A stretch of 38,761 bases of DNA from the NCBI GenBank assembly GCA_014190475.1, contig BJGL01000014.1, positions 1-38,761 on the forward strand. The letters run 5' to 3'. Position numbers and translations under genes: made by a program. This DNA is from Bacteroidota bacterium. Its GTDB lineage: Bacteria > Bacteroidota > Bacteroidia > Chitinophagales > Chitinophagaceae. The notes below the pieces were generated by a model, which saw only the letters and a list, made by a program, of their open reading frames with translations, did not search any database and was not told the DNA's origin. Shown here in pieces: positions 1 through 38,761 of this stretch (positions are counted from its first letter, which is position 1; each line of letters begins with the position of its first letter).

Positions 1-1
1 C

Positions 2-937
2 ATGTTGAAGGGGAATGAGTTAACTGGCACTAAGCGTAAACTTTTTTTCTGGGCGCATTCGCTAGCTGAAAAGTTTGAAATCAATACCAGCTTGAGTCCC
101 ATTTATAAATTCCAGTTAGCACTTGCGAATAAATTAATTTTTAGCAAATGGAGAGAAGCGCTCGGTGGAAATGTAAAAGCCATCATTAGCGGAGGAGCTG
201 CCTGCCAGGTGAGATTAATTCGAATTTTTACTGCGGCGCGTATTGTGATCATGGAGGGGTATGGATTAACTGAAACCTCACCTGTAATCAGTGTAAACCG
301 TTTTGATGAACATGGACGCGAATTTGGTTCAGTGGGACCTTTTATTGAGGGAGTAGAAGTAAAAATTGCAGAGGATGGTGAGATTCTTTGTAAAGGACCC
401 AATATTATGATGGGCTACTACAAACGTCCCGACCTGACTGCTGATGTAATGCAAGGAGATTGGTTTATGACTGGAGACATTGGTACTTTTTCTTCAAGAG
501 GTTATTTAAAAATAACGGATCGTAAAAAAGAACTCTTTAAAACTAGTGGAGGAAAATATGTTGCCCCACTTCCCATTGAAAGTCGATTGAAGGAATCAAT
601 TTTCATTGAGCAAACCATGGTAATTGGAGCCGATCGAAAATTTGTAAGTGCCTTAATTGTCCCTTCCTTCCCTAATTTACTTGACTGGTGCCGTCAGCAA
701 GGAATTACAGAAACAAATCCTACTGTGTTGTGCAAACATCCCCGTGTTATTGAACATTACCAGGAGTTAGTAGAGAGCTTCAATAAATTTTTTAACCCAG
801 TGGAGCAAGTGAAAAAATTCTCCTTGCTACCCAATGATTGGGGTGTTGACAGCGGTGAATTAACTCCGAAGCTTTCTTTAAAGAGAAAAGTGATACTGGA
901 AAAATTCAAGGAGGCAATTGAGCAGATCTATGCTTAA
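2..937 (+). CDS. Long-chain acyl-CoA synthetase (AMP-forming), 5'-truncated by window edge
   Basis: Activates long-chain fatty acids to acyl-CoA with ATP, normally at the inner face of the cytoplasmic membrane. The visible 311 residues are the C-terminal half of the ANL adenylating fold. They contain MEGYGLTETSP (adenylate-binding), the MTGDIG aspartate motif, the ITDRKKELFKTSGGKYV hinge region, and a C-terminal SGELTPKLSLKRK segment holding the probable catalytic lysine. Full-length members are near 590 residues, so about half the gene lies upstream of base 1 and the Met at base 2 is probably internal. The stop overlaps by 4 bp, tail to tail, the leftward gene ending at 934. This is core chromosomal context outside the island. 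The substrate chain length is inferred from overall resemblance to FadD/ACSL-type proteins. Confidence 0.9.
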   Translation: MLKGNELTGTKRKLFFWAHSLAEKFEINTSLSPIYKFQLALANKLIFSKWREALGGNVKAIISGGAACQVRLIRIFTAARIVIMEGYGLTETSPVISVNRFDEHGREFGSVGPFIEGVEVKIAEDGEILCKGPNIMMGYYKRPDLTADVMQGDWFMTGDIGTFSSRGYLKITDRKKELFKTSGGKYVAPLPIESRLKESIFIEQTMVIGADRKFVSALIVPSFPNLLDWCRQQGITETNPTVLCKHPRVIEHYQELVESFNKFFNPVEQVKKFSLLPNDWGVDSGELTPKLSLKRKVILEKFKEAIEQIYA

Positions 938-1407
938 CGCCCTCGGCTGGAGTCACGACGACCGCGCTGCATCATTTTAACAACAAACTGATCGTAGCCC
1001 TTCTGCTGTTCTTCCGTTAAAAGTTTTCTGACTTTTTGCAGATAACTAACCGTCAGCGAATTGATAGTGGATTGCCAATCGTTTATTTTTTGATTGCTGA
1101 CAGACAGTAACGAATCAGTGGCTGCAGCACCTGTAGTAGTAAATAGTGCCGTTTTTACCTGACGGATTGAGTCATAGTAAACACCCACATTCTTAAAATG
1201 CGCTTCTCTTAATTCCCGGTGTTGCTTTTCCTGTTCTGGAGAAAGATTTATTTCTTTTGCTAACAGCGAAGAGGTGTCCATTCGCTCCCGGCCATACGAT
1301 CGGTGTGATTTGTTTCTATCAAGCACTAAATAAATTACTAAGCCGGTATTGATAAGTAATAATAATATGACGGCGGTGGTAAGAAAGCGAGGTGAATTTG
1401 TACTCAT
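934..1407 (-). CDS. CpxP/Spy-like membrane-anchored periplasmic protein
   Basis: A 157-residue protein with one N-terminal membrane segment (about residues 10-29, rich in L, I and V) and no lipobox, so it is probably anchored facing the periplasm. The rest is a charged helical region with two LTxxQ-like motifs, INLSPEQEKQHRELREAHF and KLLTEEQQKGYDQF. These are typical of the CpxP/Spy/zinc-resistance-associated family, which senses or chaperones envelope stress. It is the last gene of a three-gene leftward unit after an ECF sigma factor and a small membrane protein; the gap to the previous gene is 6 bp. That context suggests it acts in the sensory arm of the sigma circuit. The family assignment is moderate and the signal sensed is unknown. 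Confidence 0.65.
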   Translation of the reverse strand: MSTNSPRFLTTAVILLLLINTGLVIYLVLDRNKSHRSYGRERMDTSSLLAKEINLSPEQEKQHRELREAHFKNVGVYYDSIRQVKTALFTTTGAAATDSLLSVSNQKINDWQSTINSLTVSYLQKVRKLLTEEQQKGYDQFVVKMMQRGRRDSSRGR

Positions 1408-1413
1408 ATAAAA

Positions 1414-1752
1414 CTATTTAACAACAGCCCACTCAATTGGATTTTCCTGATAAGGAGTAACTTCTTGCAATGCGTATTCTGTTTTCCATTGTGTTTGCTC
1501 CTCCACTTCAGTCCATTTTTGCTCTGGAGTGACGGGCTGATTTAAAAGCAGATACACATTGGTCACTAATAAAAATAGTAAGGACAGTAAGGCCAATGAG
1601 GGTTGCAGCGAAAACCCATTTTTGGGTTGGGCATATTCCGCCTCCATACGTGATCTTAATCGGGAATAGAAATAAGGCGAAACGGAGGCCCGCTTAACCT
1701 GATCGAGGCTGTTCAGCAACTTTTCTATTCTTGGTGTTACGTCTTGTTTCAT
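1414..1752 (-). CDS. Small single-pass membrane protein, probable anti-sigma factor
   Basis: A 112-residue protein. An N-terminal cytoplasmic-looking segment of about 45 residues contains SLDQVKRASVSPYFYSRLRSR. One hydrophobic helix follows (about residues 50-70, LALLSLLFLLVTNVYLL), then a short acidic C-terminal tail. It lies 42 bp downstream of the ECF sigma gene and 6 bp upstream of the CpxP-like gene. In Bacteroidota, a small one-helix protein directly after an ECF sigma gene is usually the cognate anti-sigma factor, and the phrase resembling 'PYFYSRLRSR' is common in such proteins. No zinc-binding ZAS motif (HxxxCxxC) is present, so the assignment is by position and topology only. Confidence 0.55.
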   Translation of the reverse strand: MKQDVTPRIEKLLNSLDQVKRASVSPYFYSRLRSRMEAEYAQPKNGFSLQPSLALLSLLFLLVTNVYLLLNQPVTPEQKWTEVEEQTQWKTEYALQEVTPYQENPIEWAVVK

Positions 1753-1794
1753 GGAAGAAGTGGTTTGACGTGGTATTAAAATAAAACTTTCTCG

Positions 1795-2376
1795 TTAGGG
1801 TGTAGATATCTTTTTTTCCAGGATTTTTCGAAGATTTAGACGAGCCCGGTGCATAAGGGATTCAACGGCCGGGAGGGTATTTCCCATCACCTCAGCAATT
1901 TCCAGGTAAGAGAGCCCCTCCAGTTTGTGTAATACAAAAGCAACTTTCTGATTTTCAGGAAGCTGAGCGATGGCTGTCATAAGCTGGGCGGCTTCTTCTT
2001 TTCTCTCCAGGGATACACCGGGATGATTAAAATCTTGAATATTCTCCATCGGACTTTCCTCGGCTGTTTCCCACAACCTTTTTAAAAGCCCAAACCGCTT
2101 TTTGCTTTTTCGGGCCCTCAAGAGGTCTAGCGCACGGGTAGTAGTAATTCGGTAGATCCATGTAGAAAGCTTGGCTTCGGATTTAAAGCTGCCGATAGAA
2201 CGGTACACTTGTATAAACACTTCCTGTGCCACATCCTCGGCATCCGATTCATTTTGCACAATACCCAATGCGGTATTATATACAAGATCCTGATACTGCT
2301 CTACAAGGATACGAAAAGCGGATTCATCACCACGCTTTAAGCGTTCAATTAAATCTAGTTCGTCCTGGGATACCAT
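1795..2376 (-). CDS. ECF-type RNA polymerase sigma-70 factor
   Basis: A 193-residue group IV sigma factor. Region 2 (about residues 15-90) includes YQDLVYNTALGIVQN, the DAEDVAQEVFIQVYRSI motif for core binding, and STWIYRITTTRALDLLR for -10 recognition. Region 4 (about 125-188) contains LPENQKVAFVLHKLEGLSY and a helix-turn-helix EIAEVMGNTLPAVESLMHRAR. There is no region 1.1 or 3, as expected for ECF proteins. It is the first gene of a leftward three-gene unit with a probable anti-sigma and a CpxP-like protein, so it probably controls an envelope-stress or housekeeping response. The tRNA-Arg gene starts 76 bp away on the opposite strand, and this intergenic region must hold promoters for both. 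Confidence 0.93.
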   Translation of the reverse strand: MVSQDELDLIERLKRGDESAFRILVEQYQDLVYNTALGIVQNESDAEDVAQEVFIQVYRSIGSFKSEAKLSTWIYRITTTRALDLLRARKSKKRFGLLKRLWETAEESPMENIQDFNHPGVSLERKEEAAQLMTAIAQLPENQKVAFVLHKLEGLSYLEIAEVMGNTLPAVESLMHRARLNLRKILEKKISTP

Positions 2377-2409
2377 TTACGCCTTACAATTTAAGGCAGT
2401 TTTTCGTGT

Positions 2410-2417
2410 TATCTTTG
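2410..2417 (+). promoter_or_regulatory. Candidate Bacteroidota -7 box (TATCTTTG) for tRNA-Arg
   Basis: TATCTTTG matches the Bacteroidota primary-sigma -7 consensus TAnnTTTG exactly and lies 35 bp before the first base of tRNA-Arg. That would leave a leader of roughly 30 nt. No clear TTG-type -33 element is visible at the usual distance, so the call rests on the -7 box and its position. Confidence 0.45.
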
Positions 2418-2452
2418 ACCCCTTTGATAAACAGCCGCTGTGCTGGATTACC

Positions 2453-2524
2453 GGTCCCGTAGTTCAATGGATAGAATAGAAGTTTCCTAAACTTTTGATA
2501 CAGGTTCGATTCCTGTCGGGACTA
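2453..2524 (+). tRNA. tRNA-Arg (anticodon CCT)
   Basis: A complete cloverleaf can be drawn. The acceptor stem is GGTCCCG/CGGGACT with a terminal G-T pair. The D arm is GTTC/GAAT, the anticodon arm is GAAGT-TTCCTAA-ACTTT with anticodon CCT, and the T arm is ACAGG-TTCGATT-CCTGT. The discriminator is A. CCA is not encoded (CCC follows), as in many Bacteroidota tRNAs. The 3' end, from TCCTGTCGGGACTA into one flanking C, recurs near 37.4 kb and 38.4 kb, marking the gene as the integration target of the adjacent recombinase-bearing island. The recombinase gene runs antisense across the 3' half of this tRNA and stops inside the anticodon loop. Confidence 0.95.
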
Positions 2525-4097
2525 CCCAGTGAGAATTACGGCTTCTTTTTGAAAAGGAGCCGTTTTTATTTTCCTCTAAAACCTTTGCTGCACTTATGAT
2601 TGAGGTGAAGAGGCTATTGATACGAGGAGTTCGAACTCTGTCTTTTTGCTTGTTGTATAGTATTCCTTCAGGATAGATGAGGTGCTGAAGCTTTTGCTTA
2701 TCATCATAATCGCTAGAAAGCCATAACTGGCGGGCATTTTGTGCTATTGCCAATCCCTTTTTTACGGCCTTTTCCAGGTTCGAACTACTAATGGGGTTGT
2801 TACCAAGATCCTGAGTGATTTGGCCAACTTCTATCTCGAATTTTTCTCGGTATTTTTCAAACAAAGATTTATCCAACTCTCCACTAACAAATCTGTATTC
2901 CAACTTTTCTAACCTGTCACGTGCTTCAGTTATTTTTCGCTTTAACACTGATTGCTCTTTCTCTTTATCAGCCAGCTTTAATTGCAGCTGCTCAGCGATC
3001 AGATCGGCTAATCTCCTTTCATACGCTTGCTTGAATTTCAGTTTCTCTATTTCCGCTTCAAACAATGAGTTTAAGTGCTCTGCTCGGACATTCACAGCGG
3101 TACCTTTAGCCCTTGTTTTATAATAATAAATCCCCTTCTGGACATACCCGGTAAAAGGAGAGAGTGAAACCTCATCTTTAGCAAAAGATTTTAGGGGCAG
3201 CTCTTCAATCTTGAACTTCTTTGATATCCCCTTGTGAGGATTCTGTGAAATAATCCCATTAGCACGATTAAATAGCTCTTCGGAAACAAGAGGCACATGC
3301 TTTCCTTTATATACCTCGCCCGGAATCAATGAGTGGGTGATGTAACCGCAGTAGAAGGGATTAGAGATTATTCCGACAAAGCTTTTGTAATTGATAGCTG
3401 ATCCCATCTTATTAAGTTTCTCTACAATCTCAAGATTATTAAGCTTACCCTCTGCTTTCCATTTGAAAGCAAGCTTCAATAGTTCGCCATCCTTATTTAT
3501 TTCATAAACATGCTCTCTCGCCTTATGCTTAGGTTTTGTATTCGTATATCCAAAGGGAGTTGCTGATACCCAATAACCCTGCCGGAGATTTTCTACCATA
3601 CCCTTTACCACCTTATCCTTACGCAGCTCATTGTCATAATTTCCAAAAAGGTAGAAGATATTTTGTTGCAATTTTCCCGATGGGGTGGTCACATCAACAT
3701 CCTGAAACACCGATAATACCTTTACACCCAAAGATTCTAATGTACGGGTTAAGGCACCAGCATTTTCACTTCGTGAAAAGCGCTCATAAGAATATACCAG
3801 AATGGCAGAGATTGTTTTATCCCTTTTCACGTAATCAAGCATTCGAACAAACTCTTTTCGCTCGTCACTTTTGGCAGATTCATAAGTTCCGCCAAAAATC
3901 ATTTTCACCATTAGGCCGCGGTGCTCGGCAAACTCCTGACAAGATTTTCTTTGCGATTCTAAACTGGTGTTTAGCATCGCTTGCTCGTAGCTGGATACCC
4001 GGGTATAGATAACAATGTTGTTCCCGCTACGCCAAGAGATCTTAGTAGAAGTTTTAGCGAATCGCTGCATTCCAGTAATCGCAGAGCTATTTTTCAT
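2487..4097 (-). CDS. Large serine recombinase (integrase) running antisense into tRNA-Arg
   Basis: A 536-residue site-specific recombinase from the ATG at 4097; an in-frame TTG at 4112 would add five residues. The N-terminal resolvase domain has NIVIYTRVSSYEQ (catalytic serine about residue 35) and the conserved YSYERFSRS arginine region. The Recombinase DNA-binding domain follows (GYWVSATPFGYT through SNPFYCGYITHSLIPGEVYK), then the zinc-ribbon region and a long coiled coil (about residues 360-435). The zinc-ribbon block (SLSPFTGYVQKGIYYYKTRAKG) has none of the usual four cysteines. The last 12 sense codons and the TAG stop lie inside tRNA-Arg, ending VVPTGIEPVSKV. It is the only recombinase in the island and the natural candidate for its integration and excision. 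It overlaps a 46-codon upstream reading frame by 11 bp. Confidence 0.93.
   Translation of the reverse strand: MKNSSAITGMQRFAKTSTKISWRSGNNIVIYTRVSSYEQAMLNTSLESQRKSCQEFAEHRGLMVKMIFGGTYESAKSDERKEFVRMLDYVKRDKTISAILVYSYERFSRSENAGALTRTLESLGVKVLSVFQDVDVTTPSGKLQQNIFYLFGNYDNELRKDKVVKGMVENLRQGYWVSATPFGYTNTKPKHKAREHVYEINKDGELLKLAFKWKAEGKLNNLEIVEKLNKMGSAINYKSFVGIISNPFYCGYITHSLIPGEVYKGKHVPLVSEELFNRANGIISQNPHKGISKKFKIEELPLKSFAKDEVSLSPFTGYVQKGIYYYKTRAKGTAVNVRAEHLNSLFEAEIEKLKFKQAYERRLADLIAEQLQLKLADKEKEQSVLKRKITEARDRLEKLEYRFVSGELDKSLFEKYREKFEIEVGQITQDLGNNPISSSNLEKAVKKGLAIAQNARQLWLSSDYDDKQKLQHLIYPEGILYNKQKDRVRTPRINSLFTSIISAAKVLEENKNGSFSKRSRNSHWVVPTGIEPVSKV
2511..2525. repeat. Left attachment-site copy (attL) at the tRNA-Arg 3' end
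   Basis: TCCTGTCGGGACTAC here is identical to bases 37372-37386. The last 14 bases are also identical to 38366-38379. Identity stops at the next base on the right (CCAGTG here, TTGTTA at the other two). A direct repeat of a tRNA 3' end bracketing recombinase-led DNA is the classic footprint of tRNA-targeted integration. The intact tRNA sits at this end, so this copy is attL and the distant copies are attR-like. Confidence 0.8.
2538..2568 (+). terminator. Hairpin plus T-run after tRNA-Arg, inside the recombinase coding region
   Basis: ACGGCTTCTTTT and AAAAGGAGCCGT form a near-perfect stem of up to about 11 bp (one G-T pair), followed by TTTTATTTTCC on the plus strand. It starts 14 bp after the tRNA and fits a rho-independent terminator for it. 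The same bases encode the recombinase segment NGSFSKRSR on the minus strand, so the hairpin serves the tRNA while remaining translatable. Because it lies on the island side of the attachment site, this terminator was supplied by the element rather than by the chromosome. Confidence 0.6.
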
Positions 4098-4227
4098 GGT
4101 TTGATTTTTCAATTTCTCTTAATATCACATTACAAATTATCGTAGATAGCATTTTCAGCTCCTCGAGCTGAGTTTCGTTGATTTCCTCATTATTTTCATT
4201 TAATTCAACATTTTTTTCCTCCAACAT
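4087..4227 (-). CDS. Possible small acidic helical protein (46 aa) overlapping the recombinase start
   Basis: ATG at 4227 to TAG at 4087-4089 gives 46 residues beginning MLEEKNVELNENNEEINE and ending REIEKSNHEK. The composition is acidic and helix-forming. Its end overlaps the recombinase ATG (4097) by 11 bp, the arrangement of a translationally coupled pair, and it lies downstream of the leftward MerR-like gene. It could be a small accessory factor such as a directionality factor, or a leader peptide. No homology is recognised. The case rests on length, composition and coupling, so a chance open frame remains possible. Confidence 0.35.
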   Translation of the reverse strand: MLEEKNVELNENNEEINETQLEELKMLSTIICNVILREIEKSNHEK

Positions 4228-4281
4228 TTGGTAGCAGTTGAAAGCTCCGCCAAGAGTATTGGAGGGCAGCTGCTGTTAATA

Positions 4282-5226
4282 TTATTTGCCGGGGCTACCG
4301 GAATATATTGACTTCTTTAATTTTTGAAAAGTGATACTATCGGCACCACGCACAGAAAGAGTGACTTCTTCATATTGGCCCAAGCCAATAGCCAGACGAA
4401 TCCTTTTTGCATCGTCGCCACTAATTTGCTTGAAATGTTTGCTATCCACTCGGACAACTTCACCACCCGATAGCTTTATAGTTAGCTCACTTATGTTTTT
4501 GCTATTCAGTGCAGCGAGGACTTTCTTCTCATTTTCATTCAACAACCCTGGTATTCTTATTAGCCCTAAGTCCTCTGACTGAATGAACTCCTTTAAAAAG
4601 TAGAAGATCGAGAGATAAATATGCGGAGCAGCTGGATCAGGAGATGTATTGCCGAGAGGATGGATTTCTTCACCCAGGCGCTTCATGCAAATTCCACCAG
4701 GGAATACCAAAATGCCAGCCTCCTGATTATTATCGAGGCACCAAATAATCAGATCGGTTAGAAAATTGATCTCAAACTTTAGGCCATATAAAAGAATACT
4801 ATCCTCTAGCATCTGGCTTAAGCGTAGCAAAGTTTCCCGCTCATCCTCATTAATTGTCTGAGCCAACTCTTTCTCTCTTAGACGGTCGTAGTGATATTTG
4901 ATTCTCTTTTTTGGCAGCTCCTCCAGGTAAGCATCTTTAAATAGGCGATCGCATAGCTGAGCTGTATCGCTTACCCCGTAACCTAGTGCTCTAAGGTGAT
5001 CCAAGATTCTAAGCCAGATGACTTGAGCAAAGCTAATCTCTACGTTGTGCTTGCCCTTTGGTATAAAAGGCATGAGCCCGTTTCTTCTCCAAAATGGAAA
5101 GGATTCAGACATCTGCTTATTTTTTAAGTCCTTCAGGTTGCTAACCGGATAAACAGGATAAAAAATATACTGCCTGAATTCTTTTAGACTAATCCGATCT
5201 TTATCCAACATTTTTTCATTTTTCAT
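4282..5226 (-). CDS. MerR-like DNA-binding protein of unknown function
   Basis: A 314-residue soluble protein. Residues about 25-100 resemble a MerR-type winged helix: an initial YPVSNL, then FPFWRRNGLMPFIPKGKHN (like the 'W...GLLPF...G' turn) and ISFAQVIWLRILDHLRALGYG. The C-terminal 200 residues are not recognised and show no membrane segment; they include a compact strand-rich end, VDSKHFKQISGDDAKRIRLA and beyond. It is transcribed in the same direction as the recombinase and diverges from the two small genes to its right, with 50 bp between them. In many integrated elements such a gene controls the recombinase or divergent accessory genes; that role is inferred from position only. Confidence 0.5.
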   Translation of the reverse strand: MKNEKMLDKDRISLKEFRQYIFYPVYPVSNLKDLKNKQMSESFPFWRRNGLMPFIPKGKHNVEISFAQVIWLRILDHLRALGYGVSDTAQLCDRLFKDAYLEELPKKRIKYHYDRLREKELAQTINEDERETLLRLSQMLEDSILLYGLKFEINFLTDLIIWCLDNNQEAGILVFPGGICMKRLGEEIHPLGNTSPDPAAPHIYLSIFYFLKEFIQSEDLGLIRIPGLLNENEKKVLAALNSKNISELTIKLSGGEVVRVDSKHFKQISGDDAKRIRLAIGLGQYEEVTLSVRGADSITFQKLKKSIYSGSPGK

Positions 5227-5249
5227 GATTCAAATATATATATTTTATC

Positions 5250-5257
5250 TATCTTTG
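5250..5257 (+). promoter_or_regulatory. Candidate -7 box (TATCTTTG) for the 5277 gene pair
   Basis: TATCTTTG is an exact TAnnTTTG match 19 bp before the ATG at 5277, in a very AT-rich 50-bp divergent intergenic region. The predicted transcript would have a leader of only about 12-15 nt. No convincing -33 TTG element is visible, because the expected position overlaps the start of the divergent MerR-like gene. That overlap would make the region a natural target for that gene product. Confidence 0.45.
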
Positions 5258-5276
5258 GCTTATAAATTTAGATTTT

Positions 5277-5684
5277 ATGAAAAATAAAAGAGTTTCAAAT
5301 AGGAGATACCCCCCTAAGAAATGCCCCCAATGTCAAAGGAATTATATTCCAACAAGCAAAAGGCAAATTTATTGCGTACCCCAATGTCGGATTGATTTTA
5401 ATAATGACAAGAGAAATAGGGATGACGCCCAAAGCGTCAGTTTCACTAAAGCGCTGAAAATCAATAGAAAATCCTTGAAGAAAGGATTCGAAAAACTAGA
5501 GAAACATCAAGAGCAATACTTGAACCTTGAATTTCTAAAATATGATGGGTTTAATCCTGCTATTTATAGTGACCAATCCATAGAAAAAGGTAATGGAAAT
5601 ATGATCCTCTGGAGCTTAGACTATGGAATAGAGGGAATTGATAAACAAAGAACTATTATTAAAATTCATAAAAGATTCCAATGA
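5277..5684 (+). CDS. Small putative zinc-finger DNA-binding protein
   Basis: A 135-residue basic protein. Its N-terminus has four cysteines (residues 16, 19, 33 and 37) spaced C-x2-C-x13-C-x3-C in CPQCQRNYIPTSKRQIYC followed by VPQC. This is consistent with a treble-clef or zinc-ribbon knuckle. A lysine-rich helical segment follows (about 55-80, INRKSLKKGFEKLEK). Small proteins of this kind in Bacteroidota mobile DNA are usually uncharacterised. It overlaps the next gene by 4 bp (ATGA), so the two are almost certainly co-translated. Divergent transcription from the MerR-like gene suggests a small accessory module of the island. Metal binding is predicted from cysteine spacing only. Confidence 0.6.
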   Translation: MKNKRVSNRRYPPKKCPQCQRNYIPTSKRQIYCVPQCRIDFNNDKRNRDDAQSVSFTKALKINRKSLKKGFEKLEKHQEQYLNLEFLKYDGFNPAIYSDQSIEKGNGNMILWSLDYGIEGIDKQRTIIKIHKRFQ

Positions 5685-5989
5685 GTAACTTTCGTCCATT
5701 AACTTTAAACGAACTCCTATTTCGAGAGCCAACAAAGATTGAGATCGCTGTTGAGCAATTTAAAGAAGAAACAATTTTAGCAAAGGAGGCCTCAAAGGCA
5801 CTACCATCGGATTTGGAACAACTCAACCTAACCGCAGCTCCTGCCATGACTCCGTCAACTAGTATCGCCCTGCTACAATTCATCAAGCGAAATCGGTTCG
5901 CGATAATTTTGACAACAAGCATAATAATAATACTAGCAGCAACCTATCAAAACGAAAAACGAAAGGCAAAAAAACTGAGTGACAGGTAA
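5681..5989 (+). CDS. Small C-terminally membrane-anchored hypothetical protein
   Basis: A 102-residue protein with a soluble N-terminal part starting MSNFRPLTLNELLFREP and a helical stretch PTKIEIAVEQFKEETILAKEA. One hydrophobic segment (about residues 71-89, RFAIILTTSIIIILAATY) is followed by a short positive tail KRKAKK. Positive charge after the helix suggests a tail-anchored protein facing the cytoplasm. It starts within the stop of the zinc-finger-like gene (ATGA overlap), so they probably work together. It is not recognised as any known family. The 212 bp after it (5990-6201) are very AT-rich, with several ATATAAATAT-like stretches and no gene. Confidence 0.55.
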   Translation: MSNFRPLTLNELLFREPTKIEIAVEQFKEETILAKEASKALPSDLEQLNLTAAPAMTPSTSIALLQFIKRNRFAIILTTSIIIILAATYQNEKRKAKKLSDR

Positions 5990-6201
5990 AAAAGGTCCTT
6001 TCTATACTTAAACCCAACAGATTGATATCGACCTAATAGCAACATAAATCAAAACAAATCAATACGTATCGATATATATAAATATGATAAGAAATACATC
6101 AAATTATATAAATATAAATTGATACTCATCTAAATGAATATTCACTGTTAGGTTACAAAGAGTATAGTTTAATGATAAGATCAAATTTAGAATTAGCTGA
6201 G

Positions 6202-7323
6202 TTACATTTTGTCACGCACGCATCGAAATCCAATATGCTCCATACCGGTATCTGGGCTTGTTTTCATTCGACGTGAAACCCGATATCCGCTACAGTAAGT
6301 ATCATTACATAAAAAGCTACCTCCACGCAGTACCCGTTTTTTTGTAAAAGGCTCTTGTGGATCGTAGGAATCAAGAGGGCCTTTGGGGTTGATAACTTGT
6401 ACCCCTTTAAAAGATTCATAATACGAGTAATCATACCAATCACTACACCATTCCCAAACATTTCCAGACATATCATGCAAGCCATATCCATTAGGACTAA
6501 AACTTGCAACAGGAGCGATTTTTAGAAACCCATCACGTAAAGAATTATAGTAAGGAAATTTCCCCTCCCAAGTATTTGCTTTTGGCGTATTACAATCTAA
6601 CGCCTCATTACCCCAAGGATAAACAGAAGCTAATAATCCGCCTCTTGCTGCATATTCCCACTCCGCTTCCGTAGGCAGACGTTTACCAGCCCACTTACAA
6701 TAAGCCATAGCATCTTCCCAACTTACATGCACAACAGGATGATTTTCTTTTCCGAATATTGAACTTTCAGGACCATCGGGATGCCGCCAGTTCGCACCCT
6801 TTTTCCATGTCCACCATTGGTTATAATTGTTAAGATCTACTGGACCTTGTGTAGGTTTAAATACTAGTGAGGAGGGGGTCAAAAGTGAGTCAGGTGGTGT
6901 AGGCGTTCCTGGTGGTAATTCTTTTTTTAGTTGTTCCCAATCTGGCTTTCGCTCAGCTGTTGTAATATATCCAGTAGCATTAATGAATTGTTGAAACTGA
7001 AAATTAGTTACCTCCGTCACATCAATATAAAAAGAAGAAACTATAACAATGTGTTTGGGCAACTCGTCGGACTCTGCTTGTTCATTATCACCCCCCATGT
7101 TAAATTCTCCACCTTGTATAAAAATCATCCCGGATATAGAGGTATCTCCATTAAAGTTTATATAATTAGTAGTATCATTCCCACTAAATCTTACTGGAAA
7201 TTTTAAACAGGAATGAATAGAATACTTAGCAGGTTGAAAATTATCAACTTTATTTTCAGCACAGCTAAATAAAAATAAGCACTGAAAAATAATTAAATAG
7301 TACTGCCTAAGGTCAACTATCAT
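6202..7323 (-). CDS. Formylglycine-generating enzyme (sulfatase-modifying factor), lipoprotein
   Basis: Oxidises the active-site cysteine of S1 sulfatases to formylglycine, using O2 and copper. The ATG at 7323 gives 373 residues with a signal ending LFLFSC, a lipobox predicting a lipidated periplasmic protein; a longer frame from 7374 would bury the signal and overlap the upstream gene. The fold is clear: IFIQGGEFNMGGDNEQAESD, FYIDVTEVTNFQF, KGANWRHPDGPESSI, HVSWEDAMAYCKWAGKRLPT, EAEWEYAARGG, GNVWEWCSDW. The catalytic pair is present in RGGSFLCNDTYCSGYR (about Cys339 and Cys344), with the spacing of genuine FGE, so this is not merely an FGE-fold protein. It is the last gene of the SusCD transcript. 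Its likely client is the island's sulfatase (32258-33811), at the far end of the PUL. Confidence 0.93.
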   Translation of the reverse strand: MIVDLRQYYLIIFQCLFLFSCAENKVDNFQPAKYSIHSCLKFPVRFSGNDTTNYINFNGDTSISGMIFIQGGEFNMGGDNEQAESDELPKHIVIVSSFYIDVTEVTNFQFQQFINATGYITTAERKPDWEQLKKELPPGTPTPPDSLLTPSSLVFKPTQGPVDLNNYNQWWTWKKGANWRHPDGPESSIFGKENHPVVHVSWEDAMAYCKWAGKRLPTEAEWEYAARGGLLASVYPWGNEALDCNTPKANTWEGKFPYYNSLRDGFLKIAPVASFSPNGYGLHDMSGNVWEWCSDWYDYSYYESFKGVQVINPKGPLDSYDPQEPFTKKRVLRGGSFLCNDTYCSGYRVSRRMKTSPDTGMEHIGFRCVRDKM

Positions 7324-7342
7324 TGCGTAAAGCCCGATTAAC

Positions 7343-8620
7343 TTAATTCGTTGATCGTATTTTTCCGCCAGCATTTTTTAACAACTGCTTGAAGTACTCT
7401 CCTGCCCAGCTATCGGTACCGTCTGGTCGGATCAGCCAAAAGCCTCGCATTTCATCTGTTTTTCGAGTGTCAGTGAGTTTTCGAAGTTCCTCGTTTTTAG
7501 GCTCATTACAATATAATTCCCACTGCATAATATAAGGAACCTCTAAAGCAAGGCAAACACCAACATAAGCATCCCATCTTGCAACCACTGGTTCTTTAGT
7601 AGTTAATCCCTCATAGCGTTGTTCTGGTATTCCTATTTCGCCCAAAAAAACTAATTTCTTTCCTTTCATATAGGGAGTAGGCCGCATGAGTGATTGTATG
7701 TATTGAATTCCTTTATAGAGGCCTAATCCAGTTGCGTCCATCCCATCATAACAAGACCATGATACCATATCGGTTTCAATGAGTGGAACAACACTATTAA
7801 TGATTCCAGGAATACCAGCTTGACTATCCATAACCTTATTTGCTTCTATGGCATGGTATACTTTAGCCTTCGTGACTTTTACCTCCGCACGTGCCCTGCT
7901 TACACCTCTCTGACGGGCAGCAAACCAAGTTGCCATGGCATTAATGCGCTGCATAGAATCATTTGGTACCAGAACGGTTACACGGTCGCCGTCAACTGCG
8001 CGTATTAATTCACCTGCCTTTCGTGACCAACGTGCATAGTCTCCGGTACCACCACGCATCATCCAGTCCCCTTCCCAATTATGAATAACAAATGTAAGCT
8101 CGCGATGTGCGTAGGTTGTAAGCAGATACTTTGTCAATTCGTATATTTCTTGTTCTTCTTTGGCAGCGGAAGAATCTGTTGTGCGAACGCCAGCACCATC
8201 GACACTTAATGCAATAGTATGAAAAGGCATTTCAAAAACAGATTTCCAATAGGGATGCTGGGCTAATTGTGTTAACGATAATTCTTTTGGCAAATTCCAA
8301 TTAGAATTATAAAAATATCCATTTCCTGGATTTTTTCTAAACCAAAGTTTTAAAACTCCATAACCCATTTCAAGCATTTTCTCACTACCCTCTACTAAAT
8401 AAGGCTTATCCGTAAAATAATACTTGCCAGCAACGTGTGTGGCTCCTATTCGATTTTTAATATCGGAAGGTATTGATGCCCCTTGTAAAGGTTGAAATTG
8501 TTTTATGTGAGATAAAATCATGCTATCGGACATTTGAACTTTGGAGGCCTTTGTTGGTTGACCGTTTGCCTGACCTGTCAATAGTAGAAAAGAAAAAAAA
8601 TAAAGTTTATAGTACTGCAT
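7343..8620 (-). CDS. Secreted putative glycoside hydrolase, TIM-barrel (GH-A clan-like)
   Basis: A 425-residue protein with an N-terminal signal peptide (cleavage near TGQANGQ). I do not recognise a named family. The sequence alternates strand and helix like a TIM barrel. Two acidic motifs sit where clan GH-A enzymes keep their catalytic glutamates: FVIHNWEGDWMMRG (strand 4-like, candidate acid/base) and KLVFLGEIGIPEQR (strand 7-like, candidate nucleophile). Aromatic SWSCYDGMDATG and QWELYCNEP stretches would line the cleft. It lies after the SusC-SusD-DUF3823 module, separated by a hairpin, and 19 bp before the FGE gene. In this PUL it may remove a sugar, or act on the unsaturated uronyl end for which no GH88/GH105 is present. 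Function is inferred. Confidence 0.55.
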   Translation of the reverse strand: MQYYKLYFFSFLLLTGQANGQPTKASKVQMSDSMILSHIKQFQPLQGASIPSDIKNRIGATHVAGKYYFTDKPYLVEGSEKMLEMGYGVLKLWFRKNPGNGYFYNSNWNLPKELSLTQLAQHPYWKSVFEMPFHTIALSVDGAGVRTTDSSAAKEEQEIYELTKYLLTTYAHRELTFVIHNWEGDWMMRGGTGDYARWSRKAGELIRAVDGDRVTVLVPNDSMQRINAMATWFAARQRGVSRARAEVKVTKAKVYHAIEANKVMDSQAGIPGIINSVVPLIETDMVSWSCYDGMDATGLGLYKGIQYIQSLMRPTPYMKGKKLVFLGEIGIPEQRYEGLTTKEPVVARWDAYVGVCLALEVPYIMQWELYCNEPKNEELRKLTDTRKTDEMRGFWLIRPDGTDSWAGEYFKQLLKNAGGKIRSTN

Positions 8621-8628
8621 AAAATTTA

Positions 8629-8663
8629 AAATAAAAGGACCCTGGCTATAAGCACAGGGTCCT
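8629..8663 (-). terminator. Hairpin terminator or attenuator after the SusCD module
   Basis: AGGACCCTG (8636-8644) and CAGGGTCCT (8655-8663) form a perfect 9-bp stem with a 10-nt loop. On the minus strand it is followed by TTTTATTTT. It lies 30 bp after the DUF3823 gene and 15 bp before the next ATG. It could end the SusC-SusD-DUF3823 transcript or partly attenuate expression of the glycosidase and FGE genes beyond. It could also stabilise the 3' end of the uptake-module mRNA. Confidence 0.7.
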
Positions 8664-8693
8664 ATTGATGATAAAATGAATTTTCAAAGGATC

Positions 8694-9422
8694 TTACAAA
8701 CTGATTTTAACCAGTGAAGCATAATTTCTTCTCACAGTTCCATACCCTGAAATACTGGCAAGTGCACCTACACGAAAAAAATAATCACGTCCGGCAGGAA
8801 ATAATGTTGCGTTAGTATTAAGATCGATTGTTAAAGTATATGTTGTTGCTGGATTAATCACGATCGGTGTTCCAAATGACTGCTGAAAGCTGGTTCCAGC
8901 TGTATTAAACTTTACTGACTCGCCGACATAAACATCGCTAAAGGCATAGAGACGTATAGCGCTTAATCGGGCAGCAGCAACACCCGGCTCTAAATTAAAG
9001 GTGGCAACTACTTGATTATTCGAGTTTTTAGTAATGGTACAGTTTTTAACTCGGATATAAGGTTCTACTTCAAAATCAAGTTTATTTTCGCCCGGCTTAA
9101 TCTCATAATCAGTTATAGAAACTGGAATGAAGTTTCCGTTTATCAAGTTAAAATTATACTTGTTTGCAAAAACTAAATTGTTACGATACTCACCGGTATT
9201 CTTAATAAGCCAGTTTTGGGCAACTGGTGTAGCATAGCCTAACTCAAAAGCTTGAATAATTGAGCCATTGATCAATTCAGTCTGGACAGGCTCACCTGTA
9301 ACTTTATCCTTAATAATACCATAAACTTGTGCATTGGGGCCCTCCATGTCATCTTTCATACAAGAGGAAAGTGACAGACTCAAACCCAACAAGAGTAACA
9401 AACTTGAAAATTGGACTTTCAT
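8694..9422 (-). CDS. DUF3823-type surface lipoprotein of the SusCD module
   Basis: A 242-residue lipoprotein with signal peptide and lipobox LSLSSC (Cys about residue 21). A carboxypeptidase-regulatory-like beta domain follows (about 30-125, VYGIIKDKVTGEPVQTELI), then a second beta domain (about 130-242). This is the architecture of the DUF3823 family. Such proteins occur right after SusC/SusD in Bacteroidota PULs and are thought to sit at the cell surface as accessory glycan-binding subunits. The gene starts 21 bp after susD and is followed by a hairpin. No catalytic motif is visible. The binding role is inferred from family and position. Confidence 0.8.
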   Translation of the reverse strand: MKVQFSSLLLLLGLSLSLSSCMKDDMEGPNAQVYGIIKDKVTGEPVQTELINGSIIQAFELGYATPVAQNWLIKNTGEYRNNLVFANKYNFNLINGNFIPVSITDYEIKPGENKLDFEVEPYIRVKNCTITKNSNNQVVATFNLEPGVAAARLSAIRLYAFSDVYVGESVKFNTAGTSFQQSFGTPIVINPATTYTLTIDLNTNATLFPAGRDYFFRVGALASISGYGTVRRNYASLVKISL

Positions 9423-9443
9423 ATAATTTACTTTATTTAAGTA

Positions 9444-11402
9444 TTAATAATTGGGGTTTTGAATCAGTCTATTTGTACTTACACCAGGTATAGGCCTGTA
9501 GTAAAACCACTGCTGGAAATTTTGCCCGTTTGCGCGCTCGTCATAAAAGTTATTAGCCCGTACAAAAATATATTTGGGAGTGGGTTGACGTAGATCGATA
9601 ACAGGAACCAATATTTGTCTTCTTGAGCCCTGAAACATTGTATGGTTTTCACGACGTCTGATCATATCCCAATAACGCTGTCCTTCAAATGCCATCTCAA
9701 CACGACGTTCTTTTAGGACATTAGCTAGGCTTAATGGAATATTGTCAGTATGAGCAGCGCGTCTACGTAATGCATTTAAGTAAGTAGCGGCTAATGTGGC
9801 GTCGCCTACTCCACCTTCAACAACTGCTTCAGCGTAATTTAAAAAAACTTCAGCTAAACGAATATCAATAAAGTCTTGAGTTGAACTAAAGTAAAATCCC
9901 GGGACATTTTTTCCCTCTTGCAAAAATTTCTTTAAACTAAATCCTGAGCACGAAAAATTCTGATCGGCATTTGCACCAATATTATGAAATGCAGACAGAC
10001 CACTTAAAGCAGAAGCTCCTAAAGCAAAATAGGTACGCCCATCCCTACCTGGAGCAGAGCCATTAGTGTAAACAATCTTACTTCCATCTTGTCTTACCAA
10101 TCCGCCTTGCATAATTATAGTCACTCCTTTCCAAGTAGAACCAGGTACAATAATACTAGCATGTAATCTTGCATCCTTACCAGCAAAAATATCACTCAAA
10201 TTATCATATTGCTTGTAAGGTTTATTTACATCAAAATTTACTGGATTGGCAACTACATCACTTTCATTCCCATCTAAACGGGTAACTAATGGAACACTTC
10301 TACCCTGACCATTATCTGAATAATCCTCAAACAGGTCAACTAAGTTTAATGTTGGGCTGAAACGTCCATAATACAATCCCCCTGGATTGGTTTGTGAAGG
10401 ATTATAAAAAACATCGACTGTATGACCCTGCAAAAGAGTGGTTTGTCCATCGATATACCCTTTTTTCAGCAGTACTTCTACATCTGCACCAGCAGGATTT
10501 TGAAAAATGTCTTGAAAATTCTTTGCAGCCTCGGCCCTGTTAGCTGGTGTAGGTCTGTACAGCCCTTTTCCGGATTGACTAATAACTGCAGCAGAAGCAT
10601 CTATACATTGCTGATAAAAATTGGTTGCATCAGCTGCAGTCATACCACCCACTAATCCTTGATCAACGGCAGTCCCAGTCAATGGAGCCCGACTCCAATA
10701 TTTTGCAACCGAGGCGGCATGTAGTGCTACTCTTGATTTAAGTGCCAAAGCAGCCCATTTTGTAACACGATATTGACCTTCTACAGCTGTACGAGAAGTT
10801 GGAAGTGCCATCGCAGCCGAATCTAATTCAGACAAAATGTAACTCCAAGTTGCTTTCTCGGTACTGCGTGGTACAAATAAATTAGCATTATCCGATCCTG
10901 GGATATACTCTTGAGAGCGCTCAATCAATGGAACACCACCATATCTTTTTGCTAAGCCGAAATACATGTAGGCCCTTATAAAACGGCCTTCTGCAACTAA
11001 ACCGGCTCTTTGCTGATCGGACATTGCAACTTGAGGAAGTTGTTCAATAAAAAGATTTGTTTGACGGATAGCGTCATATCCCCAGTAGCCATCGTTGGTT
11101 GGACCTACACCCGTTCCTGTAGAAGCAGTACTTTCATCAGTATAAAATGTAGTCCCAAATCCCGGCTCAATGTAACCATTTGACTCACGGTAATAGCTAA
11201 ACCACTTTCCAGGATTATATACAAAATCCTCCATAGGAACTCGGCTATACAAATTTGCCAATAACACCCTAACCCCGTTTACATCCGTTAAAAGTTGAGA
11301 AGCGGGTACTCTATCAAGCGGTTGTACTTCTAAAAACTTTTTACAGGAACTTGTTACAAGACCGGTAAAAATGATAAGTGTATAAATAAGTATTTTTTTC
11401 AT
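9444..11402 (-). CDS. susD: SusD/RagB-family glycan-binding outer-membrane lipoprotein
   Basis: The surface lid subunit that binds oligosaccharides and delivers them to its SusC partner. It has 652 residues, with lipobox LVTSSC near residue 20 and the typical start KKFLEVQPLDRVPASQLLTD. The helical TPR-like part contains the RFIRAYMYFGLAKRYGGVPLI signature, and the SusD C-terminal domain contains FIDIRLAEVFLNYAEAVVEGG, LNALRRRAAH and RRVEMAFEGQRYWDMIRRR. At 652 residues it is somewhat longer than many SusD proteins (500-600), suggesting extra surface loops. It lies 11 bp downstream of susC, the normal order. Ligand identity cannot be read from sequence; the neighbourhood points to a uronate-containing glycan. 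Confidence 0.96.
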   Translation of the reverse strand: MKKILIYTLIIFTGLVTSSCKKFLEVQPLDRVPASQLLTDVNGVRVLLANLYSRVPMEDFVYNPGKWFSYYRESNGYIEPGFGTTFYTDESTASTGTGVGPTNDGYWGYDAIRQTNLFIEQLPQVAMSDQQRAGLVAEGRFIRAYMYFGLAKRYGGVPLIERSQEYIPGSDNANLFVPRSTEKATWSYILSELDSAAMALPTSRTAVEGQYRVTKWAALALKSRVALHAASVAKYWSRAPLTGTAVDQGLVGGMTAADATNFYQQCIDASAAVISQSGKGLYRPTPANRAEAAKNFQDIFQNPAGADVEVLLKKGYIDGQTTLLQGHTVDVFYNPSQTNPGGLYYGRFSPTLNLVDLFEDYSDNGQGRSVPLVTRLDGNESDVVANPVNFDVNKPYKQYDNLSDIFAGKDARLHASIIVPGSTWKGVTIIMQGGLVRQDGSKIVYTNGSAPGRDGRTYFALGASALSGLSAFHNIGANADQNFSCSGFSLKKFLQEGKNVPGFYFSSTQDFIDIRLAEVFLNYAEAVVEGGVGDATLAATYLNALRRRAAHTDNIPLSLANVLKERRVEMAFEGQRYWDMIRRRENHTMFQGSRRQILVPVIDLRQPTPKYIFVRANNFYDERANGQNFQQWFYYRPIPGVSTNRLIQNPNY

Positions 11403-11413
11403 AGTGCAGTTGT

Positions 11414-14400
11414 TTAGAAGTTAATCGTCATTCCAAAATTGAAAGAACGCATGAGTGGGTATGTTAAATCAGCTTGATAAGCTCCCTCTTCGCGTTCAGG
11501 ATCCAAATTCTTTGCCAGATCATTAGAGAAAGTAAATAAATTAAATGCATTTACATAAACGCGCAATCCGTTAATTCCAGACTTACGAAGGACATCGTTC
11601 GGTATAGTGTACCCCATCTCTAAACTCTTCAAGCGGAGAAATGTTGCATTGATTCTCCACTGATCGGTAGTAAGTGCATCTGTAGTATTATTAAAATTGG
11701 CGCGAAGGGCTGGATATCGGCCTGGAATCCATTTTGCAGCTGGGTCATAAGGGTTCATAGAGGGATCTTCTAATCTCCAGCGGTCAAGGTATTTTTCCCA
11801 CAACCCAGGGTAACGCCCATACCCCCAAACATCGTTAGGCGAGGCAAATATGGTAAACATAGAGGCCCCCTGAAATACTAAATTCAAATCAAATTGCTTG
11901 TATCCTATACTTGCCGTAGCACCATATTGCAAAGGGGGATTCCCTGCAAAACCTTGATATTGCCCAGACCAAAATTCAGGAAGCTGATCATTTCCATCAA
12001 TAATACCATTACCATCCACATCTGTAACTGCATTACTTCCGGGAAGCATCATAGAATTTCCTAAAGTACCGCCCATAAGTGGTGCAGTTTGGTACTGACG
12101 AATATCGGTATAACGGCCATCGTAAATATAACCCCACTCTCTTCCCAAAATACGATCACTTCCCCAAGCATCTTTCCAACGCTGCATGCTACTTTGGTAA
12201 GGAGCTCTCTCGGAATACACCAGGTACTTTCTTGCAAGTGTTGCATTTGCAGCTACTTCGTACGTAACTCCACCAATCTTATTTTTATGGGATACCATCA
12301 TTTCTATACCCATAACCTTATCCGCGTTTATATTTTCCTGCGGGAAGCTTGCGCCGAATGTATTGGGAACGGATTGAATTCTATTTGCAAGCAGTCCGTC
12401 TCTGTCTTTACGAAAAACATCGGCAATTACACCCAACTTTCCATTCCATAGAGATAAGTCAACACCAATATTTGCAGTTTTAGTTTTTACCCAGGTAAGA
12501 TTATCATTAACAACACCAGGAGGAACCATGCCTAGTGTTAAAACATTTGGAGTAAGTACATAGCCGGTATTAACAGCACCAAATCGATAACCTGCATAGT
12601 ACTCGAACGGATTTCCCGCATCTGCACCCATTGCACCGTAGGATGCACGAAGTTTTAAGTCAGAAATAAACCGAAAATTATTTTTAATGAAAGGTTCCTG
12701 CGAAATTCTCCAACCCACCGAGGCAGAAGGGAAAAAAGCCCAGCGTTTAGATGGGGCATAACGATAAGAACCATCATTACGAAAAGCCATTTCTAACAAG
12801 TACTTTCCTCTAAAATCATAATTTAATCTTCCTAAAGTAGCAAGGTAGCGTTGCAATATTCGATCACCGCCATTTTGTGCGTTAGTTAAACTCCCTTGAT
12901 TGAGAATATCTGTAGTATAAACATCATCATACTGTCTGTTACCGGAAATTATATCATTACGCAGCGCACGCATTTCATATACCGCAGTCAATCCTAGGTT
13001 ATGAACGCCTGCAATTGTTTTTTTATAATTAGCAGTAGCCTGCAACACAGCACGACTAAATTGATTCATAGAATTGCTATAGCGGTTAACACCACGTACA
13101 GTAGGAACATTTGTTACCATGTCGTACTGGAAATAGGCCCGCTGAAGATTTGACCAATTATTAATATTTCCATCATAGGCTCCCTGTAGAGCCAAGCGTA
13201 ATCCCTTAACAAAAGGAACAGTATAGCTCAATTCAACATTACTTTGATACTGAACATTGCTCCATTTCTCATAACCTGATATTTCCTCACTTGCCAAGGC
13301 ATAGGGATTCGTAAATTCAGGTGGGATACGAGTAACATTATTAGGGAATCCAGGAACAAAAGGAGTAAAAGCGCGATCAGCAATAATAAGGGGCTTAAAA
13401 AACCAGAAATAGGACCCCTGTGGACTTTTATTATTATCGATTCTTCCTGCAAAATTGATAGTAGCTTTTAAATCCTTTGAAAGACTAAATGTTACATTAT
13501 TACGAAAATTATACTTACGATACTTTTGAATATCACTTTTCAAAATACCATCATCACTTAAAATTCCGATACTGGTGTAATAAGTCATTTGATCAGTACC
13601 ACCAGAAATTGAAAGATTGTGTTGCTGCTGGGCTGTATAATCACGTAATATTTCATTAAACCAATCAAAATCTTGATAACCTGGCAGTGTTCCCTCTTTC
13701 CATTTATCCAATTCAGTTTGGCTAAATGCAACTGGCAACTTAGTATTAGCATTCATCTCATTCTTGATAACCCGATAAGTATATGCATCAACATTGGCAG
13801 GCATACTGGTTGCCTGCTTATAACCATAGTAGCCGGTATATGTAATTTTTGCTTTACCTCTCGATCCCTTCTTTGTTGTAACAATTAATACGCCATTATC
13901 TGAGTTCATTCCGTAGATAGCAGCTGCCGCATCCTTTAATACTGAAATACTTTCAATATCCTCAGGATTTAATCTTTCGAAATCAGACATTCCATCACGT
14001 GGTATACCATCAATTACTAATAAAGGAGTCCCAAAACCGCGAATACTGACCAGGCTATTGAATGTACCTGGCTCTGCAGTTTGCTGACGAATATGAACAC
14101 CAGGTATTTTTCCCTGGATATTACTCACCACACTCGTACTCTTTGTAGTTGCGATACCTTCAGAACGAATAGTGGCAATTGAACCAGATAATGTTTCTTT
14201 TTTTTGCGTACCATAACCTACTACAACAACCTCTTCCATAGTAGAAGCAGCAACCTTTAAGTTTATAAACATATTATCAGTAGCACGCATTTCAACTGAC
14301 TGATAACCTACAATACTAAATACTAGTGTAGTATTAGCATTGTTTACATTGATTGAAAACTGTCCATTTTTGTCAGTAGTGGTTCCTCCAGACTTGTCAC

Positions 14401-14560
14401 CTTTGATTTGAACTACTACACCTACTAACGGCTCTGTAGTTTCACTAAATACTTTTCCTGTAATACGTCCAGGGCCTTGCGCAAAAGAGAAAGTTGCAAG
14501 GGCAAGAAAGAAAACAGCAAAAAGAATGGGTTTTGCAAAAAGCATAGCTTTTTTAATCAT
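11414..14560 (-). CDS. susC: SusC/RagA-family TonB-dependent outer-membrane receptor
   Basis: Energised transporter for oligosaccharides across the outer membrane. The ATG at 14560 gives 1048 residues starting with a signal peptide (MIKKAMLFAKPILFAVFFLA, ending near SFAQ); an in-frame TTG further upstream (14611) would only add a poor leader. Domains in order: carboxypeptidase-like N-terminal extension (GRITGKVFSETTEPLVGVVV, about 30-105), TonB box and plug (EEVVVVGYGTQKKETLSGSI, with the SusC-type SVLKDAAAAIYG), then a 22-strand barrel ending in SFNFGMTINF with a terminal aromatic residue. It is the first gene of the SusC-SusD-DUF3823 unit. The LacI-type palindrome at 14690-14701 sits about 130 bp upstream, pointing to substrate-dependent control. 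Confidence 0.97.
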   Translation of the reverse strand: MIKKAMLFAKPILFAVFFLALATFSFAQGPGRITGKVFSETTEPLVGVVVQIKGDKSGGTTTDKNGQFSINVNNANTTLVFSIVGYQSVEMRATDNMFINLKVAASTMEEVVVVGYGTQKKETLSGSIATIRSEGIATTKSTSVVSNIQGKIPGVHIRQQTAEPGTFNSLVSIRGFGTPLLVIDGIPRDGMSDFERLNPEDIESISVLKDAAAAIYGMNSDNGVLIVTTKKGSRGKAKITYTGYYGYKQATSMPANVDAYTYRVIKNEMNANTKLPVAFSQTELDKWKEGTLPGYQDFDWFNEILRDYTAQQQHNLSISGGTDQMTYYTSIGILSDDGILKSDIQKYRKYNFRNNVTFSLSKDLKATINFAGRIDNNKSPQGSYFWFFKPLIIADRAFTPFVPGFPNNVTRIPPEFTNPYALASEEISGYEKWSNVQYQSNVELSYTVPFVKGLRLALQGAYDGNINNWSNLQRAYFQYDMVTNVPTVRGVNRYSNSMNQFSRAVLQATANYKKTIAGVHNLGLTAVYEMRALRNDIISGNRQYDDVYTTDILNQGSLTNAQNGGDRILQRYLATLGRLNYDFRGKYLLEMAFRNDGSYRYAPSKRWAFFPSASVGWRISQEPFIKNNFRFISDLKLRASYGAMGADAGNPFEYYAGYRFGAVNTGYVLTPNVLTLGMVPPGVVNDNLTWVKTKTANIGVDLSLWNGKLGVIADVFRKDRDGLLANRIQSVPNTFGASFPQENINADKVMGIEMMVSHKNKIGGVTYEVAANATLARKYLVYSERAPYQSSMQRWKDAWGSDRILGREWGYIYDGRYTDIRQYQTAPLMGGTLGNSMMLPGSNAVTDVDGNGIIDGNDQLPEFWSGQYQGFAGNPPLQYGATASIGYKQFDLNLVFQGASMFTIFASPNDVWGYGRYPGLWEKYLDRWRLEDPSMNPYDPAAKWIPGRYPALRANFNNTTDALTTDQWRINATFLRLKSLEMGYTIPNDVLRKSGINGLRVYVNAFNLFTFSNDLAKNLDPEREEGAYQADLTYPLMRSFNFGMTINF

Positions 14561-14689
14561 AGCTGTTGGTTTAATAAAGGGAGGGTTAAGATGTTTAAGT
14601 AACATAAGCAATCGGTTAGTGCAAGAATTGGCACTATGAATGTAAAACGACTACAAATTAAAATTTGCAAGAATTACAACTTTTTACAT

Positions 14690-14701
14690 GCAAACGTTTG
14701 C
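14690..14701. promoter_or_regulatory. LacI-family operator palindrome before susC
   Basis: GCAAACGTTTGC is a perfect 12-bp palindrome with the central CG typical of LacI-family sites. It lies in the 138-bp gap between KduI and the long susC frame. The identical 12-mer occurs beside the LacI gene at 31190-31201, and a half-matching copy lies before the KDG kinase gene. Three copies at promoter positions of one PUL strongly suggest a shared operator for the island's LacI protein. Confidence 0.85.
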
Positions 14702-14749
14702 GTTAAAATCGAAAAAGTTGTTGGAGAATAGCTACGCTACTGTTAAACA

Positions 14750-15580
14750 CTAACGAATAATTGAGCCAGGCACTTGGTCCATATCGGCGAAATCTTGATT
14801 TTCGCCGGCCATTGCCCAAATAAAACTGTAACTGGAAGTTCCACAGCCATAGTGCATACTCCAAGAAGGAGAAATTACAGCTTGCTCATTGGAAATAACT
14901 AAATGCCTTGTTTCCTGTGGTTCACCCATGATGTGGTAAACTTGACTATTGGCTTGTAAGTTGAAGTAAAAGTAAATTTCTGTTCGTCTATCATGCGTAT
15001 GAGGAGGAAATGAGTTCCAAACTGAGCCAGATTTTAAGAGTGTAAGCCCCATAACCAATTGACAGCTTTTAATTCCCTTATCATGTATGTATTTATAAAT
15101 AATACGTTCGTTGGAGTTTTCTGCATTACCCATTGGTGTTGGCAAAGCATTAGCTGAGCGTACCAGACGGGTAGGATAACGGTGATGGGCGGGTGTTGAG
15201 ACCATATAAAAAGCAGCAGGATTTTTAGTTGTATTACTTTCTAAGACAACCTTTTTGGAACCAAGACCTATATAGATGCAGTCTAAAGAATCAAGTAGAT
15301 ACTTTTTACCATCTACAGTGACAACTCCTTTACTACCAACATTAATAATACCAAGTTCCCTACGCTCTAAAAAATAGTCTGCTTTTAATTGATCGCTGGA
15401 TTGCAGTAGCACTTTCTTTGATACTGGCTTGACACCCCCTACCATCACCCGATCATAATGAGTATATATCCACGTCACCTTATTTTTTTGCATGAGGTTT
15501 TGAATCAAAAAATGCTCTCGGAGTTTTGCGGTATTCATACTGCGTACTGCCTCGGGACTCTGCTGGTACCTTACTTGCAT
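14750..15580 (-). CDS. kduI: 5-dehydro-4-deoxy-D-glucuronate isomerase (KduI)
   Basis: Converts 4-deoxy-L-threo-5-hexosulose uronate, the open form of unsaturated uronate released by lyases, into 3-deoxy-D-glycero-2,5-hexodiulosonate in the cytoplasm. At 276 residues it matches the family length. The cupin metal site is visible: FPPHTHDRRTE supplies His194, His196 and Glu201, and a fourth ligand is in PSWSMHYGCGTSSYSFIWAM. FYMVSTPAHHRYPTRL and MGLTLLKSGSVWNSFPPHTH are KduI hallmarks. It ends the 16-kb lyase operon, 31 bp after KduD. Together with KduD, KdgK and Eda encoded in the same island it completes the unsaturated uronate pathway, which is strong evidence that the target glycan contains uronic acid cut by beta-elimination. 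Confidence 0.97.
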   Translation of the reverse strand: MQVRYQQSPEAVRSMNTAKLREHFLIQNLMQKNKVTWIYTHYDRVMVGGVKPVSKKVLLQSSDQLKADYFLERRELGIINVGSKGVVTVDGKKYLLDSLDCIYIGLGSKKVVLESNTTKNPAAFYMVSTPAHHRYPTRLVRSANALPTPMGNAENSNERIIYKYIHDKGIKSCQLVMGLTLLKSGSVWNSFPPHTHDRRTEIYFYFNLQANSQVYHIMGEPQETRHLVISNEQAVISPSWSMHYGCGTSSYSFIWAMAGENQDFADMDQVPGSIIR

Positions 15581-15611
15581 GATTTGTAAATTTTTTTAAT
15601 TTTTAATTAGT

Positions 15612-16382
15612 TTATCGTCCCATCCACCCTCCATCAACAGTTAATATTTCTCCATGAACATAAGAACTGGCATCCGAGGAGAGAAATATAAATGCACCCA
15701 CAAGATCTTCAGGCAATCCCCATCGACCTGCTGGAATGCGTTGTAGAATTGAATTACTACGGATTGAATCTGCTCGTAAAACGGCGGTGTTATCTGTAGC
15801 AATGTAGCCTGGAGCAACCCCATTTACATTGACACCCTTTGAAGCCCACTCGTTAGCTAAAGCCTTGACCAAACTTGCAATTGCCCCTTTACTTGCTGCG
15901 TAACCAGGGACTAAAATTCCTCCTTGAAAACTTAACAAAGAACAAGTAAATATTATTTTTCCAGTGCCACGATCAACCATTTTTTTACCAATTTCTCGGG
16001 CAAGAATAAAAGGACTGTCAAGATTTAGCGACAAAACTTCATCCCACTCCTCATCAGTATGCATGACAGCTGGTGCTCGATTAATAATTCCAGCATTATT
16101 TACTAAGATGTCAGGAACTATTGACATATTTTCGAGTGATGATAGAAATTCATAAAGTTGCTTTCTATCAGACAGATCAGCTTGAAAACCTAAAAAGTTT
16201 TTCCCTGTTGCCCTCACGTGTAATGCAGTTTCACTTTCAGTAAAAGAAGATGACTGCGAAATACCAATAATATCAGCACCGGCATGCGCCAAACCAATGG
16301 CTATTGCCTGACCGATTCCTTTACTGCACCCGGTCACTAATGCAGTTTTACCGTTCAACTTAAATTTGTCCAGTATACTCAT
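15612..16382 (-). CDS. kduD: 2-dehydro-3-deoxy-D-gluconate 5-dehydrogenase (KduD), SDR family
   Basis: NAD(P)H-dependent reductase that turns the KduI product into 2-keto-3-deoxygluconate (KDG). A 256-residue classical short-chain dehydrogenase: LNGKTALVTGCSKGIGQAIA (nucleotide-binding TGxxxGIG), DILVNNAGI, catalytic serine in the IIFTCSLLSF segment, and PGYAASKGAIASL giving the Tyr-x3-Lys pair. VNGVAPGYIATDNT and the end SSYVHGEILTVDGGWMGR are typical of KduD. It sits between the DUF4861 gene and kduI in one leftward unit (42 and 31 bp gaps). SDR sequences are similar to one another, but direct linkage to kduI and the other KDG genes makes this assignment firm. Confidence 0.94.
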   Translation of the reverse strand: MSILDKFKLNGKTALVTGCSKGIGQAIAIGLAHAGADIIGISQSSSFTESETALHVRATGKNFLGFQADLSDRKQLYEFLSSLENMSIVPDILVNNAGIINRAPAVMHTDEEWDEVLSLNLDSPFILAREIGKKMVDRGTGKIIFTCSLLSFQGGILVPGYAASKGAIASLVKALANEWASKGVNVNGVAPGYIATDNTAVLRADSIRSNSILQRIPAGRWGLPEDLVGAFIFLSSDASSYVHGEILTVDGGWMGR

Positions 16383-16423
16383 GTATTAGCAAATTTGCAA
16401 AAGTACTTTCAAATAATTTCATT

Positions 16424-17551
16424 TTATTGATATCGAATTTTAATGCTTGTTTTTCCTCGAGTTTCTTTTGCGAAATTTCTAGTAACCCTTTTCCAAGTAG
16501 TTGCTGTTGTAAAATCTCCCTGTTTATCCCAGGTAGCACCGGTATAATAAACCAATTGCTGAAGCGAATGCATACTACAAATGAACAACTGTTGTGATTG
16601 CGTAGTTTTAAGATCAACATTGTCACTGAAAATAACCCCTACCCCAATGGATCCATTTACAATGCTTGCAGGCTCCCAGTAGGTTGCGATTTTATGATGC
16701 TTGTCAAAGTTAAAATACCCTCCCTCCTTACGTCTCACAATCCCAACCGCCATAGGAACCTTTACCGGGTCTGATGCGTTTAGAGAGACAGTCACTTTAT
16801 TAAATTGATCACCAGCAGACAATTGAATTTCTTTTTCGAGCATTACTGCAACACCCTTATAACTAAAACTATCATATGTTAGTGTAAATCGTAATCGCAA
16901 AGGCCCATGCTCTAAGATTTTCCAATGGGTATAGTTGCCTGGATAAAATACTGTATCAGCGATATAAGGCGCAATATTACCAGCACCCATGGTCAGACCT
17001 ACGGAATAAAAATCAAGCCCCTCCCCATGATCCTTGTGGTAGTCATTTTTTTTATACCAATCATTGATGACCAACTGATTGGTGCGCTTTGCCCACACAT
17101 CTATCCCATGTGCATTTTCATTGGTGAACTGCAGTGCCTTACCATACATTCTAAAAGCAATTCTATCATTCTCCCAGGCAAAATCATCTTTTCGCTCAGG
17201 AACATAACGACCATACACAAGCGAGGGGTAGTTTTTTCGAGTACGCTTTACGACCTTGAGGATGGTATTACTTTTTGCAGGAACAGAAACAAAAACAAGT
17301 ACTTTATCAATAGATCCATCTGGAAGACTTTCAAACTGAATAGGAATTTCTTGGCCCGACTTATCTTCCAAGGCGAATAAGGTTGTGTCAATAAGTTTAT
17401 AATAATGCGTAAGTTTTTTCCAAGACAATTCAATAACCTGCCCCTTGATATCCTGAGTACTATGATTTTTTAAAATAATTACACGCTTGCTTTGTTGCGC
17501 AGGAACTACCCCAGCCAACAATAAACCAACTATGATGAATAGATACTTCAT
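16424..17551 (-). CDS. DUF4861-family secreted protein
   Basis: A 375-residue protein with a cleavable signal peptide (MKYLFIIVGLLLAGVVPAQQ), hence periplasmic or surface-located. The body matches the DUF4861 pattern as I recall it: VIILKNHSTQDIKGQVIELSW, QEIPIQFESLPDGSIDKVLV, the conserved AWENDRIAFRMYGKAL, GIDVWAKRTNQLVINDWY, and YHKDHGEGLDFYSVG. Such genes are found in uronate-related PULs, often beside kduI and kduD as here. I cannot name its reaction with confidence. Conserved acidic and aromatic residues suggest an enzyme, and it is one of two secreted unknowns that might process the unsaturated uronyl terminus. It lies 41 bp before kduD and 6 bp after the GH3 gene. Confidence 0.75.
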   Translation of the reverse strand: MKYLFIIVGLLLAGVVPAQQSKRVIILKNHSTQDIKGQVIELSWKKLTHYYKLIDTTLFALEDKSGQEIPIQFESLPDGSIDKVLVFVSVPAKSNTILKVVKRTRKNYPSLVYGRYVPERKDDFAWENDRIAFRMYGKALQFTNENAHGIDVWAKRTNQLVINDWYKKNDYHKDHGEGLDFYSVGLTMGAGNIAPYIADTVFYPGNYTHWKILEHGPLRLRFTLTYDSFSYKGVAVMLEKEIQLSAGDQFNKVTVSLNASDPVKVPMAVGIVRRKEGGYFNFDKHHKIATYWEPASIVNGSIGVGVIFSDNVDLKTTQSQQLFICSMHSLQQLVYYTGATWDKQGDFTTATTWKRVTRNFAKETRGKTSIKIRYQ

Positions 17552-17557
17552 TATGAA

Positions 17558-19702
17558 TTAATTGGGAATAGTGAATGAAATCTGCATTCTTTCATCTAGC
17601 GAATTAGAACCTATGATCAAACTATAATCCCCAGGGAATAGTTGCCACTGATGTGTAGCACTATTCCACTTTTTAAGTTGTTTTAAGGGAATCTTACATG
17701 TTAATTGTTGAGATTGTCCAGGTTGCAGACTCACCCGCTTAAAATATTTTAACTCACGATAGGGCATACGTTCAATTAGCGGATACCTCGCATACACTTG
17801 AACCACCTCATCTCCTTTTCGAGATCCAGTATTACGAACAGCAATGCTGAACACAATTGTATCACTCGCTATATCGATCTTTAAGGAACGATCAATAAGC
17901 CGATAATCAAAACTGGCATAGCTTAGTCCGTATCCAAAAGGGTATGCAACAGGTCCCTTGTAATAACGGTAAGTCCTTCCTTGCAAAGAATAGTTATCAA
18001 AGGCAGGAAGATCACTTACCGAACGATAAAAAGTAATGGGTAATCGTCCTCCAGGATCTTCCTTTCCAAACAAAACATCGGCCAAAGCGTTTCCACCTTC
18101 CTCACCAGCATACCAGGTTAATAAGATAGCATCTGCATAAGGTTCAATTGCGTTTATATCAACCGCACTTCCTGAAGTGACAATGGCAACAACAGGTTTT
18201 CCATTTTTTTTAAGTTTTTTTAATAACTCAATATGAGAAGCGGGCAGCCCAAGTGAAGTCCTATCGCCTGAAGCTACCGATAAAAAGGCATCATGTTCTT
18301 CACCTTCCAACAATGGATTTAATCCAACCACTGCTATAGAAATATCACATAAACTCGCCGCCCAAATTCCGCCATAAGATAAACTGTCCTCATCTATACA
18401 ACCCTGCTCAAATTGCACTAGGGTCTCAGGACCCACAGCCCGTACAATCCCCTCTAAAGGAGTCACCAAGTTATCAGAGACGCCATGGTAAGTTCCGAGT
18501 AACGCAGAAGTTGAACTTGCCCTTGGGCCAATCACCATAAGAGATCTGTACTTCTTTTTTTGAAGTGGCAATATTTGTTTGTCATTTTTTAATAGCACAA
18601 AACTTTTGATCGCTGCTTTTTTAGCCAAGGCACGAGATTCGGCGGTATTAACACGCGTTGCAGCTGGTACAGTTGTACGATCAGGATTTTTCACAATGCC
18701 CAGCTTGATCATAGTTTTGAGAACAGGCAACACTGCTTTATCAATATCCAAGGGCGTTAATAATCCTTTTTTCAAAGCCACCGGTGCCTCATTTTGTAAA
18801 AGATCGGAACAATCTAAATTAACTCCTGCCTTTATAGCGGCGGCCGCAGCTTCCGAAGGTCCGGCAACTACTTTATGCCCTTTATAGATATCATCGAGAG
18901 CCCAGCAGTCAGCTACTACATGTCCTTTAAACTTCCATTCCTTTCTGAGAATAGAATCTAACAAGGTATAACTGGCGCAGCAAGGTTCTCCATTGACACG
19001 GTTGTAGGCACACATGAATGCCTCTACACCCGCATCGGCCAATTCTTTAAAGGCGTATAAATACGTTTCACGTAGATCTTTTTCATCTACTTGTGCATCA
19101 AAAAAATGTCGGCTACTCTCCGGACCACTATGCACTGCAAAATGTTTGGCTGCAGCTGCTACTTTTAATCTCGATGGATCGGTTCCTTGCAAACCGCGGA
19201 CAAACGCTTTTCCAATTTGCGCAGTGAGATAGGGATCTTCCCCATAGGTTTCCTGACCACGACCCCAACGTGGATCTCGAAAGATATTAATATTGGGAGA
19301 CCAAAATGTCAATCCCATGTATTGAATACTACTATTATTTTTAAATGCCATTTCATATTTGGCACGGGACTCGGTAGAAACGACGTCGCCGATCGATTGA
19401 ACAACGGATTCATCAAAAGTAGCAGCCATTGCAATGGCTTGCGGGAAAACAGTCGCCTTACCAGCTCTTGCCACTCCATGTAAGGCCTCATTCCACCAAT
19501 TGTATGCAGGTATACCTAACCGAGGAACTGCTTTTGCCTGATACCCTAATAAGCCAATTTTTTCTTCGAGCGTTAATTGTTTAAGAAGTTGTGCAGCCTT
19601 TTTATCTATTGGAGACAATGCAGCGTTTGGCTGTGAGGAGACTTCCTTTGTTGCAATAAATAGCAAGCCGAATGAAAAAAATATGAGGGTCAACTTTTTC
19701 AT
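17558..19702 (-). CDS. GH3-family beta-glycosidase (beta-xylosidase/beta-glucosidase type)
   Basis: Retaining exo-acting glycosidase, 714 residues, with a signal peptide ending near KEVSSQP, so periplasmic. The N-terminal (beta/alpha) domain has LTLEEKIGLLGYQ, IPAYNWWNEALHGVARAG, DPRWGRGQETYGEDPYLT and KHFAVHSGPESSRH. The nucleophile aspartate lies in GHVVADCWALDDI (Asp265). The second alpha/beta domain carries the substrate-proximal GLNPLLEGEEHDAF, with the expected acid/base glutamate. The C-terminal third (YPFGYGLSYASFDYRL onward) is the fibronectin-III-like domain. NWWNEALHGVA is most common in GH3 beta-xylosidases and related beta-glucosidases; specificity cannot be fixed. It overlaps the upstream CE7 gene by 4 bp, indicating coupled translation. 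Confidence 0.94.
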   Translation of the reverse strand: MKKLTLIFFSFGLLFIATKEVSSQPNAALSPIDKKAAQLLKQLTLEEKIGLLGYQAKAVPRLGIPAYNWWNEALHGVARAGKATVFPQAIAMAATFDESVVQSIGDVVSTESRAKYEMAFKNNSSIQYMGLTFWSPNINIFRDPRWGRGQETYGEDPYLTAQIGKAFVRGLQGTDPSRLKVAAAAKHFAVHSGPESSRHFFDAQVDEKDLRETYLYAFKELADAGVEAFMCAYNRVNGEPCCASYTLLDSILRKEWKFKGHVVADCWALDDIYKGHKVVAGPSEAAAAAIKAGVNLDCSDLLQNEAPVALKKGLLTPLDIDKAVLPVLKTMIKLGIVKNPDRTTVPAATRVNTAESRALAKKAAIKSFVLLKNDKQILPLQKKKYRSLMVIGPRASSTSALLGTYHGVSDNLVTPLEGIVRAVGPETLVQFEQGCIDEDSLSYGGIWAASLCDISIAVVGLNPLLEGEEHDAFLSVASGDRTSLGLPASHIELLKKLKKNGKPVVAIVTSGSAVDINAIEPYADAILLTWYAGEEGGNALADVLFGKEDPGGRLPITFYRSVSDLPAFDNYSLQGRTYRYYKGPVAYPFGYGLSYASFDYRLIDRSLKIDIASDTIVFSIAVRNTGSRKGDEVVQVYARYPLIERMPYRELKYFKRVSLQPGQSQQLTCKIPLKQLKKWNSATHQWQLFPGDYSLIIGSNSLDERMQISFTIPN

Positions 19703-20988
19703 TGGATACCCATTTTAGAAAGCAACCAATCATTCATGGCTTTTTTTTGCTCGGGATAAAACCAATGTCCCGTTTCAGGGTAAAGGAACAGAGACTTAGG
19801 AGCATTAATTACATTATAAGTAGCCTGCATGGATGTAGGAGGACAAGTTTCATCATTGTATCCCCAGGTATAAAACCCAGGAACCGTTAAGCTCTTAGCA
19901 AAATTCAATACATCGTAATAGGAAAGGCTTTGCTTGAAGGACTCTTGAAAAACATGCCAACTATTAGACTTTGAAAACATATGAGGCCAGCCACCGGCTC
20001 TGCCAACTGTATATCCCGTCAAATCACACAGAGCAGGGTGAATGGCTCCCAGGTATTTTACGCGTGGGTCCAAGGAAGCTGTTACAATACTGAGCGCGCC
20101 CCCCTGACTATTCCCACTGACGGCTAAATTTTTACCATCAAACTCTGGAAGGGATACGAGAAGATCATTGGCACGAATACACCCTGCATATACACGCTTA
20201 TAATAGTATTGATCCCTGTCATGCATATTAAAGAAAAAATACCCTTTCAACGAACCCGCTTCCAAATCGCGATATACACTTGGATCCTGGATCACGGATA
20301 TACCATGGATACCAATGGTGAAAACAATTATCCCTCTATCTGCCAACTCTAGATCAGGATTGTAGGGCCTAATACCAGCACCCGGCACTTGCAATATGGC
20401 GGGGTATTTACCAGGCTTCTTAGGAACGCAAAGAATACCATATAATCGGGAGGATCCGAGGTTATTGATGCTAACATGAAATACGTTCGTTTGCGCAGAA
20501 CTCCTTTCAGGAAGTAAGGTAAATTTTGCATCCAATGGTAAGGCGGCAAGCTCCTCTTTCATTTTATTCCAAAATGTCAAAAAATCAGTAGGATATCCTA
20601 CTGTCGGTTGTAACCGCTCTGGCTCATATGCTACAGTATGCACTCCCCGATAAGACTTTTGTTTAATCGTAGTTGTGACCACGCAACGAAGAAATCCGGA
20701 CTCTTTTAGCAGTTGAGGACTGGTTTGTAAAACTCCACCCGTTAACTTGAGAGTATCTTTATAATAAGCAGGCATCCGTTCCGGACCTATTTCAACAATC
20801 GCATAGCCTTCACGAATGAATTCTCCTTTCTCCTTGATCGAAATCAAGAAGCTGACCGACTCTCCTACTTTACGATTCCACACATCCCCTTTAGCAGTGA
20901 CCTCCACTTGAACGGCCTGCATGACAGGTTGCGCATAAAGCGTGCCCCAAATAAACAGAATGATGCAAGAGCTAATAAAATTCTTCAT
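19699..20988 (-). CDS. Secreted acetylesterase, acetyl-xylan-esterase/CE7-like alpha/beta hydrolase
   Basis: Likely removes O-acetyl groups from oligosaccharides. It has 429 residues with a signal peptide (WGTLYAQP), an N-terminal beta domain (about 25-125) and then the alpha/beta hydrolase core. The core shows YPTDFLTFWNKMKEELAALP, YGILCVPKKPGKYPAILQVPG, the nucleophile elbow SGNSQGGA (Ser294), the acid YTWGYNDETCPPTS, and the histidine PETGHWFYPEQ. These fit the AXE1/cephalosporin-C deacetylase (CE7) family. It lies 5 bp after the GH2 gene, and its stop overlaps the GH3 start. The PUL also has an SGNH-type acetylesterase domain in the giant lyase, so the substrate is probably acetylated at more than one position. 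Confidence 0.9.
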   Translation of the reverse strand: MKNFISSCIILFIWGTLYAQPVMQAVQVEVTAKGDVWNRKVGESVSFLISIKEKGEFIREGYAIVEIGPERMPAYYKDTLKLTGGVLQTSPQLLKESGFLRCVVTTTIKQKSYRGVHTVAYEPERLQPTVGYPTDFLTFWNKMKEELAALPLDAKFTLLPERSSAQTNVFHVSINNLGSSRLYGILCVPKKPGKYPAILQVPGAGIRPYNPDLELADRGIIVFTIGIHGISVIQDPSVYRDLEAGSLKGYFFFNMHDRDQYYYKRVYAGCIRANDLLVSLPEFDGKNLAVSGNSQGGALSIVTASLDPRVKYLGAIHPALCDLTGYTVGRAGGWPHMFSKSNSWHVFQESFKQSLSYYDVLNFAKSLTVPGFYTWGYNDETCPPTSMQATYNVINAPKSLFLYPETGHWFYPEQKKAMNDWLLSKMGIQ

Positions 20989-20993
20989 CGTCT

Positions 20994-23867
20994 TTATTTT
21001 ATGGGATATTTTTTTAGTGATGAGTTATACCCCTCTGACTGTAATGAGACAGGTACTTTTTGCGTAGAGTACTTAACGGTTATTATTTTTTCTTCCCCAG
21101 GCATCAAACTAAAGTATCCATCACTGAAGTGAGCAGGAAGAATTGCCTGTCCTGTACCTTCCAACAAATTCAATTTTATTCCTATAACGGGTGTCTTGCT
21201 CTTGTTAGATATTTTCCAGGATTGATTGTTTGGAACCGAAGACATCAAGCTTGCGGTTAATTCAACAGACGGAAGAGCATTAAACGCTTTAAAATCGCGA
21301 GCCCCGGAACCATTTCTCCAATAATCATTGGTAGAGATAATTCTTCCTTTCGAATCAACCAAAGATAATCGTACCAGGTATACCGGCACCACTATATTGT
21401 TACTGATGGGGTCTAGGGAAAGTTGCTCCCGGCTGTTGGGTTTCAACTCGACAGTAGTGGTAGCAGTGGCTATTTTTTTGCCGCTCAAATCATAAATTAT
21501 ATAACTCGCCTTTAAGCCAGTTAACTTTTCTCTACCACTATTAGTTACAATAATTTTATTATCGTGGCGATTTAATTGGATATGAACTGATTCACAAGCT
21601 TTTTTAGCACCAAAATATGAACCATGCGTCTCTGCATCCCAGGAATACGTTTGCCAGATCATACTGGGCCAAGCAGGATGCGACATCCATAGTAGAACTC
21701 CACTAGCATTTTGCCACATTTTATTATTCCATCCTTCAAATATGGCACGGTGAGATTCGTAATTAACCAACTGCACCTTACGCGAAAAATCATCAAGATT
21801 ACCAGAACTACCAAATAGACTATCCACCGTTGTAAGATACCCTTGCAAATTTTGATTATTGCTATGCAGGTCATGATAGTGCCAGGCATCATTGATAGGC
21901 CAATGATCCTCTGGTTTTATGAACTTACGTATGGTTGTAGCAGTTGGAATCGAAAATGTCCCTATTTCTGTACTAAATCCTTCGGCATATTTTGTAAAGT
22001 AGAGAGACAGATCCGGAATGAAATGCCAATCTCCACTTTGCCTTAAGTTAATTTCACGGGAATTCCCAATATAATGTCTAGTTCCGTCTTCTTGCATTAA
22101 TTGTCTATACAATTCATCTTCTATACCAATTGGCGCGTACCCTTCATTTCGAGGGCACCAAATGGCTATTGAAGGATGATTTCTAAAGCGCTTGATGGCG
22201 TCCAGCGAATTTTGAAGAAATAATTCTTGATCGAGTGGATTCAAATTATATCCTTCGGTAGAGATCCAAAAATCATTCCATACCAATAATCCATATTCAT
22301 CGGCCAGATCATAAAAAGATGACTGTGTACTTTCTCCAGTCCAATTTCTTATCATGGTAAAATTGGCCTGTTGATGTAATTGAAAGTATGGCTCAAGTCT
22401 CTCTTTCGATACTCGTTTCATGCCGTCATCCATTCCCCAGTTTCCCCCGCGACAAAAAATACGAATACCATTCACTCTTATTACTAAGTAAGGATTAGTA
22501 GAGTCTTGTAACGTGATCAGTTGCTTAGTATCGACATCTTTTCGGAGGGAAGGAATAAAAATTCTCTTCTCGTATTCACGACGAGCTTGATTATCTAACA
22601 GAGGAACTTTTTCCTCCTGATCAGTTGGGCTATACAAGAAGCGCCAATTTTTTCTAGTTGTTGCATCTGCCATTAATTCGTAGGAGAGTTCTCTAATACC
22701 AAAACGAGTTTTTTGATAATCACTAATTATACCATTATTATTAGCAACCGAAATATGAGCCGTATGTAAATTTTGTTCACCATAGCCATTGGGCCACCAA
22801 AGCCTTGGATTTTTGATTTGCAAGGAAGGGAATTCCCTATTAGTGAATACCACAGGTACCTCCTGGCCAGGTGATACCTCTATTTTTTTCTCCAGTAAGA
22901 TATCATCAATTTTCAATACGACTTTCACCTGCTGTGCCACAGTCTGATGATTTTTTACAGAAGTCTTTACAGTTAAAAATGCGGTAGTGGTATCAGGCAA
23001 GGGCAGATCGGTAATTATCTGAGGATCTCCCAGTGTAATATGGCCTGTAATTTGCAAGCGTACGTCTTGCCAAATCCCCATATTCCTATCGCGAATACCC
23101 GGCACCCAATCCCAACCTTCAGCCGAGATGAAAGTAGGACCATCGAGTGCAAGTTGTCCTCCGTTAGGTCCCATACCAGACAGTAGTGATTGCTCATGTG
23201 GAATACCAGGATTAGGTGGAGGAAGGATCTGTACCAATAAAATATTGGAGCCATTGTGATTCAAGACTGAGGTTACATCAAATGCAGCTCTTTTAAAGGC
23301 CCCGTGCAAAAGACCGATCTTTTTTCCATTAAGATAAAAATTAGCTTTATAGTTAATTCCATCAAAATGCAGCCAGGCCTTTTTCCCCTCCGCAATGACG
23401 GGACTATTGAATTGCAAACGGTACCACCAGATCTGGCGGCAAAGTGAGTCGGGGATATGCATATTATTCAATCCAATATAAGGATCCGGATAAACGCCCT
23501 GATTCACTAGTGTGGTCAATACCGTACCTGGTACTGAAGCATTATACCAATGGTTCGTATTGTAATTAGCCTCCATGGGAGATCCATTTCCAAGCATCAC
23601 CATCTCATTGCTTGCTAACTCCCACCCTTGATTGAGAAGATAGCGATCATTCTCAAGCAGTACGGGATTACTATTTACTTTTACTTTAGCAACAGCAAAT
23701 GGCTCATCGATAGCCCCCTTGGAATGAGGAAGCATACTGTCGGGAAGTGGTTTCAGCAACCCGTAGTTCTGACGATATTGCGCATTCAGATCATTCGATA
23801 GAAGTGCTGAAACTACTAAAGGAGCCACCACTAACAACCACTTATTTTTCATTCGGAATTTATTCAT
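20994..23867 (-). CDS. GH2-family exo-beta-glycosidase (mannosidase/glucosaminidase-like)
   Basis: A 957-residue secreted glycosidase with a signal peptide; the ATG at 23852 is an alternative that starts directly at MKNKWLLVVAPLVVS and avoids the 8-bp overlap with the upstream gene. The N-terminal sugar-binding jelly roll (about 60-240, LHFDGINYKANFYLNGKKIG) is followed by immunoglobulin-like and TIM-barrel domains. The barrel carries GNWGMDDGMKR, NFTMIRNWTGESTQSSFYDL, the acid/base in HPSIAIWCPRNEGYAP (Glu575) and the nucleophile in AEGFSTEIGTFSIPT (Glu634). C-terminal beta domains follow. Sequence flavour is closer to exo-beta-glucosaminidases and beta-mannosidases than to LacZ, so a beta-mannoside, glucosaminide or related glycoside is plausible. 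It is part of the lyase operon. Confidence 0.92.
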   Translation of the reverse strand: MNKFRMKNKWLLVVAPLVVSALLSNDLNAQYRQNYGLLKPLPDSMLPHSKGAIDEPFAVAKVKVNSNPVLLENDRYLLNQGWELASNEMVMLGNGSPMEANYNTNHWYNASVPGTVLTTLVNQGVYPDPYIGLNNMHIPDSLCRQIWWYRLQFNSPVIAEGKKAWLHFDGINYKANFYLNGKKIGLLHGAFKRAAFDVTSVLNHNGSNILLVQILPPPNPGIPHEQSLLSGMGPNGGQLALDGPTFISAEGWDWVPGIRDRNMGIWQDVRLQITGHITLGDPQIITDLPLPDTTTAFLTVKTSVKNHQTVAQQVKVVLKIDDILLEKKIEVSPGQEVPVVFTNREFPSLQIKNPRLWWPNGYGEQNLHTAHISVANNNGIISDYQKTRFGIRELSYELMADATTRKNWRFLYSPTDQEEKVPLLDNQARREYEKRIFIPSLRKDVDTKQLITLQDSTNPYLVIRVNGIRIFCRGGNWGMDDGMKRVSKERLEPYFQLHQQANFTMIRNWTGESTQSSFYDLADEYGLLVWNDFWISTEGYNLNPLDQELFLQNSLDAIKRFRNHPSIAIWCPRNEGYAPIGIEDELYRQLMQEDGTRHYIGNSREINLRQSGDWHFIPDLSLYFTKYAEGFSTEIGTFSIPTATTIRKFIKPEDHWPINDAWHYHDLHSNNQNLQGYLTTVDSLFGSSGNLDDFSRKVQLVNYESHRAIFEGWNNKMWQNASGVLLWMSHPAWPSMIWQTYSWDAETHGSYFGAKKACESVHIQLNRHDNKIIVTNSGREKLTGLKASYIIYDLSGKKIATATTTVELKPNSREQLSLDPISNNIVVPVYLVRLSLVDSKGRIISTNDYWRNGSGARDFKAFNALPSVELTASLMSSVPNNQSWKISNKSKTPVIGIKLNLLEGTGQAILPAHFSDGYFSLMPGEEKIITVKYSTQKVPVSLQSEGYNSSLKKYPIK

Positions 23868-26800
23868 TAATCTCTTTATTTACAATGATGGTTTCCTTCA
23901 TCCAACGATCGGTCCTGAAGGGAAAAGCAGGCCACCCCTCTTTATTTTGAAGATTGGTGATAACTGCATTAGTGAAGGCATATCGAATAGCCACAGGATC
24001 TTTAACAGCGGGAGTTTGCAATACAATTCTATTTTTTTCAATGGTGGCAGCGGCCGTATAAAAAACACTGTCTGGGCCAGCCAGCATAAAATGTTGTGGT
24101 GATTTTCCATCAGAAGTAGTAAGTCCTGTGCCCAAGGAAAATTTTTCAAACTCTATCATCACTTTACTATCTTTTGCTACCCAGCTTTTGAATAGAGGGC
24201 CTGAGGCGAGCACATTCTTTTGATAGGTATTTTTCAGAGCCAGAAAAGCTAATCTTTCGCCAACCGGTTTTTTATTGGTGGGATGTATATCTTCAGAATC
24301 CCCCACATCCATGGTGCAAACCATTCCCGTACCAGACACCCTCAACACACGAGACTGAGTTTCTCTGAATTTAGCATACCCGTTCTCTGCCGGATTATTT
24401 TTTTTCCAAGCATAAGGAGTCATTTGAACGAAGTAAAAAGGTAGCTCTCCTTGCTTAAAACAAGTACGCCAAGTATTGATCATGGCTGAATTCAAATAAT
24501 CATACCCTTGGATATCGCCTGCATTTGATTCGCCTTGGTACCAAAGAATGCCTTTAATAGAAAAGGGTAACAAAGGATGAATGATCGCATTATAAATTAA
24601 ACTGGGCCTCAGGTGTGGTTGCTTTTCCTCTGGATTGGCAAGATAGGGCTGCCAATAACGTACTCTCAGTATTGAATCATTCATTAATACTTCTTGAGGA
24701 ATAAAGGCCTGACATGAAGCGCCGCCAAAAGACGCGGTCACCATCCCAATTGGAATATCTAATATTTGCTGTAATTGTCTTGCAAAATAATAAGCTACTC
24801 CACTGAAAGAAGCAACTGTTGAAGGATTACAAGTTCGCCAAGTAGCATTGACAGTGTCTCTAGGAGTGGCCGAAGTTTCCCTGGTTACTTTGAAAAGACG
24901 AATCCCTGAATAATTGGCCAGAGGGATCTCAGAAGCATAGTTATTAACCCCTTTATGCCAAGGGGGAAGTGCCTGCATTGTCATCTCCATATTACTTTGC
25001 CCACTTCCAAACCAAACCTCGCCAATTAAAATATTATGCAAGCGTATAGAGTCCTTATCAGTTCGTATTATCAGTGTATAGGCCTTGTAATCTCCCTTTT
25101 TCGCATAAGGTACACGTAAGCTCATTTCCCAGCGACCAGACTTATCGGTTATGGCACTGGCACTTTGCCCCCAGCTAGCACTTACTTGAATTTTTGCCCC
25201 AGGGTTTGCCCAACCCCAAATCGTGGAGGGTTTGGCTTGCTGGATGACCATGCTATCTTGAAAAACAGAAGCCAATCGAAGTTTTGCAGCCTTTATGCTA
25301 GGAATTTCTGCATTACTATTGGAAGCTATTTTAAATTCCTCTTTATTAGTTACTGGTTCTAGTAAAATCTCAATAACCCCTTCGTTAAAATCTCCAGTCT
25401 CGAAAACTAATTTTCTGAAATCCTGATTTGCACTATTTTTTGTCAATGGAAATTGTTGACCCGGTAAATAGGTTGCGGGTAGGTCTGCAAAAAAACCTTT
25501 TCCTCCTTTTAAAATGGTGGCACGCATTCTCTTTCCATTCTGGTAAAGAGTCGCCGATCTCCCATCAGCCCCTAATTGAATCTTTGCCTTTGTATGAAGT
25601 TGCCACCACAACCGGGAAATTCCTTTAGTACGAAGACTATCTTTAATAATAATTGACTCACTCCCACGGTTCAATTGTACGGTTCGGTAATAAAAGTCAA
25701 CATCCCTGCTATAACAAGAACTTAGATCAAGAGTATATAATGCTTCATGTATTGAGGAAATACGTTTGACCAATTTAGCCTCACCCTGCTCATCTTGATC
25801 GGGTCTGGTATCCGGATTAATGATCAAGCAATTTTTTCCCTCAGCCCTCAAACGATAAAAATGCCAGCGACCAGCAATTGTTTGAACAGTGTCCCGGTCT
25901 TTATAGGAGGGAACGGTTTGCTTAGAAAAATAACCGGGATAAGTATAATCATCGCGACCAAGATTACCATAAGCCCACACTTCACCCTTGGATTGTACAT
26001 CAAAACTACCAGCATCCAAATGTCCGTGATTAGCATTATTTCGACCACCATGTACGGCCACGTAGGTGGCATCTTTTGCAGTGCTAGTTTGCGCAGCCAT
26101 TAAATCGATTCCTCTGGTATAAGAATCTAAAGAAAAATCTGGATTGCGGCTAGCAGAGATCATAGATGGATTATAGTAGATCATATCCATCCAACTCATG
26201 GTTTGTGTTTCTAAACAAAGAGTGGACTGCCATTTGGCGAGCGAAGTATCTCCATAATGATGCGCAAACCAAAAAAAAGAACGACTCCGTGAATTTTTTA
26301 ATGGATCATCGCCAATATTAAGACTCGTAACGGGTCCAGATACATAAGCGGGAAACCAACCTGTTTTTTTAAACCCGTTATATTGATCTAATCCAAACGT
26401 AGTTCCTAATACACGCTGCATACTTTCAAAGGCAATCGTCGTATACATTAAACCATATGACCAATACATCAGCCCCTCTTCACTTTGTCCATCCGGTTCA
26501 AATGAACGGATATAATTGGGCAAACGATTTGCAGCCAATGCCACTAACTCTGCCATTAACGGGGGATCTGTTTCAAACATAGCCAAGGCGGCCATGATAA
26601 TTCCTCCATTACAAATTCCGTTCCAGTTATGATGAGCCGTTGACCACCATATATTTTTCTTTAATTGTACTAAACCTGGTTGCAGCACATGCTTCATGAC
26701 CGCTTGCTGTAAAACTTCTCTTCTGGAAGGGCCGAGATACTCAAACAATCCATCATAGGCCAATGCAATATTGAAGGCGCCGATTCCTGCATCTAAAAAA

Positions 26801-28968
26801 TGTCTATCAGCCCCCCAATCAGGATAGGAAGCCATCTTTTCCAACTGCGTATAAGCTCTATGAGCATAGGACGTATCACTGGTAAGCAGATAAGCCATTA
26901 CCAAATTAGGAAGTTGACTAGCAAATAAATGAATAGTAGGCACCCGCAATTTAGCATCATCAAGACCGTAGGTAAAAAGCGGTTGTGCAAGAATTGCATC
27001 GGCCTCCTTAATAACTTGACGATAGCCGATACCGATCAGTGAGTCGTTGGCTTGTAATAACCCTCTTACCCTGCTGATATCTGTTTTATCGAAAAACAAC
27101 CTAGGATGTTGTCCCTTTAGTTTTGATTGATCAAGCATTGATAAAACAACGGTTGGCGTTGTCAGGGAATCAGACCCTGTTAAAAGTAATTCCCAATTTC
27201 CAGTATAATAGGCTTTGTCAATTAAGTTAATTCGGCGAATGTCTCCTTTCAACTTAGCCTGATAACGAAGGTCCTGGTATAAATAGAAAGAAAGCCAATA
27301 GCCAAACTCATAACGCTGGTGCAATGATTTGGGGAGTGTATAAAAATTATACCAATAGGTATCTACCCCACTTGCCTTTGCTATTTTCAATGCCAGTTGA
27401 GCTTGTTGCCAACTTTTATTAGCCGCTGCTTCAAATAATTTTTGAAAATCAGTGTAGTTGAAATTCATTGTATTATACAATGATACTTTATCGTCAATCC
27501 CCAGTTGCAAAAAGGATATACTATCCTCAAACACCTGATCGCCATTCAAATCATACGCTACAAAATCTATAAAGCCATTAGCATCTTTATCCTTATAAAA
27601 AATTGTTGGAAAAACAGCTAACCCTCGTTGCAGTCTTTCTCTTCCCCACCTTTCATAATTACCACCAAATCCTTGGAAGGCGTAAGCTAGTTGATCGATT
27701 CGCCAAGCCCCCCATTCAGCTCCATAAAGATGGATTTTCCCATCCCAGTTACCAATATATAGTTGTCCTTTGCCGCTATTATCCAAATCAAACTCCCCGC
27801 GATCCCCGGCTACATCTGCTTGTTTATTATGGTCCAGCCCCCCATTTTCTGTCCCACTTTTAAAAAGATCCTTTGGGTCATAAAACTCTACCCGTTCCCA
27901 TCGATTACAATCATCATCTTCATCAAATACCAACCTACACTCTTGCCAGTCTCCTTTTTTAAACACAGAAGAATAGGCGGATTCCCTGCTTGGGAAGTAC
28001 AGGTGATCGAGTTTCCTCCACCTTGCATCGAATAAAAATGTATCTGCTTGCAAAAGACCTCGCCAGTTTTTTAAGACTTGCTTATCTTGTTCGTAGGAGA
28101 ATCCTTTGCCTTTGAATAAAAGGCTCATGTCGAAGTCAAATTCATTTCCAGGGCCATTGTCTCTATCCAGGTCCCAGGTGAGTGCTGCATAGTCTATATT
28201 TTTAGTGAAACGAACATCATAGGCTGTATCAATATTTTTGAAACCACGTGCCGTGGTGTCTTCCTTGTCTCTAAAAACCGGAGTGTCTACAAGACGAATG
28301 GCCCAATCAGTAAACCCATCTTTATTATCATCATAAAAAATGAATGGATTTTCCCAGTTGTATCTAAGATCATTGATCCTGAAACTGGAAGCATGCATTT
28401 TCAAGAAAGTAGAATTGCCTTGATAGTCTTTATAAAAATTAGCATGCCCGCTGTGCTCCCAAGCCTGAATCGTTAAACGATTCCAGTCTATATAATGCAT
28501 GATCCCGTCTTCGTCATCATCGAAAAACCACATATAATCGGCTGACCAATCCCAATAATTGCGCAGCTTAGCACCTCCATTGTTTACTACTAATTGAATA
28601 TCCGCTTTGTCATCCTTATTAGTATCACACCAGTCTACTGAAAAATCCCAGGGACCTGCAAAAATTCCATCGCGATTTCGATCTAAAAGGAGACAGTCAT
28701 TATCCGTATCCCCTTGCTGATCGGTCCATTTCATGTCATCATCATCGTCAATGAATAATACTGGAACATTGTCATTCAGCAATGCTTTTATTACGTCGGG
28801 ATCGCCATCCTTATCGAGATCCACCACTTGCTGTACCTGCACAACTGGTACCATCCGCCAGGGAAGCAGCTGTGTTTGTTTGTTCCAATAAGGAACCGGA
28901 GCTTGTGTGTTGCCTGCTACACTGATAAAGGTGAAACAGAAAACGCTGGCTAGTTTTAATAATTTCAT
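23860..28968 (-). CDS. Giant fusion: acidic Ca-loop region + heparinase II/III lyase + SGNH acetylesterase
   Basis: A 1702-residue secreted protein (signal MKLLKLASVFCFTFISVAGN). Part 1 (about 30-560) is full of aspartate loops resembling calcium-binding D-x-D-x-DG repeats: DLDKDGDPDVI, DNDCLLLDRNRDGIF, DTNKDDKADIQ, DDNKDGFTDW, DLNGDQVFEDS. Part 2 (about 615-1235) is a heparinase II/III-type lyase: HPRLFFDKTDISRVRGLL, WGADRHFLDAGIGAFN, ARTAHHN-like WWSTAHHNWNGICNGG, and NNANHGHLDAGSFDVQ (about 975-990). Part 3 (about 1245-1690) is a sialate-O-acetylesterase-type SGNH domain: GEVWFGSGQSNMEMTM (Ser1325), ILWYQGESNAG, and the Asp/His block SEDIHPTNKKPVGERLA. One chain could thus deacetylate and cleave the same polymer. 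Part 2 is paralogous to the upstream 699-residue lyase. Confidence 0.9.
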   Translation of the reverse strand: MKLLKLASVFCFTFISVAGNTQAPVPYWNKQTQLLPWRMVPVVQVQQVVDLDKDGDPDVIKALLNDNVPVLFIDDDDDMKWTDQQGDTDNDCLLLDRNRDGIFAGPWDFSVDWCDTNKDDKADIQLVVNNGGAKLRNYWDWSADYMWFFDDDEDGIMHYIDWNRLTIQAWEHSGHANFYKDYQGNSTFLKMHASSFRINDLRYNWENPFIFYDDNKDGFTDWAIRLVDTPVFRDKEDTTARGFKNIDTAYDVRFTKNIDYAALTWDLDRDNGPGNEFDFDMSLLFKGKGFSYEQDKQVLKNWRGLLQADTFLFDARWRKLDHLYFPSRESAYSSVFKKGDWQECRLVFDEDDDCNRWERVEFYDPKDLFKSGTENGGLDHNKQADVAGDRGEFDLDNSGKGQLYIGNWDGKIHLYGAEWGAWRIDQLAYAFQGFGGNYERWGRERLQRGLAVFPTIFYKDKDANGFIDFVAYDLNGDQVFEDSISFLQLGIDDKVSLYNTMNFNYTDFQKLFEAAANKSWQQAQLALKIAKASGVDTYWYNFYTLPKSLHQRYEFGYWLSFYLYQDLRYQAKLKGDIRRINLIDKAYYTGNWELLLTGSDSLTTPTVVLSMLDQSKLKGQHPRLFFDKTDISRVRGLLQANDSLIGIGYRQVIKEADAILAQPLFTYGLDDAKLRVPTIHLFASQLPNLVMAYLLTSDTSYAHRAYTQLEKMASYPDWGADRHFLDAGIGAFNIALAYDGLFEYLGPSRREVLQQAVMKHVLQPGLVQLKKNIWWSTAHHNWNGICNGGIIMAALAMFETDPPLMAELVALAANRLPNYIRSFEPDGQSEEGLMYWSYGLMYTTIAFESMQRVLGTTFGLDQYNGFKKTGWFPAYVSGPVTSLNIGDDPLKNSRSRSFFWFAHHYGDTSLAKWQSTLCLETQTMSWMDMIYYNPSMISASRNPDFSLDSYTRGIDLMAAQTSTAKDATYVAVHGGRNNANHGHLDAGSFDVQSKGEVWAYGNLGRDDYTYPGYFSKQTVPSYKDRDTVQTIAGRWHFYRLRAEGKNCLIINPDTRPDQDEQGEAKLVKRISSIHEALYTLDLSSCYSRDVDFYYRTVQLNRGSESIIIKDSLRTKGISRLWWQLHTKAKIQLGADGRSATLYQNGKRMRATILKGGKGFFADLPATYLPGQQFPLTKNSANQDFRKLVFETGDFNEGVIEILLEPVTNKEEFKIASNSNAEIPSIKAAKLRLASVFQDSMVIQQAKPSTIWGWANPGAKIQVSASWGQSASAITDKSGRWEMSLRVPYAKKGDYKAYTLIIRTDKDSIRLHNILIGEVWFGSGQSNMEMTMQALPPWHKGVNNYASEIPLANYSGIRLFKVTRETSATPRDTVNATWRTCNPSTVASFSGVAYYFARQLQQILDIPIGMVTASFGGASCQAFIPQEVLMNDSILRVRYWQPYLANPEEKQPHLRPSLIYNAIIHPLLPFSIKGILWYQGESNAGDIQGYDYLNSAMINTWRTCFKQGELPFYFVQMTPYAWKKNNPAENGYAKFRETQSRVLRVSGTGMVCTMDVGDSEDIHPTNKKPVGERLAFLALKNTYQKNVLASGPLFKSWVAKDSKVMIEFEKFSLGTGLTTSDGKSPQHFMLAGPDSVFYTAAATIEKNRIVLQTPAVKDPVAIRYAFTNAVITNLQNKEGWPAFPFRTDRWMKETIIVNKEINE

Positions 28969-29011
28969 TCTCGAATTTTTGAAATTTGTGCCACCGGCTT
29001 CCTGATAGCTA

Positions 29012-31111
29012 CTAATTAACGGTCGTCCAGCTATCTAACGAGGAAATCGGCAATGCACTGGTTGTTAAATTCGGAAGAAAATCAATACGAACGGTCACAG
29101 GAGTTCCGGCAGGTACTCCTGTCATTTTAACTTGTACTTTGCCATACCAAGTATTAATACTGTTCTTGCCAGCCATAATAGACGAAAAAATAGGCAGCGT
29201 CTCCGACAAATAATTGATGGAAGTAGTAGAGCGATCTACCACTGTAAAACTGGCATTGGAGGGAGACACCAGTCTTGCATAAAAGGTTTTACCATTCTTG
29301 AGCATCGTCAGCGTCTTACCATCTGTACTGATTTGAGCCCCATCAGTTGCGGGAGATTGCATGATCCAATATACCGTTGAATTGGAGCCAGGGGTAAACT
29401 CATCTTGCACCATAATGGTTTGACGTATTCTGTTCAATTTGATGCCTCTTTTGTAGGCACTAACATCTCTGCTATAGGGAGAAGTCATATTGAGTATAAA
29501 AAATCCACCAGCGTTATCATTCGCCTGGTTGGAAACCGTGGCAACACCAGCGGGGTTTTGTTCAGGTCTTGCATCCGGATTGAATACCAAACAATTTTTA
29601 GCTTCTGTTCGTACGCGATAATAATAGAAACGACCCCGGTTAGTGGCCGAAGTAGTAGGTGCATCATTATAGGATGGCTGGGTTAGAGTGAAATAATCGG
29701 AAGGGTAAGGAGTTTCTAGTCCTAAATTCCCTTGTGCCCAGGTTTCACCTAAAGCTTGAATGAAAAAAGAACCCGCATCGAGATGACCATGACTTGCGTT
29801 GTTATTTCCCGCATGGATCCCTGCATATAATGACGTTTCATCACTGGTATTTTCAAATAAATAGCCATACTCTACTCCTTTAACATACCCGTAAGTAGGG
29901 ATGGTCATACTACTTCCCTGATTGACCAATGTCCGATCGTAAAATAAAAGGTCGGTCCAACTGTTCATCTTCACGGTCCTGTTTGAATTGATCGATAAAC
30001 AACGATCATAATGCGTTTTGGCCATCACCGGATCCTGGTAAAACTTAGAAAACCAAAAATGAGATAAGAATCGGTTGTTCTTTCCGACATAGAGATAATC
30101 ATCCCCAAAGGTGGCCGTGCCCACCGGACCTGATACCAAGTAGGGGAATGCACCGGTTTTACGTAAGCCCTCCACATTGGTCAATCCGTAAGTTCCGCCA
30201 ATAACTCTTTTCATAGCTTCCAGCGCTAGATAAGTATTGCTTAATCCATATGACCAGTAAGACATTCCCTCTTCGCTGGCACCATCAGGATTCAGGGTTT
30301 GAATATATCCCATCATATTATTAGCGGCCAAAGCAATCACATTTCCTAAAAAGACAGAGTCCATTTCGTAGGCAGCTAGAGAAGCCATGATCATTCCGCC
30401 GTGACAAATGCCGTTCCAGTTATTGGTACTTTGATACCATTTCCATGCACCTGTACCTGTTTCAATTTGTGTTTTCCCAGGTTGCAATACAAAACTTTTC
30501 ACGGCACTGTACAAGCGATTCCGTTGTGCAGCCGTGAGGTAACCGTGTAAACCATCTAAAGCAAGGGCTACCCCTTTAGCAGCAATACCTGCATCTAAAA
30601 AATGACGATTCGCTCCCCAATCGGGATAACTACACATTCGGTCGAGCTGCTGCCAGCAACGCAGGGCATAACGGGTATCTCCGGTAAATTGGTAGGCTAA
30701 CACGAGATAAGGAATCTGATCATTACAGATGGTATGAATATTTGTAATACGTAATCCGGCGCCGTCAAGCCCATAGTCAAGAATGGAAGAGGAAAGCAAC
30801 GCATTTGCACGAATTATTATGTCGTCATAAGTAGGCTTAGCAAATAGATCAGTTTGAGCAGCCAATTTAATAGTATTGAGCTCTGCATTGGTATAAAGTA
30901 ACCGAGGGTGAACATTCGCAATGCCGGTGTAAGAAATAGAGGCGCGTACCTGCGCCCCCGTAACCGGAAGACTCAGCGTAGCAGGATTAATGGAGGGATT
31001 GGGGGTTGGCGTGGGGGTAGGTGTAGGAACGGCCCCACCATTACTTTTTTTGTTACAACTAAATGAAAAACCAGCAACAAAAAAAATAAGCAGCAATCGC
31101 TTGAACGTCAT
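29012..31111 (-). CDS. Heparinase II/III-family polysaccharide lyase, lipoprotein
   Basis: Predicted to cleave a uronate glycan by beta-elimination. It has 699 residues: lipobox FSFSC (Cys about 19), then a proline-threonine linker PTPTPTPTPNPSINP lifting the enzyme off the membrane. The alpha/alpha-toroid domain contains HPRLLYTNAELNTIKLAA, WGANRHFLDAGIAAKG, WYQSTNNWNGICHGG and NPDGASEEGMSYWSYGL. The beta-sandwich heparinase II/III domain contains NNNASHGHLDAGSFFIQ, NPDARPEQ and MTSPYSRDVSAYKRG. It is closely paralogous to the middle domain of the next gene. As first gene of the 16-kb operon, with the LacI-type palindrome 78 bp upstream, it probably makes the first periplasmic or surface cut. 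The exact PL family and substrate cannot be decided by eye. Confidence 0.92.
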   Translation of the reverse strand: MTFKRLLLIFFVAGFSFSCNKKSNGGAVPTPTPTPTPNPSINPATLSLPVTGAQVRASISYTGIANVHPRLLYTNAELNTIKLAAQTDLFAKPTYDDIIIRANALLSSSILDYGLDGAGLRITNIHTICNDQIPYLVLAYQFTGDTRYALRCWQQLDRMCSYPDWGANRHFLDAGIAAKGVALALDGLHGYLTAAQRNRLYSAVKSFVLQPGKTQIETGTGAWKWYQSTNNWNGICHGGMIMASLAAYEMDSVFLGNVIALAANNMMGYIQTLNPDGASEEGMSYWSYGLSNTYLALEAMKRVIGGTYGLTNVEGLRKTGAFPYLVSGPVGTATFGDDYLYVGKNNRFLSHFWFSKFYQDPVMAKTHYDRCLSINSNRTVKMNSWTDLLFYDRTLVNQGSSMTIPTYGYVKGVEYGYLFENTSDETSLYAGIHAGNNNASHGHLDAGSFFIQALGETWAQGNLGLETPYPSDYFTLTQPSYNDAPTTSATNRGRFYYYRVRTEAKNCLVFNPDARPEQNPAGVATVSNQANDNAGGFFILNMTSPYSRDVSAYKRGIKLNRIRQTIMVQDEFTPGSNSTVYWIMQSPATDGAQISTDGKTLTMLKNGKTFYARLVSPSNASFTVVDRSTTSINYLSETLPIFSSIMAGKNSINTWYGKVQVKMTGVPAGTPVTVRIDFLPNLTTSALPISSLDSWTTVN

Positions 31112-31189
31112 GACGATTTGGTTTATAGTACTAGCTTGAAGTTAATTCCTTGTCAAGCAATATTAATTGCTGCAGAGATTATTATTCGT

Positions 31190-31201
31190 GCAAACGTTTG
31201 C
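31190..31201. promoter_or_regulatory. LacI-family operator palindrome between the lyase operon and lacI
   Basis: GCAAACGTTTGC, identical to the copy before susC, lies in the 129-bp divergent region between the lyase gene (start 31111) and the LacI-family gene (start 31241). A repressor bound here could control both directions, giving autoregulation plus control of the lyase operon. The flanks CGT on the left and GTAAA on the right are partly shared with the other copies. Confidence 0.85.
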
Positions 31202-31240
31202 GTAAATTGAGTTGAATTTATTCCGCGGATATTTGCAGCC

Positions 31241-32254
31241 ATGATGAAGCAAGCTACCATAAAAGATATCGCACAATTAGTAGGCGTCTCTGCCTCTACT
31301 GTATCGCGCGCATTGAAAGGTAGCCCTGAGATTAGTGAGGAAACAATCAAGATTGTACAAGAAACTGCAAAAAGATTAAACTACTTTCCCAATAAAGCAG
31401 CCTTGAGTCTGTTACACTTCAAAACAAGGACTATCGGCGTAATTGTTCCCAATTTGGGCTATAGTTTTTTCTCTACTGCCTTGGAAGGAATTGAGGAAGA
31501 GGCTTCAAAAAGAGGATATACCGTAATCGCCAGCCAGTCCTTGGAATCCGAAGAAAAAGAGATCCGAAATGTAATTGACATGAAACGAAGCGGGGTTGAC
31601 GGGGTGCTTATTTCTTTGGCGCAATATAGCAGTCAGTTGAATCACCTGCTAGAACTACAGTCTCAAATGCCCATCGTTTTGTTTGACCGGGTATCAGACA
31701 ATATTCATTGTTCAAAAATTTTCGTCAACAATACTGCCGGAGCTTTCAGTGCCGTGGAGCATTTGATCAAGATCGGATGCAAAAGAATCGCTTATATGGC
31801 AGGTCCTAAAAATCTGCTGATCAGCAATAGAAGAAAAGACGGATATTCCATGTCACTTTATCGTAACAAGATGAAAGTAGACGAAAAACTCATCGTGCAT
31901 TGTGAGTTCAGTCACACCTCGGCCATGAGAGCAGCGTTGAAATTGCTCAAATCAAAAGACCGCCCGGATGGAATATTTGCAATCAGCGACCGAGTGGCGA
32001 TCGGCGCCATGGCCGCTGCCAAAAAATTAAATCTTCGAATTCCGGAAGATGTGGCCATTATTGGATTTAATGATGAGCCGATCGCCGCCTTGGTTTCGCC
32101 CAGTCTCTCCAGCGTCAGACAGCCGGCAAAAGTGATTGGACAAATGGCGGCTAAACTATTGATCGATCAAATTGAGGCTGACAAAGTGTTTACCCCAGTC
32201 ATAAAATCATATATGACAAGACTATCAATAAGAGAGTCTACCAAAAGAAAATAA
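31241..32254 (+). CDS. LacI-family transcriptional regulator of the PUL
   Basis: A 337-residue LacI/GalR-type regulator. The N-terminal helix-turn-helix is ATIKDIAQLVGVSASTVSRA (about 4-23) followed by LKGSPEISEETIKIV and the hinge-like LNYFPNKAALSLL. A periplasmic-binding-protein fold follows (TIGVIVPNLGYSFFSTALEG, VDGVLISLAQ, CKRIAYMAGPKNLLISNRRKDG, IPEDVAIIGFNDEPIAALVSPSLSSVRQP), which senses a small sugar or sugar acid. It is the only plus-strand gene in the PUL, transcribed divergently from the lyase operon. The palindrome 40 bp before its start is repeated at two other PUL promoters. KDG or a related pathway intermediate is a plausible effector. It converges with the sulfatase gene with only 3 bp between stops. 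Confidence 0.95.
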   Translation: MMKQATIKDIAQLVGVSASTVSRALKGSPEISEETIKIVQETAKRLNYFPNKAALSLLHFKTRTIGVIVPNLGYSFFSTALEGIEEEASKRGYTVIASQSLESEEKEIRNVIDMKRSGVDGVLISLAQYSSQLNHLLELQSQMPIVLFDRVSDNIHCSKIFVNNTAGAFSAVEHLIKIGCKRIAYMAGPKNLLISNRRKDGYSMSLYRNKMKVDEKLIVHCEFSHTSAMRAALKLLKSKDRPDGIFAISDRVAIGAMAAAKKLNLRIPEDVAIIGFNDEPIAALVSPSLSSVRQPAKVIGQMAAKLLIDQIEADKVFTPVIKSYMTRLSIRESTKRK

Positions 32255-32257
32255 CAA

Positions 32258-33811
32258 TCAGTACTGGTTAGGATGTTTCCAGTCCCCAAAAGGTTTTTTG
32301 ATGGTTCTTTTCAGGGGTATTTGCATGCCCTTGGTTTGCTCCAGCCAATCGTATAAGTCTTTGGCCATTGACCGTACAATAGGAGCATACTCAGGCTTTC
32401 CCATTAAGTTATGGATCTCATGAGGATCATTCTCGAGGTCATACAATTCATTTTGATCCCAAATGCCCATGTATCGAATGAACTTGAACTTATTGGTTCT
32501 TACACCATATACAGTAGGCGTCATAGGAAAATCATATTCCCAATAATATTCGTAGAATATTTTATCGCGCCAATTAGTAGTATCTCCTTTTAAAAGTGGT
32601 AAAAATGAACGGCCTGGCATATAGGTTGGTTTTTGTAATCCGGCCAACTCAAAAACAGTAGGCGCTATGTCAATATTTTGTACCATCTGAGTGACAGTTG
32701 CAGCTCCTCTCATTAATCCTGGTGCGTATACCAGGAAAGGAACTTTTACTGATTCCTCATAAAAATGTCTTTTATCAATCAGCCCATGTTCACCCCAACT
32801 AAATCCATTATCGCCCATATAAATGATAACGGTATTCTCTGCTAACTTGTTTTTTTCGAGATAGTCTATCACCAAGCCAATACTCTCATCCACTGCCATT
32901 AAGGTCTCTGCATATACTTGGATCATAGAGTCGATATTACTCCTGCTGTGGTACATGAAGTCCACGCCATGCCAGCTATTACGCTGTTGCTTTACCCATT
33001 CAGGCCAATTATATTTTCGGTAGGTAGTATCAGCTGTTTGCCAATAGGTAGTTGGCAGAGGATAGGATTTCCCTTTGTAGAGACCTTTATGTCGGGGAGC
33101 AGGCATGAACGGTGCATGAACAGCCTTGTGAGATAAATACATAAAAAAGGGCTTTCCCTTATCCCGTTTATCCAACCAAGTAATTGCATGTTCCGTGAGC
33201 AAATCAGTGATGTACGTTGAATCTTCATATTGAACAGCGCGTCCATTGATATTTAATTGGGGATTGTAATAAACTCCCTGCCCCCTGAAACTTTCCCAAT
33301 GATGAAAACCTGGCCTTGGTCTGTCATCATCATCACCCATATGCCACTTGCCAAAAAAAGAAGTCTGATACCCTGCTTTCTGTAAATATTGGGGGAAATA
33401 AATTAAGCCATCAGGTTCGCCGGCCAGATTATCTACGATTGTGTGTACATGACTGTATTGTCCCGTAAGAATGGAGGCCCGACTGGGCGAACAAAGAGAC
33501 GTCGTCACAAAGGCATTCTTCATATGCGCACCCTCCCTTGCCATGCGATCCATAGTAGGAGTTCTCTGCCAGGGTAGTCTTCCAGTGAAACCCATGAAGT
33601 CATAACGGTGGTCATCAGTCAAGATAAAAATTACATTCATCTTTCTTCCACCAGGTATAGAGGATAAAGACTGCGCTTCTCCATGACGAGGAGCGCGAGC
33701 AGCTACGTGATTTTCCCCTTGTGTTTCCTGCGATTTGGGATTTTGTGCAATTAGAGAAGTAGCACAAAGAATAAGTTGAATCGCCAATAATATTTTTTGG
33801 AATTTCATCAA
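32258..33811 (-). CDS. Secreted S1-family sulfatase (formylglycine-dependent)
   Basis: Hydrolyses sulfate esters from the glycan. It has 517 residues with a signal peptide (cleavage near TSLIAQ). The S1 hallmark TTSLCSPSRASILTGQ carries the cysteine to be converted to formylglycine (Cys107) in a C-x-P-S-R context. Metal ligands appear in FILTDDHRYDFMG and GDNGFSWGEHGLIDKRH, and FFGKWHMGDDDDRPRPGFHHW and YLSHKAVHAPF complete the active-site pocket. C-terminal RTNKFKFIRYMGIWDQNELYDLENDP is typical of arylsulfatase-type members. The cysteine (rather than serine) suits the island's own FGE. It is the last gene of the kdgK-eda-transporter transcript, 31 bp after the transporter. The sulfated position and sugar cannot be read from sequence. 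Confidence 0.95.
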   Translation of the reverse strand: MMKFQKILLAIQLILCATSLIAQNPKSQETQGENHVAARAPRHGEAQSLSSIPGGRKMNVIFILTDDHRYDFMGFTGRLPWQRTPTMDRMAREGAHMKNAFVTTSLCSPSRASILTGQYSHVHTIVDNLAGEPDGLIYFPQYLQKAGYQTSFFGKWHMGDDDDRPRPGFHHWESFRGQGVYYNPQLNINGRAVQYEDSTYITDLLTEHAITWLDKRDKGKPFFMYLSHKAVHAPFMPAPRHKGLYKGKSYPLPTTYWQTADTTYRKYNWPEWVKQQRNSWHGVDFMYHSRSNIDSMIQVYAETLMAVDESIGLVIDYLEKNKLAENTVIIYMGDNGFSWGEHGLIDKRHFYEESVKVPFLVYAPGLMRGAATVTQMVQNIDIAPTVFELAGLQKPTYMPGRSFLPLLKGDTTNWRDKIFYEYYWEYDFPMTPTVYGVRTNKFKFIRYMGIWDQNELYDLENDPHEIHNLMGKPEYAPIVRSMAKDLYDWLEQTKGMQIPLKRTIKKPFGDWKHPNQY

Positions 33812-33842
33812 TTGAATAGTTGAGAAGTAAGTAGCTTATAGT

Positions 33843-35207
33843 TTAGAGCTGAATCGATTTTTCAACAGGTACTAATAGTTTAATCGCAGCCCATGCGATC
33901 AAATAAGCTACCGCGCAAAAAGCAAACATGATTGCGTAGCCAGTCTCAATTTGACTCACAGCCTTATAGTAATCAAACAAGTGACCACCCACTTGCGTAA
34001 TGATCACACTTCCTATTCCTCCGGCCATTCCACCGATACCCACCACAGAAGCCACGGCCTGCTGAGGAAACATATCACTGACCGTAGTGAATAAATTCGC
34101 ACTCCAGGCCTGGTGTGCAGCAGCCCCCAATCCAATTAACAACACTGGAATCCACACACTTACCGTACCAAAAGGTTGCGCTAACAATACCACCAGCGGC
34201 AATAACGCAATGCCTCCCATTGCTCGAAGTCTGGTTTGATAAATACTTCGTTTGCCAGCAGTGAGTAGTGTTGGTAAATAGCCACCTCCTATACTGCCGA
34301 ACATTGTTAAACTATATAAAACCGTTAAAGGGAGTATGATTGAAACGCCAGTAAGATTATACTGGTCTTTCAAATAAGCAGGTAGCCAAAACAAATAAAA
34401 CCACCAAACACCGTCGGTAAAAAATTTACCTAAAGTGAAAGCCCAGGTGGCGCGATACTTCAGTAAAACCAACCATGATATATTGGCTTTTTTTTCATGC
34501 TCCTGAGAATTGGAATTTGAACCAAGTATATATATTCTTTCCGCATCAGACATTATTTTTTGTCGAGAGGGATGATCATACATTCTTTGCCAAAAGAACC
34601 ACCATACAAAACCAATGGCTCCAATGATTATAAAGGCCATCTGCCATCCCCAAACCTCGGCTATCCAGGGAACAGACAAAGGAGCGAGGATCGCACCAAT
34701 ATTGGCTCCTGAATTGAATATGCCTGTAGCTAATGAACGTTCCTTTTGAGGAAAATATTCAGCGGTGGCTTTGATGGCAGCAGGAAAGTTACCAGCCTCC
34801 CCCACTGCAAGCACAAATCGTGCAATCATGAATCCAAAAACAGATACAGGTACTGCAATAATTCCAAATACACCAAGAGCAGGCAGAAAGAATTCACCCA
34901 TTGGAATAGCCAACGCATGCATCATGGCACCAAGACTCCATATTATAATTGCCCAGGAAAATCCAGACTTAGTGCCAAGTTTATCAATAAATCTTCCTGC
35001 CAGAAGCAAAGACACTGCATAGGTAAATTGAAATACGGATGCAATATTTGCATATTGCTGGTTAGTCCAACCAAATTGATCCTCTAGTGTAGGCTTTAAC
35101 AAACTCAGTACCTGTCTGTCAAGATAATTTATAGTGGTAGCAAAAAATAGCAGTGCACAAATACGCCAACGATAATTACCTACAGAACCGGGTGAAGAAT
35201 TAGTCAT
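33843..35207 (-). CDS. MFS hexuronate transporter (ExuT-like, ACS family)
   Basis: Inner-membrane importer, 454 residues with about 12 predicted helices. The start, NYRWRICALLFFATTINYLDR, is characteristic of the anion:cation symporter family that includes ExuT and galactonate permeases. The loop after helix 2 reads GRFIDKLGTKSGFSWAIIIW, and FVLAVGEAGNFPAAIKATAEYF with PQKERSLATGIFNSGANIGA is the classical hexuronate-transporter stretch. It lies 22 bp after the KDPG aldolase gene and before the sulfatase. The likely cargo is a (4-deoxy)uronate or aldonate produced in the periplasm by the lyases, feeding KduI/KduD or KDG kinase. Cargo is inferred from family and context. Confidence 0.92.
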   Translation of the reverse strand: MTNSSPGSVGNYRWRICALLFFATTINYLDRQVLSLLKPTLEDQFGWTNQQYANIASVFQFTYAVSLLLAGRFIDKLGTKSGFSWAIIIWSLGAMMHALAIPMGEFFLPALGVFGIIAVPVSVFGFMIARFVLAVGEAGNFPAAIKATAEYFPQKERSLATGIFNSGANIGAILAPLSVPWIAEVWGWQMAFIIIGAIGFVWWFFWQRMYDHPSRQKIMSDAERIYILGSNSNSQEHEKKANISWLVLLKYRATWAFTLGKFFTDGVWWFYLFWLPAYLKDQYNLTGVSIILPLTVLYSLTMFGSIGGGYLPTLLTAGKRSIYQTRLRAMGGIALLPLVVLLAQPFGTVSVWIPVLLIGLGAAAHQAWSANLFTTVSDMFPQQAVASVVGIGGMAGGIGSVIITQVGGHLFDYYKAVSQIETGYAIMFAFCAVAYLIAWAAIKLLVPVEKSIQL

Positions 35208-35229
35208 GAAAATATTTTAACTGGATAAT

Positions 35230-35874
35230 TTATTCAATGCGCTTCAACCCTATTTGCTCCAACAATCCTCGCATTTTACTTTCCAATTCAGTATTGGTTG
35301 AAACTGCACTGAAAAGCGGTCCCCCAATACCAATAGTACTAACGCCAGCGTCAAACCAAGTTGTAAGCTCCGATAGTTTAATTCCTCCAGTAGCCATAAA
35401 ATGAACTTTCGGAAAGAGTTCTTTAACAGACTTGATGAAAGAAGATCCCAACACTTGTGCAGGAAAAATTTTAATTAAACTACAACCTGCTAGAGCGGCT
35501 GCATTAATTTCAGTAGGCGTAAAGCAACCTGGTATATATAGTTTGTTATTTTCTTTGGCGATACTAAGCACCTCTAATGAAAAGACAGGACTTACTAAAA
35601 AATCGGCGCCCTTTGCAAGAAAAGATTCTGCTATTACGGAAGTAAAAATAGTGCCCACTCCTAGTTGTAAATCCGGGAATAGTTCATTTCTTCTTACTAT
35701 CATTTGTGAAAAGTTCGAAAGTGCTTTATCTCCTCTATTGGTAAACTCAATTACTCGCACCCCCGCATCGTACAATGCTTTCATGCGCTCGAGACATACT
35801 AATAAATCGTCATGGTAATAGAGGGGTATTATTCCTTGCTGAAGCATTAATGAGCTAGATTGACTGGCAGTCAT
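35230..35874 (-). CDS. eda: 2-keto-3-deoxy-6-phosphogluconate (KDPG) aldolase
   Basis: Splits KDPG into pyruvate and glyceraldehyde-3-phosphate, the last step of the island pathway. The ATG at 35874 gives 214 residues, the usual Eda length, and starts 10 bp after the kdgK stop; an in-frame upstream ATG (35931) would add 19 residues overlapping kdgK and is less likely. Motifs: AGVRVIEFTNRG (catalytic glutamate), LQLGVGTIFT, FLVSPVFSLEV, YIPGCFTPTEI, the Schiff-base lysine in CSLIKIFPAQVLG, and MATGGIKLSELTTWFDAG. It sits between kdgK and the hexuronate transporter. Confidence 0.95.
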   Translation of the reverse strand: MTASQSSSLMLQQGIIPLYYHDDLLVCLERMKALYDAGVRVIEFTNRGDKALSNFSQMIVRRNELFPDLQLGVGTIFTSVIAESFLAKGADFLVSPVFSLEVLSIAKENNKLYIPGCFTPTEINAAALAGCSLIKIFPAQVLGSSFIKSVKELFPKVHFMATGGIKLSELTTWFDAGVSTIGIGGPLFSAVSTNTELESKMRGLLEQIGLKRIE

Positions 35875-35884
35875 AAAAATAGAT

Positions 35885-36889
35885 TTAGCGACGAATAGAA
35901 CCTCCCCTATCCCCCTGTAGTAATGATTCAATTTCAGCCAGACTTGCGATCATATGATCACCAAAAACGGTATGCTTCCAGGCGCCAGTAGCAACCGCAA
36001 ATTCTAACCCCTCCTGCGGGGTTTTATTTTGCATCAGGGCATAGATCAACCCGGCCGTAAAAGCATCCCCTGTTCCAATACGATCCACCACAGAAAGATC
36101 ATATTCGGCAGAGGTAAAATGGGTAACCCCGTCATAAGCAATACCTTTCCAGCGAATTGCTGTTGGGCTGAGCGATTCACGCAATGAAGCAGCTACCATT
36201 TTACATCCAAAACGTTGTTGAATTTCTTTCAAATAAAGGGATGGAGCGTCTTTTAGCTCTTCCGAATAAGAAATGCCAAATAACTCTTGCATATGAGTAT
36301 CCAGGCCAATAAAAACATCTACAAAAGGAAGTATTTTTTGTAATACCCTTTTTGCTGCATCTCTGGTCCACAGCTGCGCGCGATAATTCAAATCAAAGCT
36401 AGTGGTAAGTCCCTTCTCTTTAGCAATACGAAGCGCATTTGAGGTCTCAGTAGCCAATGATGTACTTAACCCGGCAGTGATTCCAGTAGTATGAAACCAA
36501 CTAGCGTCTTTCAAAATAAATTCCCAGTCAAACTGTCCAACGGTAGATTGAGCGAAAGAAGAATCTTTTCGGTCATAAACTACCTGGGTGGAACGTACGG
36601 AGGTACCTTCCTCTACAAAATAAATTCCCAAACGCTCCCCAGTCCTGGCTACATGATCAAGGCCAATGCCTTCTTTTTTTAAATGCTGGATTGCTGCATC
36701 CCCTAATGGATTCGAGGGGAGTGCCGTTACCAATTTAGTGGGAATACCCCAGGCCCCCAGTGCCACTGCTACGTTAGTCTCCGCACCGCCATAAACGACA
36801 TTAAATGAGTTTGCTTGTGAAAAACGAAGACGATCCGGAGGAGACAGGCGTAGTAAAAGTTCCCCAAAAGTTATAATGCTTGGTTTCAT
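35885..36889 (-). CDS. kdgK: 2-keto-3-deoxygluconate kinase (PfkB family)
   Basis: Phosphorylates KDG to KDPG with ATP. It has 334 residues with the PfkB fold: ITFGELLLRLSPPDRLRF, VYGGAETNVAVALGAWGIP (first PfkB signature), GIYFVEEGTSVRSTQVVYDR, TSFDLNYRAQLW, and the second signature VVDRIGTGDAFTAGLIYALM with the catalytic aspartate. Sequence and pathway context fit KdgK rather than a fructose or ribose kinase. It is first in the kdgK-eda-transporter-sulfatase unit. A partial LacI-type operator begins 72 bp upstream of its start, in line with the other two PUL promoters. Confidence 0.95.
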   Translation of the reverse strand: MKPSIITFGELLLRLSPPDRLRFSQANSFNVVYGGAETNVAVALGAWGIPTKLVTALPSNPLGDAAIQHLKKEGIGLDHVARTGERLGIYFVEEGTSVRSTQVVYDRKDSSFAQSTVGQFDWEFILKDASWFHTTGITAGLSTSLATETSNALRIAKEKGLTTSFDLNYRAQLWTRDAAKRVLQKILPFVDVFIGLDTHMQELFGISYSEELKDAPSLYLKEIQQRFGCKMVAASLRESLSPTAIRWKGIAYDGVTHFTSAEYDLSVVDRIGTGDAFTAGLIYALMQNKTPQEGLEFAVATGAWKHTVFGDHMIASLAEIESLLQGDRGGSIRR

Positions 36890-36960
36890 TTGGTAAGTTT
36901 TGAGTAGCTTACAACCTTAAAGTAGTAAATATTCTAGATTTGCCAAACAAAGTTGTTCAC

Positions 36961-36972
36961 GCAAACGTTGAA
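36961..36972. promoter_or_regulatory. Degenerate LacI-type operator before kdgK
   Basis: GCAAACGTTGAA keeps the left half GCAAACGTT of the 12-bp palindrome found at the other two PUL promoters, but the right half TTGC is changed to TGAA; GC follows two bases later. It is about 72 bp before the kdgK ATG, a similar spacing to the lyase promoter (78 bp). A weaker or half-site binding position for the same regulator is likely, possibly giving different induction strength. Confidence 0.55.
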
Positions 36973-37359
36973 GCAAAATAAAAGGCATTCAATAGATGGA
37001 ACTTTTGCAGTTTTTAAGTTAGACCGATTTTTAAACCTTTCCTTTTAAGTCAAGTGTCTACCTTAAATAGTTAATATAATTCCTGATTATTAAGTAACGC
37101 TACAATAGCTAATTTAATAATCGAGTTAATTTCAAGACCACTAACCCAACTTTTTTCATCAACCCAAACAAAATGATAGTCTGACTTAAATTTATTATTG
37201 AAGAAAATATGATAGTGATTGACAGGAATTTAAACACATAATGATTACACCTTTATCTTTCAATACATTAATAGCATATATGGCCTAGTATAAATTCTAA
37301 AACTGTAATTACTTACAAAACTGAACTTTGCCCACGGAAACAAAATCTTCAAATAAAAA
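36973..37359. other. AT-rich gene-poor stretch at the right end of the island
   Basis: Together with the kdgK promoter region this makes about 530 bp (36890-37416) without an intact gene. Base composition is markedly more AT-rich than the PUL. On the minus strand two partly overlapping open stretches in different frames look like a decayed gene (37071-37284). The last 50 bases before the repeat at 37360 can be read on the minus strand as a possible alternative 3' coding end for the recombinase. I see no RNA gene or convincing terminator. Confidence 0.5.
37071..37284 (-). pseudogene. Possible frameshifted gene remnant
   Basis: On the minus strand, 37195-37284 reads as AINVLKDKGVIIMCLNSCQ and ends at a stop. 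A second frame, 37071-37230, continues with protein-like sequence including FKSDYHFVWVDEKSWVSG and INSIIKLAIVALLNNQELY before TAA. The amino-acid composition looks coding (aromatic and acidic residues, few rare combinations) despite the high AT content, and the two stretches overlap as expected after a frameshift. No start codon context or family is recognised. This may be debris from an earlier element gene; chance open frames in AT-rich DNA cannot be excluded. Confidence 0.3.
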
Positions 37360-37407
37360 GTTCGAACTTGCTCCTGTCGGGACTACTTGTTATTTTAGAA
37401 AATAATA
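37360..37407. repeat. Right attachment-like repeat, inner copy (attR candidate 1)
   Basis: A 48-bp unit containing TCCTGTCGGGACTAC (37372-37386), identical to the tRNA-Arg 3' end. It matches bases 38353-38400 at 41 of 48 positions with no gaps. Four differences lie just left of the tRNA core and three in the AT-rich right part. The left arm carries the palindrome GTTCGAAC. This copy shares one more base with the tRNA than the outer copy. Confidence 0.75.
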
Positions 37408-37416
37408 GAAGTTAAC

Positions 37417-38265
37417 ATGAGTTTTTCTCGCACTTCAATGACTGCTCTTATAATACTAGTAGTTACCAACTGCATAAAAGCTCAGAATATCAAATTTACA
37501 ATTGCGGATGAATTTGACAGTTTGGGAGTTCAATATGCTACAGTTTGCTATAAAACAAAATCGCAGTATTGTACTTTTTCAGATTCCCTAGGTTTGGCAA
37601 GTTGCATAGGTTTCGATGACAGTTTAATTATTACTAGAACTGGCTATAAATCTAAAGTTATTCACCCAAAGGAATTGAAATATAATGATACGGTTTTTTT
37701 GAAAAAAGATGTAGCAGTACTCCCAAATGTCTTTTTAACTAAAAATGTAATAGATAACTCAGAATTTATTGGAAATACTAAAAAGAAGAATGGATCGATT
37801 TATTTGATCCCTAATTTGGAAATTGGAAGGAGTTTCATAACCAAAAGCAGTCAAAATATATTAAAGTCTGTATCGATTTTTTTAAGAACACGCCCGCAGT
37901 CTTCACATTTATTCCTTCTATCAATATACAAGTTCAGTGTGCAATTGAACAAACCTAGTACTAAAGTATTTGAGCAGGTTTATAGGATAAATCCATTAGA
38001 TGATAACTCGTATAAACATATCTTTGAACTAGAAAATTCAATTACAATAGATTCAAGCTTTTTCGTAGCTATTAAATATCTTGGAAGTCAAGTAGTTACT
38101 GATAGGATTGAGCTTATCACGAGCAATCGCTGGAAAGACATTGCATCGTATGAGAGGTACTTTTCAGAAGAATGGGTAACAGAGCCAAATTTAATTTTTT
38201 TGAAAAATAGATTTAGTAAGGGAGCAAATAATATATTAATGCAAGTAGAAGTTTCAGCCGAATAA
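37417..38265 (+). CDS. Secreted hypothetical protein with CarboxypepD_reg-like N-terminus
   Basis: A 282-residue protein with a signal peptide (MSFSRTSMTALIILVVTNC, cleavage near KAQ) and a beta-rich N-terminal domain of about 80 residues. Its pattern (IKFTIADEFDSLGVQYATV, TFSDSLGLASC, GYKSKVI) resembles the carboxypeptidase regulatory-like domain used in many Bacteroidota surface proteins. The rest is not recognised. The gene is clearly more AT-rich than the PUL and lies alone between the two attachment-like repeats. Its first codons (MSFSRTS) and upstream bases resemble those of the GSDH gene after the second repeat (MNFSRYS), as if its 5' end were a duplicated copy of that gene's start. 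Function unknown. Confidence 0.7.
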   Translation: MSFSRTSMTALIILVVTNCIKAQNIKFTIADEFDSLGVQYATVCYKTKSQYCTFSDSLGLASCIGFDDSLIITRTGYKSKVIHPKELKYNDTVFLKKDVAVLPNVFLTKNVIDNSEFIGNTKKKNGSIYLIPNLEIGRSFITKSSQNILKSVSIFLRTRPQSSHLFLLSIYKFSVQLNKPSTKVFEQVYRINPLDDNSYKHIFELENSITIDSSFFVAIKYLGSQVVTDRIELITSNRWKDIASYERYFSEEWVTEPNLIFLKNRFSKGANNILMQVEVSAE

Positions 38266-38352
38266 AAATTTAACCCTTTAAAATAAGAAAGACCCTCATA
38301 CAGCAGGCTCTTAGCGTTATAGCAACATGTTTTTTAAATCAGACAAAAGAAT

Positions 38353-38400
38353 GTTCGAACTCAGGCCTGTCGGGACTACTTGTTATTTCGAAAAATAATA
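38353..38400. repeat. Right attachment-like repeat, outer copy (attR candidate 2)
   Basis: A 48-bp unit with CCTGTCGGGACTAC (38366-38379) identical to the last 13 bases of tRNA-Arg plus one flanking C. It is 41/48 identical to 37360-37407 and has the same GTTCGAAC left arm at the same distance. It lies 44 bp before the GSDH-type gene. Since chromosome-like sequence follows, this may be the oldest junction, with the inner copy made by a later insertion. Confidence 0.75.
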
Positions 38401-38443
38401 ATGGTCTTCAAGAATAACATTTAGATCAATAATAAAAGTTCAT

Positions 38444-38761
38444 ATGAATTTTTCGCGCTATTCACTTACGTTTCTTTTCTTAGCGTTGCTGCTCATAGCC
38501 TGCGATAAAAAAACTACACCGCCTCCTGTCGATACAACCACACCACCACAACTGACCATCAGCACGCTGCTGACGAACTATGAAATTATATGGGGATTCG
38601 ATTTTCTTCCCAATGGCGATCTGTTATTCACGGAGAAGCGAGGAAAGGTATACCGTTATAGCAACGGTATTACAACTGAGTTGACTGGATTTCCGGCCGT
38701 ACGCACAATTGGTCAAGGCGGATTACTGGATATAAGAGTGCATCCAGATTATGCCAGTAAC
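38444..38761 (+). CDS. PQQ-type glucose/sorbosone dehydrogenase lipoprotein, 3'-truncated by window edge
   Basis: The first 106 codons of a secreted lipoprotein, open to the end of the window. Signal and lipobox MNFSRYSLTFLFLALLLIAC (Cys20) are followed by a Pro/Thr-rich spacer. The start of the GSDH beta-propeller domain then reads IIWGFDFLPNGDLLFTEKRG, and GQGGLLDIRVHPDYASN is the conserved first-blade GGLLDI.LHPDY motif. Members oxidise aldose sugars with PQQ in the periplasm; some Bacteroidota homologues have undefined substrates. It is outside the PUL logic and separated from it by both repeats, so it is probably chromosomal flank. The ATG at 38444 directly precedes the signal peptide. 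Confidence 0.88.
   Translation, partial: MNFSRYSLTFLFLALLLIACDKKTTPPPVDTTTPPQLTISTLLTNYEIIWGFDFLPNGDLLFTEKRGKVYRYSNGITTELTGFPAVRTIGQGGLLDIRVHPDYASN

Follow-up and report, generated by a model that had tools for sequence, protein, structure and literature searches.

How does a locus for the breakdown of a polysaccharide come to lie directly behind a tRNA gene, and what could have brought it there? Insertion at the 3' ends of tRNA genes is generally credited to tyrosine recombinases. The case considered here is a Bacteroidota bacterium (Chitinophagaceae; assembly GCA_014190475.1, genome of 1.9 Mb), of which we analysed positions 1–38,761 of contig BJGL01000014.1 on the forward strand (38,761 nucleotides, hereafter the window), together with a genus set of 42 genomes (41 besides the window's own). 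In our reading, which we consider likely, the occupied stretch is an island, seemingly not conjugative, that has integrated at the tRNA-Arg(CCT) 3' end, with a polysaccharide utilization locus (PUL) as its cargo.

Layout and cargo of the occupied stretch

The last 15 bases of tRNA-Arg(CCT), TCCTGTCGGGACTAC, were found exactly at 2511–2525 and again at 37372–37386, in line with the duplication about 35 kb away described in the first-pass annotation. A third copy that had been overlooked, GCCTGTCGGGACTAC, is present at 38365–38379 and is identical to the tRNA end at 14 of 15 positions. Because of this copy, the outer right boundary is placed at 38379 and not at 37386. The occupied stretch comprises two stacked segments, the first with the recombinase and the PUL (to 37386) and the second with a 282-aa gene (to 38379), which falls within it (table 1). 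An intact tRNA 3' end on one side and a direct repeat at the other (exact at 37372, 14/15 at 38365) are what is expected of a tRNA-integrated island. Allowing up to three mismatches, the core has six matches in the window, compared with a mean of 0.48 in shuffled sequences. The exact 15-mer occurs four times in the whole genome (reversed control, 0), twice in the window and twice in contig C99, where one copy is the end of tRNA-Arg and the other lies 55 bases further on. By this count it is confined to this tRNA and the DNA directly behind it, and is not common elsewhere in the genome, which would have spoken against the first-pass interpretation.

Table 1. Features of the window
Feature	Position	Strand	Basis or remark
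tRNA-Arg(CCT), target gene, intact at left junction	2453–2526	+	ARAGORN; Rfam tRNA, 67.1 bits
Large serine recombinase (541 aa counted from TTG; an ATG start lies further inside)	2487–4112	-	Pfam; alignment
First core copy at the left junction, formed by the tRNA 3' end	2511–2525	+	Identity with C99 ends at base 2525
Left arm, AC + 5 bases + GAGAATT	2524–2537	+	Also in G035 and in sister elements located at different tRNA genes
314-aa partner gene, upstream of recombinase	4282–5226	-	Searches of Pfam, NCBIfam and PHROG gave no family
Two small genes (135 aa and 102 aa)	5277–5989	+	135 aa: weak NinG-like match, below cut-off
FGE-type sulfatase-modifying factor, C-x4-C pair at residue 356	6202–7374	-	Pfam, 4.4e-86; motif
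425-aa protein	7343–8620	-	Family searches without result
DUF3823 protein, SusD, SusC-type transporter	8694–14611	-	Pfam
KduI and KduD-like dehydrogenase	14750–16382	-	Pfam; NCBIfam
DUF4861, GH3, AXE1 esterase, GH2 (exo-glucosaminidase-like)	16424–23867	-	Pfam
1702-aa protein: N-terminal 600 aa (no family in searches), PL35-like lyase, SASA esterase	23860–28968	-	
Second PL35-like (heparinase II/III-type) lyase	29012–31111	-	
LacI-family regulator	31241–32254	+	Pfam
Sulfatase with CSPSR motif	32258–33811	-	
MFS transporter, KDPG aldolase, PfkB/KDG-kinase-like	33843–36889	-	
GTTCGAAC motif followed by the second, exact core copy, where the PUL segment ends	37361–37386	+	
282-aa gene, second segment	37417–38265	+	98% identical DNA in G035; protein without family in searches
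GTTCGAAC motif followed by the third core copy (14/15) at the outer right boundary	38353–38379	+	Matches island/SOUL boundary of G035
GSDH gene start, probable right flank	38444–38761	+	Pfam

The first segment contains the adjacent SusC and SusD genes by which a PUL is recognized; SusD was identified by Pfam (2.9e-33) and the SusC-type transporter by its TonB plug and CarbopepD_reg_2 domains and its position. The KduD-like protein scored 328.2 bits against NCBIfam kduD, slightly under the cut-off of 338.85. The stretch had been credited with everything needed to import, desulfate, deacetylate, cut and catabolise a uronate glycan. The gene families for this are indeed present, including its own FGE and LacI regulator, and we rate the PUL as near-complete. 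Judging from lyase, sulfatase and esterase roles assigned by family homology, its substrate is probably a uronate glycan that bears sulfate and acetyl groups.

A single large serine recombinase and a lack of transfer genes had also been reported, and both observations hold. The ORF at 2487–4112 on the minus strand contains Resolvase (4.6e-21) and Recombinase (8.2e-9) domains in Pfam. Pfam scans of 27 window proteins, including all 23 non-overlapping ORFs of at least 60 aa in the stretch, detected neither a relaxase nor a type IV secretion family, the former being the mark of both ICEs and IMEs and the latter of ICEs.

Empty alleles and a related island without the PUL

Two alleles carry this tRNA without the stretch, which is thus an insertion at tRNA-Arg, as originally suggested. 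In G037, the equivalent left flank and tRNA-Arg run directly into a SOUL gene. Contig C99, from the window's own assembly, equals window positions 2399–2525 for exactly 127 bases; identity stops at the last core base, and C99 then leads to SOUL. The filled left junction reads tRNA-CCAGTGAG and the C99 allele tRNA-ATTTAAAATC. Neither allele precisely matches the right flank of the window. We did not find the empty site predicted in the first-pass annotation, with TTGTTATT and GSDH directly behind the tRNA; the neighbor in the empty alleles is SOUL. Since C99 has SOUL on the right and the window has GSDH, C99 is no simple excision product. GSDH adjoins a lipase in G016, and G017 has the tRNA with TTGTTATT and lacks GSDH.

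The 127-base overlap may reflect an assembly fork at k=127. The left end of the window has no exact overlap to any other contig and is instead matched by a 90% identical contig stretch, which did not bear the fork out and leaves the C99 overlap as its one basis. Contigs of G016, G035, G036 and G020 also stop at the end of tRNA-Arg, and C94 and C100 resemble allelic contig ends, as would be expected if contigs of different strains had been joined at a common tRNA sequence. However, such a chimera is very unlikely: the same tRNA–recombinase junction is present in the independently assembled G035 (a La Plata MAG), both flanks of the window have counterparts in the genus, and GC content is nearly equal in the left flank (0.417) and the PUL (0.408).

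G035 has the recombinase end and the 282-aa segment, but no PUL, in the interval from tRNA-Arg to SOUL (its contigs at this locus overlap exactly by 42 and 141 bases). The recombinase end is 93.4% and the 282-aa segment 98.0% identical to the window, compared with 83.2% for the left flank and 78.3/73.5% for the right flank of C99. Because the ends are more alike than the flanks between the two species, these alignments suggest a recent transfer of the element ends; as G035 lacks the PUL, this evidence covers the ends only.

The PUL might instead have entered a pre-existing island of the G035 type by homologous or illegitimate recombination, in which case it would not be borne by the recombinase and the core at 37372 would be a gathered tRNA-derived repeat. 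The PUL-free ends in G035 favor such a history, as does the finding that C99, G004, G022 and G024 have tRNA-Arg-derived core copies but no island there; in C99, G004 and G022 such copies lie behind this tRNA. A further point in the same direction is that the TTGTTATT arm following each right-hand core copy (37372 and 38365) is part of a dispersed 115-bp repeat. This repeat also occurs away from tRNA-Arg, forms 4.6 tandem copies in G020 and has a match in 12 of the 42 genus genomes, with some matches spanning only 21–25 bases; TTGTTATT was rejected as an empty-site signature. On the other hand, the two right-hand copies share an identical layout (GTTCGAAC followed by core), the copy in G035 marks the boundary between island and chromosome, and no donor PUL was found elsewhere in the genus. 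A full-length relative of the lyase at 29012–31111 is absent from the 41 other genomes, and conserved synteny with the PUL in place, which would have spoken against the first-pass interpretation, was not seen. We consider separate capture of the PUL rather unlikely. Since related genomes lack the block, the ability to eat the polymer looks like a swappable module.

A recombinase group at tRNA 3' ends

The integrase belongs to a group of large serine recombinases in Bacteroidota that lie mostly at tRNA 3' ends, and its own tail is encoded on the antisense strand of the tRNA. Among 26 PF07508 matches in the genus, 17 (the window and 16 others) have the 3' end of the recombinase gene antisense over a tRNA 3' end, and the same arrangement was observed at 14 of 18 named loci; the overall background is 25 tRNAs in 751,170 bases. 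Three PF07508 genes of the genus with sequence beyond their end have no tRNA there. The group targets many isoacceptors (Arg, Glu, Leu, Pro, Lys and others), and several sister islands hold restriction or helicase genes. The junction reads AC-N5-GAGAAT/C in the window, in G035 and in all 12 named loci scanned, joined to tRNA genes that differ in sequence.

A likely mechanism is that the recombinase connects the AC at the end of the tRNA with the element's left arm (AC, 5 bases, GAGAATT). Joining at this point would leave the tRNA intact, and the recombinase gene would cross the junction in antisense direction. The right end bears a core resembling the tRNA 3' end, and the second segment, with a right-end core of its own, might reflect serial integration or loss of a second recombinase module. 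Excision, a circular form, the crossover point and transfer of the PUL are inferred.

A gene of about 300 aa lies directly upstream of the recombinase in 15 of the 18 named loci, as in the window, and 12 of these 15 genes match the partner gene of the window by BLAST (E < 0.01). The exceptions are L177 and L186, which end at a contig edge, and L191, which differs. The fold model of the partner (pLDDT 75.4) had no match in PDB at E ≤ 0.001. Judged by eye, its N-terminus may be MerR-like, and we propose that the protein could act as a regulator or directionality factor.

A long right-end repeat is atypical of the group, because an exact tRNA-end copy of at least 12 bases was detected in only 1 of 11 other genus elements and in none of 10 outgroup stretches (save one 12-base match), in searches of 5 to 40 kb stretches that could miss longer elements. 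A test allowing mismatches over 22 bases recovered the same single element and is insensitive, since the window's own copies escaped it. The rarity of this repeat in sister elements is a further point for separate capture of the PUL.

The recombinase also matches the phage integrase family phrog_95 (2.7e-52, PHROGs), and weak matches of the NinG type were obtained for the 135-aa gene, both of which would fit a defective prophage or phage satellite that had picked up the PUL. We regard this origin as very unlikely, given that an IMG/VR scan yielded no confirmed relative of the recombinase, that no other phage family appeared among five proteins run against PHROGs, and that Pfam scans of the window proteins revealed no phage structural family.

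Comparison with known systems

The integrated island resembles staphylococcal and enterococcal cassette chromosomes (SCC/ECC; PMC6222049): a large serine recombinase, the intact 3' end of a conserved gene as a hot spot, variable cargo and no transfer genes of its own. In contrast, the site here is tRNA-Arg and not the 3' end of rlmH, one recombinase with a 314-aa partner replaces CcrAB, and the recombinase falls far under the CcrB cut-off (70.7 vs 900 bits), outside the Ccr type.

Tycheposons and aquatic tRNA flexible islands are likewise cargo islands at tRNA genes with tRNA-end repeats (PMC10872708). Tycheposons use a tyrosine recombinase, whereas this stretch contains Resolvase and Recombinase domains and so does not belong to them.

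Mobile PULs are known from gut Bacteroidetes, in which 47 SusC/SusD loci, of the kind present here, were reported on mobile elements; the terms serine recombinase and tRNA are absent from the main text of that report (PMC6907783). Our literature search found no paper combining polysaccharide utilization locus, genomic island, tRNA and integrase, and none among the titles listed dealt with a tRNA-specific serine recombinase family in Bacteroidota. A PUL in G107, from another genus of the same bacterial family, has MFS, KDPG aldolase, KDG kinase, DUF4861, GH3, AXE1, GH2, lyases and esterase in one block at 34–61% identity, with three neighboring genes as the counterpart of the 1702-aa protein. 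Distant SusC/D pairs lie beside this block (SusC 27–30%, SusD 22–24%), and the 40 kb read there gave no match to sulfatase, FGE, KduI or KduD.

Serine recombinases at tRNA genes are rated rare in one survey, with mycobacterial AICEs (tRNA-Leu) and phage phiRSM1 (tRNA-Ser) sharing the combination of serine recombinase and tRNA target (PMC3218068). These examples are either actinobacterial conjugative elements or a filamentous phage, whereas here a broad Bacteroidota group has many tRNA targets and a PUL as cargo, and tRNA 3' ends are the usual site for the whole group. Both the mechanism and the recombinase–tRNA specificity are therefore directly testable, and tRNA-specific recombinases could perhaps be useful as integration tools. 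More tentatively, and with slightly less than even confidence, Bacteroidota may carry widespread "tRNA cassette chromosomes", in which two deep groups of large serine recombinases form islands at the tRNA 3' ends of many isoacceptors and the partner of about 300 aa in the window's group likely serves as directionality factor. In that case the same chassis bears a whole PUL here, and a glycan diet would be exchanged like a defence cassette. The arrangement also offers a concrete way in which a diet module might spread while lacking its own conjugation genes.

Gene content behind tRNA-Arg

The window comprises the whole of contig 14 of a 1.9-Mb genome (122 contigs, completeness 98.73%). We consider it likely that the stretch behind tRNA-Arg(CCT) is an integrated, apparently non-conjugative island at the 3' end of this gene, with the large serine recombinase as its integrase. 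The final residues of the recombinase are encoded by the antisense strand of tRNA-Arg. Pfam scans of all 23 nonoverlapping ORFs of at least 60 amino acids in the stretch detected no transfer family, in agreement with the first-pass annotation, which had described a lone serine recombinase without transfer genes.

Features of the tRNA-Arg stretch, in window coordinates
Feature	Position	Strand	Remarks
tRNA-Arg(CCT)	2453-2526
Large serine recombinase	2487-4112	minus	first gene from the tRNA
Partner gene			314 aa, second
Two small genes			third and fourth
Polysaccharide utilization locus (PUL)	6202-36889		after the small genes
PUL, component genes			SusC-type, SusD, DUF3823, MFS
PUL, FGE-type gene			C-x4-C pair
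PUL, 425-aa protein			no assigned family
PUL, KduI and KduD-like dehydrogenase
PUL, DUF4861, GH3, AXE1, GH2
PUL, three-part protein	23860-28968		1702 aa
PUL, second PL35-like lyase	29012-31111		699 aa
PUL, LacI
PUL, sulfatase			CSPSR
PUL, KDPG aldolase and KDG-type kinase
Second core copy	37372-37386		exact
282-aa gene	37417-38265
Third core copy	38365-38379		1 mismatch

Judged by their families, the PUL genes would fit a sulfated, acetylated uronate glycan as substrate class. The nearest PUL-like block found was in a genome of the same family but another genus (G107), in which the part from MFS through the 699-aa lyase is conserved (34–61% identity). The 1702-aa protein corresponds to three adjacent genes there (L192/L193), with order kept: a 600-aa protein for which no known family was found, a PL35-like lyase, and a SASA esterase; it thus appears to be a three-gene fusion. 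It was matched at E ≤ 1e-60 in 194 of 394 sampled family genomes; the matches listed lie nearly all over the esterase part, the best outside the window being that of G107 (62%). The 699-aa lyase was matched over its full length in the window's genome only (1 of 42 genus genomes), with partial matches in four others (E 1.9e-5 to 7.7e-7).

Alleles and repeats at the tRNA-Arg site

The 15 bases at the tRNA-Arg 3' end (the core, TCCTGTCGGGACTAC) have an exact downstream copy, and the far direct repeat reported previously is therefore real. Both downstream copies are preceded by GTTCGAAC and followed by TTGTTATTT. Based on these copies, the occupied stretch is 2526–38379, in two parts split at 37386; the right boundary first placed at this split marks a true repeat, but the stretch runs on to the third core. 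The window contains six core matches with up to three mismatches, versus a mean of 0.48 in shuffled sequences. The exact 15-mer, rather than being common in the genome, occurs four times: twice in the window and twice in contig C99 of the same assembly, where one copy is the end of a tRNA-Arg.

The genes of the left flank (AMP-binding, LTXXQ, p112, sigma, tRNA-Arg) are conserved. In genome G037, a SOUL gene directly follows tRNA-Arg. C99 starts with exactly window bases 2399–2525 (127 bases) and diverges right after the last core base; a second core follows 55 bases on, and then SOUL, DoxX, TMEM175-like, and lipase genes. The split resembles a fork in the assembly where two alleles part; the k-mer explanation of the 127-base fork is one that we infer, and a check at the left end of the window did not support it. 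In G035 (CAIRNW010000408, a La Plata MAG), whose locus was pieced together from three contigs with exact overlaps of 42 and 141 bases, the order is tRNA, recombinase, partner, small genes, 282-aa gene, core copy (1 mismatch in 13), SOUL, and lipase; no PUL was found at this site, and nothing related to the 699-aa lyase in the whole assembly. In G006, ~5 kb holding other genes separates a tRNA-Arg from SOUL, and the left neighbor is different. These arrangements show that the tRNA-Arg/SOUL interval is variable. GSDH comes after the last core in the window, and in G016 it lies upstream of the same lipase as at the C99/G035 right flank; GSDH is therefore probably the local right flank of the island. 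C99 is another allele and not a simple excision product. Empty alleles do exist (G037, C99), but the empty site predicted by the first-pass annotation, with GSDH behind the tRNA, was not found; the neighbor is SOUL.

Four contigs of relatives (G016:C27, G035:C320, G036:C181, and G020:C6) stop at the 3' end of tRNA-Arg, a pattern to be expected if the site is variable. Within the window's assembly, C94 (3896–4195) matches the left end of the window at 90% identity and C100 (1–174) the end of C99 at 96%, suggesting that the bin holds more than one strain.

Between the window and G035, identity is 93.4% at the recombinase end (2652 bases) and 98.0% in the 282-aa segment (867 bases), versus 83.2% in the left flank (2216 bases); the right flank, compared between C99 and G035, shows 78.3% and 73.5% in two stretches. 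The element ends, to which this comparison refers rather than to the PUL, are thus more alike than the surrounding chromosomes, as expected from recent transfer.

On the other hand, tandem pieces derived from tRNA-Arg lie behind this gene, with no island between, in C99, G004, and G022. The core at 37372 might be one of these pieces and the PUL might have come in by another route, which we regard as rather unlikely. This alternative is also favored by the sister elements: with at least 12 exact bases of the tRNA 3' end required, one of 11 further genus elements had a right-end copy (G023, tRNA-Leu, ~11.5 kb, at least 45 bases) and, one 12-base match aside, none of 10 outgroup stretches did, so that the long repeat of the window is atypical. 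Integration at tRNA-Arg is still our preferred explanation.

The tRNA-Arg-derived pieces (L005 113–182 in C99, L011 in G004, L033 in G022, L029 and L076 in G024) show, by eye, a palindromic hairpin replacing the T-loop or anticodon arm, with a period of 55–56 bp in three species. A dispersed 115-bp structured repeat with CTAC ends forms 4.6 tandem copies in G020:C8 (L142 7464–7987); single or truncated copies lie behind tRNA-Arg in G017, G004, and the window (37383–37407, 38376–38432).

Recombinases and tRNA genes in related elements

Across the 42 genus genomes, PF07508 matched 26 genes in total, located in 16 genomes. For 16 of these genes ARAGORN placed an opposite-strand tRNA at the gene 3' end, and adding G035, whose contig starts inside tRNA-Arg, gives 17 of 26. 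Among the other nine, inspected by eye, four reach a contig end (one, L224, ending in the 3' half of a tRNA-Asn), two adjoin tRNA remnants (one a broken tRNA-Pro, the other a 3' fragment of tRNA-Leu), and no tRNA is seen at the remaining three (L220, L222, L225). In the named genomes the figure is 14 of 18 loci, which are partly non-independent (L180/L190 near-identical; L177 and L186 from one genome); the other four are G035 again (L174), a partly N-masked tRNA-Arg (L179), a partial gene (L191), and one without tRNA (L176). Near the elements tRNA genes are sparse, with 25 in 751,170 bases, recombinase-linked ones included. Targets include tRNAs for Arg (several anticodons), Glu, Leu, Pro, Lys, Ala, Cys, Asn, Gln, and Ser.

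In the window, in G035, and in 12 of 12 named loci scanned, the element sequence adjoining the tRNA (left arm) reads AC-N5-GAGAAT/C at the junction; other groups have different arms. The CAGCGAGAATTTTGG arm occurs behind several tRNA-Arg genes and the GAAACGAGAATC arm behind two kinds of tRNA-Glu. Since identical arms follow tRNA genes of differing sequence, the junction can be placed at the terminal AC. A recombinase tree of 36 sequences, drawn from 44 candidates (L174, L177, L186, and L190 removed by hand; L191, L219, L220, and L222 by a length or similarity filter), revealed two well-supported groups of 11 and 24, both at tRNAs, one outlier, and 13 changes of tRNA label ("none" counted as a label).

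A gene of 277–354 aa lies directly upstream of the recombinase in 15 of the 18 named loci, 12 of these genes matching the window partner (BLAST E < 0.01). The 314-aa partner might act as a regulator or directionality factor; its structure model had no PDB match at E ≤ 0.001.

Sister cargo was scanned in 30 chosen proteins from eight elements, whose ends are mostly undefined, so that cargo here means neighbors within ~16 kb of the recombinase. Type I restriction-modification genes were found in three (G433, G023, G030), helicase or AAA genes in two further ones (G001, G026), efflux genes in G015, a type IX secretion-signal protein and a peptidase in G428, and DUF4365 as the single protein scanned in G431.

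Comparison with known systems

In the portions available of the cited papers, PULs are already known to be carried by mobile elements (PMC6907783), serine-type integration at tRNA genes is called rare, with two cases named (PMC3218068), and a review of IMEs depicts insertion inside genes for serine recombinases and at tRNA 3' ends for tyrosine recombinases (PMC5704250). As far as the corresponding accounts go, the island works like cassette chromosomes (PMC6222049) but lacks two of their defining features, Ccr-type recombinases and a site at the rlmH 3' end; it also resembles tycheposons (PMC10872708), yet with a serine instead of a tyrosine recombinase.
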